Assembly (NCBI RefSeq): GCF_024453815.1
Contig: NZ_CP072934.1
Span: forward strand, 2,046,001 to 2,110,000
Reading direction: 5' to 3'
Source of the DNA: Corynebacterium pseudogenitalium
GTDB lineage: Bacteria > Actinomycetota > Actinomycetes > Mycobacteriales > Mycobacteriaceae
DNA: 64,000 nt
Below are positions 1-64,000 of the stretch, one piece after another. The position numbers and the translations under genes are program-made. Under the pieces are notes generated by a model. It was not told the DNA's origin. It did not search any database and saw only the letters and a program-made list of their open reading frames with translations. Within the stretch, counting starts at the first letter, position 1. Each line of letters starts with the position of its first letter.

Positions 1-3000
1 CTTGCCAGCCTCGTGGCTCTTGATCTCCGGGAGCTTCTCGGAGATCTTCTCGTTGACCTTGTCGTAGCTCGGAGCGGTCGCCGTAACGACGCCATCATTA
101 CCAGGCTTGACGACGTCCCCATCCTTCGGACCGAACTCCCAGTCTTCAGAGCCCTTGGACGGCGTGCCCGTGGCCTCCTCAACTGGTGCCTTGATGTCCT
201 TGCCGAACGGGTTGTTCGAGGACTCGGTCTTGCCAGCCTCAACCGTGGTCGGATCGCCGTAGTTTGGGTTCACGATCTTGACATCGATCTCACCGATCGT
301 GTGGTTCCCAGTGCCATCGGTGATGATGACCTTGGCATCCTGCGGGTCAGTACCCTCCGGCACCGTAACCTTGACCTCGCCAGTCTTCTCGTCGATGACG
401 ACCTTCGATCCTGGGATCTCATTGCCGTCCTTATCGACCAGCTTGCCGGTCTCATCCCCCTTCGGGTTGTCGATCTTGCCAACGGTGTGCTCGCCACCGT
501 TAGCCGGAACCGTGGAGTTAGCACCGTCCGTGTTAATCGACGGCGCCGAAGGCGTAGCGTCCGGGTTCTTGATCTCGACCTTAATGGTGTCAATCACCTT
601 GCCGTCCTTGTCCTTGACAACAACAGTGATCTTGTCACCCGGCTTCGCATCCTTAGACGGAGTGACCTTGATACCACCGTCCGGCTCGATCTCAGCAGTA
701 CCCGGACCCTCGGTCTCAACCGTAGCGCCCTCAGGAACATCACCGGAACCATCCTTCTTCGGGACAGTCACATCCTTACCCGGCGTAGTCGAAGCATCAT
801 CCCAATCCGGATTCTTCGGAGCAGGAGCCTCCTCCTTGATCTCGACCTTAATGGTGTCAATCACCTTGCCGTCCTTGTCCTTGACAACAACAGTGATCTT
901 GTCACCCGGCTTCGCATCCTTAGACGGAGTGACCTTGATACCACCGTCCGGCTCGATCTCAGCAGTACCCGGACCCTCGGTCTCAACCGTAGCGCCCTCA
1001 GGAACATCACCGGAACCATCCTTCTTCGGGACAGTCACATCCTTACCCGGCGTAGTCGAAGCATCATCCCAATCCGGATTCTTCGGAGCAGGAGCCTCCT
1101 CCTTGATCTCGACCTTAATGGTGTCAATCACCTTGCCGTCCTTGTCCTTGACAACAACAGTGATCTTGTCACCCGGCTTCGCATCCTTAGACGGAGTGAC
1201 CTTGATACCACCGTCCGGCTCGATCTCAGCAGTACCCGGACCCTCGGTCTCAACCGTAGCGCCCTCAGGAACATCACCGGAACCATCCTTCTTCGGGACA
1301 GTCACATCCTTACCCGGCGTAGTCGAAGCATCATCCCAATCCGGATTCTTCGGAGCAGGAGCCTCCTCCTTGATCTCGACCTTAATGGTGTCAATCACCT
1401 TGCCGTCCTTGTCCTTGACAACAACAGTGATCTTGTCACCCGGCTTCGCATCCTTAGACGGAGTGACCTTGATACCACCGTCCGGCTCGATCTCAGCAGT
1501 ACCCGGACCCTCGGTCTCAACCGTAGCGCCCTCAGGAACATCACCGGAACCATCCTTCTTCGGGACAGTCACATCCTTACCCGGCGTAGTCGAAGCATCA
1601 TCCCAATCCGGATTCTTCGGAGCAGGAGCCTCCTCCTTGATCTCGACCTTAATGGTGTCAATCACCTTGCCGTCCTTGTCCTTGACAACAACAGTGATCT
1701 TGTCACCCGGCTTCGCATCCTTAGACGGAGTGACCTTGATACCACCGTCCGGCTCGATCTCAGCAGTACCCGGACCCTCGGTCTCAACCGTAGCGCCCTC
1801 AGGAACATCACCGGAACCATCCTTCTTCGGGACAGTCACATCCTTACCCGGCGTAGTCGAAGCATCATCCCAATCCGGATTCTTCGGAGCAGGAGCCTCC
1901 TCCTTGATCTCGACCTTAATGGTGTCAATCACCTTGCCGTCCTTGTCCTTGACAACAACAGTGATCTTGTCACCCGGCTTCGCATCCTTAGACGGAGTGA
2001 CCTTGATACCACCGTCCGGCTCGATCTCAGCAGTACCCGGACCCTCGGTCTCAACCGTAGCGCCCTCAGGAACATCACCGGAACCATCCTTCTTCGGGAC
2101 AGTCACATCCTTACCCGGCGTAGTCGAAGCATCATCCCAATCCGGATTCTTCGGAGCAGGAGCCTCCTCCTTGATCTCGACCTTAATGGTGTCAATCACC
2201 TTGCCGTCCTTGTCCTTGACAACAACAGTGATCTTGTCACCCGGCTTCGCATCCTTAGACGGAGTGACCTTGATACCACCGTCCGGCTCGATCTCAGCAG
2301 TACCCGGACCCTCGGTCTCAACCGTAGCGCCCTCAGGAACATCACCGGAACCATCCTTCTTCGGGACAGTCACATCCTTACCCGGCGTAGTCGAAGCATC
2401 ATCCCAATCCGGATTCTTCGGAGCAGGAGCCTCCGGTTTCTTGACCGTAACCTTTGCGGTAATCGTCTCACGAGACCCATCCGGATACGTCACTAAGACT
2501 GGAATGGTGTACTCGCCGACCTCTGCGTCTTCAGGTGGCGTGACCTCAATCTTTCCGTCCGGCGCAACAGTGACCCAGTCAGGTGTATCGATCTGCTTGC
2601 CATTCGGATCGGTCACCTGAGTGACCTGCTTGAACGAAGTACCCTCAGGAAGATCCTTACCATCCTTGTCCTGCGGAGCTGCCACTGTCGTGGTCTCTCC
2701 CACCTTCGCCTCAGCATCCTTGTACTGCGGCTCAAATTCACCGTTCTGGCGAACCTTGTCAACAGCAATGAAAGAGTCCTGAGCAATCACGACGCCGTAA
2801 GCGTTGACCAGCTGTGCTACGTACGTGCCGGGTTCCGCAAAGTCTGTGGGAGCCAGGTCACAGTTCTTAGCATCTGCCAGGGTGTTGACTGGGCAATCTT
2901 CACCGATCTGCTTGCCGTCCGGACCGTGCCAAACGATCTTGTTGTCACCAGAGAACGGCAGCTCACCTGTCAGCTTGATCTTCGCAGGCTCTAGGTTGTT

Positions 3001-4407
3001 GATGCCTTCTGGAAGATCTGCCGGGTTGAGGTAGGAATCATAATTTACGATATCCAAGGTCGTGATGTCGGCCTGAACATCAGCGAAGTTGATGTTGTAC
3101 CAACGGTTTCCGGCGTAGCTCGGAATACCAACTGCGCCACCCCAGTTCGGGTTCTCACCCGAGTTACCGTTTACCTTCTGGAAGACCGGCGTGGGGAAGC
3201 CACTGAAGGAGTTCAGGACCTTGCCGTCCTTCTCAGCCCAAAGGTAGGTGTACTTATTCATGCGGTCGCCGACATCGTCACCCATACGGATGGTGTAACG
3301 GCCTTCCGCATCGGTTTCAGCACCAACGGTCTTCAGGATTGGCTCCTTGCCGTTCGCACGCATGTTTTCGATCATGCTCTTGGTTGCGGCAGCCTGCTCA
3401 CGGTACGGCTTGTCACCAATGGCAAGTCGCTCGTATTCCGCAATACCCTCGTCGGAAAGAACAGAGGCGTAGACCTTAGCCCCCTCCATCGGCTGATCGC
3501 CCTTCCACTCGTAAAGCGGACCAGTCTCGTCACGGTCAGGACCACCTTGTGCATCGCGCCAAACACGGCCGTAGTAGGAATAACGTGGTGCCTCCGTTCC
3601 TTCAGGCTTGTGCCAGCCCTCCTCATCCATGGAGAAGTTCGGGCTCATCATGTAGGAGTTCTCCTCAGCGCTCGGAGCACGCTCTTCCAAGAAGATGCCG
3701 GTTCGTTGCATATTGTTACCCTCGAGGTAGAACGCACCGTTCGCGGAGCCCTGTACTACAGACGCCCACGCGCCTGGGACACCGCCACCAGCCTGGCGCA
3801 CATAGGCCAGATCATTACCGGTTTCCTCGTTCTTCAGAGGGGAGTCAACCCAAATGCGGTACTCCTGACCCCTAAGCGCGCGGAAGAGGTGTGGCTTACC
3901 GTTCACATCGACGAACGAGTACTCACCGCCTGGGACTTCACTATCCGGGTGGGAAAGTACATTGCCCTCCCCATCCCGAGCACGAAGATCAAAGACATAG
4001 TTACCTGACGTGTCACCAAGCTGGTGCGACTTCGTGGTAAAGATCGGGGAAATCGTGCCATCACGGTCCTTGAACTGCATGTAAATCGTGGCGTCGTTGA
4101 TACCCATGGTCCCCTTCAAAGAAGACGATGCAGTCACCTCTTTGAGGCCAATAAGACCAGACAGGGTTGCGAAAGCGTTCGTCATTCCAGTTCTGTTCGT
4201 GACGTATCCATTCGCGATGCCGTCCGCTTCAATCAACTTTGTTGGGTCTGTCGGCGGGGTGGCTACAACAGTTCCCGACGTTTCAGCATGCGCAGCCGGA
4301 CCAGTCTGCGGTACTACAGCTGTCTGAACTGCCGGTGCAACCAACGCAAACGACAATGCGGCCGCGGCAATCGAGGTGCCTCGACGCGCCTTATATGAGT
4401 TTCGCAT
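1..4407 (-). CDS. Giant repeat-containing secreted surface protein (C-terminus beyond window)
   Basis: The reading frame is open from ATG 4407 (upstream GGAAGGAA) to the window edge, giving 1469 codons with the C-terminus missing. Residues 1-42 form a signal peptide ending in AHA-E; its stretch RRGTSIAAAALSFALVAP is shared with the next gene's product. Residues to about 600 form the same N-terminal module as the two paralogues, with motifs such as SPIFTT and NRWYNIN. A YPDG motif follows near 645. About residues 655-1280 are seven identical 89-aa repeats containing PDGGIKVTPSKDAKPGD, resembling Rib/alpha-type surface repeats. Then comes a region like the tail of the second protein (NNPFGKDIKAP, EDWEFGPKDG). 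Inferred role: long stalk displayed on the cell envelope, with host or surface contact possible. The ligand is unknown. Confidence 0.85.
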   Translation of the reverse strand, partial: MRNSYKARRGTSIAAAALSFALVAPAVQTAVVPQTGPAAHAETSGTVVATPPTDPTKLIEADGIANGYVTNRTGMTNAFATLSGLIGLKEVTASSSLKGTMGINDATIYMQFKDRDGTISPIFTTKSHQLGDTSGNYVFDLRARDGEGNVLSHPDSEVPGGEYSFVDVNGKPHLFRALRGQEYRIWVDSPLKNEETGNDLAYVRQAGGGVPGAWASVVQGSANGAFYLEGNNMQRTGIFLEERAPSAEENSYMMSPNFSMDEEGWHKPEGTEAPRYSYYGRVWRDAQGGPDRDETGPLYEWKGDQPMEGAKVYASVLSDEGIAEYERLAIGDKPYREQAAATKSMIENMRANGKEPILKTVGAETDAEGRYTIRMGDDVGDRMNKYTYLWAEKDGKVLNSFSGFPTPVFQKVNGNSGENPNWGGAVGIPSYAGNRWYNINFADVQADITTLDIVNYDSYLNPADLPEGINNLEPAKIKLTGELPFSGDNKIVWHGPDGKQIGEDCPVNTLADAKNCDLAPTDFAEPGTYVAQLVNAYGVVIAQDSFIAVDKVRQNGEFEPQYKDAEAKVGETTTVAAPQDKDGKDLPEGTSFKQVTQVTDPNGKQIDTPDWVTVAPDGKIEVTPPEDAEVGEYTIPVLVTYPDGSRETITAKVTVKKPEAPAPKNPDWDDASTTPGKDVTVPKKDGSGDVPEGATVETEGPGTAEIEPDGGIKVTPSKDAKPGDKITVVVKDKDGKVIDTIKVEIKEEAPAPKNPDWDDASTTPGKDVTVPKKDGSGDVPEGATVETEGPGTAEIEPDGGIKVTPSKDAKPGDKITVVVKDKDGKVIDTIKVEIKEEAPAPKNPDWDDASTTPGKDVTVPKKDGSGDVPEGATVETEGPGTAEIEPDGGIKVTPSKDAKPGDKITVVVKDKDGKVIDTIKVEIKEEAPAPKNPDWDDASTTPGKDVTVPKKDGSGDVPEGATVETEGPGTAEIEPDGGIKVTPSKDAKPGDKITVVVKDKDGKVIDTIKVEIKEEAPAPKNPDWDDASTTPGKDVTVPKKDGSGDVPEGATVETEGPGTAEIEPDGGIKVTPSKDAKPGDKITVVVKDKDGKVIDTIKVEIKEEAPAPKNPDWDDASTTPGKDVTVPKKDGSGDVPEGATVETEGPGTAEIEPDGGIKVTPSKDAKPGDKITVVVKDKDGKVIDTIKVEIKEEAPAPKNPDWDDASTTPGKDVTVPKKDGSGDVPEGATVETEGPGTAEIEPDGGIKVTPSKDAKPGDKITVVVKDKDGKVIDTIKVEIKNPDATPSAPSINTDGANSTVPANGGEHTVGKIDNPKGDETGKLVDKDGNEIPGSKVVIDEKTGEVKVTVPEGTDPQDAKVIITDGTGNHTIGEIDVKIVNPNYGDPTTVEAGKTESSNNPFGKDIKAPVEEATGTPSKGSEDWEFGPKDGDVVKPGNDGVVTATAPSYDKVNEKISEKLPEIKSHEAGK
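568..2434 (-). repeat. Seven perfect 267-bp tandem repeats inside the surface-protein gene
   Basis: The same 267-bp unit (89 codons) recurs with the phrase ctcgaccttaatggtg at 574, 841, 1108, 1375, 1642, 1909 and 2176. No base difference was noticed between units. The unit length is a multiple of three, so gain or loss of units keeps the frame and changes stalk length. Perfect identity implies recent expansion or ongoing homogenisation. The copy number could also be collapsed in a short-read assembly. Confidence 0.97.
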
Positions 4408-4616
4408 AGAAATTCCTTCCATAGATGCAAACAGATTGACTTCCAGCTGTCCGACCAAAAGCCACTCGTCGTAAATTGTATCAATCCATACAGGCCACAG
4501 ATTACGTACAGTTGTTTTCTAATTTTGCAGGCCATAGACTTACAAACGTCGATTTTCGGCCTTCATATAGCCCATTTTTGAGTCAGTTAGTACATTTTTG
4601 TACATCTAAATACATA

Positions 4617-4628
4617 CCCCCCCCCCCC
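4617..4628 (-). promoter_or_regulatory. 12-nt C:G homopolymer upstream of the first surface-protein gene
   Basis: The 4408-4713 stretch has no gene and is the 5' region of the first surface-protein gene. It is A/T-rich and contains a run of twelve C (G on the coding strand) about 210 bp before the start codon. Such tracts slip during replication and, when placed in promoters, can vary expression of surface proteins. The tract is seen directly; its function is inference. Confidence 0.6.
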
Positions 4629-4713
4629 GAAACGTCATCACACCTGGTTTCTAGCCCAAAATTACATATGTGGCGTACCTCTTCCCCAAATAGCCCAATT
4701 CATAAAATAAATA

Positions 4714-4752
4714 AGCTGTGGCCCGTTACACATTCGATAACGGGCCACAGCT
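4714..4752 (-). terminator. Intrinsic terminator of the second surface-protein gene
   Basis: A perfect 15-bp stem (4714-4728 with 4738-4752) encloses a 9-nt loop. On the minus strand it is followed by the T-rich stretch TATTTATTTTATG. It lies 86 bp after the stop codon at 4838. The plus-strand side also has a weak T-run, so it may act both ways. Confidence 0.85.
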
Positions 4753-4837
4753 ATAGCTTTTCTTAACAGACCTTCAGGCTTGCTTCACGCAACCTGGCCC
4801 CCTACTCGGGGGTGTAAGCGGGTCGCGCGGCAACTTC

Positions 4838-7800
4838 CTACTTTGTCAGCTTGCCATCCTTCGTGGTGGACTCCGACGACAGCTTCGTCGTCTTACCGGA
4901 CGACCCCTTCAGCTCCAGGTCCTTCACAGAGGAGCTTGGGCCGCCGGGCTTGCAGGCGTCGTAAATGAACGTGCCTGCCAGGACACCAGCAGCGATCAGC
5001 GCGATGCCTGCGACAACCATGCCGAGGTCCGCACCGACGGTGCGCAGCTGCGCGTTAATACGCTCAGCCTGGCGTGCCATCTCCGGGTTGAAGATGCCAG
5101 CCTGCTGCTGGATGCGGGTGTTCGCAGCTTGCAACTGCGCCTCTACCTGACCAGCGAGGTCACTCAGAACCGGGATCTGAATCTGGGAAGCCAGACCCAG
5201 CGGCAGCAGCGCGATCAGCGGCAGACCGAAGCCCACAGCGGATGCTGCACAGGCACCAGCGTTGACCTTGCCAGCAACCGTGACGGTCTCCGCCTTGTTG
5301 CCGTGGCCGTCCCTCACGTTGATCTTGTCACCCTGCTTGAGCTCGACGCCCTTTGGCAGGTTCACGGACCAGTTGCCGTTCGCGTCGGTCGTGGTCTCAA
5401 GTTCCTTGCCGTTGGGCAAGGTGACGATGATTGTCTCGTTCGGGCGGTCGCCCTTACCGGAGATCTTCGTGTCACCGGCCGTAATCGGGTTTACCGTCGG
5501 CGCGGTGGTGTCTGGCTTCTCGCCGTCGTTCGCAGGGTCGGAGCCAGCCTTGACCTCAGCTTCATTCGTGACGCCGTCGCCATCGAAGTCACCTTCCGGA
5601 TCCAGCAGCGACTTGCCGTCCTTGCCGATCAGGTCGAAGTTGGCGGTCGCGCTGTTCGTCGAGTCGTCTTCGTAGGTGAAGTCAACCTCGACAGCCGGGC
5701 GGGCGAACGGTTTGAACGTCTCGAAGAACTTATCCCAACGCTTCTCGACGTCAGAGCTCTTGAGTTCCGGCAGCTTCGCCTTGAACTCGTCAGAAACATC
5801 CTTCATCGACGGCGCCTTCGCTGTGAGCACGCCGTTTTCCTGCGGGGTGAACGCCCACTTCTCAGCACCCTCAGGCTTCTTCACCTCAGCACTCTTCACC
5901 GGAGCCTTGGTACCGAACGGGTCGTTGGTGTTCTTCTCACCATCAACCGGAACGCCCGTGACCTTGTCGTACTCCGGCACGAAACGCTCAGCGTCGGTGC
6001 CGACAGTGATGGTCGTCTGCACCTCGTCGGTAGAGCCGTCCGGGTAGGTCACAACAACAGTGACGTCGTAGACGCCCGGCTTCGAGGTGTCCGGGTTCTC
6101 CTTGTACTTAAACGACGTGCCCTTTGGCAGGCTGTCCGCGTCCTTGATGTTGCCCTTCGCGTCCGGGGTGCCGCCGGTCTTGACCTTCTGGTCTTGGCCC
6201 TGCGGGTCGTTCTTGTCGGCGTCGGTCGCGTTCTTCTGCACCTTGACGTTAGCGTTGACCTTGTCGGTGGTGCCATCCGGGTAAGTGGCGACGATGGTCA
6301 CCGGCTTGTCACCCTCAGTGGAGGTGTCCGGTGTCTTTTCGTACTCGAAGGTCGTGCCCTCCGGCAGCTCGTCGATGTTGGTGACGTGATCCTTTGCCTC
6401 AGGGACCTCATTCGGCGCGACGGTCTTGTCCTGGACTTGCGGCTCGTAGGTGTCGGCGTCCGACTTCTTCGGCTGCTGCGGCTTCGGCTCCTCCTTCTTC
6501 GGATCCTCCACCTTCACGGTGGCCTGCACCTCGTCGGTGGAACCATCCGGGTAGGTCACGATAACCGTGACCGGCTTATCACCAGCGGTAGAGGTGTCCG
6601 GATCTTCCTTGTACTTGAACGTCGTGCCCTTCGGCAGCTTGTCCGCGTCCTTGACGTTGTCTTTCGGTTCCGGCCTCTTGCCGGTTTCAACCGTCTGGTC
6701 CTGGCCCTGCGGATCATGTTGGTCAGCCTGCGTGACCTTATCCTGAACAACGACCTTGGCCTCAACCTCGTCGGTGGAACCATCCGGGTAGGTCACGATG
6801 ACGGTGACCGGCTTGTCACCAGCGGTAGAGGTGTCCGGATCTTCCTTGTACTTGAACGTCGTGCCCTTCGGCAGCTTGTCCGCATCCTTGACGTTGTCTT
6901 TCGGTTCCGGCTTCTTGCCGGTTTCAACCGTCTGGTCCTTACCTTGCGGGTCGAACTGCTCGGCTTGATCCTTAGCGACCTTCACCGTCACCGGCACCTC
7001 ATCGGTGGTGCCATCCGGGTAGGTCACAACGACCACAGCCTTCTTATCACCAGAAGTGTCGGTCTTCGGCGCATCCTTCCAGGTGTACTTGGTGCCCTCC
7101 GGAAGCTCGTCCTTGTTCGCGATCGAGTCCTCAGCCTTCGGCTCGGAGTTCTTCGCAACCTCCTGGTCCTTGCCCTGCGGGTCGAACTGCTCAGCCTGAT
7201 CCTTGGCAACCTTCACCGTCACCGGCACCTCATCGGTGGTGCCATCCGGGTAGGTCACAACAACGACAGCCTTCTTATCACCAGAAGTGTCGGTCTTCGG
7301 CGCATCCTTCCAGGCGTACTTGGTGCCCTCCGGAAGCTCATCCTTGTTCGCGATCGAATCCTCAGCCTTCGGCTCGGAGTTCTTCGCAACCTCCTGGTCC
7401 TTACCCTCCGGGTCGTACTTGCCAGCCTGGTCGGTTACCTTCAGCGGCACAACGTCGGTGTGCTCGGTCTCGTTGCCGTCCTGGTCCACCAACGTGTAGG
7501 TGACGGTGACGTTCGGCTTTTCCTCAGAAGCGTCAACTGTCTTCTTCGGCGTACCGATGATCTTGCCGTTCTTGGGCTCCAGCCCCTCCGGAAGGCCCTC
7601 AACCTTGATGGAGTCCTTCTTCAGCTCGAAGCCTTGCGGCAGTTTGTCAAAGCCTTCCGGCTTCACTTCCTGCTCGTACGGCTCACCGACAACACCGTCG
7701 GACAGCTTGGTGTCCGTCACCGTGATCTTGGTGACTACCTGCTCCTTACGCTTCTGCGCGACGGGCTTCTTCTCGGTCTTCTCAACGCGCTTTTCCGGAT

Positions 7801-9814
7801 CTTCTTCGTCCGGGTTCTTGTAGACCGGGTTGCCGTCGTCGTCAAGCACCGGCACTTCCTGCTCCACCATGACCTCGACCTCGCGAGTCACGATGACCTC
7901 GGTGGTGCCCGGGGTGGTCGGCTTGCCGGTGATCTTGCCGGTCTTCGGGTCGATCTCAAGATCCGCTGGCAGATCCTTGGCGGAGAACACTGGTTCCGTG
8001 CCCTCCTTCATGTTGTCCGGCAGATCCTTGAACAGCGGCGTGACATCGTTATCCGGGAAATCGGTTCCCACCGACCCCAACGGCAGCGGCTCAGGAACAA
8101 CAGCGGTGAAGGAGTCTGCAATCTCCCAACGATCAGACGGCTCACCGGAAGCCGGGTCAACAGAAACCAGCGCAGCGGTGTAGACGGTGGTCTTCCTCAG
8201 GTCTTCAGGAGCCTGGAAATCACAAGACTTGAGCGCACCCTTGTCGTCGCTCTTGATCTTGCATAGCGCATCCTTGATCTCGGTCTGGGTGCCGTCCGGG
8301 GTGGTTGCGTACCAACGGATTGCGTACTCCGTGTTCGGCAGCAGGCCGGACGTCTTCGTGGTCACCTTGGAGCCCGGACGACCCTTGTTGTCGTAGGAGT
8401 TGTACTCCGGAATATCGAAGATCGGCTGTGCAGTCATCAACGGGAACTGCAGACCGTTCATGTTCGCGCCAGCAATAACGGTGCCCTGGTCGCCGTAGTT
8501 CATGAACATGTTGGCGACGAACGCAGAGTTCTTCACGTCGCGGCCCTCAATGTTCGGGTAGATGTACATGTAGTCAGTGTTGATATGGCGCACGTCGTAC
8601 AACGAAGCGCCGGTAAACACGTTGACCCACTGGTTCTGATAGTCCTCTGCGACCTTGCCCCAGTCTTCGTCGCTGACCACATTGTTCACACCGAAGTTGG
8701 CCTTGTCGCGCGAGTAGCCCAGTGTGCCCTTGAACGGCAAGTAAATCGTGCCGTCGTCCTTAGACGGGGCAACCACGGTCTCTGCAATGTGGGAGCCTTC
8801 GCCGTGCTCATCCTGGTACGCCTTGATGATGCGTTCCTGGTTCGCACGCTCCTGCTCAACGGTGTAGTTCGGGTTCTCGTTCTTCCAGGCGTCAATCTGA
8901 CGCGCGACTTCGTCGTTGAGGTACGACGCGACAATCTCGATTCCGCCAGCGGCGCGATCGCCGCGGCTCGGCTGGTACTTGTAGTAACCCGGCAAGGTAC
9001 CGGCAGACTCACCAGTCTCCCACCACACCATGGACTCGTTCGGGTGGGCAATGCTCTTGATCGCGCCAAAGTCTCCGTAGTACGGGAACTGACCATCAAC
9101 CGTCGGCTCACCAGTCTCGCCATCGAGGGCTCGGGTCCAATCCTTCTCCGGCTTAGCCAACCAACCAACGTGGTTCGGCTTCTCTTCCAGCACAAAACGG
9201 CCGTTGGTAATACGGGAACCAGCAGGGCCTGCAGTAAAGTTCCAAGATTCCTGCACACGGTCCGTAATCGAGGTGTAACGACCCGAGTTGAAGTCACCCG
9301 CGGCAACCACCGAGTACTTGCTTGGATCCGGGTTCTCGCCCCACACGCGGACGCGAACGCCACCGGCGGCCAGCCAGAACGGCGGCGCGTCGACCTCGTT
9401 GGTCACGTTTTCAGACAGGTCGAAGGAGAAGCGACCCTCGGAATCGGTCGTGGTATAGAACGTCGGCGAGACCTCACCGTTCTTGGTCACGTACTGCAGG
9501 TAGATGACATTGCCCTTGAGCGGCTCATTGTTCGAAGACAAGTCATCGTGGCGGCCATCCTTATTGATGTACGCCCAGCCGTGATAGCCATAGAAATCAC
9601 GCCAGCCACCCTTAGTAAAGATGGCGTTTGGCACCTGCTTGTTCTTACCCTCGCCTTGCTGGGCGCCCTTGTCAGCGCTTGAGGCAGGAGCAGCAGAAGC
9701 CGGCGGGTTGTCTTGTGCAAACGCAACAGGTTGAGCCAGCGGGGCCACCAGTGCAAAGGACAACGCCGCGGCGGCAATCGAAGTGCCGCGACGTGCCGTG
9801 ATGCTCTTTCGCAT
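4838..9814 (-). CDS. Giant secreted surface protein with six YPDG (Rib-like) repeats
   Basis: 1658 aa. ATG 9814 is chosen because AAGGAAG precedes it and a signal peptide begins there (cleavage near AFA-Q); 53 open codons upstream are non-coding. Residues to about 590 form the paralogue N-terminal module with SPTFYT. Putative-Ig/He_PIG-like segments follow (LEIDPKTGKITGKPTTPG). Residues 795-1272 hold six repeats of about 77 aa, each ending in TYPDG(T/S)TDEV. Next are a DGDGVTNEAE calcium-type loop, a bacterial Ig-like domain (TAPTVNPITAGDTKI) and a C-terminal module. That module has two hydrophobic helices (about 1520-1548 and 1598-1622) with a Cys beside each (GACAAS, DACKPG) and a short Lys/Ser-rich tail. 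There is no LPxTG. Inferred: envelope-anchored adhesin-like stalk with unknown ligand. Confidence 0.88.
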   Translation of the reverse strand: MRKSITARRGTSIAAAALSFALVAPLAQPVAFAQDNPPASAAPASSADKGAQQGEGKNKQVPNAIFTKGGWRDFYGYHGWAYINKDGRHDDLSSNNEPLKGNVIYLQYVTKNGEVSPTFYTTTDSEGRFSFDLSENVTNEVDAPPFWLAAGGVRVRVWGENPDPSKYSVVAAGDFNSGRYTSITDRVQESWNFTAGPAGSRITNGRFVLEEKPNHVGWLAKPEKDWTRALDGETGEPTVDGQFPYYGDFGAIKSIAHPNESMVWWETGESAGTLPGYYKYQPSRGDRAAGGIEIVASYLNDEVARQIDAWKNENPNYTVEQERANQERIIKAYQDEHGEGSHIAETVVAPSKDDGTIYLPFKGTLGYSRDKANFGVNNVVSDEDWGKVAEDYQNQWVNVFTGASLYDVRHINTDYMYIYPNIEGRDVKNSAFVANMFMNYGDQGTVIAGANMNGLQFPLMTAQPIFDIPEYNSYDNKGRPGSKVTTKTSGLLPNTEYAIRWYATTPDGTQTEIKDALCKIKSDDKGALKSCDFQAPEDLRKTTVYTAALVSVDPASGEPSDRWEIADSFTAVVPEPLPLGSVGTDFPDNDVTPLFKDLPDNMKEGTEPVFSAKDLPADLEIDPKTGKITGKPTTPGTTEVIVTREVEVMVEQEVPVLDDDGNPVYKNPDEEDPEKRVEKTEKKPVAQKRKEQVVTKITVTDTKLSDGVVGEPYEQEVKPEGFDKLPQGFELKKDSIKVEGLPEGLEPKNGKIIGTPKKTVDASEEKPNVTVTYTLVDQDGNETEHTDVVPLKVTDQAGKYDPEGKDQEVAKNSEPKAEDSIANKDELPEGTKYAWKDAPKTDTSGDKKAVVVVTYPDGTTDEVPVTVKVAKDQAEQFDPQGKDQEVAKNSEPKAEDSIANKDELPEGTKYTWKDAPKTDTSGDKKAVVVVTYPDGTTDEVPVTVKVAKDQAEQFDPQGKDQTVETGKKPEPKDNVKDADKLPKGTTFKYKEDPDTSTAGDKPVTVIVTYPDGSTDEVEAKVVVQDKVTQADQHDPQGQDQTVETGKRPEPKDNVKDADKLPKGTTFKYKEDPDTSTAGDKPVTVIVTYPDGSTDEVQATVKVEDPKKEEPKPQQPKKSDADTYEPQVQDKTVAPNEVPEAKDHVTNIDELPEGTTFEYEKTPDTSTEGDKPVTIVATYPDGTTDKVNANVKVQKNATDADKNDPQGQDQKVKTGGTPDAKGNIKDADSLPKGTSFKYKENPDTSKPGVYDVTVVVTYPDGSTDEVQTTITVGTDAERFVPEYDKVTGVPVDGEKNTNDPFGTKAPVKSAEVKKPEGAEKWAFTPQENGVLTAKAPSMKDVSDEFKAKLPELKSSDVEKRWDKFFETFKPFARPAVEVDFTYEDDSTNSATANFDLIGKDGKSLLDPEGDFDGDGVTNEAEVKAGSDPANDGEKPDTTAPTVNPITAGDTKISGKGDRPNETIIVTLPNGKELETTTDANGNWSVNLPKGVELKQGDKINVRDGHGNKAETVTVAGKVNAGACAASAVGFGLPLIALLPLGLASQIQIPVLSDLAGQVEAQLQAANTRIQQQAGIFNPEMARQAERINAQLRTVGADLGMVVAGIALIAAGVLAGTFIYDACKPGGPSSSVKDLELKGSSGKTTKLSSESTTKDGKLTK
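5999..7432 (-). repeat. Six tandem YPDG repeats in the second surface-protein gene
   Basis: Six in-frame units of roughly 77 codons each end with a TYPDG motif. Units 1 and 2 are nearly identical, as are units 3 and 4; units 5 and 6 are more divergent. This pattern fits successive duplications of different age, unlike the uniform array in the neighbouring gene. Confidence 0.9.
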
Positions 9815-10471
9815 ATGTTTCTTCCTTCTTCCCGAAGATCTGAATGTCCAGAAAGTTGTGTCCGTGCCCGTCAATAAGGTGCACAGACCTTTCCCGAAAC
9901 TAAACAATATCGACAGGAGTGCACCGTTCCGGGAATCCTTTTTCGCAAGAAACTTGCACAATTCCGCCCGCATTCAGCGCCTATTCGGCCGGAATCCACG
10001 GCAGCCTGCATCGACTCAAACTGAAGCCCCATCTCCGGCCGGTTACTTTTCTTTTGGTTAAATCATTTTAAGAATGGATTGATAACGGCCCTATTTCTTT
10101 TGACTTTCGACAGCAGCCAAGCGGATTACCGTCGAACATTCCTTGAGCTTCAGCGGGAATAAAACCCAAACACATCGAACGAAACACAAACGTAGCGCTC
10201 ACGATATTTGCATCAGACCTTTAGTTCAGTGTCTTATCCGGTAATTGCCGAAACGAGTTCCTCCCTGAGTTTTTCCAGACAAAGATCAGCCAAAGGGGTG
10301 GCGAGAAATCTCCAAGAAGCGCGAAACGCCCCCTAATAGGGGCGTTCTAATAGTTGATATAAGGCGGTCTACTGTGAGTTTTCCACACAGAAGCCGAGGT
10401 AGACCGACGGAAACTTCGGTGCTTTCGCCTCAAGCGTGCCGATCCATAAAGGGACTAGCTCGAGAGCCACA
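9815..10471. other. Gene-free interval upstream of the second surface-protein gene
   Basis: No convincing gene is present. On the minus strand it holds the 5' region of the second surface-protein gene, with its ribosome-binding site just before 9814. It also holds a hairpin at 10325-10346 that probably ends the SecB-like operon. The remaining sequence is A/T-richer than its surroundings and shows no recognisable operator. Confidence 0.6.
10325..10346 (-). terminator. Probable terminator of the TAC-like operon
   Basis: An 8-bp stem AACGCCCC/GGGGCGTT with a 6-nt loop is followed on the minus strand by TTTCGC. It lies about 125 bp downstream of the SecB-like gene. The T-run is short, so efficiency is uncertain. 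Confidence 0.5.
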
Positions 10472-10936
10472 TCAGGAGTTTTCAGTACGCAGACGCTGCC
10501 TCATATCACCGATAAAGCGACGTTCAGTCTCGAGCGAAAAGCGAGCATGAATCAGTTTGCGGCTCCGAGTCAAGGCCACCTGTTCATATTTACAGACGGC
10601 AAAGAGCTGCGGAAGAGCGATATCGCAGACAAACGTTTCCCATGTGTCCAAGTCGAATTGAGGGCTATCCTCCCGCTTATCCCACACACCTTCAGCCTGA
10701 ACGGTGTAATACACCTTCGCCGGCTCGTTTAAAGCAAGGTTCAACCGAACCTTCACCACATCTTGAGCGTTTGCCTCATTAAGAGTCGGAAGCTGTGCGC
10801 CGAGACTCAACGGGGCCTTTCCATGAGGATTGGGGCCGTTCGGCGTTGGAACCACTGCCACTGCGGGAGTGCTAAATGTTGAGTGGCTAAAGAACCTGTT
10901 GGACAGTTCGTAAACATTGTCGACCACTTGAATCAC
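10472..10936 (-). CDS. SecB-like protein, candidate chaperone of a TAC module
   Basis: 154 aa. It starts at GTG 10936, and its GTGA overlaps the stop of the HTH gene by four bases, implying translational coupling. Residues about 60-125 read like the SecB fold: beta strands (VKVRLNLAL, KVYYTVQAEGVW), then an acidic DLDTWETF helix and LPQLFAVCKYEQVALT, which aligns by eye with the LFPYxREAIxxL segment of SecB. In mycobacterial TAC modules a SecB-like chaperone follows HigB and HigA in this order and protects the antitoxin. The assignment rests on pattern and context, not on strong identity. Alternatives are an unrelated antitoxin partner or a free-standing export chaperone. The location between secreted-protein genes is noteworthy. 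Confidence 0.5.
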   Translation of the reverse strand: MIQVVDNVYELSNRFFSHSTFSTPAVAVVPTPNGPNPHGKAPLSLGAQLPTLNEANAQDVVKVRLNLALNEPAKVYYTVQAEGVWDKREDSPQFDLDTWETFVCDIALPQLFAVCKYEQVALTRSRKLIHARFSLETERRFIGDMRQRLRTENS

Positions 10937-11358
10937 CTGTGTATCGGTTGGAAATCCGACGTGACATATTCTTCAAACTCTCGAGCCAGATCGATATCTT
11001 CACTCACCAATTCGACATCGTAAGTGGCTTCTCGAGTGTCATACTGCGCTCGCCGTGCACGCTCCTCCGTGATAGTCGGATATGAATCACGCTTAAAAAC
11101 GACGATACTTACGAAACCATCAATCGCCTCCGCGTAGTCCGCCAAGGTTTGAAGCTGCAGGTTGGATACGGGATTGATGGATTCAATTTGGCTCACCCTC
11201 GCCTTGGACAATCCGCCCATTCGCTCGCCGACTTGCTCTTGCGATAATCCACGTTCCTTACGCAAAGTCCGCATACTGTGGATAAGCTCAATGAACACCT
11301 CCTGCTGGTCAATGCCAGCTTTATCTTGTTCATACAACTGATCAAGAATGCTGTTCAT
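10933..11358 (-). CDS. XRE-family HTH antitoxin (HigA-like)
   Basis: 141 aa from ATG 11358, preceded by GGAGG 11 nt upstream; an ATG 18 nt earlier would place that Shine-Dalgarno inside the gene. Residues about 27-58 form a helix-turn-helix (LSQEQVGERMGG, SKARVSQIES). The C-terminal part is acidic (ELVSEDIDLAREFEEYV). Antitoxins of this class bind their toxin and repress their own operon. The upstream neighbour is a toxin-like frame, here broken, and the downstream neighbour overlaps by four bases. A TTGACT promoter-like hexamer lies just upstream. An ordinary phage-type regulator is possible, but the gene order argues for a toxin-antitoxin role. Confidence 0.75.
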   Translation of the reverse strand: MNSILDQLYEQDKAGIDQQEVFIELIHSMRTLRKERGLSQEQVGERMGGLSKARVSQIESINPVSNLQLQTLADYAEAIDGFVSIVVFKRDSYPTITEERARRAQYDTREATYDVELVSEDIDLAREFEEYVTSDFQPIHR

Positions 11359-11427
11359 CTTGAATTTCACCTCCATCTCAACAAAGTCAATATATAGCTT
11401 AACTTACTGACGTTATATCCAGCTAGC

Positions 11428-12025
11428 CTAGTCTGCATACATTGTGGGGTCGGGTGGTCTGACTTGGCTCTTTTCATCAGCCGCGAATCGAGTAACCGAA
11501 ACCATGGCTCTGGCAATATCCTTTGTCTGCCGACCTCGTCGCATCTGATCTTTCGTGCCACCACCACCCACAATGACTCGGTTCCGTGGTTTCCCCTCCA
11601 GGTCAGAGACATCGCTGAAGTAGACCCGGTGAGCCGACGCCGGATGGTCGTGCTGGCTGTATAACTCCCCCATCCAGATCAGACTTACATCGCTAGGCAA
11701 TTGCGCCGGTTCAACTTTCCTCCCTACAGGAATTCGATGTACTCCATCCTCGTTTACGACTGAGTCCGAAAGCTCAACGTTATCCGATTCGTCGAGGCAG
11801 CTCCCAGGCCTGTTTAGCCAGTTAAGTTTGGCAAGAAAGTCCCCTGCTGACCTTCGCATATTGACGCGGCGCTTTTCGATCTTTTCGAAGCCACGCGATG
11901 TATTCAGCGAATTCCTCGGTGACGTCCCAACGTTTACCGCCGTCATCACTATGCTCAGTTGGGATGTAGCAATGGGGCTGGCTGCCAAACTCCGGTGGAT
12001 CGGACTCAAGAGGATTCAGCGACAT
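11428..12025 (-). pseudogene. Frameshifted RelE/HigB-like toxin gene
   Basis: Two minus-strand frames together read as one protein of about 198 aa. The N-terminal frame (from ATG 12025, or GTG 12031) contains WDVTEEFAEYIAWLRKDRKA and meets a stop near 11822. The C-terminal frame continues with AGDFLAKLNWLNRPG and later AHRVYFSD, NRVIVGGGGTK and QTKDIARA to the stop at 11428. The switch falls near 11850 and needs one base removed after GCGAAG. The pattern of an EF helix, an (R)xYF strand, a GG-K loop and a final DI-A helix fits RelE/HigB-type mRNA interferases. A sequencing error or a programmed frameshift would change the pseudogene call. No strong ribosome-binding site is visible. Confidence 0.5.
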
Positions 12026-12141
12026 ACCCACATACTATTGCGCCGGTACCCTATCGATCATCAACGATTCGAACATAGTTTCGACACCGTTTATTTTCGA
12101 AGTCCCGGTGCCCGTAATCATGTTCAACCGCAGAAGTCCCA

Positions 12142-15100
12142 TCAAGGCTTCTTACTGCTCAGCCCGTCCTTATCCACCTCTGGCCCGCACTGCGTGTAGA
12201 TCAGCGCACTGAGCGCCACGCCGAACGCCAGGAGGCCCGCGCCAGCCAGCGCGATCTCCGGGTTCTTCACGCCGGACTGGCCACCAGGGCCGAACGCGTC
12301 GGCCATCGCCTTGCGCATCGGAGCAAGCGCCTGCTGCACGCCAGGGATCTCCTGCGCCGCGATACCCAGCGGCAGCAGCAACAGCAGCGGCACGCCAGCC
12401 GCGACGGACACCGCGATGCACTTCTCCACTTCCCAACGCTTCGGATCCTCGGACGGGGCCATCGTGGTTGGGGTGGTTGGGGTGGCAGGCGTAGTGGTCT
12501 CGGTTGGCTGCTCCGGCTCCGTGGTCGGGGTCGGGGCGGGCACGGCGAACGGGTTCGTGCGCTGTTCCAACTCGTCGAGGTTGGACACGCCGTCACCGTC
12601 GGCGTCCGCTGTGCGGTCGAGCAGTGGGTGCTTGTGGGCGTCGAGAAGCTCGAAGGCAGCTGTGGCCAGCTCAACACGGCCGTCTTCGTGCTCGACGATG
12701 ACGTTGACCGCCGGGCGAAGCACGTGCTGGAAGTCCACCGCGAACTGGGCCCACACAGGCGGGCGCAGCTGCACCACGCCGTCGCGGGCGCTGCCGTAGG
12801 CCTCCTCGAAGAGCGCGGCCAGGAACTCCTGCGACGGCGCAACCGCGTGGATCTGGCCGGTGTTCTCGTCGAGGGTGAACTCCCAGCCGTGCGCGCCGGC
12901 CGGGGCGTGCATCTCGTAGCTGCGCACCAGCGCCAGCGAGTCGGCGAACGGGTCGCGCGTCATGGCGCGTCCGCCCATGTCAACCGGCACGCGGCCGAGC
13001 GCGCTGTTCGGATCCGCGTAGTTCGCGCGGGCGTCCGCCGGCGGGGTTGGGGCCGCCGAGGTGGTCGGAACTGGGGTGGTGCCCGGCGCGGTCGCTGGGG
13101 TGGTCGGGGCCTGCGAGGTCGCCTCGCTTGTCGACGTCCCCTTCGTCGGCACCGGTGCTGGTTCAGGCGTCGCGGTGGACGTCGGCACCGTCGCCGTAGG
13201 AGCGGCGGAGGTCGGTGTGGTGGAGGTCGGCGCTGTCGTCGTGACCGGGGCGGCCACGCGGACGCGCACCGGGATCACGTCGGAGGAGCCGTCCTTGTAG
13301 CGCACCGTGATATCGAAGACCACGGTGCCCGGGGTCGCGTCCTTCGGCGCGTGCAGCTTCACCGCGTCGCCTTCGACGGTAACGCCCCAGTCCAGCGGGC
13401 CACCGACGGAGACCTCTGCATCCTTCGGCAGGGCATCGCCCAAGTTGTCCAGTGTGAGATCCCCGTTGGCCTTCGTCGTCGCGCCCTGGTACTTCGGCGT
13501 GTAGAGGTCCGCGACGTTCTCGGTAACACGCAGCGGAATGCGGCCGATCTCTTCGCCGGTAGAGAGCGCGGAAACGACAATCACGTAGTCGTCGCCAGGT
13601 TTGGTCTCCACCGGGACGGTCAGCAGCATCGCACCAGAATCCAGGTCCAGGTCTACTGAGGCGCCCTCAACAGACTTCCCTTCGGCACCGATGCGCTCCA
13701 GACGGGCCTGTGCGTTGCCGGCGTTCTCCACCGTCGGGACCAGACGCTCCTGGTGTGCACCCGCTGCTACTGACTGCTGCTCAACCGTGCTCAGTACCGG
13801 CAGTGGCATGCGGAGGCGAACCTGAGCCACGCCGCGGATCGGATCCTCGTACGGGACGTGCGCCACGACCGAGACCTCAACATCAGTGAGCTGGCGATGC
13901 GAAACATCGACCGTGAGCTCGCCGGTGTCGGCGTCGATAGACACTCCTTCCACCGGGCGCTCCAGCTCGAACTGGGTGCCCTCGAACGTGAGCTTCTCAT
14001 GCTTCTTGGTCGCGCGGTCATCGAACGTCGGCGCCGGGAACTTCGCCGTCTGCCCCGGCTCCACCTGCTGCTCCTTGTACTCCAAGGCATACTGGGCAAC
14101 GTGCGGCACGAATGTCGCAATCGCGGCCGACACCGGACGCGAGCCCGGGCCCTGCGAACCCTGCGCATCATAACGCTGGATCTTGCTACTCGGGTCCAGC
14201 ATCTCCACCGGGATCTCAATGCGCTCGCCAACCTGGTCCATGCGTGGCGTGAAACGGACCACGCCCTCATCATCCACGCTCACCTGGGATGCATCAACCC
14301 CGAACGGCAGCGAGCCCAGCTGGAACTCCGCGCGCTCCGGCTTCGCCTCCACCGGGTCCGAATCCGGGTTATCAAAGCTCGGCGTCGCCTCCGCCGGTCT
14401 ACCGACGGCCGCCTCAACCGGATCCCCGTACTCCAGGAACATGTGCGTCACCGCAAACGAATCCTGCGCCAGCATCGCCTGCACGTTGCCAGCGTCCGAC
14501 GCGTAGAACAGGCGGGCAATGTACGTATCGCCCTGCTTAGCATCATCCGGCACTTTGAAGTCACACGACTCAATGCGCGCCTGGTCATCCGGCGTCGTTG
14601 CCTTGCACTCGTGAACCCGTTCACCTTCGTCGTCATACCAGACGATCTTGTAGCTCAACCCTTTCGAAAGCGGCACGCCCGAACCAAACGTGCGAACCGT
14701 CTCCCCCGGAGGCGCCCAGTTGTTAAACGTGTTCCGCTTCTCCACGTGGAACTTCAAGGGGGCCGTCGATAAGGCGTAGCGCGGCGAGCTCACCAGCGTC
14801 GACCCCGCGTACGCCGAGCCTGCCCAGGCCTTCAGCCACGGCACATCCGAACCCGACCAGTAGTCGAAGTAGCCACCACTCGGACCTGGGCCGCCCCAGT
14901 AGCCCAGTGCCCACGGGTGGATCGCACCAACGTTGTTCGGCAGCTCCTTGCCGTCCGGTGTCAGGATCGAAATATAGGTCCATTCCCAGTTGATGTGCTT
15001 GGAATACATATTGCCCTTGGCCCACGAGCCCTCATCCCACGACTCCGCAACCCGGTGATGCCAGCTTCCTACCAGACCGGGATAGCTGTAAGTGTCACCG

Positions 15101-16272
15101 TAGGTACCCCGCCAGTACAGGTTAAAGTCACCATTCTCGTCCGTCGTGGTCACGGCGGTTTCCGCGATCCAGCTCTGGTCCTTCGCAATCTGCTCATTGA
15201 TCCACAGCTGCAGCTGTTTCTCATCCTCCGGCGTCCACGATCGGCTACGCACCTTCTTGCCGAACTGCTTCTTGCCATACTCGAGCGTCTTCGCCACTGC
15301 CTCATCCGACAAGTAGGAGCCGACCACCATCATCCCAGCAGCCGGCGCATCCCCCGCATTGTTCGTCATCGACTCCTGGTAGCGCCGGTTATACGGCGTA
15401 TCCACCGTATTCCAAAACATCTGCCCCGTGTACACACCAAACGGAGTTCCCGAGCCGTCATTCTCAACCCACTTCGAGCGGTCCTTCAGATGCTGCGCCG
15501 AGTTCCTCCGGTCCTGGTACGCCACGAAGAAGCCATTCACCTTGCCGCCACGCCACCAACCATTCGTCTCATACGAAGGCGTCACATTGCCCAACCAATT
15601 CGTCGGCGGCACAATACCCGCCGGCTGATGGATCAGGCGGTAGTCATCCCGCACGCTCTCCGGCAGCTCCACCCAGACGCGCAGCTTCTCACGCAACTGA
15701 TCACGCCCGCGATCACCCGAACCAACCACGCCGACCGTCGCATCCGCCAAAAACTCACGCTCCACCCCACGCGCATCCACATACGGCTGCAGCTTCAGCG
15801 AAAAGTTCCCGTTCTCATCCACCTCCGTATAAAACGTCGGCGACGAATGCTCCGTATACACGCCCTCATACCACTGCGCGAACACACGAATCGGCTCGCG
15901 GCGCACCGGCGCCCACGTCCCCGGATGCAACGCCGGCGTCAAATTCCCCGAACCATCATCAACCATCACCGGCCGCCCCAGCGGCTCCCCCTTGCGGTTC
16001 GTCAGCACCTTCGCCGACGCACTCACCGTCCGCGCCGAACGCGCCACCTCCATCGGCAGCTTCACCGAACCACTCACCGTCGCCGGATCATCCGGATTCC
16101 CCGGCGAAAACAACGCCTCCGTCGAATGCAGCGCCTGCGCATAATCCGGCGCAACCACGTTCAGAAACGGCTTCGCGGCCTCCACATCAATCTGCGCCGA
16201 CGCCTGCGGCACCACAATTGACGACGCCACCACCGCAGCAACCACCGCCATGCCCAACCGGGAAGTGTTCAT
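12142..16272 (-). CDS. Large secreted surface protein with shared C-terminal two-helix module
   Basis: 1376 aa from ATG 16272, with GGAG 10 nt upstream and a TTGACA promoter hexamer within 40 bp. Signal peptide residues 1-27 end ASA-Q. The N-terminal 560 residues correspond to the module of the other two giant proteins (SPTFYT, VVGSYLSDEAV, WIAETAV) and are Trp/Tyr-rich. Putative-Ig type domains run from about 640 to 1000, followed by a Pro/Thr/Ser linker (about 1005-1075), a domain with DADGDGVSN (near 1220, calcium-loop type), and the C-terminal module. The module has two hydrophobic helices at about 1283-1310 and 1337-1360, with Cys at EKCIAV and TQCGPE. There are no YPDG repeats and no LPxTG. 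Inferred: envelope-anchored surface protein. Confidence 0.87.
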   Translation of the reverse strand: MNTSRLGMAVVAAVVASSIVVPQASAQIDVEAAKPFLNVVAPDYAQALHSTEALFSPGNPDDPATVSGSVKLPMEVARSARTVSASAKVLTNRKGEPLGRPVMVDDGSGNLTPALHPGTWAPVRREPIRVFAQWYEGVYTEHSSPTFYTEVDENGNFSLKLQPYVDARGVEREFLADATVGVVGSGDRGRDQLREKLRVWVELPESVRDDYRLIHQPAGIVPPTNWLGNVTPSYETNGWWRGGKVNGFFVAYQDRRNSAQHLKDRSKWVENDGSGTPFGVYTGQMFWNTVDTPYNRRYQESMTNNAGDAPAAGMMVVGSYLSDEAVAKTLEYGKKQFGKKVRSRSWTPEDEKQLQLWINEQIAKDQSWIAETAVTTTDENGDFNLYWRGTYGDTYSYPGLVGSWHHRVAESWDEGSWAKGNMYSKHINWEWTYISILTPDGKELPNNVGAIHPWALGYWGGPGPSGGYFDYWSGSDVPWLKAWAGSAYAGSTLVSSPRYALSTAPLKFHVEKRNTFNNWAPPGETVRTFGSGVPLSKGLSYKIVWYDDEGERVHECKATTPDDQARIESCDFKVPDDAKQGDTYIARLFYASDAGNVQAMLAQDSFAVTHMFLEYGDPVEAAVGRPAEATPSFDNPDSDPVEAKPERAEFQLGSLPFGVDASQVSVDDEGVVRFTPRMDQVGERIEIPVEMLDPSSKIQRYDAQGSQGPGSRPVSAAIATFVPHVAQYALEYKEQQVEPGQTAKFPAPTFDDRATKKHEKLTFEGTQFELERPVEGVSIDADTGELTVDVSHRQLTDVEVSVVAHVPYEDPIRGVAQVRLRMPLPVLSTVEQQSVAAGAHQERLVPTVENAGNAQARLERIGAEGKSVEGASVDLDLDSGAMLLTVPVETKPGDDYVIVVSALSTGEEIGRIPLRVTENVADLYTPKYQGATTKANGDLTLDNLGDALPKDAEVSVGGPLDWGVTVEGDAVKLHAPKDATPGTVVFDITVRYKDGSSDVIPVRVRVAAPVTTTAPTSTTPTSAAPTATVPTSTATPEPAPVPTKGTSTSEATSQAPTTPATAPGTTPVPTTSAAPTPPADARANYADPNSALGRVPVDMGGRAMTRDPFADSLALVRSYEMHAPAGAHGWEFTLDENTGQIHAVAPSQEFLAALFEEAYGSARDGVVQLRPPVWAQFAVDFQHVLRPAVNVIVEHEDGRVELATAAFELLDAHKHPLLDRTADADGDGVSNLDELEQRTNPFAVPAPTPTTEPEQPTETTTPATPTTPTTMAPSEDPKRWEVEKCIAVSVAAGVPLLLLLPLGIAAQEIPGVQQALAPMRKAMADAFGPGGQSGVKNPEIALAGAGLLAFGVALSALIYTQCGPEVDKDGLSSKKP

Positions 16273-16357
16273 GCGCAGACAACTCCATCTCTAAAAAAGA
16301 TTGCAGTAATCTGTCAATTAAACCAGTAAACTAGTCCAAATCCAACACGGGCCCGGT

Positions 16358-17533
16358 TCAGAGGCGCGACGCAGCCAGCGTCGCCCGGTCCCGCGCCTCC
16401 TGCGCCGACTCACCCGTCGACGTCACCACCGCAGCACCATCCACAAAACGCACACCAGTCTCCGCGACCGACATCGCCTTCGCAAGGCCATCCACGCTCG
16501 GGACAACATCCTCCACCAGGACCATTGCGCCCGGGCTGACCAAGGTGGCGTCAATAGGCAGACCAATCACTGCCCTCGCGTGCAACGAACACTGGTTCAG
16601 GCGCTGCGTCGCACGCGTCAGCAACCCATCCAAGGACGGCCGCGGCCGCGCATCCGAGAAGTACACCTCATCACCGGCCACGAACATCTCCACCGCGTAC
16701 ACACCCTGCCCGCCGAGCGCCCCCGTAATCCTGGCCGCAATCGACCGGGCGTTCCCCGCCGCAGCCTCCGACAACACCGCCGGCTGCCACGCCTCCACCA
16801 AACGGCCCCCCACATGCCGCGTACCGATCGGCTCACAGAACCACGTCGCCAACTCACCCGTCGCCGGATCCACCGAACGAGCCGCCAAAATCGTCAACTC
16901 AAAATCAAACTCAATAAACCGCTCCACGACCACCGGACCCTCCGGGTCCACCTCCGCAGCCGCCTCCCACGCCTTGGCCGCCTCAACGTTCAGGTCCTGC
17001 TCGCTCCGCAGCACCGTCTGGCCCTGCCCCTCCGACGAGCGCCCCGGCTTCACGACGACCGGCAAACCCAACCGCAACGCCGCCTCCTCCAGCTCCTCCG
17101 GAGAACGGACGAACTCACAACGCAACGTCGGCAAGCCCAAGGAATCCGTCGCCGTCGCCCGCACGCCCTCACGCGAACTGCACAGCTCCTGCGCCTCCAC
17201 CGACGGCGCCACAATCGACCCGGCGCGCTCCTCCAACTCCCTGAGCACGTCCGGATCCACCCCGGCTCCCGCCACCGTCAACGACGGATACCGCTGCTGC
17301 ATGTCTTCCGCCTCTATTTCAGTGGTGCGCAGGTGCGTCACGTCGAACCCGAGCTGCTTGAAGGACCACGCGAGTTCCTCCTCAACCACGCTGTCGCCCA
17401 GCACCAGCACCTGGCGAGGGTCACACCTCAAATCCCGCGCGGGGTCGAGCTGAGTAATGGGCTCGTTGTCGAGCTGCTGTTGCTGCTCTGACTGCTGCTC
17501 TTCGGGCATTGCTGCGTTCATAGTGGTCAGCAT
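16358..17533 (-). CDS. ATP-grasp protein related to PurT, diverged
   Basis: 391 aa from ATG 17533 (an in-frame ATG at 17521 is also possible). No Shine-Dalgarno is visible, so the message may be leaderless. The overall layout follows PurT, the formate-dependent GAR transformylase of purine synthesis: nucleotide-binding start (VLVLGDSVVEEELAW), SREGVR, PVVVKPGRSSEGQGQTV, FDFELTIL, GTRH, VYAVEMFV. The active-site segment EVSPRPHDTG of PurT is here DARPRPSLDG, so the His-Asp pair is altered. The N-terminus carries a Glu/Gln-rich stretch (EEQQSEQQQQL) not usual for the family. It sits downstream of purA in the same direction, which supports a purine link. It could be a true PurT with drifted motifs or a paralogue with another substrate. 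Confidence 0.7.
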   Translation of the reverse strand: MLTTMNAAMPEEQQSEQQQQLDNEPITQLDPARDLRCDPRQVLVLGDSVVEEELAWSFKQLGFDVTHLRTTEIEAEDMQQRYPSLTVAGAGVDPDVLRELEERAGSIVAPSVEAQELCSSREGVRATATDSLGLPTLRCEFVRSPEELEEAALRLGLPVVVKPGRSSEGQGQTVLRSEQDLNVEAAKAWEAAAEVDPEGPVVVERFIEFDFELTILAARSVDPATGELATWFCEPIGTRHVGGRLVEAWQPAVLSEAAAGNARSIAARITGALGGQGVYAVEMFVAGDEVYFSDARPRPSLDGLLTRATQRLNQCSLHARAVIGLPIDATLVSPGAMVLVEDVVPSVDGLAKAMSVAETGVRFVDGAAVVTSTGESAQEARDRATLAASRL

Positions 17534-17615
17534 ATTCAGCCGCGTATGTGGTGAGCAAACTTGAAGGGGCCTGCATGAGCCCTGAAGGGGGAAGGTGTGC
17601 TCTCGAGCGGAGTCG

Positions 17616-17681
17616 GGAAATTGTGAACAAATTTGCTTGTGTGCGCGGTCACAAAAAGCGCAATTTTGTTCACGATTTTCC
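17616..17681. promoter_or_regulatory. Imperfect inverted repeat upstream of the PurT-like gene
   Basis: Arms 17616-17636 and 17660-17681 share a GTGAACAAA core in opposite orientation with one bulge and a few mismatches. A related GAACAAAGTTG lies at 17682-17692 and GAGCAAACTTG at about 17551. It lies 80-150 bp before the start codon. It is either an operator with several half-sites or an RNA hairpin; no known regulator is assigned. Confidence 0.4.
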
Positions 17682-17730
17682 GAACAAAGTTGAGAGGCAT
17701 ATATCCACCCCTCGCCCCGAGCAAAAAAGA

Positions 17731-17755
17731 GGACCTGGGAGCGTCTCCCAGGTCC
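17731..17755 (-). terminator. Intrinsic terminator of purA
   Basis: An 11-bp stem (17731-17741 with 17745-17755) has a 3-nt loop. It is followed on the minus strand by TCTTTTTTG, about 25 bp after the purA stop. This is a classic rho-independent structure and separates purA from the PurT-like gene. Confidence 0.9.
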
Positions 17756-17778
17756 CGAACTTCGGAGGAAGCAGAAAG

Positions 17779-19068
17779 CTAGCGGTCCATCACGTCGAAG
17801 CGGACGATGGTCTGATCGCGGCCAGGGCCGACGCCGATGTAGCTGATCGGCGCGCCCGAGAGCTCCTCGAGACGGAGGACGTAGTCCTGGGCCTTCTGCG
17901 GGAGCTCCTCGAAGGTGGTGCAGCCGGTGATGTCCTCGTCCCAGGCCGGCATCGTTTCGTAGATGGGGGTGGCGTGGTGGAAGTCGGACTGGGTCAGCGG
18001 CATTTCGTCGTGGCGGACGCCGTCGACGTCGTAGGCGACACAGATCGGGATTTCGCCGATGCCGGTGAGGACGTCGAGTTTGGTCAGGAAGTAGTCCGTG
18101 AAGCCGTTGACGCGGGCGGCGTAGCGGGCAACGACGGAGTCGTACCAGCCGCAGCGGCGCTTGCGGCCGGTGTTCACGCCGACTTCGCCGCCGGTTTCCT
18201 GCAGGTACTCGCCCCACTTATCAAACAGCTCGGTTGGGAACGGGCCCGCGCCGACGCGCGTGGTGTACGCCTTGACGATGCCCAGGGTCGCCGTGATCTT
18301 CGTCGGGCCGATGCCGGAGCCGACGCAGGCGCCGCCGGCGGTCGGGTTGGAGGAGGTCACGAACGGGTAGGTGCCGTGGTCGACGTCGAGCATGGTGGCC
18401 TGGCCGCCCTCCATGAGGACGTGCTTGCCTTCGGCGAGTCCGGTGTTGAGGACGTTTTCGGCGTCGATAATCATGGGCTTGAGGCGTTCGGCGTAGGACA
18501 TGAAGTAGTCCATCATTGCGTCGGCTTCGATGGCGCGGCGGTTGTACATCTTGACCAGCATTTGGTTCTTGACGTCCAGCGCCGATTCGATCTTCTGGCG
18601 GAGGATTGATTCGTCGAGGATGTCTTGGACGCGCAGGCCGACGCGGGCGACTTTGTCGGCGTAGGTGGGGCCGATGCCGCGGCCGGTGGTGCCGATGGCG
18701 CGCTTGCCCAGGAAGCGTTCTTGGACGCGGTCGAGTGTCTGGTGGTAGGGCGCGACGAGGTGCGCGTTGCCGGAGATGCGGAGGCGCGAGGCGTTGGCGC
18801 CGCGGGCTTCGAGGCCGTCGATTTCGTCGAAGAGCGCTTCGAGGTTGATAACGACGCCGTTGCCCAGGATTGGGGTGGCGTTCTCGCTGAGCACGCCTGC
18901 CGGCAGCAGTTTCAGTTCGTACTTTTCGCCGCCCACGACAACCGTGTGGCCTGCGTTGTTACCGCCGTTGGGTTTGACTACGTAGTCGACTTTCCCGCCG
19001 AGGATATCGGTGGCTTTGCCTTTCCCCTCGTCGCCCCATTGGGCGCCGACAATGATGATGGCGGACAT
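17779..19068 (-). CDS. purA: Adenylosuccinate synthetase
   Basis: 429 aa, the usual length. It joins IMP and aspartate using GTP to form adenylosuccinate, the first committed step to AMP, in the cytoplasm. ATG 19068 is chosen over an upstream ATG because AAAGGAGAGAGA lies directly before it and the conserved start [18 protein letters not shown] follows. The GDEGKGK phosphate loop is at residues 12-18. Other visible family motifs are [28 protein letters not shown] and TGRKRRCGW. The gene ends with its own terminator. Confidence 0.98.
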
Positions 19069-19109
19069 TCTCTCTCCTTTAATAGGCACTAATCCGGGCT
19101 TATTGTAGC

Positions 19110-20003
19110 GTGAATGGCATGCGTCTTCTTCATTGTGCGTGTGCTAGCTCCCTCACAGTTCCGGGTGCGGAGGAGGTCACACTGTCGGAGGTGCCGTCGA
19201 GAAGTGAGCTTTCTTTTCTTCTCGACGCCGCCAGCTCCGCCCTCCCCCACGACCCGACGCCGAGCCTGGCGGAGATCCAGAAGTCGCCGTCGGTGGAGCA
19301 CCTGGGTGCCCCGCAGCTGGCGCCGCAGCAGCCGGAGGAGCGGCTGCGCGTGATCGTGTCCGGCAGTGATGCCGCGCTGAGTGCGGTGCTGACGCGGCTG
19401 ATGCGCGCGGACGTGATGTGGATCGAGGTCGCGTACCTGCCTGCTGATCCGGCGTCGCCGGCGGCGGTGGCGTGGGGTGCGGGCTCCGTGGACCTGGCCG
19501 TAGAGGGGCCTGTGGTGCCGTCGCCGTGTATTAGGACGGACACGGGCGTGGTGGTGGCCGGTTCAGCGACGCTCTCCCACGGGGATGGGCGCAGCGAGTA
19601 CGTGGGCGAGATCGTGGTGGATTCGCAGCAGCTGGTGATGCGCACTGGCGAGGAACCCTCCGCGCGGTTCTTCGGGCAGTTCGGGGCGCGCCTGGTGCCC
19701 ACCCCGGATGCGCCGGGCCTGGCGGCGTCACGGCTGGTCACGCCGCTGATGGTGCCGGAGGGGCGCCGCGTGGACCCGCAGCGCCTGGAGGGGCTGGCGG
19801 GCATGCCACTGGGTGGGATGTTTGTGAAAGGCAAAACGGTCGCCCCGGCCCTCACGGACCCGACGACCGTTCTGACTGGCCGGGCGCTACAGTCCGGCGG
19901 GGAGGACATCACGCTGGTGGTGGACGGCGTTGCCCACCCGCGGCCGCTGCAGCGGGTGACGTTCTACCGCCACCTGCGCGACATCCAGTCGGTACGCGGT
20001 TAG
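19110..20003 (+). CDS. Conserved hypothetical protein divergent from purA
   Basis: 297 aa. Two in-frame starts are possible: GTG 19110 and ATG 19119. No Shine-Dalgarno is present, and a TATTGT hexamer at 19101 suggests a near-leaderless message. The protein has no signal peptide, membrane segment or motif that I recognise. It contains [21 protein letters not shown] near residue 85 and a glycine-rich middle, and ends [11 protein letters not shown]. It lies divergent from purA, and its stop shares four bases with the convergent FUSC gene. The strong codon bias and length argue that it is real. Function unknown. Confidence 0.75.
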
Positions 20004-21172
20004 CGCAAATCGAAGGACTCCGGCGGGTACGCCGGCGTGTCAGAGGTCGGGGCCAGCGCCGCCAACGCCGACTCCCGCGACATACCGCACACCTGCAGCA
20101 AGTCCACCGTCAGCGAACGCGTCTGCGCCAGAATCGCGTACTCCGACAACACCGCGTCCTTCTCCAGGAGGTCCACCGACGAGCCCTGCGCCACCGCCCG
20201 CAACTCGTTCACAATCTGCGGGATCACGGTGGCCTGCGCACGCCGCGACTTCACCTCGTACACCTCAGAAATGTCCAAGCACGCCTTCGCCAACACGTCA
20301 ATCAACTCAATCTGCTGCGGCGAGACGTGGTCACCGTCCTCGCACAGCACCAATGCGCGACGCGCCAGCACCCGGCACGAGCGCACCGCGTTATCCACCG
20401 GCGGGATCACCAAGCTCAGGGAATTGATGTAACGGCGCGCGCCCCACAGAAACGGCGAAATCTTCGTCGTCTCCTTTCCCGCGTTCACCGCCGACGCCAT
20501 ATCGTCAATATCCGTCTGCGACCCGCGGATCGCCTCCAACGCATCATCGATTACTTGAGGATCGCGGTCGGTGAGGCCGGAGGCGACGTCGTCAAGCACT
20601 GAACTCATCAACCCCATCAAGTTCGAAATCTCCGCGCGCACCGGCTCCATCGGCCCCTGCGGAATCAGAGCAATCGTGGCCAACGCCACCATGCAACCCA
20701 CCGCCGCGTCAATCGTACGGTCAAAACCCGTCACCTCCGCACCGGGCGGCATAATCGTCGCGATCAGAATCGAACCAATCGCCACCTGGTTATTCACCAA
20801 CTGCGACTTCGAAAAGAACGACGCAATCAACAAACTGCCCGACACAATCGCCGCAATCTGCCAACCCCCATCCCCCAACCTGTAAAACAGCGAATCCCCC
20901 ACCAGCACGCCCAACGCACAACCAATCGACAAATCGATCGCCTTCGTAATGCGCTCCCCACCCGACATGCCAATAATGATCACCACCGAAATCGGGGCAA
21001 AAAATGGCTTCGCGTTGCCAATAATGTCCCCCGCGATCCAATACGCAATACCCGCCGCGATACCCATCTGCAGAATCGGCAACAGGCGCTTGCGCACACG
21101 CATCAACCGCGCCTGAATCGACTGATCCACCGACGCCAACCTGGCACGCGTACCCATTCTCTCTTTCGCCAT
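20000..21172 (-). CDS. FUSC-family membrane protein
   Basis: 390 aa from ATG 21172 (MAKERMGTR); an ATG five codons later follows AAAGAGAGA and is an alternative. About six hydrophobic helices fill residues 25-175 (ILQMGIAAGIAYWIAGDII, FFAPISVVIIIGM, IAAIVSGSLLIASFF). A long cytoplasmic C-terminal helical region follows. This layout is typical of the FUSC/aromatic-acid exporter-like family (fusaric acid resistance related), where small organic acids may be exported, but the substrate here is unknown. The stop codon overlaps that of the convergent neighbour (ttag, 20000-20003), so no terminator fits between them. Confidence 0.8.
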   Translation of the reverse strand: MAKERMGTRARLASVDQSIQARLMRVRKRLLPILQMGIAAGIAYWIAGDIIGNAKPFFAPISVVIIIGMSGGERITKAIDLSIGCALGVLVGDSLFYRLGDGGWQIAAIVSGSLLIASFFSKSQLVNNQVAIGSILIATIMPPGAEVTGFDRTIDAAVGCMVALATIALIPQGPMEPVRAEISNLMGLMSSVLDDVASGLTDRDPQVIDDALEAIRGSQTDIDDMASAVNAGKETTKISPFLWGARRYINSLSLVIPPVDNAVRSCRVLARRALVLCEDGDHVSPQQIELIDVLAKACLDISEVYEVKSRRAQATVIPQIVNELRAVAQGSSVDLLEKDAVLSEYAILAQTRSLTVDLLQVCGMSRESALAALAPTSDTPAYPPESFDLR

Positions 21173-21227
21173 GCCATAACCATAGCGCCCCGGGTGGTCG
21201 TGCCGTTTTCGTTCGCTTTTCGTTCCG

Positions 21228-21334
21228 GTCGACCTCTTAGCGTTGACCAATGCAGGTCAGCGCGAAATCGGGATTTTGGCGTCGAAAAGCCTCAAAACGC
21301 CGTGACCTGCGCTGGTCGACCGGAGGAGGTCGAC
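21228..21334. repeat. Nested inverted repeat (cruciform-like) in intergenic DNA
   Basis: Outer arms are 9 bp (GTCGACCTC at 21228-21236, GAGGTCGAC at 21326-21334). Inner arms are 18 nt (21242-21259 with 21303-21320), and their three differences are all transitions that keep G-U pairing. A related stretch starting GTCGACATAACTGCAGG lies at 62269-62288. It sits upstream of the FUSC gene and after the RelE-like gene. Confidence 0.6.
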
Positions 21335-21361
21335 GGGAGCGGCGCGGGTGAGGGCGGTCCA

Positions 21362-21625
21362 CTACCTATAAATTTCTCCACGGTGCCCAACATCAACCAC
21401 CAACACCGTCACGATGTCATCTTGAATCTCAGCAATTACCCGATAGTCCCCGATACGCCACCGCCACAACCCTGACATTCCACCTACAAGGGCTTTACCG
21501 CGGACGCGTGGATCATTCAACCGCGACAAATCACCCAAGACTTGAAAAAGCCGACGCTGTACCTGCTTGTCTAACCGCCGCACCGCCTTTCGTGCCCTAG
21601 GCGAAAACTCAATCTGCCAGGCCAC
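21362..21625 (-). CDS. RelE/ParE-type toxin
   Basis: 87 aa, a normal length for RelE toxins. It starts at GTG 21625, inside the last 17 bases of the antitoxin gene. The pattern is that of RelE: an N-terminal strand (WQIEFSPRARKAVRRL), a charged helix pair, GLWRWRIGDYRVIAEI with the basic/aromatic residues used for ribosome-dependent mRNA cleavage, and a final strand VTVLVVDVGHRGEIYR. The expected role is a growth-inhibiting mRNA interferase held inactive by the upstream partner. Confidence 0.92.
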   Translation of the reverse strand: MAWQIEFSPRARKAVRRLDKQVQRRLFQVLGDLSRLNDPRVRGKALVGGMSGLWRWRIGDYRVIAEIQDDIVTVLVVDVGHRGEIYR

Positions 21626-21845
21626 ACTCGGCCTTTAGCTCATCGAGGGTAACAGTTTCCAGCTCGCCCCTACGAACAGCTTCCGCCTCAGCCTGAAGCT
21701 CGTAGATGTATTCAGCGTCATCAAGATAGGCCTCAATTGCCTCACGGATGTAGAACGCCTTTGGCCTACCTGTCTTTGTAGCAAGCTCGTCAAGCCGACG
21801 CTTCTGGACTTCGTCCATTCGCAAACTAATCACTGATCCACTCAT
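21609..21845 (-). CDS. RelB/CopG-type antitoxin
   Basis: 78 aa from ATG 21845. The N-terminus (SGSVISLRMDEVQKRRLDELA, then TGRPKAFYIREAIEAYL) is a ribbon-helix-helix DNA-binding domain, and the acidic C-terminus (ETVTLDELKAECGL) would bind the toxin. The start codon touches the perfect palindrome at 21845-21860 and there is no Shine-Dalgarno, so the message is probably leaderless and the operator overlaps the transcription start. Overlap with the toxin gene implies coupled translation. Confidence 0.9.
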   Translation of the reverse strand: MSGSVISLRMDEVQKRRLDELATKTGRPKAFYIREAIEAYLDDAEYIYELQAEAEAVRRGELETVTLDELKAECGLAD

Positions 21846-21860
21846 GTATACATGTATACA
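21845..21860 (-). promoter_or_regulatory. Palindromic operator of the RelBE-type pair
   Basis: TGTATACATGTATACA is a perfect 16-bp palindrome abutting the antitoxin start codon and containing -10-like GTATAC elements. Ribbon-helix-helix antitoxins autorepress at such sites. Function is inferred from position. Confidence 0.75.
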
Positions 21861-22076
21861 CAAGCCTGCCAAGCCTGTCACCCCAAGCCAGCAGTCCCTC
21901 GACAGCAAATACAAAATAGTCACATTTCAAGACACCTAACCGCATGAAGTGTGAACTGCTGGAACCTTCCAGACGCTTTCAATGCCAATAGACGCACCGC
22001 ATTTTTCGCGACCTGGGCTTTTGGCAGATTCGGCGGAAGGGATTGCGTCCTTTGGCACTTGCGCGAAAGGAAGCGA

Positions 22077-22151
22077 CACCAGATTCCAGGTTTTTGGAGA
22101 AGCGGCTTCGTAAAACCCCAGGTCGCGGGGACCAAGAGAGGGAATTTGGTG
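22077..22151. repeat. 74-75-nt structured repeat, copy 1
   Basis: Outer arms are CACCAGATTCC (22077) and GGAATTTGGTG (ending 22151). A central CCCAGGTCG lies between them, and an inner stem GGTTTT/AAAACC is visible. It lies in the 21861-22351 interval, which holds no gene, only copies 1 and 2 and the fba terminator. The family has five members in this window. Confidence 0.8.
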
Positions 22152-22170
22152 CGCGGGCAAAAGGCCAAGA

Positions 22171-22244
22171 CACCAAATTCCCGGATTCCAGAAAACCGCC
22201 ACGACAAAACCCCAGGTCGCCCGGCCACGAATAGGAATCTGGTG
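22171..22244. repeat. 74-75-nt structured repeat, copy 2
   Basis: Outer arms CACCAAATTCC and GGAATCTGGTG are compensated so that pairing is kept despite base changes relative to copy 1. It has the same CCCAGGTCG core and the same spacing, and lies 19 bp after copy 1. Confidence 0.78.
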
Positions 22245-22296
22245 CACAGCAGGCCCCCAAAGGGCCCCAAAGGGGCCAAACCACCCCACACACGAA

Positions 22297-22331
22297 GAAA
22301 CCCCCAGGACCGCGAGGGCCCGAGGGGTTTC
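22297..22331 (-). terminator. Terminator of fba
   Basis: Stem GAAACCCC/GGGGTTTC has an internal GC-rich extension. It is followed on the minus strand by TTCG and lies 21 bp after the fba stop. The T-run is short. Confidence 0.65.
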
Positions 22332-22351
22332 AGAAAAAGCAAGCAGTACGA

Positions 22352-23386
22352 CTACTTGGACACGGAGGTGCCAACGGAGCGCAGGTCCTGGCAGGCCTCG
22401 ATGACGCGGTCGGCCATGCCCTGCTCAGCCTTCTTCATGTAGGAGCGTGGGTCGTAGACCTTCTTGTTGCCCACTTCGCCGTCGATCTTCAGGACGCCGT
22501 TGTAGTTCTCGAACATGTGGGAGACCACTGGGCGGGTGAAGGCGTACTGGGTGTCGGTGTCAACGTTCATCTTGATGACGCCGTAACGCAGGGCCTCCTC
22601 GATCTTCTCCTTCTCGGAGCCGGAGCCACCGTGGAAGACGAAGTCGAATGGGTTGGTGCCGGCTGCGAGGCCGAGTTTCTTCTCGGCGACCTTCTGGCCC
22701 ATGTCGAGGACCTCTGGGCGCAGCTTCACGTTGCCTGGCTTGTATACGCCGTGGACGTTGCCGAAGGTTGCGGCCAGCAGGTAGCGGCCGTTCTCGCCGG
22801 TGCCGAGGGCATCGATGGTCTTCTCAAAGTCCTCTTCGCTGGTGTACAGGTTCGCGCCGGCCTTAGCCTGGACGCCGTCTTCTTCGCCACCGACGACGCC
22901 GATCTCGACCTCGAGGATGATGTTGGCCTTGTGTGCCTTCTCCAGGAGCTCCTGGGCGACCTCAAGGTTGTGGTCGATTGGGATGGCGGAGCCGTCCCAC
23001 ATGTGGGACTGGAACAGTGGGTTCTCGCCGCGGTCGACGCGCTCCTGGGAGATCGCGATGAGTGGGCGGACGTACTCGTCGAGAACCTCGAGCTGGCAGT
23101 GGTCGGTGTGCAGCGCAATGTTGACGTCGTAGTGCTTAGCGATCTCATGTGCGAACGCAGCAAGCGCCTGGGCACCCGCAACCTTGTTCTTCACGGACAG
23201 GCCAGAGCCGAACTCTGCGCCGCCGGTCGAGAACTGGATGATGCCGTCAGACTCGGCTTCTGCGAAACCACGAATTGCGGCGTTGATGGTCTCAGACGAC
23301 GTGCAGTTGATGGCCGGGTATGCGAACCCGCCCTTCTTTGCAGTGTCGAGCATCTGGTTGTAGACCTCAGGGGTTGCAATTGGCAT
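22352..23386 (-). CDS. fba: Class II fructose-bisphosphate aldolase
   Basis: 344 aa. It cleaves fructose 1,6-bisphosphate into dihydroxyacetone phosphate and glyceraldehyde 3-phosphate and runs in reverse in gluconeogenesis; it is a zinc-dependent cytoplasmic enzyme. ATG 23386 has GTGGAGG eight bases upstream, which beats an in-frame codon 15 nt earlier. Zinc-site and catalytic residues are visible in ALHTDHC (His93, Asp95, His96), LEVEIGVVGGEEDG, GNVHGVYKPG and FHGGSGS. It is a single gene with its own terminator, as in other corynebacteria. Confidence 0.98.
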   Translation of the reverse strand: MPIATPEVYNQMLDTAKKGGFAYPAINCTSSETINAAIRGFAEAESDGIIQFSTGGAEFGSGLSVKNKVAGAQALAAFAHEIAKHYDVNIALHTDHCQLEVLDEYVRPLIAISQERVDRGENPLFQSHMWDGSAIPIDHNLEVAQELLEKAHKANIILEVEIGVVGGEEDGVQAKAGANLYTSEEDFEKTIDALGTGENGRYLLAATFGNVHGVYKPGNVKLRPEVLDMGQKVAEKKLGLAAGTNPFDFVFHGGSGSEKEKIEEALRYGVIKMNVDTDTQYAFTRPVVSHMFENYNGVLKIDGEVGNKKVYDPRSYMKKAEQGMADRVIEACQDLRSVGTSVSK

Positions 23387-23437
23387 GAAGATAACCTCCA
23401 CTAGAGCTTCTTAGGTACGCCAACCAGTATGCCTGCT

Positions 23438-24658
23438 TTACTGACTATTTGCAGCCGCCACCCGCGCAGCAGCCTCCAGCAGCATCCACCCAGAAAGCTG
23501 TACCGAAAGGTCCCTCTCATCAATTCGGACCAACCCGACGGCTTCGCTCAGGGAGGATGGGCCGAGCCCGTAATTGTGGGGAAGGCGGGCGTCTTCGGTC
23601 CATCGCGCGGAGAAGATCGGCAGTCCGTCGACCTCCAAACGATGGGACCAAAGGGACTCCGCCGAGGCCATAATCAGCCTTGATGCTATCTTTTTGGTCG
23701 CGATGTTCTGGCGGGAGTCTTCCGGCAGGCGCACCGCAACATCTGCGAGGTAGCGCGCGAGAATTCCCTTGAACAGGCCGCCGTCGCCGTCGCCGGATTC
23801 GTAGGGCTTGTTCAGAATTACCCCCTGGGGGGTAGCCATATGCAGGACAATCGCTTCTACGATTGCCCGGATATGTGTGATGTAAAACACGGAATCGTCG
23901 GCGCGTTTTGAGTACGCGAAGGAGTCGATTGGCTCGTCGTCGCGAAGTCCGACGTCGGCGCGCAACGCCAGCGCGATCTCTAGGCTCGCGCCGAGCACCG
24001 TGCCCTGGTTGTACGTATACAGCTTGTCGACGACCTCCGGGCCATGCATCCGCATCCGGATCCCGTCCTGCACCAGGCCTGATTCGGTGACCAGGTTGTC
24101 GAACGTCCAGTCAAGCAGCTCGCGGGCCTTGTCCAGGCGGCCGGTGCGCGCGAACAAGAGGGCGGCCGGGCCGTTCGAGGGCACGTTGTAGAAGGTTTCC
24201 TCCGTGCGCCACGGCAGCACACCCATCACCGGGTCGATGCCTGCGAGCAGGTCGAACTCCAGGGCGTCGAGGGCCTTCGTGCGGCGCGCCAAACCCTCGT
24301 CGACGGCGCGGTTCCACGCCAGGGCCAGCCAGGCCTTGTCGTCGTAGTACTTGTTCTTCGTCAGCTTGCCCAGGTTGCGGCGCTGGATGCCACGCAGGGT
24401 GTCTTTGAGGCGGCGCTTGTGGGTTTTGGTGGGGCGTCGAATAGCGGCGTCGATTTGGCAGTCCAAATAGTGGGCCTGCCACCAGTAGTGCCAGTGCCAG
24501 TAGAGGCGATCCTTCGAGCCCGGCGGCCACGTGACCACCGCGAGGTTCGTCTTCGGCAGCCCCCACAGGCGGGAGGCGTGCCGCTCCTGCACGGCCGATT
24601 GAGCCAGGTCAGCGCGGTGCGACCATGTTTCCGCGGCGGATTCTTCCACAACCTTCAC
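23438..24658 (-). CDS. Glycoside hydrolase family 76-like protein
   Basis: 406 aa, starting at GTG 24658. The (alpha/alpha)6-barrel features of GH76 (endo-alpha-1,6-mannanase family) are visible: a YYDDKAWLALAW segment with the catalytic Asp pair at 106-107, TFYNVPSNGPAALLFAR, and LYTYNQGTVLGA. There is no signal peptide, so the enzyme appears cytoplasmic, which is odd for a mannan hydrolase. It may act on intracellular mannosylated lipid or glycan or serve a regulatory role. It follows the TrmH-like gene by three bases, so it is probably the last gene of the operon starting upstream of pyrE. Confidence 0.85.
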   Translation of the reverse strand: MKVVEESAAETWSHRADLAQSAVQERHASRLWGLPKTNLAVVTWPPGSKDRLYWHWHYWWQAHYLDCQIDAAIRRPTKTHKRRLKDTLRGIQRRNLGKLTKNKYYDDKAWLALAWNRAVDEGLARRTKALDALEFDLLAGIDPVMGVLPWRTEETFYNVPSNGPAALLFARTGRLDKARELLDWTFDNLVTESGLVQDGIRMRMHGPEVVDKLYTYNQGTVLGASLEIALALRADVGLRDDEPIDSFAYSKRADDSVFYITHIRAIVEAIVLHMATPQGVILNKPYESGDGDGGLFKGILARYLADVAVRLPEDSRQNIATKKIASRLIMASAESLWSHRLEVDGLPIFSARWTEDARLPHNYGLGPSSLSEAVGLVRIDERDLSVQLSGWMLLEAAARVAAANSQ

Positions 24659-24661
24659 CTT

Positions 24662-25327
24662 TCACCAAGCAGTACTCAAGTCGGCGTGCTGGCGTATCCA
24701 CGCGTGCATCGCGATGCCCGCAGCAACACCAGCGTTAATCGAACGCGTCGAGCCGAACTGCGCAATCGAGCACGTCATCGACGCCTCGCGCTGCGTCTCG
24801 TCCGTAATGCCGGGACCTTCCTGCCCGAACACTAACACGCAGCGCTGCGGAAGTTCCGCCGTTTCGAGCGGCACGCAGCCGGGCGTGTTATCGATCGCCA
24901 CAATCGGCAGGTCGTGCTCCTTGGCCCACTGGGCGAAGTCCTCGATCGTCGCGTGGTGGCGGATGTGCTGGTAGCGGTCCGTCACCATCGCGCCGCGCCG
25001 GTTCCAGCGCCGCCGCCCAATGATGTGGACTTCCTCGGCCAGAAACGCGTTCGCGGTGCGCACCACGGTGCCGATGTTGGCGTCGTTTTCAAAGTTCTCA
25101 ATCGCGACGTGGAACGGGTGGCGCCGCTGATCCAGCTCCTCGCGGATCGCCTCCAGCGACCAGTAGCGGTAAGCGTCCACTACGTTGCGACGATCCCCCT
25201 CCTCCAAAAACTGCGGATCCAGGCGGGGGTCATCCGGCCACGGGCCCTCCCACGGGCCTACGCCGTGGCGGCCCTCATTCCACTCCGTCGGTCCTTTGGC
25301 CTGCTCAGCCTGCTCAGTTGAGTCCAA
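24662..25327 (-). CDS. TrmH-family (SpoU) RNA 2'-O-methyltransferase
   Basis: 221 aa from TTG 25327, overlapping the pyrE stop by 14 bases; a later start is possible. The knotted SAM-binding domain shows the three SpoU motifs: NFENDANIGTVVRTA (near 78-92), VLVFGQEGPGI and SINAGVAAGIAMHAW. It transfers a methyl group from SAM to a ribose 2'-OH of tRNA or rRNA; the target nucleotide cannot be read from sequence. The N-terminal 40 residues are Pro/Trp-rich and poorly conserved. Co-transcription with pyrE is likely. Confidence 0.92.
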   Translation of the reverse strand: MDSTEQAEQAKGPTEWNEGRHGVGPWEGPWPDDPRLDPQFLEEGDRRNVVDAYRYWSLEAIREELDQRRHPFHVAIENFENDANIGTVVRTANAFLAEEVHIIGRRRWNRRGAMVTDRYQHIRHHATIEDFAQWAKEHDLPIVAIDNTPGCVPLETAELPQRCVLVFGQEGPGITDETQREASMTCSIAQFGSTRSINAGVAAGIAMHAWIRQHADLSTAW

Positions 25328-25847
25328 GGTCCTCGAGCCCCAGCAGGAATCGGTAGTCCAGGCCGGCCTCGTGCAGGGCGTCGGCGGCGCCGGTTGCGCG
25401 GTCCACCACGGTGGCCACCGCGACGACCTCCGCGCCCTCAGCGCGCACGGCCTCCACCGCGGTCAGCGGCGAGTTGCCCGTCGTGGTGGTGTCCTCCACC
25501 ACGAGGACCTTCTTGCCAACAATCGACGGCCCCTCAATCCGGCGCTGCATCCCGTGCTTCTTCGCCTCCTTGCGCACCACGAACGCGTCGATCGGGCGGC
25601 CGGCGGCGTGCATCACGGCCGTGGCCACCGGGTCCGCACCCAGCGTCAGACCACCGACCGCGTCGAACTCCAGGTCCGCCGTCATCTCACGCAACAGCTT
25701 GCCGATCAGCGGCGCAGCCTCATGGTGCAACGTCGCACGACGCAGATCCACGTAGTAGTCCGCCTCCTTCCCGGAGGAAAGCGTGACCTTGCCGCGCACC
25801 ACGGCCAGTTCCTTCACCAGCTCTGCGAGGCGTGCTTTATCGTTCAT
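25314..25847 (-). CDS. pyrE: Orotate phosphoribosyltransferase
   Basis: 177 aa. It couples orotate to PRPP to give orotidine 5'-phosphate in pyrimidine synthesis. The PRPP-binding loop [13 protein letters not shown] is at residues 114-126. [16 protein letters not shown] and [11 protein letters not shown] are also family-typical. The start at 25847 overlaps the end of the upstream membrane-protein gene by 11 bases, and the 3' end overlaps the methyltransferase gene, so the three genes are translationally linked. Confidence 0.97.
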
Positions 25848-26994
25848 GATCGGTTGGCTCCTTCTCGGTGTCCGGGGTGTCTGACGTGTCGTTGAAAATT
25901 GTGGAGGGCTGCTGCTCGCGGCGCACTCTGGTCAAATCATAGAGCTGCGCGCCGTCATCGGCAGGTGAACCGTCCGCGATCGGCGCCACAGAATCCGCCC
26001 CAATCTCGTGGTCCTCCAGCTCGCCGAAACCTCCGCCGGTGACGCGGGTCGGCAGCTCGAGTGGTTCCTCCGGGCGCTGCACCTGCGGGGTCTCCGGCTC
26101 AAGTGCCTCCTCGGCACCGAGCACCGGCGCAAGCGCCGCCGCCTCGCGCGGTGGCAGCGTGCGTGCCGCGTCCGCCAGCAACGCCAGCGGCGCGAACGTG
26201 TCCTCCCAGTCCTGTGGCGTCGAACCGCGCTCCAGCTGGGCCAACACCCAGTCTTGTTCGCACCACACCGCGCACACGCTTTCGGGTATCTCGCGCAGGG
26301 CGGTGCGCACGCGCACATCGATGAAGCGCAGGACGGGACCGGGCTCATTCGTGAACAGCTCGAAGCCCTCGACGGTTTCCACCAGCACCAAATCCGCCGA
26401 GGAATCCGCCTGGAACTGCGGGCGGCGCATATCCACCACGATGTCGCTGACCTCACCCGTTGCGACGGCCACCACCGTCACACCGCCAAGGTCCACCACG
26501 CGAACATCATGGCCGTAGACCTGGCCCGCCACGACATCGCGCGGTTCCGCACCGGACGCCGCCGCACCCCGGTGCCACTCGTCGACCAGGTACTCATCCA
26601 CCTTGGAGAAGCGGAAGCCGTGCTGCTCCGCCCACAGGCGGCGCTCCCGGCGCGACGCGCCCGGCAGCTGCAGGCCCGACATGCGGTGCGGGCGCTTCGG
26701 GGCAGGCTCGGGCGCCGGTGTTGGCTCGGGCTCCGGCTCCGGCTCCGGGGCCTGTTCCAGCTCTAGCTGTGGCTCTGGCTCCGGCGCAGGTTCCGGTTCG
26801 GGTTCCGGTTCCTCTTCCACCTCGAGCGCAGGCTCCTCTTCGACCTCAGGCTCCACGTCCGGCTCGGCCTCAGGCGAGGGCTCGGCTGGTGGCGGAGGGG
26901 GCGTCGATAAGGAGGGAGACGCAGGTGCAAACCACAACCAGACAGCCGCGACCACGAGCAGCGCGGCCAGCCCAAACAACACGTAAGCAATCAT
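25837..26994 (-). CDS. Membrane-anchored Pro/Glu-rich protein of unknown function
   Basis: 385 aa. An N-terminal helix ([21 protein letters not shown]) anchors it. Residues about 30-105 are a Pro/Glu/Ala low-complexity spacer, followed by a charged globular region ([26 protein letters not shown], then [13 protein letters not shown]). The tail is acidic and Pro-rich. I recognise no enzymatic motif. It lies upstream of pyrE in the same operon and overlaps it by 11 bases. The repeat-like EPEPEP coding sequence could change length. Confidence 0.8.
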
Positions 26995-27006
26995 CGAAGA
27001 TTGATA

Positions 27007-27849
27007 CTACAGTGCCGTGGCGACCTTATTCCCCAACCGTGCACTCCACTGCGACCAGCCACCCACATAATGCGTGGCCACCGGCAGGCCCGCGTGCTCC
27101 ATCGCCGCGATGAGCAGCGCGGAGTGGTTGCCCGAACCCGAGTACGTAATCATCTTCGCCGGGTCCGTATTCTGCGTCACGCCCAGGCTTGCGAAGCGGT
27201 CGCGGATGTAGTCCGTCTCCTTGATCTTCCTGGTCTCCTTGCAGAACAGGTCCGCCGCCGGCAGGTTCAGCGCCGACGGGATGTGGCCCGCCTTCAAGTC
27301 CAGTACTTCTCGACGCCCAGCAAAGCGCTTCTCATCACGCGCATCAATCAGGATGCCCTCGAACTGCTGTACGTCCTCCAGCGTCGCCACCGGAAGCTTG
27401 CTGCCCTCCAGTTCCAGGTCGCGCGGCACAACCACGTTGCCTGGGCCGGCGATGGTCTTGAGGCCCTCGGCCTCCCACTCGCGGAAGCCGCCGTCGATAA
27501 TGTGGACGTGCTCCAGGCCAGCCCAGCGCATGATCCACCACGCGCGGGCGGCGAAGACGCCGGAGCCCTGGTCGTAGATGAAGACCGGGCGGTTCGCCTC
27601 GACGCCCCACTCCTCGAGCGCCTCATCGATCACGGCGAGTGACGGCAGCGGATTGCGGCCCTCGCGGCGGCCCGGCATGCCCACGAGGTGGCCCTCCAGG
27701 TCACCGTAGACGGCCGTCGGAATGTGCTCGGACTGAAACTTCTGCCAGGCCTTGCCTGCCTCCGGCTCCCAAGAAACATCGAGCACCGTCTGCTTCTTGC
27801 CGGACTTAATACGTTCGTACAGCTCCTGCGGAGAAATAAAAACAGTCAT
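27007..27849 (-). CDS. Two-domain rhodanese-like sulfurtransferase lacking the catalytic cysteine
   Basis: 280 aa from ATG 27849, where the family N-terminus SPQELYERI begins; codons further upstream are not conserved-looking. Two rhodanese domains are present: the first has VLDVSW, DQGSGVFAARAWWIMRWAG and IIDGGFREW; the second has LIDARDEKRFAG and HIPSALNLP. In active enzymes the second domain carries a persulfide-forming Cys in a CxxG loop. Here the loop reads TYSGSGNHSA with Ser237 at that place. By established mechanism it should not perform classical thiosulfate:cyanide sulfur transfer. It may bind anions or act otherwise. It lies 24 bp downstream of the DUF4265 gene. Confidence 0.88.
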   Translation of the reverse strand: MTVFISPQELYERIKSGKKQTVLDVSWEPEAGKAWQKFQSEHIPTAVYGDLEGHLVGMPGRREGRNPLPSLAVIDEALEEWGVEANRPVFIYDQGSGVFAARAWWIMRWAGLEHVHIIDGGFREWEAEGLKTIAGPGNVVVPRDLELEGSKLPVATLEDVQQFEGILIDARDEKRFAGRREVLDLKAGHIPSALNLPAADLFCKETRKIKETDYIRDRFASLGVTQNTDPAKMITYSGSGNHSALLIAAMEHAGLPVATHYVGGWSQWSARLGNKVATAL

Positions 27850-27872
27850 ACATAACACCATACGCGTATGCC

Positions 27873-28286
27873 TCACGCTGTATAGCCAGGTGCGAGCTGG
27901 ATCACGCCAGAAGCAGCCAAACCCTCCAGCCACTCATCAATACCGGCCTTCGGACAATCCGCACCTATCGACGCCGCCAACATCCCACCCGGGCCCATCT
28001 CCACCCGGCAACCAAACGCCAACAACGTCTCCGCCAGCGAAAACGGCGACTCCCCCTGCGGCAAAATCCGCACCGTGGACGCACCCCCGCGCACCACGAC
28101 CTTATTCACGTGGAACATGCCGCCAACGCGCACGCACTCCACGATGTCCCCCACCGCCAACGACACATCCACAAACGGCACCGACGCAACGACGAAGTGG
28201 CCACCACCAAGCTGGTGAGCCTCAAGTTGCTCGTTCTCCACGCCTGGCACGGCCACCCGTGTGTAAATCGTCGTCGTTGGTTGCAT
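27873..28286 (-). CDS. DUF4265-domain protein
   Basis: 137 aa from ATG 28286; codons further upstream are inside the clpB 3' end. The motifs GGGHFVVASVPFVDVSLAVGDIVE and STVRILPQG fit DUF4265, a small cytoplasmic family of unknown role. It lies 22 bp after clpB and 24 bp before the sulfurtransferase, so it may be part of the heat-inducible transcript. Confidence 0.8.
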   Translation of the reverse strand: MQPTTTIYTRVAVPGVENEQLEAHQLGGGHFVVASVPFVDVSLAVGDIVECVRVGGMFHVNKVVVRGGASTVRILPQGESPFSLAETLLAFGCRVEMGPGGMLAASIGADCPKAGIDEWLEGLAASGVIQLAPGYTA

Positions 28287-28308
28287 GGACAGCAGTGTAG
28301 CCCGAACG

Positions 28309-30867
28309 CTACTTCGCTGCAGACACCACCAACTCCTCACCGCCTTCCGCGACATCAACCTGCACCGCATCACCATCACGGATCGCGCCGGCCAGCAGCT
28401 CCTTCGCCAACCGGTCACCGATCGCCTGCTGGATCACGCGACGCAACGGGCGCGCACCATAGGCAGGGTCGTAGCCGCGGTCCGCGAGCCAGGCCTTCGC
28501 GGCGTCGGAGACGCGGAGCTGGAGGCGTCGAGAAGCAAGGCGATCGGCGAGCGTGCCCAGCTGAATATCGACGATGCCCACCAGCTGCTCCTTCGTCAGC
28601 GGCTCGAACACCACCACATCATCGAGACGGTTGATGAACTCCGGCTTGAAGTGCGCCTTCACCGCGTTCATAATCTGCTCGCGGTCGCCGCCCGCGCCCA
28701 AGTTCGACGTCAGAATGATCACCGTGTTACGGAAATCCACCGTGCGGCCCTGGCCGTCGGTCAGGCGTCCCTCGTCGAGGACCTGCAGCAACACATCGAA
28801 CACATCCTGGTGCGCCTTCTCAACCTCATCGAACAGCACCAGCGAGTACGGGCGACGGCGCACAGCCTCAGTGAGCTGGCCGCCAGCGTCGTAGCCGACG
28901 TACCCCGGAGGGGCACCGACCAGACGCGCGACCGAGTGCTTCTCGCCGTACTCCGACATATCGATGCGCACCATCGCCGCCTCATCATCGAAGAGGAACT
29001 CCGACAGCGCCTTCGCAAGCTCCGTCTTACCCACGCCAGTCGGGCCCAGGAACAGGAAGGAACCAATCGGACGGTTCGGATCCGCAACGCCCGCACGCGA
29101 ACGCCGCACCGCATCCGACACAGCCACGACCGCTTCCTTCTGGCCCACAACGCGGCCAGCAAGGATTGCTTCCATGTCCAGCAGCTTCTCGGTCTCACCC
29201 TGCATCATCTTGCCCGCAGGGATACCCGTCCACGCCGACACAACCTCAGCAATCACCTCAGGAGAAACCTCCTCCGTGAGCATCGTCCTTGACGATGCCC
29301 CCGCAGCCTCCTCAGCGTCCTTGACCTGCTGCTCCAGCTCCGGAATGCGGCCGTAGCGCAGCTCCGAGACCTTCGCGTAATCGCCCTCGCGCTCCGCGAT
29401 CTCGGACTCGTTGCGCAGGTGCTCCAGCTCCTCCTTCGCAGCCTGCACCTTATCGATCTCCGCCTTCTCATTCGACCAACGCGCCTTCAGCTCACCAAGC
29501 TTCTCTCGTTGATCCGCCAACTCCTGGCGCAAATCCGTCAGACGCTCCTTCGAGGCCTCGTCGGACTCCTTCTGCAGCGCGATCTCCTCGATCTCAAGCC
29601 TGCGAACGATACGCTCCAGCTCATCAATCTCCTGCGGCGAAGAATCAATCTCCATCCGCAGCCGCGAACCCGCCTCATCGACCAGGTCAATCGCCTTATC
29701 CGGCAAGAACCTGTTCGTGATGTAACGGTTCGACAGCTCTGCCGCCGCCACCAGCGCCGAGTCCTGGATCCGCACGCCGTGGTGCACCTCGTAGCGCTCC
29801 TTCAGGCCGCGCAGGATACCGATCGTGTCCTCCACAGTCGGCTCGCCCACGTACACCTGCTGGAACCGACGCTCCAACGCCGCATCCTTCTCGATGAACT
29901 GGCGGTACTCATCCAACGTCGTCGCACCAACCAGCCGCAGCTCGCCGCGCGCCAACATCGGCTTAATCATGTTGCCTGCATCCATCGCGCCCTCGCCCGT
30001 GGCGCCAGCGCCGACGATGGTGTGGAGCTCGTCAATAAACGTGATGATCTGCCCGTCGGACTCCTTAATCTCGTCCAACACCGCCTTCAGGCGCTCCTCG
30101 AATTCGCCACGGTACTTCGCGCCCGCAACCATCGACCCGAGGTCCAGGGAGATCAGCGTCTTGCCCTTCAGCGACTCTGGGACGTCGCCCGCCACGATGC
30201 GCCTTGCAAGGCCCTCGACGATCGCCGTCTTACCGACGCCCGGCTCACCAATCAACACCGGATTATTCTTCGTACGACGGGAAAGCACCTGCACCACGCG
30301 TCGAATCTCCGAATCGCGACCAATGACCGGGTCAATCTTGCCCTCGCGCGCACGCGCCGTCAGGTCCGTCGAATACTTCTCCAGCGCCTGGAACTGATCC
30401 TCCGGCGACTCAGTGGTGACCTTCTTATTGCCGCGAACCGACTGGAACGCCGCCTTAATCGCCTCAAACGTGGCGCCGCGCTTCTTCAGCAGCTCCGCCG
30501 CGTCATCATTCCCGCGCGCGATACCCGCCAGCAGCACCTCAGTAGAGACGAACTCGTCACCGAGTTCGCCCGCCAACTCCTGCGCCGCGTTCAACGCATT
30601 CAGGCCGTCACGGTTAAAGTTCGGATTCGCCATATTCTGGCCCTCCGCCTTCGGGTAGGAATCGACCAGCTCAGCAGCCTCCTTCGCGACCGTCTGCGGG
30701 TCCACACCCGTCGCCTGCAGCACCGGCGCCGCGATGCCATCCTCCTGCTTCAGGATCGCCTCAAGTAAATGCGCCGGGCGAATATCCGGGTTGCCCTTCG
30801 CCGACGCCTGCTGCAGCGCCTGCTGCAACGCCTCCTGCGTTTTCGTAGTTGGGTTAAACGAAGACAT
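28309..30867 (-). CDS. clpB: Disaggregase ClpB
   Basis: 852 aa. A hexameric AAA+ ATPase that, with DnaK, DnaJ and GrpE, pulls polypeptides out of aggregates after heat shock. Visible parts are the N-domain ([18 protein letters not shown]), first Walker A GEPGVGKT near residue 205, Walker B ITFIDELH, a coiled-coil middle domain (about 400-520), and second Walker A GPTGVGKT near 605 with [28 protein letters not shown] precedes ATG 30867. Upstream sites indicate SigH activation and HspR repression. Confidence 0.98.
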
Positions 30868-30912
30868 GTCCGTTTTCCTTTCTCTTTGCGTTTTGTTTTG
30901 TTGTTCACTCTC

Positions 30913-30948
30913 CCTAACGCACGAGAAGTTGAGTCTGTTCCACTCAAG
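30913..30948 (-). promoter_or_regulatory. SigH promoter overlapped by HspR (HAIR) operator before clpB
   Basis: On the minus strand, -35 GGAACA (30936-30941) and -10 GTTAGG (30913-30918) are 17 bp apart, matching the corynebacterial SigH pattern GGAA-N-GTT. The inverted repeat GTTGAGT-N7-ACTCAAG (30928-30948) matches the HAIR consensus and covers the -35, so HspR binding would block the promoter. Confidence 0.85.
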
Positions 30949-31040
30949 GTTGGATGTGGGGCGTTTTCGGGGGTGGCGCTGCAGATTTTGGGGCTCGGCG
31001 AGCCCTTGGAAACGCTCTGAAACCCCACGTCAAAACGCAA

Positions 31041-31115
31041 ATGGTAGTAACAGGATTGTAGTAATCCCCGAAAATGGCCCCAAAAAGCGGATTACTACAT
31101 TCCTGTTACTACCAT
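31041..31115 (-). repeat. Long-arm palindrome family, copy 1 (after gltS)
   Basis: 27-bp arms 31041-31067 and 31089-31115 with one mismatch flank a 21-nt loop. Arm and loop match the copy at 50199-50270 in the sense of the preceding gene. It lies 17 bp after the gltS stop. There is no T-run, so it is not a standard terminator. Confidence 0.9.
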
Positions 31116-31132
31116 CTAGAAAAATGCCGGCC

Positions 31133-32485
31133 CTATTCCTGGGCAGCCACGGCCCCTGAGCCGTGTTTCTTGGCGGGCACCCACTTCAGCGCGAACGCCA
31201 CGACCACCACCGCAACGGCGATCAGGAACGACACCCAGCCGAACGCGGTGGTAAACCCGGCGATGATGGCGATTGGGGCGAGGATAGTCATACCGATCTC
31301 GAATGGGGCGAAGCCGACGTAGGCCACACCGTATTCGTTGAGAGTGCCGGACTTCAGTTTGGGGTCGACCATCTTGAGCAGGGCGATACCGGTCGCGACG
31401 GCGGCGGTTGCCCAGCCCCAGCCGAAGATGCCGCGCTCGAGCCAGTTTTCGCCGAAGAAGAGCGGGCCGGCCCAGGCCATCCATACGACGCAGAAGACGG
31501 TGCCGAGCACGAACATGATGAGCAGGGCTTGCCAGTACCCGGCGAGTGCTGCGGGGACGATGGAGGCGATGCCGAAGGCGATCATGAAGTCGGTGGCGGC
31601 GCCGGAGACGGTGGAGATGGTTTCGCGGTCGAGGTAGTTGGGCCGTTTGAAGGCGACGAGCAGGCCGCGGCCGATAAGGCCGATGACGAAGGCCATGGCG
31701 AACAGTGGGATGGAGACGTTGCTCCACATGCTCTTGATCCAGGTGTTGACGGTGTAGGCGATCAGCACGGTGATGAGGATGAATCCGGCGTGGAGTGCCA
31801 GCGGTTCGATGGAGGATGGGTTTGTGGTTGCGCGTCCGATGGAGGGGCGCTCGGACTCGGCGGCGATGTAGCCGGTGCGCAGGTCTTCGGGGAGGGTGCC
31901 ACGGAGTTCGGTTGCCTTGCCTTTCCGGATACCCCAGTTTGCAACGATGACGCCACCAACGATAGCGACGAGGGTTCCCACGGTGGCGGAGGTGAATCCG
32001 ATGGAAGACGCTTCGGCGATGCCGATGTCCTCAAGTGCAGAGCCGACGGCGGCGGCGGTGCCGAAGCCGCCGACGAAGCCGACCGGGAGCATCATGCCGA
32101 ACCATGGTTCGGTGCCGAAGAATGGCGCGAAGAAGTACAGCCCCAGGAGGATGAAGATGCCCCACTGGCCCATGAACATGGCCGTCGAGTAGCCCCACAT
32201 GTTGCGGGCGCCTGAGGCGACGGAGCCGCCGAGGTTCATGGAGTAGGCCATGGAGGCGAACACGACGGCGATGAGCAGCGTTGTGTAGGTGCCGACTTGG
32301 TCGGACCAGTGAATGACGCCGAGGACCTCTTGCCCGAGGATGAGCCCGAGCAGCCCGGCGGTGATCGGTGCCGGCAGGAGCAGCGCCTGTAACACTTTCA
32401 GTCGGTTTCGGAGCACGTTTCCGATGATGAGCAGGATGGAGATCCATCCGATATCCGTCAGAAGTGTGTACGGCGTGTAGTCCAC
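31133..32485 (-). CDS. gltS: Sodium:glutamate symporter family protein
   Basis: 450 aa from GTG 32485 with AAAGG 7 nt upstream. About twelve membrane helices. GltS-type features are the N-terminal DIGWISILLIIGNVLRNR, PVGFVGGFGTAAAVGSAL, two related halves, and a small-residue-rich re-entrant stretch IGFTSATVGTLVAIVGG. The expected function is glutamate (or a related carboxylate) uptake with Na+. It is longer than the E. coli protein because of a central loop (TELRGTLPEDLRTGYI). The substrate is inferred from family only. Confidence 0.88.
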   Translation of the reverse strand: MDYTPYTLLTDIGWISILLIIGNVLRNRLKVLQALLLPAPITAGLLGLILGQEVLGVIHWSDQVGTYTTLLIAVVFASMAYSMNLGGSVASGARNMWGYSTAMFMGQWGIFILLGLYFFAPFFGTEPWFGMMLPVGFVGGFGTAAAVGSALEDIGIAEASSIGFTSATVGTLVAIVGGVIVANWGIRKGKATELRGTLPEDLRTGYIAAESERPSIGRATTNPSSIEPLALHAGFILITVLIAYTVNTWIKSMWSNVSIPLFAMAFVIGLIGRGLLVAFKRPNYLDRETISTVSGAATDFMIAFGIASIVPAALAGYWQALLIMFVLGTVFCVVWMAWAGPLFFGENWLERGIFGWGWATAAVATGIALLKMVDPKLKSGTLNEYGVAYVGFAPFEIGMTILAPIAIIAGFTTAFGWVSFLIAVAVVVVAFALKWVPAKKHGSGAVAAQE

Positions 32486-32564
32486 TGCGGCACCTTTCTC
32501 TCTAATTGTTTCCCTGCTCACACTAGTCCACCTCACCGAGGCTGAGAAACAGTACCCTGGCCCT

Positions 32565-33665
32565 ATGAGAAAGTTTGCCCCCGTCGCGGATGGCCCGAAT
32601 GCGGCCGCATTGCAGGTGCTCGCGGAGCAGGATTCCGAGGTGCGCGCCACGCTGTTTGCGCGGATTGTGGAGCAGTATCCGCAGGCAGCGATGGTCTTCC
32701 CGGAAAGTGCCACGGAGGTGCCCCAAGTACTTGTCGACGCCACTTCGTTCACCCTCGCGTCCACCCAGGAGTCCGAGTCGGCGGGGGCAGCAATCCCTGA
32801 GGCAACCCTTACCCCGCTTCGCGAGTGGGCGTTGGATCTGCGGCGGACGGGGTTTCCGGCGTCGGAGTTTCCGGCGGTGGCGGAGATCGTTGGTGGGGTT
32901 GTGGGCGTCGATACGCAGGTGTTGGTGCGGGCGGCCCGCGAGATGGAGCGGGTGTCGCGGGAGGCTGACGAGGCCGGGGTGGCTGCGGCGTCGGTGGCGC
33001 AGGTGACGCAGGTTTCGCAGGATGGTTCGGCGTGGATCGTGCGGGCGGAGGCGTCCGCGGCGGTCGGATATGCAGCGGGGCAGGCGCTGCCGGTGATGCG
33101 CGCGGGCAACCAGGGCGAGTGGTGGGCGTGTGCGCCTGCGGTGCCGCCGAACCGGTTCGGGCAGCTCGAGTTCCACCTCGACGGCCCGGATGTGAAGGTC
33201 GGCGACTACCTGACGTTAGGGGCGGCGCGAGGCCCTGCGGTGCGGGCGAACCGGCCGAAGATGCTGCTCGTGGCGGTGGGGACCGGTTGGGCGGCTGCGA
33301 AGTCGGTGGTGTTCGGGCTCATCGAGGAACGCATCCGCCCCGAGGTGCACCTGGTGGTGTGCGGGGACGCCGCCTCCGATTTTTACGACACCCGCACCAT
33401 CAACTCGCTCGCCGATTCGCAGCCGTGGCTGCAGGTCACGCGCGTCGCGCCGACCCCGGGCGAGTTTGGGGAGAGCTCCGCGAAGGCCATTTGGGTGCCG
33501 GGGTCGGCGTTCGTGTCGGCGCCGGGCACGTGGTGGGACCACCAGATCGTGCTGTGTGGCAAGGGCGCCGAGGTTGCGGAGTACCGCGAGGTCCTCGAAG
33601 CTGCGGGGGCTGACCGGGTCCTTACATGCGCGACTGACGCAGCGGTCCAGTTTCCGAGAGTCTAA
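32565..33665 (+). CDS. Degenerate flavohaemoprotein-like protein with FNR-type NAD-binding domain
   Basis: 366 aa. A TACCCT hexamer sits six bases before ATG 32565, so the message may be leaderless. The N-terminal 130 residues are helical and globin-like in spacing (VEQYPQAAMVFP, LREWALDLRRTGFPASEF), but I see no clear proximal His. The middle resembles the FAD-binding barrel of ferredoxin reductases; the expected RxYS motif is replaced by WWACAPAVPP. The last 140 residues look like the FNR NAD-binding fold (KMLLVAVGTGWAAAKSVV, HLVVCGDAASDFYD, HQIVLCGKGAEVAEYREVL). It may still bind NAD(P)H. Its 3' end overlaps the convergent nitrilase gene by 44 bases. Confidence 0.7.
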   Translation: MRKFAPVADGPNAAALQVLAEQDSEVRATLFARIVEQYPQAAMVFPESATEVPQVLVDATSFTLASTQESESAGAAIPEATLTPLREWALDLRRTGFPASEFPAVAEIVGGVVGVDTQVLVRAAREMERVSREADEAGVAAASVAQVTQVSQDGSAWIVRAEASAAVGYAAGQALPVMRAGNQGEWWACAPAVPPNRFGQLEFHLDGPDVKVGDYLTLGAARGPAVRANRPKMLLVAVGTGWAAAKSVVFGLIEERIRPEVHLVVCGDAASDFYDTRTINSLADSQPWLQVTRVAPTPGEFGESSAKAIWVPGSAFVSAPGTWWDHQIVLCGKGAEVAEYREVLEAAGADRVLTCATDAAVQFPRV

Positions 33666-34464
33666 TAAGAGGTACGTCCTCCTGCACGGCCGCGACCTGC
33701 GCGATGTCGATGTCGGCATCGAGGAGCTCGGGGCCGTAGCCGGCCTCCACGATCCGGTGCCCGTCCGGCGCCACAACAGTGGAGAACCCGATGCCGGTCG
33801 GGCCGGACTTCTCGCCGGCCTCGGTCTCGTGGTTCGGACGGGACTGCCCGGCCGCCGCGATGAACGCGCCGGAGTCGAGGGCGCGGGCGCGCGTCAATAA
33901 GCGCCACTCCTCGAGCTTGCCTGGGCCGTCCGCCCAGCTCGTGGGCACCACGATGACGTGCGCACCCATCGCCGCCAGCTCCTTGAACTGCTCCGGGAAG
34001 CGGATGTCGAAACAGGTGGCCACGCCGATGGTGGCGTCACCGTGCCGGAACGTGAGCAGGGTGTCGCCGGCCTTGACGGTGCGGGACTCGTGGTAGCTGT
34101 GGGCGTCGTAAAGGTGCACCTTGTCATAGGTGAGGATGCGTGGGGTGTCGCTGTGGCCGTCGAGGATCAGTGTGGTGTTGTAGACGCGGTTGATGCTGCC
34201 GACGGTGTCCGCCGGGCGGAACGAGCCCGCCACGATGGTCACGCCCAGCTCCTTGGCCAGCGAAAACAGCCCCTGCGTGAACGGCCCATCGGTGTCCTCG
34301 GCCTGGTAGTCGAGGCGACCGGCCCCGAACGCGTGCGAGGCCGCCTCCGGCAACACGATGAGCGTCGCGCCCCGGCGCGCGGCCTCCCTGACCTGGGGTT
34401 CTATGCGCGAAAGGTTGCGCATTTTATCAGGTCCACTGGTGAATTGTGCCAATGCGATACGCAT
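33622..34464 (-). CDS. Carbon-nitrogen hydrolase (nitrilase superfamily)
   Basis: 280 aa. The Glu-Lys-Cys triad is intact: Glu40 in VLPEAAS, Lys115 in TYDKVHLYD, Cys151 in GVATCFDIRFPE. Members hydrolyse amides (for example omega-amides or deaminated glutathione), so an amidase is more likely than a true nitrilase. A TAAAGT hexamer seven bases before ATG 34464 and no Shine-Dalgarno suggest a leaderless mRNA. It is cytoplasmic. The 3' end overlaps its convergent neighbour by 44 bases. Confidence 0.92.
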   Translation of the reverse strand: MRIALAQFTSGPDKMRNLSRIEPQVREAARRGATLIVLPEAASHAFGAGRLDYQAEDTDGPFTQGLFSLAKELGVTIVAGSFRPADTVGSINRVYNTTLILDGHSDTPRILTYDKVHLYDAHSYHESRTVKAGDTLLTFRHGDATIGVATCFDIRFPEQFKELAAMGAHVIVVPTSWADGPGKLEEWRLLTRARALDSGAFIAAAGQSRPNHETEAGEKSGPTGIGFSTVVAPDGHRIVEAGYGPELLDADIDIAQVAAVQEDVPLIRLSETGPLRQSRM

Positions 34465-34553
34465 GTGGATAACTTTAGCGAATCTGAAATTTTATCCACA
34501 GGGTTTCAGGGTTTTTCCTTGCCCTGCTTCGGCGGGTTTTCGAGGATGGGTGC

Positions 34554-34799
34554 ATGCATCTCTCAACGACTATCCCGTCCCTCGCCCGATCCCACCGCGT
34601 CTCCCGCACGTCGCTCCCCCGCGCTGAGCTGCGCGACAGCGCCAGCGCCGCCGCGTTACGCTCGCTGGAAAATCGCGCCCAATCGCTTTTCGACGCCTCC
34701 ACCACCGCCCTCAACACGCACTTAGAATCCATCGCCTCATTTGCGGACGACTGCATCCACTGCGACACCCGCCTCGCGGAGGCGTTGCGCCATGTCTGA
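34554..34799 (+). CDS. Small helical protein coupled to DUF1023 hydrolase
   Basis: 81 aa, with CGAGGATGG just before ATG 34554. It is predicted all-helical, with the body LRSLENRAQSLFDASTT then LNTHLESIASFADDCI. Its last eight bases overlap the start of the next gene, so both are translated together. Size and partner recall the small WXG100-like partners of actinobacterial DUF1023 hydrolases, though no WXG motif is present. Function unknown. Confidence 0.65.
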   Translation: MHLSTTIPSLARSHRVSRTSLPRAELRDSASAAALRSLENRAQSLFDASTTALNTHLESIASFADDCIHCDTRLAEALRHV

Positions 34800-35976
34800 T
34801 GCGTACCGCCCTGCCCTAGACGCCGGGCAGCTGATGGTCGCCGCGGGCGTGTTGGAGGGCGCCGTCGCCGAGTTCCGCGCGCGATCGCAGGCGTGCCACG
34901 TAGCTCGGTCCGACCTGGTAGGGGCGGGTTTTCGCGGGTCCGCACCTACCGCGGCCCTGCAGCGCCTCCAACGTGTCGACGCCACCTTCGCCCACCCTGT
35001 CGACGACCTCACCCAGGCCGCCAAGGTGCTGCGCCGCTACGCCACCTGGCAGGCGCGTCTCGACGCGATGGCCCGATCCCTGCGCGGCAGCCCCGTCTAC
35101 GCGCTGGCCGTACAGGTGCTCAACGGGGTTTCGCGGACCTTCGACACGCTGTGCGCCGCCGAGCTCGAGGCCCTGTGCAAGGCGCACGAGCGGGACCTGG
35201 AGGCGGCGCGCGGACACGTGCCACTCATCGCACGTCACGGCATAGACCTTGGCCAGGTACACCGGACAAACCTGGCCACGCTCGACCCGGCGCGCCGCGA
35301 GCTCGTTGAGTCCGCGGGCGCGACCGTGCTCGAGGCCGGACCCGTGTCGGCGACGCTGGCGGTCGGTGACGTCGTGGACCCGGCGCGTGTGATCACCATG
35401 GTCGCCGGCGTGTCCACCGGCCGCCCCGAAGGCTTGAGCGGTGAGCTTGCCCGTGCGCAGTTCCTCGCCGAGCGCACCGGCGCCACAGTGATCCTCTGGC
35501 AGGGCTACGACCCGCCACCCAACGTGGTCAATGGCCTGGACCCCGGCCCGGCGCGCCGCGGCGCCGACGACCTCTCCGCCTTCCAACTCGCGCTCACCGA
35601 CCGCTTCCCCAACGCCCACCGGGTGGTCCTCGCCCACAGTTATGGCACACGCGTAGCCACCGAGGCCGCCGTCCACCACGGCCTGCTTACCGACCAGCTC
35701 TGGCTCGTCGGCAGCGCCGGCGTCGCCGGTAGCCACGTGAGCGACCTACGACTGGCAGGGCCGGACTCGCGGGTGGTCGCCGTGGATTCTCCGGACGATC
35801 CGATCCTGTGGACCAGGTCCGGTCCGCAGGCGGTGCTGGGGGCGTCGCCAACTGATCCCGCCTACGGCGCACGCATCCTACCTGGGGTGACGGGCGGTCA
35901 TAGCGCCTACTTCACAGACGAGGCCTTTGTGTCAGATCTCACACAATCTTTCGAGTTCCAGGAGGAACAAAGGTAA
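34792..35976 (+). CDS. DUF1023 alpha/beta hydrolase with WXG-like N-terminal domain
   Basis: 394 aa from ATG 34792, with GGAGG ten bases upstream inside the preceding gene. Residues 1-110 form a helical hairpin with FRGSAPTAALQRL in place of the WxG turn, as in ESX-related proteins. The C-terminal 220 residues are the DUF1023 hydrolase, with nucleophile Ser283 in VVLAHSYGTRVA, Asp in VAVDSPDDP and a His near GGHSAYF. Substrate unknown; esterase or lipase-like activity is expected. There is no signal peptide, so if exported it would need a dedicated route. Confidence 0.8.
   Translation: MSDAYRPALDAGQLMVAAGVLEGAVAEFRARSQACHVARSDLVGAGFRGSAPTAALQRLQRVDATFAHPVDDLTQAAKVLRRYATWQARLDAMARSLRGSPVYALAVQVLNGVSRTFDTLCAAELEALCKAHERDLEAARGHVPLIARHGIDLGQVHRTNLATLDPARRELVESAGATVLEAGPVSATLAVGDVVDPARVITMVAGVSTGRPEGLSGELARAQFLAERTGATVILWQGYDPPPNVVNGLDPGPARRGADDLSAFQLALTDRFPNAHRVVLAHSYGTRVATEAAVHHGLLTDQLWLVGSAGVAGSHVSDLRLAGPDSRVVAVDSPDDPILWTRSGPQAVLGASPTDPAYGARILPGVTGGHSAYFTDEAFVSDLTQSFEFQEEQR
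35928..35943. promoter_or_regulatory. Candidate GlxR (CRP-type) site before pqo
   Basis: TGTGTCAGATCTCACA has TGTG and CACA half-sites with the spacing used by the cAMP regulator GlxR. It lies in the end of the DUF1023 gene, 80 bp before pqo. It differs from consensus at one inner half-site position. Confidence 0.4.
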
Positions 35977-36023
35977 CATGATAAGCGGTTAATTTATTCT
36001 TCAAATAAAAGGAGATTTTAGGA

Positions 36024-37787
36024 ATGGCTCAGAACTTCGCCTCGGCATTCGTTGCCAAGCTGAAGGAGCTCGGCGTCAAGCGCATCTACGGCCTCGTCGG
36101 TGACTCCCTCAACCCGCTTTCCGACGCCGTCCGCACCCAAGGCATCGAATGGGTCCACGTCCGCAACGAAGAAGCCGCCGCATTCGCCGCCGGCTCCGAC
36201 GCACTCGCAACCGACGAACTCGCAGTGTGCGGCGCATCCTGCGGCCCAGGCAACACCCACTTCGTCCAAGGACTCTTCGAAGCGCACCGCAACGGCGCAA
36301 AGGTCCTCGCGATTGCCTCACACATCCCGTCCTTCCACATCGGGTCATCCTTCTTCCAGGAAACCCACCCAGAAATGCTCTTCCAGGAGTGCTCCTCCTA
36401 CTGCGAGATGGCAAACTCCGCCGACCAGGGCATGCGCGTCGTCCACAACGCCATCCAGAACACCATGTCCGGCAACGGCGTATCGGTCGTCGTCGTCCCA
36501 GGTGACGTCTTCGCACAAGAAGTCACCGCCGACGCCCCAACCCTGTCCGGCAACTACGCCACCGGCGGCAACAAGCGCGTCTACCCAGACCCAGCCGAAG
36601 CCGCCCGCCTGGTCGAAGCCATCAACGAGGCAGACACCGTCACACTCTTCTGCGGCTACGGCGCCAAGGACGCCCGTGACGAAGTCTTCGCACTTGCCGA
36701 AAAGATCAAGGCACCAGTCGGCCACTCCTTCCGCGGCAAGATGTACATCGAGTACGACAACCCATACGACGTCGGCATGTCCGGCCTCCTCGGCTATGGC
36801 GCCTGCCACGAAGCCTCCGACAAGGCAGACCTCTTCATCATGGTCGGCACCGACTTCCCATACACCGACTGGCTGCCCAGCAAGAACGTCGCCCAGATCG
36901 ACATCGACGGCGCCCACATCGGCCGCCGCACCAAGGTGCACTACCCCGTCATCGGCGACGTCAAGAGCGTCATCGAAAACATTCTCCCGCACATCGAGGA
37001 GAAGAAGGACCGCTCCTTCCTGGACGCAATGCTGAAGCGTCACGCTGAGCTGCTGGAGTCGGTCGTCGGCAAGTACACGACGGAAGCCCGCGAAGCCCGC
37101 ACCCCAATCCACCCAGAGCTCGCCGCCTCCGTCCTCGACGAACTCGCCGACGAAGACGCCTACTTCACCGTCGACACCGGCATGTGCAACGTGTGGTCCT
37201 CCCGCTACCTCACCCCCAACGGCAAGCGCGACGAATCCGCATCCTTCCTGCACGGCACCATGGCCAACGCCCTCCCGCAGGCCATCGGCGTCCAAGCCGC
37301 ATTCCCCGACCGCCAGGTCATCTCCTGGTCCGGCGACGGCGGCCTCGGCATGCTGCTCGGCGAACTGCTCACCGTCAAGCTGCACAACCTGCCAGTGAAG
37401 ACCATCGTGTTCAATAACTCCTCACTCGGCATGGTCAAACTCGAAATGCTCGTCCAAGGCTTCCCCGAGCACGAAACCGACCACGACGGCGTCAACTACG
37501 CCAACATCGCCGAAGGCGTCGGCATCAAGTCCTTCCGCATCGAAGACCCCGCCGACCTGCGCCCGAAGCTCAAGGAGGCCCTCGCCTACGACGGCCCCGT
37601 CCTCGTCGACATCGTCACCGACCCGGACGCCCTGTCCATGCCACCAAACATCACCTGGGACATGATGAAGGGCTTCACCGCCGCCGCAACCAAGACCGTC
37701 CTCGACGGTGGCGTCGGCCGCATGATCGACCTGGCACGCTCCAACCTCCGCCACATCGGCGGCGCAGCGTCGATCACGTTCAAGTAA
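36024..37787 (+). CDS. pqo: Pyruvate:quinone oxidoreductase (pyruvate oxidase, PoxB type)
   Basis: 587 aa. It oxidises pyruvate to acetate and CO2 and passes electrons to menaquinone at the membrane. AAAGGAG lies 10 nt before ATG 36024. The ThDP-enzyme layout is complete: N-terminal Pyr domain with catalytic Glu in RNEEAAAFAA, central FAD-binding domain (GLLGYGACHEA), and C-terminal PP domain with the ThDP motif GDGGLGMLLGELLTV (Gly near 436) to NNSSLGMVKLE. The C-terminal MIDLARSNLRHI is amphipathic and suits membrane contact. Monocistronic. Confidence 0.96.
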   Translation: MAQNFASAFVAKLKELGVKRIYGLVGDSLNPLSDAVRTQGIEWVHVRNEEAAAFAAGSDALATDELAVCGASCGPGNTHFVQGLFEAHRNGAKVLAIASHIPSFHIGSSFFQETHPEMLFQECSSYCEMANSADQGMRVVHNAIQNTMSGNGVSVVVVPGDVFAQEVTADAPTLSGNYATGGNKRVYPDPAEAARLVEAINEADTVTLFCGYGAKDARDEVFALAEKIKAPVGHSFRGKMYIEYDNPYDVGMSGLLGYGACHEASDKADLFIMVGTDFPYTDWLPSKNVAQIDIDGAHIGRRTKVHYPVIGDVKSVIENILPHIEEKKDRSFLDAMLKRHAELLESVVGKYTTEAREARTPIHPELAASVLDELADEDAYFTVDTGMCNVWSSRYLTPNGKRDESASFLHGTMANALPQAIGVQAAFPDRQVISWSGDGGLGMLLGELLTVKLHNLPVKTIVFNNSSLGMVKLEMLVQGFPEHETDHDGVNYANIAEGVGIKSFRIEDPADLRPKLKEALAYDGPVLVDIVTDPDALSMPPNITWDMMKGFTAAATKTVLDGGVGRMIDLARSNLRHIGGAASITFK

Positions 37788-37871
37788 TGATGCGCTAGGT
37801 TTTGCGGCTTTGTGGCCTCGGGCTTTTGTCCGGGGCCACTTTGCGTTTTGGGGGTTGCCGGCCTCGCCCGC

Positions 37872-38158
37872 GTCGACCAGCACTTGCGTTTCCCCAGGTC
37901 GCGTCGTCTGTCCACGAAGCAAGTTCCCACGACCACTGCTTCTTCACACCAGATTCCGGGTTTTCAGCGAGCGGATTTACAAAAACCCAGGTCGGACAAA
38001 CCCGATGTAGGAATTTGGTGCGCACCCTCCCCTGCCTGGCGCCCTCAAACCACTCAAAGCGTGGGATTCAAAGCGTGCGATGCAGGTCGCGCTCTCTCAC
38101 TCAACCGGGCCGATTTCCGGCGACCAGCATCGCACTCCTTAAACACCTCGACACGAGC
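37872..38158. repeat. 287-bp direct repeat, left copy (flanks AbiE)
   Basis: It matches 40647-40933 over 287 bp without indels and with only scattered substitutions, same orientation. Inside are the 74-nt element (37947-38020) and a second hairpin whose arms include GTGCGATGC and GCATCGCAC. The gene-free interval 37788-38484 holds this repeat and otherwise only an unconvincing minus-strand frame. Confidence 0.92.
37947..38020. repeat. 74-75-nt structured repeat, copy 3
   Basis: Arms CACCAGATTCC and GGAATTTGGTG with inner stem GGGTTTT/AAAACCC and a small stem TCGG/CCGA after the CCCAGGTCG core, giving a three-way junction layout. Confidence 0.82.
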
Positions 38159-38484
38159 ACTGCAAGCAAAATCCCGCAGCCCGACCGAACTCCAACGCCA
38201 CTCGGCCACGAGGTGCACAAGCACTTACACCGCATAGTCGTAGATCTCGCCGAATGCAGAAGCCCGATGAGATTTATCAAAGCGGGACCAACCCAATCGT
38301 GGGATTCGGCTCCAAATACAAAACCATGCTCGGCCTTCTCGGTAACGTGGTAAAACTCGAGCGGGCAATCATCTGCGAACACCAGGCCAATGGGATCGCG
38401 AAAGCCAGCTCCCCGACGGCGAACAGGTGACTCAGGCGCGCGAGTGGGGTAAGTGAGAGGTCTGCACCAGCGACCTATATGTTG

Positions 38485-39405
38485 TCAGGATTCCCATGTC
38501 TGCTTCTGCGGATTCCATACCCCGGCCACGATTGACGCACTAAGAAGCGGGTTTAAGCACCCTCCGACGACGCCAAGTGCGGTTGCAAGATCGTGATACT
38601 CCGCAGGGAAATCAGCTGCTTGCCGCGCCTGCTTCGGATAGGCCTGGGACCACTGCGGACCAGGACTAATCATCTCCTTTGGAAGATCAAGACCGCGGTG
38701 GGTGGCTTCCTTTGTCATGAGTGTTTGCAAGAGCTTCGCATCGATGGATTGGCTGGTCACAATCCGGACCAAGTCGATGAGATCGTGGTACCGCGTTGAT
38801 GGTTCTGCCCCGTGCAATTCGTAGCAGGCGCATAGTTTGTCGGCAGCAACGTTTTCAACCGGAACCATTCGGATAACTGCACCGGATGGAAGCCCCTCGT
38901 ACTCAATGACCGGATTGATCGTCACAGAGTCAATCGGGGCGTCGAGATGCTGCTGCGTAGATATATCCACGCTGAAGGATACGACCTGCTGCGCCCCGAT
39001 CCTGAGAATGACTTTGAATGATCCTCTGGTCCGGTCCATCGGGTCCTGATTATCCCTTGCCGGCTCTTGTAACTCGAAAGTGAAATCGGGATCTGTCGGG
39101 CCAGGCTCATCAACTAGCACCTGCAGCTCTCGGAGCGCTTCTGCAGGAGGGACTTGCTCCCGGCGCGCTAAGTCGATGTCGCGACTGCGTCGACCAGACC
39201 CGATCCGTAAGAGAAGGCTCGTCCCTCCTTTGAGGACCCACACACAGTCATCATGAGCAAATAATCGGGTCAGGAACATATCGAAAGCGAACTGGTGTTG
39301 GATATTCTCCACTGTCACTGACTGTCGGCGGGCTTCGTTACGAAGCTTCGCCAAGAGTTGCGTCCGCTTGCGAACAATACGGCTGACTGGTGATACCGCA
39401 CTCAT
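38485..39405 (-). CDS. AbiEii-type nucleotidyltransferase toxin
   Basis: 306 aa. Its start overlaps the antitoxin stop by four bases. The nucleotidyltransferase motifs of the AbiEii/MenT family are present: KGGTSLLL at 59-66, SRDIDL at 74-79, then FSVDIST, and ADKLCACYELHG followed by HDLIDLV. Such toxins transfer nucleotides to RNA (tRNA in MenT) and give abortive phage defence when released from AbiEi. The operon is flanked by the 287-bp direct repeats, suggesting acquisition as a unit. Confidence 0.9.
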   Translation of the reverse strand: MSAVSPVSRIVRKRTQLLAKLRNEARRQSVTVENIQHQFAFDMFLTRLFAHDDCVWVLKGGTSLLLRIGSGRRSRDIDLARREQVPPAEALRELQVLVDEPGPTDPDFTFELQEPARDNQDPMDRTRGSFKVILRIGAQQVVSFSVDISTQQHLDAPIDSVTINPVIEYEGLPSGAVIRMVPVENVAADKLCACYELHGAEPSTRYHDLIDLVRIVTSQSIDAKLLQTLMTKEATHRGLDLPKEMISPGPQWSQAYPKQARQAADFPAEYHDLATALGVVGGCLNPLLSASIVAGVWNPQKQTWES

Positions 39406-40349
39406 GATTCACCACCATCAGCAGAGTCTGACGCAGGGTGATGTTTCTTAAACAAAGCATTCACTGGAGCCTGGATCGCTTCCAACGTGGCGTGATCTAG
39501 TTTCCAGTCTTTCGAACGGAGGGTTTGCTGCGACGCGCCCTGCATCAACGTCGCTTCCTGCCCAGGGGTCGTATGCTTTCTCGATAACAACTCATCCGAC
39601 AGTTGGCGCATCAGTGCTGACGCTACTGCTTCTCCAACGTCCTCCATCATGTTGGCCCAACCATCAGGGGTCGATTTCCTACTGTAGGCCCTAGCTTCTG
39701 TTGCGCTGTCATGCTCAGGGAAGCGTCGCAAAGATTCCGCCACCATCTCATCGCCCGAGCTACTGCCGTAGGAACCAGCATAGGGATCAACTACCCGCGC
39801 AACCTCCGAGGGGCTAAGACGCCGTTCGTGAATTCCGTCCGCAATTACGTGGTAAAGCTGGTCCCCATCAAGGCGATCTTTCGCCAGGTCGCGGATCGTA
39901 CGCGCCACGGTCGTCACTGGAAGGCCACGAACTATCATCCAGTCCTCATCCTGAAGATCAGCAGTGCGATGAGACATGTCAGTCGCGGATGATTGCTTCC
40001 GTTTCGAGGACGTAAAAGTATGCGTTGCCGGGGTGATATCACCCAATTCAAGCACGCTGGCAGCCGAGACATGGGAGACAACGATCGGGTTTTCTGCATG
40101 GAGACGTTCCTCAGCGAGAATCCCCGGCCTGGTCGACAACCATGCCGCCCGGATCTCCGTCAGTGAATCTTCCGCCACACTAGAAAGGATGTACACACCT
40201 CGACGGATACGACGTATGTAATCCCCCTGCGCCAATCGTGTCATCGTCGTGGTATCAATCCCCTCCCTTGCCGCTTGGGCAGAGGTAACCAATCCATGTT
40301 GCAGATAGGAATACGCTGCCAAGATAGTCTGAGCTTCAGAAAGCTTCAT
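39402..40349 (-). CDS. AbiEi-type antitoxin/repressor
   Basis: 315 aa from ATG 40349. The N-terminal winged helix (LQHGLVTSAQAAREGID, then YIRRIRRGVYIL) binds DNA. The central domain (VVSHVSAASVLELGDITP, VTTVARTIRDLAKD) is the AbiEi C-domain that neutralises the toxin. It is longer than many AbiEi proteins, with an extra C-terminal region about residues 215-315. The promoter carries inverted copies of TGTAGCAAACATA, expected for negative autoregulation. Confidence 0.9.
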   Translation of the reverse strand: MKLSEAQTILAAYSYLQHGLVTSAQAAREGIDTTTMTRLAQGDYIRRIRRGVYILSSVAEDSLTEIRAAWLSTRPGILAEERLHAENPIVVSHVSAASVLELGDITPATHTFTSSKRKQSSATDMSHRTADLQDEDWMIVRGLPVTTVARTIRDLAKDRLDGDQLYHVIADGIHERRLSPSEVARVVDPYAGSYGSSSGDEMVAESLRRFPEHDSATEARAYSRKSTPDGWANMMEDVGEAVASALMRQLSDELLSRKHTTPGQEATLMQGASQQTLRSKDWKLDHATLEAIQAPVNALFKKHHPASDSADGGES

Positions 40350-40415
40350 GTAGCAAACATATCAAATACAACACTAGGAAGCTATGTTTACTACAGTAAA
40401 GATGTAGCAAACATA
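40348..40415 (-). promoter_or_regulatory. AbiEi operator
   Basis: An inverted repeat with arms 40383-40395 (TATGTTTACTACA) and 40403-40415 (TGTAGCAAACATA) has one mismatch. A third copy of ATGTAGCAAACATA covers the start codon (40348-40361). AbiEi proteins are known to bind inverted repeats in their own promoter. Confidence 0.75.
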
Positions 40416-40646
40416 ACATTTACGGACATTCAGCGATATGAAGACCAGACCCTCTCCATCCCAGGCTTGCGCTACACATTCATCAGATCAAGCACTTCAA
40501 CAACCCCTCAGTGTCCTCACTTCTTGAGCACGACGCCCCCACGAGGCGACCCGCCTATCCACGACTCAACTGGGACTGCCAATCAATCAGCATCCTTGAA
40601 ATAGTTCCCGCGCCCGGGAACCATTTGGCGTTTCAGGCCTGTTCCC

Positions 40647-40933
40647 GTCGACCAGCACTTGCGTTTCCCCAGGTCGCGTCATCTGTCTACGAAGAAAGTT
40701 CCCACGACCACTGCTTCTTCGCACCAGATTCCGGGTTTTCAGCGAGCGGATTTACAAAAACCCGGGTCGGACAAACCCGATGTAGGAATTTGGTGCGCAT
40801 CCACCCCTGCCTGTCACCCTCAAACCACTCAAAGCGTGGGCTTTAAAGCGTGCGATGCAGGTCGCGCTTTCTCACCCAACCGGGCCGATTTTCGACGACC
40901 AGCATCGCACTCCTTAAACACCTCGACACGAGC
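40647..40933. repeat. 287-bp direct repeat, right copy (flanks AbiE)
   Basis: It matches 37872-38158. The rest of the gene-free interval 40350-41034 holds the AbiE operator on the left and the terminator of the dnaK operon on the right. The two copies bracket 2.5 kb containing only AbiE. Confidence 0.92.
40722..40795. repeat. 74-75-nt structured repeat, copy 4
   Basis: Arms CACCAGATTCC and GGAATTTGGTG. The core reads CCCGGGTCG. It differs from copy 3 by very few bases because it lies within the second 287-bp repeat. Confidence 0.82.
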
Positions 40934-40992
40934 GCAGCGAGGGCAAAACACAGCACGCACCAGCTCCCAAGAACCCCCAAACAAAAGAAAAC

Positions 40993-41026
40993 AGCCCCCG
41001 CCAAGCATCAAAGCGAAGCAGAGGCT
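40993..41026 (-). terminator. Terminator of the dnaK-hspR operon
   Basis: Nine pairs (some G-U) between 40993-41001 and 41018-41026 are followed on the minus strand by GTTTTCTTTTGTTTG. It begins nine bases after the hspR stop. Confidence 0.7.
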
Positions 41027-41034
41027 TTCCACTA

Positions 41035-41433
41035 TTACCGCGCCCGGCGACGCGACCTGGCGGAGGATGGCTCCCACGTCACCAGCGCGGTTGAGCGTGG
41101 GACGTGAACGAGCTCCCCGCCGCGCGGGCGTGATTCCAGGCGTTGTCGCAGTTGCGCGTTTTCTTCGCGTTTGGCCGCCAGTTCCTCTTGGAGCTCGTCG
41201 ATGTGTTCGGTGAGCTCGATGATGGTTTTGATGCCGGCGAGGTTGACGCCGTCTTCCTGGGAGAGTTGTTGGATCCGGCGCAGCATGGAGATGTCGCGTC
41301 GGGAGTAGCGGCGTCCGCCGCCGCTGGTCCGCATCGGTGTGACCAGGCCGATGCGGTCGTAGGTGCGCAGGGTTTGGGCGTGCATGCCGGTGAGTTCGGC
41401 GGCGACGGAGATGACGTAGTACTCCTCAGCCAT
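41035..41433 (-). CDS. hspR: Heat-shock repressor HspR
   Basis: 132 aa from ATG 41433, with GGAGG nine bases upstream, two bases after dnaJ. It is a MerR-type winged-helix protein: YVISVAAELTGMHAQTLRTYDRIGLV, RRYSRRDISMLRRIQQL, and a C-terminal coiled coil (LTEHIDELQEELAAKREE). It binds HAIR repeats with DnaK as co-repressor. Such sites are visible before dnaK and clpB, so this is the local regulator of both. Confidence 0.97.
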   Translation of the reverse strand: MAEEYYVISVAAELTGMHAQTLRTYDRIGLVTPMRTSGGGRRYSRRDISMLRRIQQLSQEDGVNLAGIKTIIELTEHIDELQEELAAKREENAQLRQRLESRPRGGELVHVPRSTALVTWEPSSARSRRRAR

Positions 41434-41435
41434 GG

Positions 41436-42641
41436 TTATGCGCCTCCTGCCCACCCGGCGCGCGGGTCGAAGCCTGAGTCGCGTTCGGCTTGTTGGTAAG
41501 CGCGCAGTGCGCTGGTGGCGGCTGCGTCCAAGTCCTTGGGCACTGCGACTTCGACGGTGACCAGCAGGTCGCCGGCGTTGCCGGATTTGCGTGGCACGCC
41601 GCGCGCCTTGACTCGCAGGGTGCGCCCGTTGGGGGTGCCTGCGGGAACCTTCACGCGGACGTGTTTGTCCAGGGTGGGCACGGTGATGGTGCCGCCGAGG
41701 GCGAGTTCGCTGAAGGAGACGGGGACGGTGACTTCGAGGTCGTCGCCGGTGCGGGTGAACACTTTGTCGGGGCGGACGTGGACGGTGACGAAGAGGTCGC
41801 CGGCTGGTTTGCCGTTGGGGCCTGCTTCGCCTTGTCCTGCGAGGCGCACTTTTTGGCCGTCGACGACGCCGGCGGGGATGCGCACCGTGATGGTGCGGGA
41901 GCGCCGGACGGTGCCGGTGCCGTGGCACGTGGTGCACGGGTCCGTGATTACGTCGCCGGTGCCACCGCAGTTGGTGCAGGGGCGGGCCATGCCGAATGCG
42001 CCGGAGTTTTCGCGGACGTAGCCGGAGCCGTGGCACTGTTCGCACTGGGTGACGTGGCCGGATTTGGATCCGGAGCCGTGGCATGTGGTGCATGGGGCGT
42101 CGCCGGTGAGTTCGACGGGGAAGGTGGTGCCTTTGGCGGCTTCGCGGAAGTCGAGGGTTATTTCCGTCTCGACGTCCGCCCCCCGCGACGGCCGAGCGTT
42201 CCTGCCAGCAGCGCCGCCGCGGTTAAAGAGGCCACCGAAGAGATCACCAAGGCCGCCTTCTCCAGCTTGTCCAGCACCCCCGGCTCCTCCGAAGATGTCG
42301 GAGAGGTCGGAGAAGTTGAAGTCGCTCTGCCCCGTTTGGCGAAACCCTCCCGGAAAGCCGGGACCTCCTGCCCCTCCGAATCGGCCGCCGAAGCCGCCGG
42401 AGCTCATCATCGCCTTGAACTGGTCGTATTCTTTGCGTTTTTCTTCGTCGCCGACGACGTCGTACGCTTCTGCCACCTTCTTAAACTTCTCCTCGGCGGC
42501 TTTGTTGCCGGGGTTGGAGTCGGGGTGGTTTTCGCGTGCGAGCTTGCGGTATGCCTTCTTAATGTCAGCTGTGGACGCGTCTTTGGAGACGCCGAGGTCG
42601 CCGTAGTAGTCCTTGTTGGCCCACTCTTGTTGCATAGCCAT
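41436..42641 (-). CDS. dnaJ: Co-chaperone DnaJ
   Basis: 401 aa. ATG 42641 has GGAGG seven bases upstream. The J domain has HPD at 39-41, followed by a long Gly/Phe-rich region (about 75-150). Four zinc-binding CxxCxGxG motifs follow ([32 protein letters not shown]), then the substrate-binding C-domain. It stimulates the DnaK ATPase and delivers unfolded clients. Third gene of the operon. Confidence 0.98.
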
Positions 42642-42744
42642 CTCGCACCCTCCTTTCTCGGATGAATTTTGTTATTTCAAGTACAAAACCGGGGCGTAAA
42701 GGCCGCTTTTCGCGCACCTCACGCCCCGGCCCTGGGTTTTGTTG

Positions 42745-43326
42745 TTACTCGTTGTCTTCAGCAGGCTCTTCCGCAGGATCGGCGATGATGACCATTGCGT
42801 TTCGCACGAGTCGGTCGCCTACGCGGTAGCCCTTGCGCAGCACGGTGCCGATGACCTTGTTGTCGCCGGAGGACAGGTCTTGGACTGCCTCGTGGGTTTC
42901 AGGGTCAAAGGCGTCGCCTTCTGCGCCGAAGGCTTCGACGCGTTGCGCGGTGGCCACGCCACGGAGTTTGTCGGCGAAGGCTTTCAGTGGGCCTTCGTTT
43001 AAGTCTCCGTGTTGTTCGGCGAGGTCGAGGTCGTCGAGAAGCGGAAGCAGTTCGGTGGCAAAGGCTGCTTTCGCATGCTCGGCGATGGCCGCGCGTTCCC
43101 GCTCGGTGCGGCGCCGGTAGTTTGCGTACTCGGCGCTCACACGCTGCAGGTCTTCGGTCCGCTCAGCAAGCTGCTTTTCGACGTCATCCTGCTCGCCCTC
43201 GTCCGTTTCCGGTGCAGCGTCGGCGTCGACCTCAGCTTCGGGCTCGGCAGCTTCTGCTGCTACTGCCTCGGCTTCTTCGATCAGGTCTTCAACCTGCTCC
43301 GGTTCCGGAGTATTCGGGTTCGTCAT
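42745..43326 (-). CDS. grpE: Nucleotide exchange factor GrpE
   Basis: 193 aa. An acidic N-terminal tail ([20 protein letters not shown]) is followed by the coiled coil and the beta domain with [30 protein letters not shown]. It drives ADP release from DnaK. It lies 30 bp after dnaK and about 100 bp before dnaJ. Confidence 0.97.
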
Positions 43327-43356
43327 GGTGACCTCCTTCTGCAGTGTTGCTGTTGT

Positions 43357-45186
<1,830 letters not shown>

Positions 45187-45293
45187 TTCTACATTTCCTC
45201 CTGTGTTTATCGAAGTATTTTCTGAAGTTAATCCGAAGTTGAATCGCCTCGGCTCAACTTGACGGGAACCACTGTAGCAGAAGTTCCGCCAAT

Positions 45294-45345
45294 CTTGAGC
45301 CTGTCGCGCTCAATTCTTACAACATGCTATCCAGAAAGTTATTCC
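45294..45345 (-). promoter_or_regulatory. dnaK promoter: SigH site and HAIR operator
   Basis: On the minus strand, -35 GGAATA (45340-45345) and -10 GTTGTA (45318-45323) are 16 bp apart (SigH type). CTTGAGC-N7-GCTCAAT (45294-45314) is a HAIR element just downstream. Extra half-sites CTCAAC at 45252 and 45353 may strengthen HspR binding. Confidence 0.85.
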
Positions 45346-45427
45346 CACTAGACTCAACTTTGTCTATTTTCCCAGTTCAAATGGCCTAAATAAGTTATGC
45401 CTGACAGGTCTGGCACAATGTCTTGGT

Positions 45428-46690
45428 ATGAGCAACAAAGTTGAACCGCAGGAGGAAACACAGGCCACCGCGGCCGACGCCGCGCAGGAGCTTTCCTCAG
45501 AAAATGTTGACCGCAGCACGGTCATCGCCTCCGACGGGCGCACCGCGGCAGCTTGGGCGGCGAGGTTCATCATCATCGTCGCCGCTACCGCCATCCTGCT
45601 GTACCTGCTGAAGTACGTCTGGATGGGCCTGCTGCCGATCTTCCTGGCGCTCATCGTGTGCACGGTGCTGTGGCCGCCAGTGGACTGGCTGCGCAAGAAG
45701 AAAGCGCCGCCGGCGCTCGCGTCGGCTGGAGTCCTCGTGGGGGCCTTCGCCATCATCGGTGGCATCTTCGCCGCCATGGCCCCGACCGTGCGCACGCAGG
45801 GCACCCAGCTCGTCGACCAGGCGCAGCAGGGTATTGACCAGATCACGCACTGGCTGCGCGACAACGTCGATAACGAGCTCATCGATCCAACCAAGGTTCA
45901 AGAGGTCATCGACCAGGTCACGAACGTCCTGCGAGGCCAGGCCTCCAACATCGCGTCTGGTGTGTTCTCAGGCCTCGGGGCGATCGCGTCCGTCGGCACC
46001 ACCTTGGCGCTGACCCTGATCCTCACCTTCTTCTTCCTGAAGGACGGCTCAAAGTTCCTGCCGTGGCTCAAGGGTTACGTCGGCGTGCGCGCCGGTTGGC
46101 ACCTCACCGAGGTCTGCATGCGTTCCTGGAACACGCTGTCCGGCTTCATCCGCACGCAGGCGGTCGTCTCGGCTGTCGACGCCATCTTCATCGGCCTCGG
46201 CCTGCTCCTACTCGGCGTGCCACTGTGGCCGGTCCTGGCAGTGATCACGTTCTTCGCGGGCTTCGTCCCCATCATCGGTGCGGTCACGGCGGGCGCGTTG
46301 GCGGTGATCATCGCGCTGGTCTCCAACGGCCTGACCAACGCCATCCTGGTGCTCGTGCTCATCATCGTGGTGCAGCAGCTGGAGAGCAACATCCTCCAGC
46401 CGATTCTGCAGTCCCAGGCAATGGGCCTGCACGCAGCGATCGTGCTGCTCTCCGTGGCGCTCGGCGGCACGCTGTTCGGCATCGTCGGCGCGTTCCTCGC
46501 GGTGCCGGTCGCCGCGGTCCTCGCTGTCTGGTTCCGCTACTGGGCAGAGATGGTCTCGCTCCGAACTGGCGAAGTCACCCCCGACGAGGTCCAAATGGCC
46601 ACCCAACAGAGCCAGACGTTGGACTCCAAGGAGGCCTTCAACGCCGTGCGCGAACACATGGCGCAAATGGGCAGGCGCTCCAAGAACTAA
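45428..46690 (+). CDS. AI-2E family (PerM-like) transporter
   Basis: 420 aa, ATG 45428. After a hydrophilic N-terminus of about 40 residues, about eight membrane helices are arranged as in the AI-2E exporter family: FIIIVAATAILLYLLKYVWMG, LALTLILTFFFLKDG, VLAVITFFAGFVPIIGAV and the family-typical QQLESNILQPILQ. Members export small molecules or ions (some are Na+/H+ antiporters); the substrate here is not known. Divergent from dnaK. Confidence 0.9.
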   Translation: MSNKVEPQEETQATAADAAQELSSENVDRSTVIASDGRTAAAWAARFIIIVAATAILLYLLKYVWMGLLPIFLALIVCTVLWPPVDWLRKKKAPPALASAGVLVGAFAIIGGIFAAMAPTVRTQGTQLVDQAQQGIDQITHWLRDNVDNELIDPTKVQEVIDQVTNVLRGQASNIASGVFSGLGAIASVGTTLALTLILTFFFLKDGSKFLPWLKGYVGVRAGWHLTEVCMRSWNTLSGFIRTQAVVSAVDAIFIGLGLLLLGVPLWPVLAVITFFAGFVPIIGAVTAGALAVIIALVSNGLTNAILVLVLIIVVQQLESNILQPILQSQAMGLHAAIVLLSVALGGTLFGIVGAFLAVPVAAVLAVWFRYWAEMVSLRTGEVTPDEVQMATQQSQTLDSKEAFNAVREHMAQMGRRSKN

Positions 46691-46748
46691 GCATGTAGCG
46701 CTATATTGTTAAGATAACTAGCTTCAAAAACCGAAAGGACATATTTCT

Positions 46749-48104
46749 ATGAGTCTGCGCGTCGCTGTCGTAGGTGCCGGACCAGCCGGTATTTACGCAT
46801 CCGATCTGCTCATCCGCAATCAGGAGCACGAGATTCACGTTGACCTGTTTGAGCAGATGCCTGCGCCGTTCGGCCTCATCCGCTACGGTGTCGCCCCGGA
46901 CCACCCGCGTATTAAGGGCATCGTGAAGTCGCTGCACAACGTGATGGATAAGCCGAACCTGCGTTTCCTGGGCAACATCACCGTCGGCCGCGACATCACC
47001 ATTGATGAGCTGCGCGAGTACTACGACGCCATCATCATCTCCGCGGGCGCTGTCCGCGACCGCGAGTTCCTCGTCCCTGGCGGCGACAAGTCCATCGGCG
47101 CCGGCGAGTTCGTCGGCTTCTACGACGGCAACCCGCGCTTCGAGCGCTCCTGGAACCTGGAGGCACGCGAGGTCGCAGTGGTGGGCGTCGGCAATGTGGC
47201 GCTGGATATCTCCCGCATCCTTGCAAAGACCGGCGACGAGCTGCTGGTCACCGAGATCCCAGACAACGTCTACGAGTCCCTGAAGAACAACAAGGCCGAG
47301 GTCATCCACATGTTCGGCCGTCGCGGCCCGGCGCAGGCGAAGTTCACGCCGAAGGAGTTGCGCGAGCTCGACGAATCCGACACCATCCAGGTGCTCGTCG
47401 ACCCAGAGGACATTGATTACGACGGCCCCTCCGAGGAGCTGCGCCGCGCCGACAAGTCCATCGACCTGAACTGCCAGGTCCTGGAGCAGTACGCGATGCG
47501 CGAGCCGGATGATGCCCCGCACAAGATCCGCATTCACTTCTTCGAGTCCCCAGTCGAGGTGCTCACCGAGGGCGACGACATCGTCGGCATCCGCACCGAG
47601 CGCACCGAGTTCGACGGCGAGGGCGGACTGCGAGGCACCGGCAAGTTCACCGACTGGCCAGTCCAGCAGGTCTACCACGCAATCGGCTACCGCTCCGAGC
47701 CTGTCGAGGGCGTCCCGTTCGACCTTGAGCGCCACGTCATCCCGAACGACGGCGGCCACGTCCTCGGCGAGGACGGCTTCGAGGACTCCCTCTACGTCAC
47801 CGGCTGGATCAAGCGCGGCCCGGTCGGCCTGATCGGCAACACGAAGTCGGACGCGAAGGAAACGACCGACATGCTCATCGCCGACGCCGACGCCGGCAAG
47901 CTCACCGCCCCGGTCCACGAGGACCCGGACGCGATCCTCGGCCTGCTCGACGAGCGCAGCATCGACTACACCACCTGGGACGGCTGGTACCGCCTGGATG
48001 AAGCAGAGCGCAAACTCGGCGAGGAGTGCGCCACCCACAGCCGCGAGCGCAAGAAGATCGTCGAGTGGGACGAAATGGTCTCCTACGCCCACCACAAGCA
48101 GTAA
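46749..48104 (+). CDS. fprA: Ferredoxin/flavodoxin-NADP reductase, FprA type
   Basis: 451 aa with GAAAGGAC upstream of ATG 46749. It is an adrenodoxin-reductase-like flavoprotein: FAD site VAVVGAGPAGIYASDLL at 5-21, PFGLIRYGVAPDHP, NADP site VAVVGVGNVALDISRIL, and the family RRGPAQAKFTPKELREL. It moves electrons between NADPH and ferredoxin. A TAAGAT -10 hexamer is seen about 35 bp upstream. Confidence 0.95.
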   Translation: MSLRVAVVGAGPAGIYASDLLIRNQEHEIHVDLFEQMPAPFGLIRYGVAPDHPRIKGIVKSLHNVMDKPNLRFLGNITVGRDITIDELREYYDAIIISAGAVRDREFLVPGGDKSIGAGEFVGFYDGNPRFERSWNLEAREVAVVGVGNVALDISRILAKTGDELLVTEIPDNVYESLKNNKAEVIHMFGRRGPAQAKFTPKELRELDESDTIQVLVDPEDIDYDGPSEELRRADKSIDLNCQVLEQYAMREPDDAPHKIRIHFFESPVEVLTEGDDIVGIRTERTEFDGEGGLRGTGKFTDWPVQQVYHAIGYRSEPVEGVPFDLERHVIPNDGGHVLGEDGFEDSLYVTGWIKRGPVGLIGNTKSDAKETTDMLIADADAGKLTAPVHEDPDAILGLLDERSIDYTTWDGWYRLDEAERKLGEECATHSRERKKIVEWDEMVSYAHHKQ

Positions 48105-48114
48105 GCTGCTGGCT

Positions 48115-48825
48115 ATGCGCCAGTTTTTGAAGAAGATCGCCGTTGCATGCGTGGGCGTCGCCACCGCCGCTTCCCTGCTCGCCCCCGCTGCCGACGCGCG
48201 GCCGGTGGTGAACCAGGGCGACCGCGTCCGCCTCGACATGGGGCTCGCCTACGGTATCTGCACCGTCGGCTACGTGGACCATGCGCGCAACCAGATCGCC
48301 ATCGCGCGTCACTGCGTGAAGTTCCCGTTCCAGCAGGTGCTTGACGGCAGCGGCCGGCGCATCGGCACGGTGATCTCCTTCCCCGGCTGGCTCGTTTCCG
48401 CCGACGGCCCCAACGACTTCGCCTACGTCACCCTCTCCGGCGCTACCGCCGGCGCCAACCGGTTCTCCGGCAACGCGAAAGTCCACCCCAACGCGGTGCG
48501 CCCGGGCGAACGCGTCTGCTCCTACGGCGCCACCACGCGCCGCGAGTTCTGCGGGCACGTCACTGGGGTGCGCGGCAACATGGTGGCAACCTCCATCGCC
48601 GGGCCTCGCCACGGTGACTCCGGCGGCCCCATCTGGATCCCGGGCCGTGGCTTCGTCGCCGTCACCTCGGGCGGGGTATGGAAAGACAAGAAGTACTGGA
48701 TGACCGGCTCCTACCCGGAGCTGTACTTCGGACCCGAACTGCTGTCTCCTGTTTCTATGGACCTTGACCAGCCCACGACGTCGTCAAACTCGATCCCGGG
48801 CTGGTACGCGCGGCAGCTGCGATAA
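48115..48825 (+). CDS. Secreted chymotrypsin-like serine protease
   Basis: 236 aa from ATG 48115. A signal peptide runs to about residue 28 (ADA-R). The triad is His66 (IARHCVK), Asp101 (NDFAYV) and Ser169 (HGDSGGP). Cysteines at 49/67 and 135/146 are placed for disulfides. Trypsin-like S1 fold, exported by Sec; substrate unknown. No Shine-Dalgarno is present, and a TAAGCT hexamer seven bases before the ATG hints at a leaderless start. It lies ten bases after fprA and is followed by a terminator. Confidence 0.92.
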   Translation: MRQFLKKIAVACVGVATAASLLAPAADARPVVNQGDRVRLDMGLAYGICTVGYVDHARNQIAIARHCVKFPFQQVLDGSGRRIGTVISFPGWLVSADGPNDFAYVTLSGATAGANRFSGNAKVHPNAVRPGERVCSYGATTRREFCGHVTGVRGNMVATSIAGPRHGDSGGPIWIPGRGFVAVTSGGVWKDKKYWMTGSYPELYFGPELLSPVSMDLDQPTTSSNSIPGWYARQLR

Positions 48826-48888
48826 GTTCGCCTAAAGTTTACTTTGGTGTTACCGACCGTGCACGTGCGCACATTATGGTGATACGTT

Positions 48889-48910
48889 GGCCCACACCTT
48901 GGGCCCTTTT
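48889..48910 (+). terminator. Terminator after the serine protease gene
   Basis: Stem GGCCCA/TGGGCC with a 5-nt loop is followed by CTTTTT. It lies 64 bp after the protease stop. Its position argues against an earlier start for the next gene. Confidence 0.75.
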
Positions 48911-48949
48911 TGGCGAGAGTTTTTTCAACGACAGGAAGCGCTTCATCAT

Positions 48950-50179
48950 ATGAGCATGGACACCGCGACAACGACGTTCACGCACCACCCCGACGGAGCA
49001 GACGCAGGTAAGAAAGACCCACTGGGTTTCCTGCCGTTCGGTGGCCCCTTCAAGACCTTCGTGGACTGGATGTCCGTCGTCGTCGCGGTGTGGCTGCTGC
49101 TCAACGCGGTGAGCATGATCGGCGCCGGCTTCCAGATGGCCGCCGGTGACCGCGCCGAGGAACTCTTCTCGTTTGCGCAGAACCCGTTCGTGGGCTTGGG
49201 CATCGGTATCCTCGCCACGGCGATCATGCAGTCCTCCTCCACCACCACATCGATTACCGTCGGCATGGTTGCGGGTGGCCTGCCCATCGAGATCGCCATC
49301 CCGATGCTCTTCGGCGCCAACCTGGGCACCACCGTCACCGCCACCCTCGTCGCGCTCGGCCTTTCCGGTAACAAGGAGCAGTTCCGCCGCGCCTTCGCGA
49401 TGGCCACTGTGCACGACTTCTTCAACCTGATCGCCCTGGCCATCTTCATGCCGCTCGAGCTCGCCACCGGCTTCCTGCAAAAGACCTCGGGCGCGATCGC
49501 GCACTACACCAGCGGTGGTTCCGGCGGCATCCTCAACACAATCTTCAGCGGCATCGGCGACTTTGTCGACGCCATCACCGAACCACTCGTCTCCCTCGCC
49601 GAAACCGCCGTCAGCCCGCTGAGCCACGTGTGGGGCGGCATCATCCTCTCGATTGGCGGCATCGCCCTGATCATGGTGGTCATCGGGTTCATCGGCAACA
49701 TGCTCGGCACCCTGCTGGTCGGCCGGGCGCAGGAGTTCCTGCACGCGGCACTCGGCAAGGGCACCCTCTCCGGTGTGCTTTCCGGCGCCGTCATCACCAC
49801 GGCGGTACAGTCCTCCTCCACCACCACGTCGCTGACGGTGCCGCTGGCGGCGTCGGGCAAGTTCCACATGCGCGACCTGTTCCCGTTCGTGGTCGGCGCC
49901 AACATCGGTACCACGGTCACCGGGTTGATCGCGGCGTTTTCCGCGCCGCCCGAGGTTGCCGAGGTGGCCATGCAGACCGCCCTGGTACACACCCTCTTCA
50001 ACACCTTCGCAGCGATCATCATCATGTCGGTGCCGTTCCTGCGCGCACTTCCCCCGAAGGGTGCCGAGTGGCTCGCCGGACTCGCCGATAAAAACAAGGT
50101 GTACATCTTTATCTGGGTCGGCAGCGTGTTCTTCGCGCTGCCACTGCTGGCGATCTTCATCACCAACTTGGTGTCCTAG
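48950..50179 (+). CDS. Na+/phosphate cotransporter family protein
   Basis: 409 aa from ATG 48950, with AGGAAG 11 nt upstream; an upstream TTG would lie in the preceding terminator. It has the two inverted halves of the PNaS family, each with the signature QSSSTTTS (near residues 92 and 288) and GANLGTTVT/GANIGTTVT. About eight helices. Expected to bring phosphate in with Na+. A long palindrome follows 20 bp after the stop. Confidence 0.92.
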   Translation: MSMDTATTTFTHHPDGADAGKKDPLGFLPFGGPFKTFVDWMSVVVAVWLLLNAVSMIGAGFQMAAGDRAEELFSFAQNPFVGLGIGILATAIMQSSSTTTSITVGMVAGGLPIEIAIPMLFGANLGTTVTATLVALGLSGNKEQFRRAFAMATVHDFFNLIALAIFMPLELATGFLQKTSGAIAHYTSGGSGGILNTIFSGIGDFVDAITEPLVSLAETAVSPLSHVWGGIILSIGGIALIMVVIGFIGNMLGTLLVGRAQEFLHAALGKGTLSGVLSGAVITTAVQSSSTTTSLTVPLAASGKFHMRDLFPFVVGANIGTTVTGLIAAFSAPPEVAEVAMQTALVHTLFNTFAAIIIMSVPFLRALPPKGAEWLAGLADKNKVYIFIWVGSVFFALPLLAIFITNLVS

Positions 50180-50198
50180 GGCCCGACAAAACCCAAAC

Positions 50199-50270
50199 TG
50201 TAGTAACAGGAATGTAGTAATCCGGATTTTGGGGGCCCCTTTCGAGGATTACTACATTCCTGTTACTACA
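50199..50270 (+). repeat. Long-arm palindrome family, copy 2 (after phosphate transporter)
   Basis: Perfect 25-bp arms 50199-50223 and 50246-50270 flank a 22-nt loop. Both arms and the loop core TTTTGGGG are shared with 31041-31115. There is no T-run after it. Confidence 0.92.
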
Positions 50271-50318
50271 CTTTGCAGGTCTAGGACGGGCCACACCAGC
50301 CAAGTATGCTTAGGAGCT

Positions 50319-50969
50319 ATGACCATGCCTCAACCGAATCCGAATTTTCAGTTCAATTACCGCATCGGCGACACCGACCGCAATGACGCGGTGACGGCGT
50401 TGTCGGTGGCGTTCGGTGAGGGGCGCCTGACCATGGACGAGTTCGATAGGCGGTGTGCGGCTGTCGCGAAAGCGGAGTACTCGCCGGACTTGATGGCGTT
50501 GTTCCAGGATTTGCCGCAGAAGCCGGGCCAGTGTCAGGTGCCGGCGCAGCAGGTCCAGAACTCCCCGGTGTACACGAGTGAGGACATTGAGCTGGCCCGC
50601 AGGAGGGGTCGCAATGTGCGCGGTGGTCTGATGGGCTTGTCGACGATCGCCAGCCTCGCTTTCATCGTCGTCTTTTCCGAGATGGGCGAAAACTTCCTGG
50701 CCGTACTGTCACTGCTCATCATCCCGACCGTGTTCATCCTGCTGTACGTGATGAAGGTCGGGCCGGACAGCTGGTACGCGCCCTCGGTGCGGCAGATTCA
50801 GCGGGCGCAGCGCCAGGCGGTCAAGATGCAGCAGTTGGAGTTGCAGTCGCATCAGGCGGCGGAGATCGCGATGCGGAAGCAGCAGCAGCGCCAGCAGATG
50901 GACCAGCTGAAGAACGATGCGTTGAATATCGCGCAGCAGACGATGCAGCGGTTCAACAAACGTGGTTAG
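50319..50969 (+). CDS. DUF1707 membrane protein
   Basis: 216 aa from ATG 50319; TAGGAG lies directly before it and a TATGCT -10 just upstream, so the leader is very short. The N-terminal DUF1707 domain (RIGDTDRNDAVTALSVAFGEGRLTMDEFDRR) is followed by two hydrophobic helices (near 105-150) and a long Gln-rich C-terminal helix (QQLELQSHQAAEIAMRKQQQ). Small actinobacterial membrane protein of unknown role. Confidence 0.9.
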   Translation: MTMPQPNPNFQFNYRIGDTDRNDAVTALSVAFGEGRLTMDEFDRRCAAVAKAEYSPDLMALFQDLPQKPGQCQVPAQQVQNSPVYTSEDIELARRRGRNVRGGLMGLSTIASLAFIVVFSEMGENFLAVLSLLIIPTVFILLYVMKVGPDSWYAPSVRQIQRAQRQAVKMQQLELQSHQAAEIAMRKQQQRQQMDQLKNDALNIAQQTMQRFNKRG

Positions 50970-50991
50970 GTTCGGGCGCTAGTATTGGCAC

Positions 50992-52278
50992 ATGGCCAAC
51001 AAGAAGCAATCAGAAGCACCAGAACAAACAACCCCGCAGCACACGCCTTTTAAGCGGCACCGGCACTTTGACCAGGCCGAGAAGCTGAAGAACGTGTTTT
51101 ATGACATTCGCGGCCCGGTGAGCGCGACCGCGGAGGAGATGGAGCGTGACGGCCACACCATCTTGAAGCTGAACACGGGTAATCCGGCCGTGTTTGGGTT
51201 TGAGGCGCCGGATGTGATCATGCGCGACATGATTGCCAATTTGCCGACGTCCCAGGGCTACACCACGTCGAAAGGCATTATTTCGGCGCGGCGTGCGATT
51301 GTGACGCGCTACGAGATGATTCCGGATTTCCCGGCGTTCGACATCGATGATGTCTACCTGGGTAACGGCGTGTCTGAGCTGATCAGCATGGTCACGCAGG
51401 CTTCCCTCAACGAGGGTGATGAGATCCTCATTCCGACGCCGGATTACCCGCTGTGGACGGCGGCGTCGACACTTGCGGGCGGCAAGGTGGTGCACTACAA
51501 GTGCGACGAGGAGGACGACTGGAACCCCTCGCTGGAGGACATCCGCTCCAAGGTGACCAGCAAGACCAAGGCGATCGTGGTGATTAACCCGAACAACCCG
51601 ACGGGTGCGGTGTACTCGCGGGAGACGCTCGAGGGCATCGCGGACATTGCCCGCGAGCACGAGCTGATGATCTTCGCCGACGAGATCTACGACCGCATCC
51701 TTTACGACGGTGCCCAGCACATCTCCATGGCGGAGGTTGCCCCGGACGTGATCACCCTGACGTTCAACGGCTTGTCGAAGGCGTACCGGGTGTGCGGCTA
51801 CCGCGCCGGCTGGATGGTCCTTACGGGGCCGCGTCGCCGGGCGAAGGGCCTTATCGAGGGGCTGGACCTGCTGTCCGGCACGCGCCTGTGTGCGAACGTG
51901 CCCGGCCAGCACGCGATCCAGGTCGCCTTGGGTGGGCGTCAATCGATTTATGAGCTCACCGCGGACGGCGGCCGCCTGCATAAGCAGCGCAACGTCGCCG
52001 TGCGCAAGCTGCGCGAGATCCCGGGCATTTCCGTCGTGGAGCCGAAGGGCGCCCTGTACGCCTTCCCGAAGATCGACACGGAGATGTACCACATCCACGA
52101 CGACGAGCGCTTCATGCTGGATCTGCTCAAGAGCGAGAAGATCCTCATGGTGCAGGGCACCGGCTTCAACTACCCCACCCCGGACCACTTCCGCGTGGTC
52201 ACGCTGCCGTGGGCGTCACAGCTGGAAAACGCCATCGAGCGCCTCGGCAACTTCCTGGCTGACTACCACCAGCACTAG
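50992..52278 (+). CDS. alaT: Alanine aminotransferase AlaT (class I, PLP)
   Basis: 428 aa. TAGTAT lies six bases before ATG 50992 and no Shine-Dalgarno is seen, so probably leaderless. Fold-type I aminotransferase: NPNNPTGAVY, DEIYDRILYD, PLP-binding Lys263 in FNGLSKAYRVCGYRAGW, and the C-terminal FRVVTLPW with the substrate-binding Arg. It converts pyruvate and glutamate to alanine and 2-oxoglutarate. The 3' end shares four bases with the convergent ugd-like gene. Confidence 0.93.
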   Translation: MANKKQSEAPEQTTPQHTPFKRHRHFDQAEKLKNVFYDIRGPVSATAEEMERDGHTILKLNTGNPAVFGFEAPDVIMRDMIANLPTSQGYTTSKGIISARRAIVTRYEMIPDFPAFDIDDVYLGNGVSELISMVTQASLNEGDEILIPTPDYPLWTAASTLAGGKVVHYKCDEEDDWNPSLEDIRSKVTSKTKAIVVINPNNPTGAVYSRETLEGIADIAREHELMIFADEIYDRILYDGAQHISMAEVAPDVITLTFNGLSKAYRVCGYRAGWMVLTGPRRRAKGLIEGLDLLSGTRLCANVPGQHAIQVALGGRQSIYELTADGGRLHKQRNVAVRKLREIPGISVVEPKGALYAFPKIDTEMYHIHDDERFMLDLLKSEKILMVQGTGFNYPTPDHFRVVTLPWASQLENAIERLGNFLADYHQH

Positions 52279-53543
52279 CGGATGACTCGCCAGCCCGCCT
52301 GCTGCCAGATGGGGATGTCGAGGGCGTTGCGGGCGTCGATAATTACTCGCTTGTCGACGCCCACCAGCGGCTGCAGGAACGCATCCCACTCGGTGGCCAG
52401 GATGCAGAGGTCCGCGCCCGCGGTCGTCTGCGCGAGCGTGCCGGGAAACTCAAGGTCGGGGTAGGCGGCGCGGGCGTTGTCGAGGGCTTTCGGGTCGTGG
52501 ACGCGCACGCGAGCGCCGGCGTCATGGAGGCGCTGCGCCACGTCGAGGGCGGGCGAATCCCGGATGTCGTCCGAGTTCGGTTTGAACGCCGCACCCAGCA
52601 CAGCGATGGTGCGCCCCTCCAACGTGCCGAGCTCCCGTCGCACCAGGTCAACGATGCGGGCGCGGCGACCCTGGTTGATGGCGTCGACCTCCCGGAGGAA
52701 GCGCACCGAATCCCCGGCGCCGAGTTCTTCGGCGCGCGCGATGAACGCACGGACGTCCTTCGGTAGGCAACCGCCGCCGAAGCCGAGCCCGGCGTTCAGG
52801 AACTGGCGCCCGATGCGCGCGTCCATCCCGATCGCGTCCGCAAGCTGGGTGACGTCCGCGCCTGCGGCGTCGCAGACCTCGGCGACCGCGTTGATGAAAG
52901 AAATCTTCGTGGCCAGAAACGCATTCGCCGCCACCTTGACCAGCTCAGCGGTGGGAAGATCCGTCACCAACATTGGTGAGCCCTGCTCAATAGGAGTGGC
53001 GTACACCTCCCGCAGCACCTGCTCCGCGCGCCCACCCGGGCGCTGCCCCACCACGATCCGGTCCGGTGCCAACGTGTCCTTCACCGCGTGGCCCTCACGC
53101 AGAAACTCCGGGTTCCACGCCACCTCCACCGAATCCGGGAAGCGCTCCTGCAGGCAGCGCGCCGTGCCCACCGGCACCGTCGACTTCCCCACCACCAGGT
53201 GCTCCCCCTCAAGGATTGCGGAGAGGTGGGAGGTGGCGTCGTCAAGAAATGAAGTGTCCGCGGCAAGCCCTCCAGCAACCTGCGGCGTGCCGACGGCCAA
53301 AAAATGCACCCGCGCGAACCCCGCCACCTCGCGCAGATCCGTCGTGAAGCGCAGGCGACCCGACGCCGTGTGGCGCTGCAGCAATGTGTCGAGGCCGGGC
53401 TCGAACAACGGCGCCCTCCCCGACTGCAGGGCCGCAACCTTGCGCGCATCCGTGTCCACCGCCAGCACCTCGTGGCCGAGCTCAGCCATGCACGCGGCGT
53501 GCGTCGCCCCCAAATACCCCACGCCGACCACCGACAACCGCAT
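52275..53543 (-). CDS. UDP-glucose 6-dehydrogenase
   Basis: 422 aa from ATG 53543, where the NAD-binding motif begins (VVGVGYLGATHAACMAELGHEV). Other family features are KSTVPVGTA, NPEFLREGHA, catalytic Cys259 in GFGGGCLPKD, and FKPNSDDIRDSPA. It oxidises UDP-glucose to UDP-glucuronate for envelope polysaccharide. It lies 11 bases after dcd and is likely co-transcribed with it. Confidence 0.95.
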   Translation of the reverse strand: MRLSVVGVGYLGATHAACMAELGHEVLAVDTDARKVAALQSGRAPLFEPGLDTLLQRHTASGRLRFTTDLREVAGFARVHFLAVGTPQVAGGLAADTSFLDDATSHLSAILEGEHLVVGKSTVPVGTARCLQERFPDSVEVAWNPEFLREGHAVKDTLAPDRIVVGQRPGGRAEQVLREVYATPIEQGSPMLVTDLPTAELVKVAANAFLATKISFINAVAEVCDAAGADVTQLADAIGMDARIGRQFLNAGLGFGGGCLPKDVRAFIARAEELGAGDSVRFLREVDAINQGRRARIVDLVRRELGTLEGRTIAVLGAAFKPNSDDIRDSPALDVAQRLHDAGARVRVHDPKALDNARAAYPDLEFPGTLAQTTAGADLCILATEWDAFLQPLVGVDKRVIIDARNALDIPIWQQAGWRVIR

Positions 53544-53554
53544 ACGCGAGGCCC

Positions 53555-54118
53555 CTACCGGAAGTTCAAATACGCCTTCGACGGCGTCGGACCCCGCTGC
53601 CCCTGATACTTCGAACCCAACGCGCCACTGCCGTACGGCACCTCCGCAGGCGACGTCATCGCGAACAACGCCAACTGGCCGACCTTCATCTCCGGCCACA
53701 ACACAATCGGCAAATTCGCCACATTCGATAACTCAAGCGTGATGTAGCCCGAAAACCCCGGATCGATAAACCCGGCCGTCGAGTGCGTCAACAGGCCAAG
53801 CCTGCCCAGGGAGCTCTTGCCCTCCAGACGCCCAGCCAAATCCGCCGGCAACGTAAACTTCTCCAACGTCGACGCCAACACAAACTCGCCCGGGTGCAGC
53901 ACAAACCCCTCGCCCTCGGGGACCTCAACCAGCGTGGTCAGATTCGGCATCTCCTCACGCGGATCAATATGGGTATAGCGCGAGTTATTGAACACGCGGA
54001 AGAACCGATCCAAACGCACATCCACCGACGACGGCTGCACCAACGCAGCGTCATACGGCGCAATACCGAGGCGTCCCGAATCAACGGCGTCACGAATGTC
54101 ATGGTCTGAAAGAAGCAC
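53555..54118 (-). CDS. dcd: dCTP deaminase (probably bifunctional dUMP-forming)
   Basis: 187 aa. Trimeric dUTPase-fold enzyme: [34 protein letters not shown] and the C-terminal [13 protein letters not shown]. The [13 protein letters not shown] form, as in the mycobacterial enzyme, goes with the bifunctional activity that takes dCTP to dUMP, supplying thymidylate synthesis. Bifunctionality is inferred from motif likeness. Confidence 0.95.
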
Positions 54119-54162
54119 GGCGCCAAGTCTAGCCTGCTTTCACGCGGGGCTAAAGTAAACGC

Positions 54163-55062
54163 ATGCACCGAATCCTCTCGACTATTCTCCTGACCGCCGC
54201 ACTCGCCAGTGCGCCAGTGGCCTCCGCCGCCACGACCGACACCAGCGACATCTTTAACGACGCCTCTTGCGTCCCCGCCGCCGACAAAACAACACCCGTG
54301 CTCTATGTACACGGCACCTCCGCAAACACCGAAAAGTGGGCCCAAAACGCCGTCGCCCTCAAAGCCGCAGGCTACTGCGTATGGGGCTTCAACTACGGCC
54401 GTGGCAGCGGACTGCCCTCCCTCTTCCCCGGTTCCTACGGCAACGCCGACATCAACAGCTCCGCGCGCGAACTCGCGCGCAACGTCGAACGTGTCAAGGA
54501 AGCAACCGGTGCCGACCAGGTCGACCTCGTCGCACACTCCCAAGGCGGCCTGCTGGTGAAGAAGTACATCGCCGAGCTCGGCGATGGCGACAACGTCCGG
54601 CGCGCAGTCACCGTTGGCGCCACCTTCCACGGCACCGACCTCAACGGCACCGGCAAAATCCTCTCCCCCATCGCCCGCGCATTCCCGCGTCTCGCAGCGT
54701 TCTTTGCAGGACCAGGCGCAGTCCAACAACTCAACGACTCCCCCGTCATCCAAGCGCTCAACACGCTTCCCGACACCCAAGCCGGAATCGTATACACCTC
54801 GCTCTACTCACCATCCGACACCACCGCCACCCCAAACAGCACTTCAATCCTGCAGGCCGTCGACGGAGCGGACGTCGCCAACATCAACATCGAAGCATCC
54901 TGCCCGAACTCAGGCCGAGTCTTGCACCCCAACATGCAATCCGACCTCACCGTCGCAGCCCTCACCAGATGGGGACTCGAGCGCACCGCCGACGACCGCA
55001 CTCCCAACCAGCGCGCCTGCTCACTCAGCGCGCTCCCGGAGGTCGCCGGCGCCGACCGCTAG
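54163..55062 (+). CDS. Secreted lipase/esterase (alpha/beta hydrolase)
   Basis: 299 aa. A signal peptide runs to about residue 22 (ASA-A). The oxyanion loop VLYVHGTSA (46-54) and nucleophile Ser126 in VAHSQGGLL are visible, with four or more cysteines spaced for disulfides (36, 72 and the C-terminal region). It resembles actinobacterial secreted triacylglycerol lipases. TAAAGT six bases before ATG 54163 and no Shine-Dalgarno indicate a leaderless start. Divergent from dcd. Confidence 0.92.
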   Translation: MHRILSTILLTAALASAPVASAATTDTSDIFNDASCVPAADKTTPVLYVHGTSANTEKWAQNAVALKAAGYCVWGFNYGRGSGLPSLFPGSYGNADINSSARELARNVERVKEATGADQVDLVAHSQGGLLVKKYIAELGDGDNVRRAVTVGATFHGTDLNGTGKILSPIARAFPRLAAFFAGPGAVQQLNDSPVIQALNTLPDTQAGIVYTSLYSPSDTTATPNSTSILQAVDGADVANINIEASCPNSGRVLHPNMQSDLTVAALTRWGLERTADDRTPNQRACSLSALPEVAGADR

Positions 55063-55119
55063 CGTTTGGTAAAGCAGCAGCGTGGTGCTAAAATTACCCA
55101 CTGCTGCATTACATGCGCT

Positions 55120-55193
55120 GCCGGCGTAGTTTAGTGGTAGAACATCAGCTTCCCAAGCTGAGAGTGCGGGTTCGATTCCCGTCGCCGGCTCCA
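55120..55193 (+). tRNA. tRNA-Gly (anticodon CCC)
   Basis: The cloverleaf is complete: acceptor GCCGGCG/CGCCGGC, D-arm with AGTTTAGTGGTAGAAC, anticodon loop TTCCCAA, T-arm GGGTTCGATTCCC, and encoded CCA. The anticodon CCC reads GGG codons. An inverted repeat that bounds the next 7 kb begins five bases downstream. Confidence 0.97.
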
Positions 55194-55197
55194 CTAT

Positions 55198-55214
55198 GAC
55201 GTCGAAAATGATAA
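55198..55214 (+). repeat. Left 17-bp inverted repeat of the iron-transport segment
   Basis: GACGTCGAAAATGATAA, identical to the complement of 62161-62177. The following 55215-55342 has no gene but holds copies of a TGCGTTAGC-centred motif at 55219, 55262 and 55334, the last reaching into the stop codon of the ECF ATPase gene. One inverted copy lies at 61995-62007 near the other end. Confidence 0.9.
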
Positions 55215-55342
55215 GTAGGCGTTTGCGTTAGCGCGTACGCCCCAAGGGGGTCAAGAAAATCGCTTGCGTTAGCGAGTGTATAGCGCATTAGCTCTGACCT
55301 GCGGAAGCGCTTTCCTCTCTTTCGGCTGAGCGAGCGTTTGCG

Positions 55343-56734
55343 TTAGCAGGCGTTGATCTGGTCAAGGCGGACGCTATGGTCGGCGACCTCGGTAACGAGT
55401 TCAGCGTCGTGGGTGATGACAATGACGACGGCACCAGTGTCAGCGAGTTTACGCATTACTCGGGAAATCGCGACAAGGTGCTTGTAGCCAACACCGGACG
55501 TGGGTTCGTCGAAGATGTAAACTTTCTTGTTCGCAGCAAGCGCTGTAGCAATAACCAGGCGTTGGCGCTGCCCGCCAGAGAGTGCTTGGGGATGGTCAGC
55601 CTCGTGGTCGGCAAGGTCGAGTTCTTCAAGGATCGCGTGGGCATCGATGTGTTGCTTTTCGGCTTTGGTCGTGCCGAGCGTGACTTCGTCGATGACGGTA
55701 TCTGAGAACAACTGTCGGGTAGGGTCTTGCATCACAAGGTAGGCGTCACGGCTGGGGAATTTTTGTCCATTGAGTGTGATGGATGCGTGTTTGGCTTTTT
55801 CTAGTCCGCAAACAATGCGTGCCAGGGTTGATTTCCCTGAACCGCACGGGCCGAGGAGCGCTGTGATTTTCCCTGCCGGAAACAACACGTGGTTAATATT
55901 GAGGACTGTGTTTCCGTGGCGGTAGGCAAAGGTGAGGTTGCTGATCTCCAGCCCCTCCCCTGCCGGTTCCGGAAGTTGTGGCATAGGCACAGTTACTAGG
56001 GATCGCAGTCCAAGCTGTTTGCGCTCCTCATCCGAGGTAGCGTAGAACTCTTCGCCGGTTGCGGTGAGGACGATGTTGCCTTTATCGAAGTAGTAGACAC
56101 GGTCAGCGATCCCGGAAAGAAAACTTAGCCGGTGTTCAGCAATGATGATCGTGTGTCCATCAGCTTTGAGCCTGGCGATGAGTGTGGCGAGTTGGCCGAT
56201 AAGATCAGCTGATAGGTTCGCGGTCGGCTCGTCAAAGACGATCAGCGACGTGTTGTTGCACATGGCGACGGCGCAGGCCACGCGTTGCATCTGCCCGCCC
56301 GACAGCTGTGTGACGCGGGATTCCAACAGGTCGGCGATACCTAACTCGGCTGCAACCTCGTCAATGCGGGCACAGATCTCCTGCGGGGCGCGGCCGAGAT
56401 TTTCTGGGCCGAAGGCGAGTTCTTGGCGCACGTGAGTGGTGTAGAACTGGGTGCGTGGGTTTTGAAACACTGTCGAACAGTGGTGGGCAAGCTCTGATAG
56501 ATCTACTCGTGCCACGTCAATGTCGTCGACTGTGACGCTTCCGGTAAGGTCGCCGTCGTGAAAGTGTGGGATGAGCCCGTTAAACAGCCGTAACGCGGTG
56601 GTCTTCCCCGATCCCGATGCGCCACACAGCAAGGTGACGGTTCCGGGTGTGATGGTGATGGTTGCGTCATTGATTGAGGGGTGGTCTGCTCCTCGATAGG
56701 TGAAGGTGACGCCGGTGGCTTGGGTTATTGTCAT
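55343..56734 (-). CDS. ECF transporter ATPase, two fused NBDs (EcfA)
   Basis: 463 aa from ATG 56734, overlapping the EcfT stop by four bases. Two ATP-binding domains lie in one chain: the first with GASGSGKTT (near 40), LSGGQMQR and DEPTANL; the second with GPCGSGKST (near 295), LSGGQRQR and DEPTSGV. It powers the ECF-type importer formed with the T and S components encoded just upstream. The substrate is set by the S subunit. Last gene of the five-gene operon. Confidence 0.94.
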   Translation of the reverse strand: MTITQATGVTFTYRGADHPSINDATITITPGTVTLLCGASGSGKTTALRLFNGLIPHFHDGDLTGSVTVDDIDVARVDLSELAHHCSTVFQNPRTQFYTTHVRQELAFGPENLGRAPQEICARIDEVAAELGIADLLESRVTQLSGGQMQRVACAVAMCNNTSLIVFDEPTANLSADLIGQLATLIARLKADGHTIIIAEHRLSFLSGIADRVYYFDKGNIVLTATGEEFYATSDEERKQLGLRSLVTVPMPQLPEPAGEGLEISNLTFAYRHGNTVLNINHVLFPAGKITALLGPCGSGKSTLARIVCGLEKAKHASITLNGQKFPSRDAYLVMQDPTRQLFSDTVIDEVTLGTTKAEKQHIDAHAILEELDLADHEADHPQALSGGQRQRLVIATALAANKKVYIFDEPTSGVGYKHLVAISRVMRKLADTGAVVIVITHDAELVTEVADHSVRLDQINAC

Positions 56735-57417
56735 AGGACGATTCTCCATATCGCGAAACCGATAACGATGAGCAGAATGACTGCGTCGATCACACGGAAT
56801 TTCACGACCGTGACTGAGGTGGGCTTTGCGGTTCCGCCCAGTCCGCGCACGAGGGCGGCCGATGCCAGTTCGTCCCCGCTGCGTACCACGGTCGATAGCA
56901 GCGGGATTGTGAAGTACTGGGCCGCGCGCAGGGAAAGCGCGGACATGCCGCGTAGTTTCATCGCATCTGAGATCGCTTTAACCTCGTGGCCGATCACAGG
57001 CAGCACACGTAAGGCAACCGAGATTGGGATCGTGAAACAGGTTGGGATTCGTGAGCTGGCGAGTGCTTTTTGCAAGGTGGCGGGTCGGATCACGCCGATC
57101 GCGTAGGCTCCCATTCCTGCGCTGACACTGAATCGCCACATCCACTGCAAAAACAGCACGAGGAACGCGCTGACCGTTGACTTCCACACCAGTGGTATCA
57201 CGAAGACGAGCCCGCCGAGGACCGCAAACGTGGCCAGGTAGACGGCCACCCAGCTCGGGCGCACGAGCGTGTTGGGGTTGATCGCAGCGCTCGCCAGCAT
57301 CACGGCGGCGAATCCGCCCAGAGCACACACGAACCACGGCGAGTAGGCACTGTAGATCGTGGTGGAGACGATGACGAGCGCTACGATAATCGTGCGCGGG
57401 TCGGGAAGTTTAGACAA
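56731..57417 (-). CDS. ECF transporter transmembrane component (EcfT)
   Basis: 228 aa if the TTG at 57417 is used, overlapping the S-component stop by eight bases; a TTG at 57471 would overlap it more. Five to six helices and the EcfT coupling helices with the x-R-G signatures (AMKLRGM and ALVRGLGG) are present. It couples the ATPases to the substrate-binding S subunit in the membrane. The start is uncertain. Confidence 0.88.
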   Translation of the reverse strand: MSKLPDPRTIIVALVIVSTTIYSAYSPWFVCALGGFAAVMLASAAINPNTLVRPSWVAVYLATFAVLGGLVFVIPLVWKSTVSAFLVLFLQWMWRFSVSAGMGAYAIGVIRPATLQKALASSRIPTCFTIPISVALRVLPVIGHEVKAISDAMKLRGMSALSLRAAQYFTIPLLSTVVRSGDELASAALVRGLGGTAKPTSVTVVKFRVIDAVILLIVIGFAIWRIVL

Positions 57418-58006
57418 GACCGGCCCGTTCAAAGTGCTTACGCGCCACCCTGGTTCCCAACAGACCAGCAAGCCAGCCCACGATGAGCATCACAACGAAG
57501 AAGCCCAACAGAATCGGAATCGTGACAACCTGCGCCATCTTCGCGGCATACTCGGCGCCCATTTGTTCGGCGATCTGCGACATATATGCGTCTTGGTCCA
57601 TAAATAGCGGCATCCACGGGGAAACATAGATCGGCAGAATAAACAGTGCGTATGCCAGCGGAACGCGAACCTTCACGCTCTTCGGCCCCTTGGTAATGAC
57701 TAGGTCGGCGAGCAGGCCGAATACAGCGGCCACCGCGATTCCCCCTACCCAGTGGCCGGTCACGAAGAAGAGGATTTCGATGATAATCAGCATGATTGTC
57801 AATGCCCCCATCTTCGGAGTGCGTGCTGTGAACAGCGCAAAGACGATGCCGTTAACGAGAATAGAAAGCAAGAAGCCGGCATACATGGCGGCGGGGATGA
57901 ACCCGAGCATTCCGAATGCAAACACGATGACGAACATCAAGGCGGTGAAGACGCCAATGTTGATGAAGTCGCGCGTGTTGAGGCGCGAGGATGTAGGCGT
58001 AGACAT
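57410..58006 (-). CDS. ECF S component, MptD/Trep_Strep family
   Basis: 198 aa from ATG 58006 with AAAGGA eight bases upstream. The N-terminus LNTRDFINIGVFTALMFVIVF and five to six hydrophobic helices are typical of the MptD/Trep_Strep S-subunit family. It should bind the transported molecule. Ligand unknown; its place behind a DtxR box suggests a metal- or siderophore-related compound. Confidence 0.87.
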   Translation of the reverse strand: MSTPTSSRLNTRDFINIGVFTALMFVIVFAFGMLGFIPAAMYAGFLLSILVNGIVFALFTARTPKMGALTIMLIIIEILFFVTGHWVGGIAVAAVFGLLADLVITKGPKSVKVRVPLAYALFILPIYVSPWMPLFMDQDAYMSQIAEQMGAEYAAKMAQVVTIPILLGFFVVMLIVGWLAGLLGTRVARKHFERAGLV

Positions 58007-58040
58007 AGTTTTTCCTTTCATGTGCTTATACGTGCTGTGT

Positions 58041-59789
58041 TTAGACGAGTTGCCATCCAGCTGCGTTGATGCGTTCTTGCCAGAAATCGCGGTATTGACC
58101 CGGCTGGTTGACCAGCTCGTCGTGGCACCCGCGCTGGGCGATACGCCCATCGTGGGAGAGCACAATGATTTGGTCAGCTTGGCGAATGGTTTCAAGTTTG
58201 TGGGCGATGACAATTAGTGTGGAGTGCTTACGCAGCTCGTTCATCGCCGCAACAATGTTGGCTTCATTTTCCGCGTCCAACGCGCTGGTGGCCTCATCGA
58301 ACAGCACGATCGGGGCTTTCTTCACCAAGGCGCGAGCGATGGACACTCGTTGGCGTTCCCCACCTGACAGTGCACGCCCGCCAGCACCCGCCAATGAATT
58401 CCAGCCGTCTGGGAGGCGGTTGACAATTTCCGTCACGCCCGACAGCTCAGCGGCCCACCTGATTTCTTCATCAGTAGCTTCGGGATTGCCAAGGCGAATG
58501 TTGGCTTCGAGAGTGTCGTTGAATAAGTAGACGTCTTGGAAGACCAGAGATATCTGGCGCATCAAATCTTCGGTGGTCTGCTCGCGCACGTCCACTCCGC
58601 CAACGCGCACGCTGCCGGACTGCACATCCCAGAAACGTGCAACCATCCGGGCGATCGTCGTCTTCCCGCACCCAGATGGACCAACCAGGGCACACATGCC
58701 GCCTTGCGGGACATGGAAGGACATATCGTGCAGCACCGGGGTGTCCGGATCGTAGCTGAAGGTGACGTCCTCGAAACGAACATCACCAGGTGCCCTCACT
58801 GGTGTAGAGGCATCGGGTTCGGACAGTTCGGGGGCATCCATGACCTTGTCGACGTGGTTCATCTGCTGGCGGCGTTCTTCCAGCCCGGTCATGCAGCCAC
58901 CGATGTCTTGGAGCATGGTGGTGAACCGCAGGCACATGCCGATTGTGACCACGGCGTTCAGCGCATTCATTTGCCCGCCGAGGGCGAGTTGGGCGGTCAG
59001 CCAGATCATTATCACGACGAGGGCTTGGACGAACATTCCATTAATCAGGTTCGCTAATGTTTCGATCCACAATGCTTTGCGGCTTTTGCGGTCAGCCTGT
59101 TTGAATGCCCGATCAAGGGCCGGGTAGTCGTCGGCGACATGGCAGGAGCGCAGCGCGCCTTGGCAGGTGGCGAATTCGACCATGCGAGCCGCCAATTCTG
59201 ACTCAGCTGGTTCGGAAACCTGCTTACCTTTATCAAGAAGCACGCGGGAGATATGGAGGAAGGCGAGCATGATCGGGAACGCGATCGTCAAGGTCAGTCC
59301 CAGCCGCCAATCCCAGAACCAGGTTCCCACAGTGATCACCAGCACGGCTGAGAGTTTTTGGACGAGGGAGAAAATGAAGTGCGCCGCCGACTCGCCCAAG
59401 TTCATCATTTCCTGGGTGACCATGCGCGACAGTCGGCCAGAGCTACCCGAATCGAACACTCCCAACGGTAGGCGGGCTACTTTGTTACCTATTGCGTGGT
59501 GGACGTCGTGAATGAACCCGAGCGCGCCAATATAGCCGGTGCGCATGCCATAAAACTCGGTGCCTACACCCGCTACCGAGATCACCGCCAAGGCGATGAG
59601 CCAGCCCCAAAACGATAACCCCCACACCGGCATTCCGGTCGCTAGGGCACTTGCTGCGGGAAGCAGAATCAGCAGGGCAAAGCCGTGACACAGTCCTGAG
59701 ACCGCACCCCACGCTTGACCGACCGAGAGGTCACGCCACGAGGCGGGTTCCATCAAACGCTTAAAGCGTGGCAGCAATAGTTGATTCAT
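58041..59789 (-). CDS. Exporter-fold ABC transporter subunit 2 (YbtQ/IrtB-like)
   Basis: 582 aa. An N-terminal six-helix membrane domain (about 1-310) is fused to an ATPase: Walker A GPSGCGKTT (near 370), LSGGERQRVSIARAL (near 472), Walker B IVLFDEATSALDAE. It pairs with the upstream gene, which it overlaps by four bases (ATGA). Heterodimers of this kind (YbtPQ, IrtAB) import ferric siderophores despite their exporter fold. There is no siderophore-interaction domain. Confidence 0.9.
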   Translation of the reverse strand: MNQLLLPRFKRLMEPASWRDLSVGQAWGAVSGLCHGFALLILLPAASALATGMPVWGLSFWGWLIALAVISVAGVGTEFYGMRTGYIGALGFIHDVHHAIGNKVARLPLGVFDSGSSGRLSRMVTQEMMNLGESAAHFIFSLVQKLSAVLVITVGTWFWDWRLGLTLTIAFPIMLAFLHISRVLLDKGKQVSEPAESELAARMVEFATCQGALRSCHVADDYPALDRAFKQADRKSRKALWIETLANLINGMFVQALVVIMIWLTAQLALGGQMNALNAVVTIGMCLRFTTMLQDIGGCMTGLEERRQQMNHVDKVMDAPELSEPDASTPVRAPGDVRFEDVTFSYDPDTPVLHDMSFHVPQGGMCALVGPSGCGKTTIARMVARFWDVQSGSVRVGGVDVREQTTEDLMRQISLVFQDVYLFNDTLEANIRLGNPEATDEEIRWAAELSGVTEIVNRLPDGWNSLAGAGGRALSGGERQRVSIARALVKKAPIVLFDEATSALDAENEANIVAAMNELRKHSTLIVIAHKLETIRQADQIIVLSHDGRIAQRGCHDELVNQPGQYRDFWQERINAAGWQLV

Positions 59790-61573
59790 CGTGTCATCTC
59801 CTCACATGCACCTTGGGCAAGAAGTGCCTGATAGTGCGCATTACCCAACAGCTCGTCGTGTTTACCGACCACAGCAATGCGCCCGCGTTCCATGACGACA
59901 ATCTGATCCGCGCCCCTGATCGAGGCCAACCGGTGGGCGATCACAATCACGGTTCTGCCTTTGGCAAGAGTCGAGAGAGCTTGTTGAATTTTCGATTCCG
60001 ATTCCGGGTCCGCCATCGCCGTCGCCTCGTCCAGCACCAACACTGGGGCATCAACCATGAGCGCCCGGGCGATCGCGATACGGGCTGCCTGCCCGCCCGA
60101 AACGTGGGTGTCCTCCCCCAACACGGTGTCGTAACCATCTGGCAGGCTCATGATGAACTCGTCGATCTGCGCGGCTCTCGCCGCCTGTCGCACCTGATCC
60201 AAGGTTGCGTCTGGCGCGCCCAGGGCAATGTTGTTGTGGATGGTGTCGCGAATAAGCTGTGCATCTTGCAAGACGAACGCGACCGTCGAATACAACAAAT
60301 CCTGGGAAATGCTCTTTAGATCAACCCCGCCGATAGTGATCGTGCCAGCGTCCGGGTCATCGAAGCGGGCAATTAAACTCGCCAACGTCGACTTCCCCGC
60401 ACCCGACGGGCCAACCAGCGCGGTCACCGTGCCTGCCGGAATGCTCAGGCTCACCTCGTCTAATGCCTGGGTGTCGTCATAGGCATACGACACACCCCGA
60501 ATCTCGATATCATGACCGTGTGGTGTCTGTGGCGCATCGGGCTGACTCAACGCTGGTAGCTCCATGACGTTCACCAGCCTCACTGCCGCAGACCCTGCGA
60601 GCTGGTACGACCAGGCGATGGTTGCGACTGCCATCAACGCTCCCGGCAGCACCAAGGCGATCAACGTCGTCGTTATCACCTCGTAGATGCTCACCCAACC
60701 GGCGTTCATCATCAACGCGCCACCGCCAAGGTTCACGATCAACAACACCGGGATCGACACCCACGAAAATGAGGCGACCGACATCGACACCAGCGGCATA
60801 CACCACGCCCGGTAGAACTTAGAAAACTCGTTAGCCGCATCTAAATAGGCTTTATGTGCTTGGCCGACCTTGCCGAATGCTTTCACCACTGAGATACCGG
60901 CAACGAACTCGGCCATCGTTGCCGAAACCTGAGCGAGCTTGGTGTCCATTTGTGCGGTCTTCTCATTCATCCCACGCATCGACATGCCATACATGCCCAC
61001 ATAAATCGGAATCGTCGCAATCGACAGCAGAGCGAGCCGCCAATCCACCACAAACGCATACACCAACAAGGCGAGCGGGGATACGATCGCGTTCAGTTTC
61101 TCAATCGGCCCGTGCGCGATCACTGTATGCACCGTGGCCGTATCATCCTGAATGGTCTTGCGGATCTTCCCCTCACCCTCGCGGGTAAACCACGACAGCG
61201 GAGCAGTCGACATTCGGGCGGCAATTTGCCGACGCATCTGATTACGCAACGACAGGTCAATAAAATGCGTCACGCCCAATGCAACAAAATATAAGGTCAA
61301 CCGGGCCATGTATGCGCTGACGAGGAGCATGACGATCCAGTTCACCCGCGCCGGGTCCACCTGGTCTTGCATAAGTTCTCTGCCAAGCTCCACCAGAGCC
61401 ACATACGGGGCAATAGCCAACACGCCTGAGAGAAAAGCCAAAACCTGCGCGATAAACAGTTTGCCTTTCACCGGCTGCGATAGCTGACGGATCGCGTTCT
61501 GGCCAGCGACAGATTTTTCCTTCGCGGACCCATACTCACCGTCAACAACCTGATCCGTTACACTATCGTTCAC
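59786..61573 (-). CDS. Exporter-fold ABC transporter subunit 1 (YbtP/IrtA-like)
   Basis: 595 aa from GTG 61573 with AAGGA upstream. Six-helix membrane domain, then ATPase with GPSGAGKST (near 387), VSGGQAARIAIARAL (near 489) and Walker B LVLDEATAMADPESE. The AMAD in place of SALD is usual in the siderophore-importing subgroup. First gene of the operon; a DtxR box lies 17 bp upstream of its start. Expected role: heterodimeric uptake of a ferric siderophore, or handling of a product passed to or from the ECF module. Confidence 0.9.
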   Translation of the reverse strand: MNDSVTDQVVDGEYGSAKEKSVAGQNAIRQLSQPVKGKLFIAQVLAFLSGVLAIAPYVALVELGRELMQDQVDPARVNWIVMLLVSAYMARLTLYFVALGVTHFIDLSLRNQMRRQIAARMSTAPLSWFTREGEGKIRKTIQDDTATVHTVIAHGPIEKLNAIVSPLALLVYAFVVDWRLALLSIATIPIYVGMYGMSMRGMNEKTAQMDTKLAQVSATMAEFVAGISVVKAFGKVGQAHKAYLDAANEFSKFYRAWCMPLVSMSVASFSWVSIPVLLIVNLGGGALMMNAGWVSIYEVITTTLIALVLPGALMAVATIAWSYQLAGSAAVRLVNVMELPALSQPDAPQTPHGHDIEIRGVSYAYDDTQALDEVSLSIPAGTVTALVGPSGAGKSTLASLIARFDDPDAGTITIGGVDLKSISQDLLYSTVAFVLQDAQLIRDTIHNNIALGAPDATLDQVRQAARAAQIDEFIMSLPDGYDTVLGEDTHVSGGQAARIAIARALMVDAPVLVLDEATAMADPESESKIQQALSTLAKGRTVIVIAHRLASIRGADQIVVMERGRIAVVGKHDELLGNAHYQALLAQGACEEMTR

Positions 61574-61589
61574 GTAAACACCATCCTTA

Positions 61590-61608
61590 TTAGGTAAGTC
61601 TAACCTTA
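61590..61608 (-). promoter_or_regulatory. DtxR box controlling the ABC-ECF operon
   Basis: TTAGGTAAGTCTAACCTTA matches the 19-bp DtxR/IdeR consensus at 16 or so positions. It sits 17 bp before the first gene, so the operon should be repressed when iron is plentiful. Confidence 0.88.
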
Positions 61609-61658
61609 CTCGCTTTCTGGGAGGTGTACCTAACCGTGCACATCAACCGATACGAGCA

Positions 61659-61880
61659 TCACCCTTTCAAGGCCATGCTTACCTGTTCACCGGTGCGGAA
61701 TACCAACCGGATCGTATCCTCGTCTACGATGGCGTGGTCAATGAGTGCGCTCCACTCTACATCTGTAAGAACGAAGGCTCTTGGGCTGGAAGTTTGCTGC
61801 GCCCGCGAAATGGGTTCGCACCGATCAAGCACTTCAGGACTGTCCAACACGAACCTGAAGCAAGTCCATCTACTGCTCAA
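61659..61880 (-). pseudogene. Possible remnant of a large serine recombinase C-terminus
   Basis: A minus-strand frame of 73 codons ends DVEWSALIDHAIVDEDTIRL then VFRTGEQVSMALKG. The pattern W-(x)-LID-x-x-x-V-(x)-DxIxxxFxxG resembles the last segment of large serine recombinases. No catalytic domain is present. A plus-strand frame over the same DNA is an alternative. The rest of 61574-62443 has no gene: DtxR box, subterminal repeat, inverted repeat, a terminator-like hairpin and palindromes. Confidence 0.3.
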
Positions 61881-62160
61881 GAGTACGAAACACTCACAGA
61901 GTTAATTCTCGAAACGCTCAATCAAGCCGGTATTGAAACACTCCGTGCCCTCCAACCACTAGCTGAAAGCGATGACACCCCCTAACCAGATACCCGCTAA
62001 CGCAAGCCCACCCGCAGATCCCCTTGGCTTCAAACGGACGCCACCCCCAGTGGGCGTTACAGCGATGACTGCCGGATCGCCGAACCTCCAGCGAAGTAGC
62101 GAGCAGTCTCAAAAACAGCTAAATCCCAGCTCAACAGGGGTTTAGTGACTCATGCGGCTT

Positions 62161-62177
62161 TTATCATTTTCGACGTC
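62161..62177 (-). repeat. Right 17-bp inverted repeat of the iron-transport segment
   Basis: The complement reads GACGTCGAAAATGATAA, the same as 55198-55214, in inverted orientation 6.95 kb away. No target-site duplication is evident next to either copy. Confidence 0.9.
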
Positions 62178-62189
62178 TAAGCCTCCACT

Positions 62190-62212
62190 AACACCCCTTT
62201 TGCAGGGGTGTT
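62190..62212 (+). terminator. Terminator-like hairpin at the right end of the segment
   Basis: Stem AACACCCC/GGGGTGTT with a 7-nt loop is followed by TACGTTTGCCGTTTTT. No plus-strand gene clearly precedes it, so its role is uncertain. Confidence 0.45.
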
Positions 62213-62246
62213 TACGTTTGCCGTTTTTGAGGTGGGCGGAGACGCG

Positions 62247-62336
62247 AGTGACAAAAGACGCAACCCGAAAAAGTAGGGTCGACATAACTGCAGGTCACAA
62301 AATGGATAGCCAATAAGAGATGCGTCTTTTGTCACT
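62247..62336. repeat. Perfect 16-bp inverted repeat with 58-nt loop
   Basis: AGTGACAAAAGACGCA at 62247-62262 is repeated inverted at 62321-62336. The loop carries a GTCGAC...TGCAGGTCA stretch like the one near 21242. Confidence 0.75.
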
Positions 62337-62352
62337 GGCGCAACGGGACGCG

Positions 62353-62427
62353 CACCAGATTCCGGCGTTTCGGCGAGCGTCCCAGCATTTCGCCCAGGTA
62401 GCGCGCCTCGCGGGAGGGAATTTGGCG
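62353..62427. repeat. 74-75-nt structured repeat, copy 5
   Basis: Arms CACCAGATTCC and GGAATTTGGCG. Inner stem GGCG/CGCC replaces GGGTTTT/AAAACCC of other copies, a compensatory change that keeps pairing. It lies 17 bp after the VanW gene end. Confidence 0.75.
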
Positions 62428-62443
62428 CACGAGGAACAGGCAC

Positions 62444-64000
62444 CTACCCGCAGCGGACGATGGGCTGCGGGTCGTAGACCGTGGTGGTGGTTTCGCGGCT
62501 GAGTTCGTTGCCGGCGAGGTCGGTGATCACGCGGGTGTCGGAGGTGGTGAAGCCGGGGGCGCCGCCGGACGGGGCGCAGTCGGGGCCGGTGACTGTGCGG
62601 GGTTGTGGCTGGGTGTAGGCCCAGCGTCCGCCGTTGATGGACTGCACGTTGACGGTCTTGACGCCCATGAGGCTGACGGTGATGTTGCCGCCGCCGTAGT
62701 TGGTGACGATTTTGACGGGGTGGTTGCTGTCGTTGCGGAAGGCGAGGTCGATGGCGCCTTCGTAGACGGTGGCTTCGCGCCCGGCTGGGTAGCGGGAGAT
62801 GTAGTAGGAGTGTGGGGTGGAGGCGACGTCGGTCATGCCGGCGAAGTAGGCGGCGTTGTAGAGGGTGGTGGCGAATTGGGAGATGCCTCCGCCGACGGCG
62901 GTGCCGCCGCGACCGTTGATGATGATGCCGGATTCAACGTAGCCCTGGGCGGTGCCGCGGGGACCGGTGTAGCCGTTGAGGGAGAACGTTTCGCCAGGGT
63001 TGACGATGGCGCCGTTGACGGTGTTGGCCACGATGCGGATGTTTTCGCCGGAGGCGCCACTGAAGCCGCCGGTGGTGAAGGAGCCGACGGTGTCGTTGAA
63101 GGTGGCTTGTTCGGCGTCGGCGGTGGTGAAGGCGGCGGGGACGTCTTTGTAGGTGGCGTCCCAGGTGCGGTCGGCGTCGTGGAGGAGGCGGTCGTCGAAG
63201 CCTTTGAAGGTGGCGTCCCAGTCGACGTTGATGCCGTCGACGGAGGGTTCGATGCCGCCGCTGGTGAGTACCCGGGCGTTCTTGGCCTCGACTTCGGACT
63301 CGTGCAGCTGCTCGCCGAGGATGGCGCCGGCTGCCTTGTGGTCCACGACGGGTTTCAGGACCTCGTCGAAGTGGAGGATCTCGCCGATGCGTTCCTTCGG
63401 GATCACGGCTGTGACATCTTCGCGGCCGTTGACGGTGAGTGGCCCGGAGAGGGCACGGTGGACCGGGCCGTCCATCGCTTCCTTGAGAGCAGGAGCGCCG
63501 ATGCGCGGCGCTATTGGTTGCGGCTCAACGGTGACGCCGTCTGGGTTGAGCCAGTGGGCGGTCAGCTGGGTGCGCAGCGCGTCGGCGGGCACGTCCTGGC
63601 CGTCCTCGGGGGTGCGTTCGCGGGCGGTGCCGCCTTCGAGGGTGATGGCGGCGTTGACGGGGTCGCGGTGCAGTTCTTTTTGCAGGCGGGTGATTTCTGG
63701 GGCGAGTTTCGCGTCGTCGACGCTGGGGACGACGGCCACTTCGTGCTCGCGGATCAGGCCGCTGAGGCGCTCAATCGGGCTTGCGGACTGCAGCCCGGCC
63801 GCCTCCACGGTCGCCAAGTAGTCGATGCCGAGCCCGGCGCGCTGCGGCACCACTTCGGCGCGCTCGGGCCCGGAGGTGACGGTGATGGGGCGTGAGGGGG
63901 CGTCGCCAAGCTGGGCTTTGAGCTCGGCTTCTGCTTCCTGCGGGGTGAGTCCGCCGATGGCGACGCCGCCGACGGTGGTGCCGCGCGGCACGTGGCCGCG
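62444..64000 (-). CDS. VanW-family protein (N-terminus beyond window)
   Basis: 519 residues are visible; the start, probably with a membrane anchor, lies outside. RGHVPRGTTVGGVAIGGLT at the edge marks the first peptidoglycan-binding-4/YoaR-like domain, a second lies around residues 130-230, and the VanW domain follows: NIRIVANTVNGAIVNPGETFSLNGYTG, GGGISQFATTLYNAAYFAG, SYYISRYPAGREATV. Such proteins are anchored in the envelope; the molecular function of VanW is unresolved. The C-terminus YDPQPIVRCG ends just before copy 5 of the 74-nt repeat. Confidence 0.93.
   Translation of the reverse strand, partial: RGHVPRGTTVGGVAIGGLTPQEAEAELKAQLGDAPSRPITVTSGPERAEVVPQRAGLGIDYLATVEAAGLQSASPIERLSGLIREHEVAVVPSVDDAKLAPEITRLQKELHRDPVNAAITLEGGTARERTPEDGQDVPADALRTQLTAHWLNPDGVTVEPQPIAPRIGAPALKEAMDGPVHRALSGPLTVNGREDVTAVIPKERIGEILHFDEVLKPVVDHKAAGAILGEQLHESEVEAKNARVLTSGGIEPSVDGINVDWDATFKGFDDRLLHDADRTWDATYKDVPAAFTTADAEQATFNDTVGSFTTGGFSGASGENIRIVANTVNGAIVNPGETFSLNGYTGPRGTAQGYVESGIIINGRGGTAVGGGISQFATTLYNAAYFAGMTDVASTPHSYYISRYPAGREATVYEGAIDLAFRNDSNHPVKIVTNYGGGNITVSLMGVKTVNVQSINGGRWAYTQPQPRTVTGPDCAPSGGAPGFTTSDTRVITDLAGNELSRETTTTVYDPQPIVRCG

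Follow-up and report, generated by a model that had tools for sequence, protein, structure and literature searches.

Arrays of short paired-arm units in Corynebacterium: a REP/BIME-like mosaic repeat system probably made of mobile duplex-DNA modules

Overview

The 74–75-nt intergenic elements of the window (the whole stretch of 64,000 nucleotides of Corynebacterium pseudogenitalium DNA that was analysed) are best explained as part of a REP/BIME-like mosaic repeat system of Corynebacterium, whose units are probably (at roughly 0.6) small mobile modules, non-autonomous and working as duplex DNA. In character they resemble DNA bound by proteins more than a folded RNA. This reading builds on unit edges, mosaic arrays of fixed spacing, homology that ends at unit edges, array change between strains and a core found in unrelated arms, all observed directly. 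Each unit has two inverted, sequence-specific arms, of a kind particular to its family, and between them a linker in which most families carry a common core. A protein would recognise the arms in pairs, a common bending or architectural factor may recognise the core, by analogy with IHF between the REPs of BIME-1, and new units would be placed beside old ones with the complexes kept in helical phase.

Units in the Window

The five copies described in the first-pass annotation are all present (A units in Table 1). Each of them has the 11-bp inverted arms; in the fifth copy the 3′ arm carries a single mismatch (GGAATTTGGCG). The central CCCAGGTCG, described as shared, is exact in three of the five copies but reads CCCGGGTCG and CCCAGGTAG in the other two. 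The common orientation holds within the window, where the core is on the + strand in 5/5 copies, but both orientations occur genome-wide. The five copies had been assigned to four intergenic loci; those starting at 37947 and 40722 are not independent, since both lie inside one duplicated block of 288 bp (94.8% identity). Partner units B, C and D, absent from the earlier description, adjoin the A copies.

Table 1. Repeat units identified in the window (positions are those of the whole stretch).
Feature	Positions	Strand	Remarks
B unit, 79 nt	21981..22059	-	same core, GACCTGGG at 22009-22017 on - strand; 17 nt before A unit 1
A unit 1, 75 nt	22077..22151	+	sequence and family search
Spacer, 19 nt	22152..22170	.	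A unit 1 to A unit 2
A unit 2, 74 nt	22171..22244	+	sequence and family search
C unit	37832..37928	+	right arm GTTCCC, core CGTTTCCCCAGGTCGC; A unit 3 follows after 18 nt; left edge approximate; from sequence and duplication
A unit 3, 74 nt	37947..38020	+	sequence and family search
D unit	38075..38135	+	arms GTGCGATGC/GCATCGCAC, GCAGGTCGCG inside; from sequence
C unit	40616..40703	+	arms GGGAAC/GTTCCC, core CGTTTCCCCAGGTCGC; from sequence
A unit 4, 74 nt	40722..40795	+	lies in a second copy of the block with A unit 3
D unit	40850..40910	+	from sequence
B unit, 90 nt	62247..62336	+	second core type CTGCAGGTCAC
A unit 5, 75 nt	62353..62427	+	16 nt after B unit

Family Size and Genomic Location

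Further copies exist in the genome and in relatives, and on this count the proposal of the first-pass annotation was not refuted. The A family, defined by CACCANATTCC arms, has 64 exact units on a 2.39-Mb Corynebacterium chromosome (G000). It is more than a chance assembly, since CACCARATTCC has 123 exact matches on the whole chromosome while the pattern read backwards has none. An exact-pattern search found 59, 92 and 15 units in three relatives of G000. Of 242 genomes from the genus, 6 contain the pattern, with 92, 64, 59, 15 and 1 copies in relatives including G000, and the other 236 do not. The set of 83 A units used below comes from the 306 kb of sequence examined. The array at 22 kb had no match in plasmids. 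Viral contigs held six exact matches of one core form, by eye without arms, and four of the 101 stretches found (L082, L090, L124, L126) were from outside Corynebacterium, lacked the core and were taken as chance.

Arrays are intergenic in 48 of 53 cases (a crude gene caller placed four inside a gene and one at an edge), mostly between convergent genes (24/53) or downstream of genes. The part of the G000 chromosome closest to dnaA, 40% of its length, holds 59 of the 65 arm matches in forward orientation and 30 of the 36 clusters; in NML98-0116 the corresponding count is 66 of 75. Simple copying does not explain this strong origin-side clustering. The arrays might alternatively be host-beneficial nucleoprotein landmarks that organise the chromosome (insulators between convergent genes, or a mark of the origin domain), kept by host selection and not by self-copying; the clustering in both genomes, the convergent sites, the helical phasing described below and the occupation of the same intergenic places in NML130628 all speak for it. 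The uneven copy number among relatives, the absence of the exact pattern from 236 genomes, the strain-to-strain differences in array content and the weak origin bias that the core shows across 24 other genomes (KS p 0.025, with the origin assumed at base 1) speak against it, and we hold such a role to be unlikely, if worth keeping in view.

A Core Shared between Unrelated Arms

The core CR(AAA/TTT)NCCCAGGTCRC recurs across the genus inside other, species-specific inverted arms. Such arms enclose it at 35 of 58 loci against 2 of 800 random places, the core loci having been chosen for holding elements. The A and T runs swap within the core. All families seen have complementary arms. No report of this core was found in a literature search that mostly covered material outside subscription journals. 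In two genomes of another genus the core stands next to DnaA-box-like words; an origin reading was dropped there, the neighbouring frames being, by eye, unlike dnaA or dnaN.

Mosaic Architecture, Spacing and Turnover

A units alternate with B units; in the window they have C and D neighbours as well. The spacing is regular: 19 nt in 76 of 87 A-A gaps, and 16–17 nt in 71 of 77 A-B and 63 of 73 B-A gaps. Minor spacing classes are about one helical turn longer than the main arm spacings. Gaps 9–12 nt above the main value number 54 against 3 that are 4–8 nt above it (17 against 2 when the inner gaps of B are left out); these counts are not independent, with sister strains contributing orthologous arrays. 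Alternating inverted arms, regular spacing and mosaics are features that the arrays have in common with REP/BIME; the unit interiors vary and units invert, unlike the near-identical direct repeats with unique spacers of a CRISPR array.

Homology between arrays respects the units. Among 218 matches between G000 arrays, 110 have both ends at most 5 nt from unit edges, against 1.5% under random placement, and 111 are inverted. Unit content differs in 7 of 31 arrays between G000 and NML98-0116, and NML130628 has arrays at the same intergenic places. Recombination between arrays could be the source of this turnover; jumps of single units are not proven, since no clean empty site was seen.

Sharp unit edges, dispersal and inverted termini, which the A units possess, would also suit ordinary MITEs, that is, deletion derivatives of a DDE-type insertion sequence with the arms as its terminal repeats. 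Like MITEs the units are short, have inverted ends, carry no gene and are present in many copies. They differ in the constant spacing between neighbours, in having one core within unrelated arms and in lacking a known parent (no autonomous element with these arms was noticed where the sequence was inspected). Target duplication was not found around the 83 units either, direct repeats being no more frequent than in re-paired flanks (3 nt, 19 seen and 19.0 expected; 4 nt, 6 and 5.9; 5–9 nt, 0). We consider a MITE origin improbable.

No Covariation Support for a Conserved RNA Fold

The first-pass annotation had proposed selection on a folded three-way junction, based on compensatory changes in the arms. 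These changes do not compensate: copy 1 has G opposite T, a wobble, and copy 2 has A opposite C, a mismatch. Arm position 6 is paired in 41 of 80 copies and unpaired in 39, and 475 of 500 shuffles reach its covariation score. No pair covaries over the 80 copies, the arms being conserved as sequence, and RNAalifold kept five outer pairs, none of them changed on both sides. With compensatory pairing failing, selection for the junction is not supported. Fold prediction and covariation analysis of the A family thus provided no basis for an RNA model.

A long-looped hairpin, present in transcripts as a small RNA or at the 3′ end of an mRNA, would agree with the location between convergent genes or downstream of genes, with the complementary arms of each family and with folding energies on the + strand, which are better than those of shuffles in 4/5 copies (z −2.37 to −3.83; −0.93 in the fifth). 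The first two points speak for the first-pass annotation. A small RNA or a 3′-end element is disfavoured: the core has the orientation of transcription in 12 cases and the opposite one in 17, every relative orientation is found among adjacent A units (++ 5, -- 6, -+ 6, +- 1), and spacing changes by steps of about one helical turn. The lack of covariation and the exchange of A and T runs in the core also tell against RNA, and predicted inner folds vary between copies. Neither the compensatory base pairs nor the known-family match of a structured RNA family was found: at the gathering score Rfam recognised one tRNA only in the window, and in seven element loci it gave four sub-threshold matches, none of which was taken. 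An RNA element thus appears very improbable. Two of the four options originally proposed hold up, the non-autonomous mobile element and protein-binding DNA (then phrased as a protein-binding cruciform).

Comparison with Known Repeat Systems

REP/BIME are described as intergenic repeats of high copy number, alternating orientation and regular spacing that form mosaics and lie between convergent genes or downstream of genes (PMC3733652, PMC2817692). The Corynebacterium units share these features. They lack the GTAG/CGTC tag, found at most 10 nt outside the arm in 15 of 83 units, 20–30 nt away in 28/83 and inside in 1/83; the A and B arms are not self-palindromic, and one core is common to families with unrelated arms. 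They also differ by the lack of a Y1 (RAYT) transposase in G000, where PF01797 gave no match, while the control rang in 5 of 14 genomes. In Actinobacteridae these enzymes are reported to be confined to the IS-type subclass (PMC6006769).

Like BIME-1/RIB, the units have a linker, flanked by two inverted arms, that holds a putative site for an architectural protein, but their arms differ from species to species. The core does not match the consensus known for IHF. BOX elements of Streptococcus follow a similar plan, a modular mosaic of short unlike units between genes. BOX modules are not known to pair inverted arms about a single core, and we liken them to the Corynebacterium units by description, not by sequence. 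IHF binding to the BIME-1 linker between REPs is reported (PMC2817692). The portions available of PMC2267715, whose survey took in C. diphtheriae, and of PMC3733652, PMC2817692 and PMC6006769 mention no Corynebacterium repeat of this kind.

A Lead to the Copying Enzyme

Genes of the AbiEi/DUF559 type adjoin some elements and offer a weak lead to a copying enzyme. A profile built from such proteins matched at 7 of 60 core loci (about 870 nt away from the core in one case) and at 1 of 40 control loci (one-sided p 0.097). They form the largest recurrent family among core neighbours (5 core, 1 control). One of the three DUF559 matches of G000 lies between two A-A pairs, and a relative with that gene lies in a stretch of NML130628 that bears elements (L094). 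Against the lead, just one of 52 DUF559 matches in 22 genomes falls within 2 kb of a core among the core matches listed, and most of the neighbours go unrecognised by Pfam. A bolder proposal, which we regard as rather unlikely, is that a REP/BIME-like system, in a phylum reported without REP-type transposases, is spread by another enzyme class, possibly AbiEi/DUF559 (Vsr-like). One core would dock an architectural protein common to all, arm specificity would evolve separately in each lineage, and arrays would grow as helically phased nucleoprotein complexes, near the replication origin in this clade.

Implications

Mosaic intergenic repeats of this plan are tied to Y1 transposases. If a counterpart exists across Corynebacterium, lacking Y1 in the genome studied and combining one shared core with arms that change freely, then the REP/BIME way of life has more than one origin. 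The system raises the questions of what protein the core binds, what enzyme makes the copies and why they gather near the replication origin in this clade. From the spacing steps of roughly a helical turn, predictions follow for the assembly of the complexes.

Copy Number, Sequence and Fold of the A Unit

The five copies of the 74-75-nt A unit reported in the window by the first-pass annotation were all recovered with the places, lengths and arms claimed. The window spans bases 2,046,001-2,110,000 of the 2,389,603-base C. pseudogenitalium chromosome (G000; same species as strain NML98-0116, G135, NZ_CP017639.1), which carries 123 exact matches to the CACCARATTCC arm and none to the reversed pattern. 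Units with exact arms number 64; with mismatches allowed, 83 copies are found within 305,876 bases made up of stretches picked for the presence of arms. A 33-nt mini unit (G000:C1:253017-253049), also present in NML98-0116, has only 11 nt between its two arms. An 85-nt unit (G000:C1:2234918-2235002) combines A arms with an interior resembling the longer B units (CTAG, CCTGCA), which suggests that arms and linkers are exchangeable.

The copies had also been read as a folded three-way junction kept by compensatory changes. This reading was not supported by an alignment of 80 A copies of 72-77 nt (the three longer ones, of 80, 83 and 85 nt, were excluded): RNAalifold kept five outer pairs, among which no two-sided change was found, and the covariation score of the arms was reached by 475/500 shuffles. 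The paired cells of the 11-bp arms (93.1%) were likewise reached by 470/500 shuffles, and position 6, the most variable of the arm, is paired in 41 copies and unpaired in 39. The A arms are conserved as sequence. In tandem intergenic regions the core, a motif inside the linker of most unit families, runs with transcription in 12 cases and against it in 17.

Mosaic Arrays and Spacing

A units share arrays with B units (AGTGMCAAARGACGCA arms, 57 exact), whose 36 copies measure 79-80 or 90-91 nt, and with other kinds (see table).

Units accompanying A copies in the window
Unit	Position	Remark
B unit	21981-22059	
B unit	62247-62336	
C and D kinds		Flank the A copies at 37947 and 40722; read from sequence

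Spacing was counted in the examined stretches of four genomes, where orthologous sister-strain arrays were tallied separately and are thus not independent. The A-A gap is 19 nt in 76/87 cases, the A-B and B-A gaps are 16-17 nt in 71/77 and 63/73, and the inner gap of A is 52-53 nt in 233/277; that of B (n = 93) is 47 nt in 46 and 58-59 nt in 37. The gaps are nearly constant, and arm centres then lie about 30 bp apart in A-A and A-B alike. Gaps exceeding the main value by 9-12 nt number 54 against three by 4-8 nt, sister arrays again not being independent (17 against two when B inner gaps are excluded). Such increments, each close to one turn of the helix, favour proteins bound to duplex DNA.

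Module-Wise Homology and Turnover

Comparison of 53 G000 arrays gave 218 matches, 111 of them inverted. Both match ends fall at most 5 nt from unit edges in 110/218 (1.5% under random placement) and one end only in 74/218 (13.6% under random placement). Within the fetched stretches and by our own count, 31 arrays have a counterpart in NML98-0116: 24 are identical in unit kinds and order and seven differ, among them those at 2,009,687 (B-A-A-A against B-A) and 2,323,593 (B-A against A-B-A-A). In the relative NML130628 several shared intergenic places are occupied by arrays of other units, and the array 3' of dnaA, A-B in G000, reads A-A-B followed by an A arm. The G000 array (L056, G000:C1:1553-1733), shorter than that of NML130628, lies directly past the dnaA frame and ahead of a DnaA-box-like sequence. 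No clean empty site was seen among the compared loci, all selected for containing elements.

Single, near-identical A units occur in genome G080 (L057) and in C. wankanglinii zg-913 (L062/L121), each adjoining a C unit, an arrangement also present in the window; this looks like one transfer.

Genomic Location

According to a crude gene caller, convergent genes flank 24 of the 53 arrays, tandem genes 20 and divergent genes four. Four are inside a called gene, including the array at 22 kb of the window (a doubtful frame) and a chance-like arm pair at 2,088,080, and one is at an edge. A DnaA-like protein begins at base 1 of G000, and the 40% of the chromosome closest to base 1 contains 59/65 forward arm matches and 30/36 arm clusters (KS p 4.6e-8); the corresponding figure in NML98-0116 is 66/75. 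Among the 91 core loci listed for 24 other genomes, the origin bias is weak (p 0.025, origin taken as base 1).

A Common Core with Different Arms

The core pattern CRWWWNCCCAGGTCRC matches in 145/242 Corynebacterium genomes, with 40 matches in G000, 57 in G160, 42 in G218 and 22 in G146. Reversed matches are absent from these four and occur in a few other Corynebacterium genomes; a shifted form gives none in G000 and matches in 14/401 genomes. The core letters are set by the search pattern, the preceding G (53/83 representatives) is not, and by eye the three W letters are AAA or TTT among the representatives listed. In other species the core sits in arrays with different arms, with periods of 83 bp in G017 (GTCGACCTCA-type arms), 83-84 and 72 bp in G218, 85 bp in G146 and 69 bp in G158. 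One G017 locus (L165, G017:C1:2133800-2135800) has ten core units in tandem, exactly 83 bp apart, with GTCGACCTCA arms.

The arm test sampled 60 core loci from 14 other genomes, one core each, of which 58 had an AAA or TTT core. Inverted arms scoring at least 11 flank 35/58, against 2/800 random places in 40 control loci; 23/58 have none. Across the family 171/301 genomes match, mostly one to few times, and many of these matches were judged by eye to be background; arms of score at least 11 were found at 4/19 loci of other genera (L221, L222, L225 and L235 among L221-L239).

AbiEi/DUF559-type neighbours occur at 7/60 core loci against 1/40 controls, which is not significant (p 0.097). A DUF559-type gene sits between two A-A pairs in G000, and Pfam DUF559 places are mostly far from the cores listed. 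In two genomes of another genus (L230, L236) the core follows common words TATCCACAGGGCAATC, in opposite orientations, directly 5' of genes that look AbiEi-like (AbiEi_4 E 2e-5 for one, no match for the other).

Insertions at A Units

One A unit (L020/L021, G000:C1:170613-173614) is split by about 3 kb carrying a gene whose product resembles ribosomal protection proteins of the Tet(W) type. This A unit, beside recR, has thus served as the insertion site of an apparent resistance gene. The segments 22294-22598 and 170608-170912 of G000:C1 (305 bp, 94.8% identical, mutually inverted) both begin at a truncated A unit and are one and the same insertion end within two A units. At L102 of NML98-0116, matching the A-B-A array at G000 2003542-2003802, A units flank a 1,061-bp segment that includes a reading frame resembling a Panacea/DUF4065 antitoxin.

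Relation to Known Systems and Proposed Mechanism

Literature searches found no published record of such Corynebacterium repeats. Tested against MITEs, the A units showed no target duplication. REP/BIME mosaics work in a like mode, but the G000 units lack the defining GTAG/CGTC tag and no Y1 transposase was found in that genome; since these two defining marks were tested and neither was found, the repeats are placed outside the REP/BIME class. PMC6006769 credits Actinobacteridae with only the IS-type subclass of Y1 transposases.

The paired arms are conserved in sequence, homology is module-wise, spacing is helically stepped and the core is common. The arms would bind a lineage-specific protein, a shared bending factor would recognise the core, and newly copied units would be placed in phase with the existing ones. 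This proposed scheme follows that of BIME-1, in which IHF binds the inter-REP sequence (PMC2817692).
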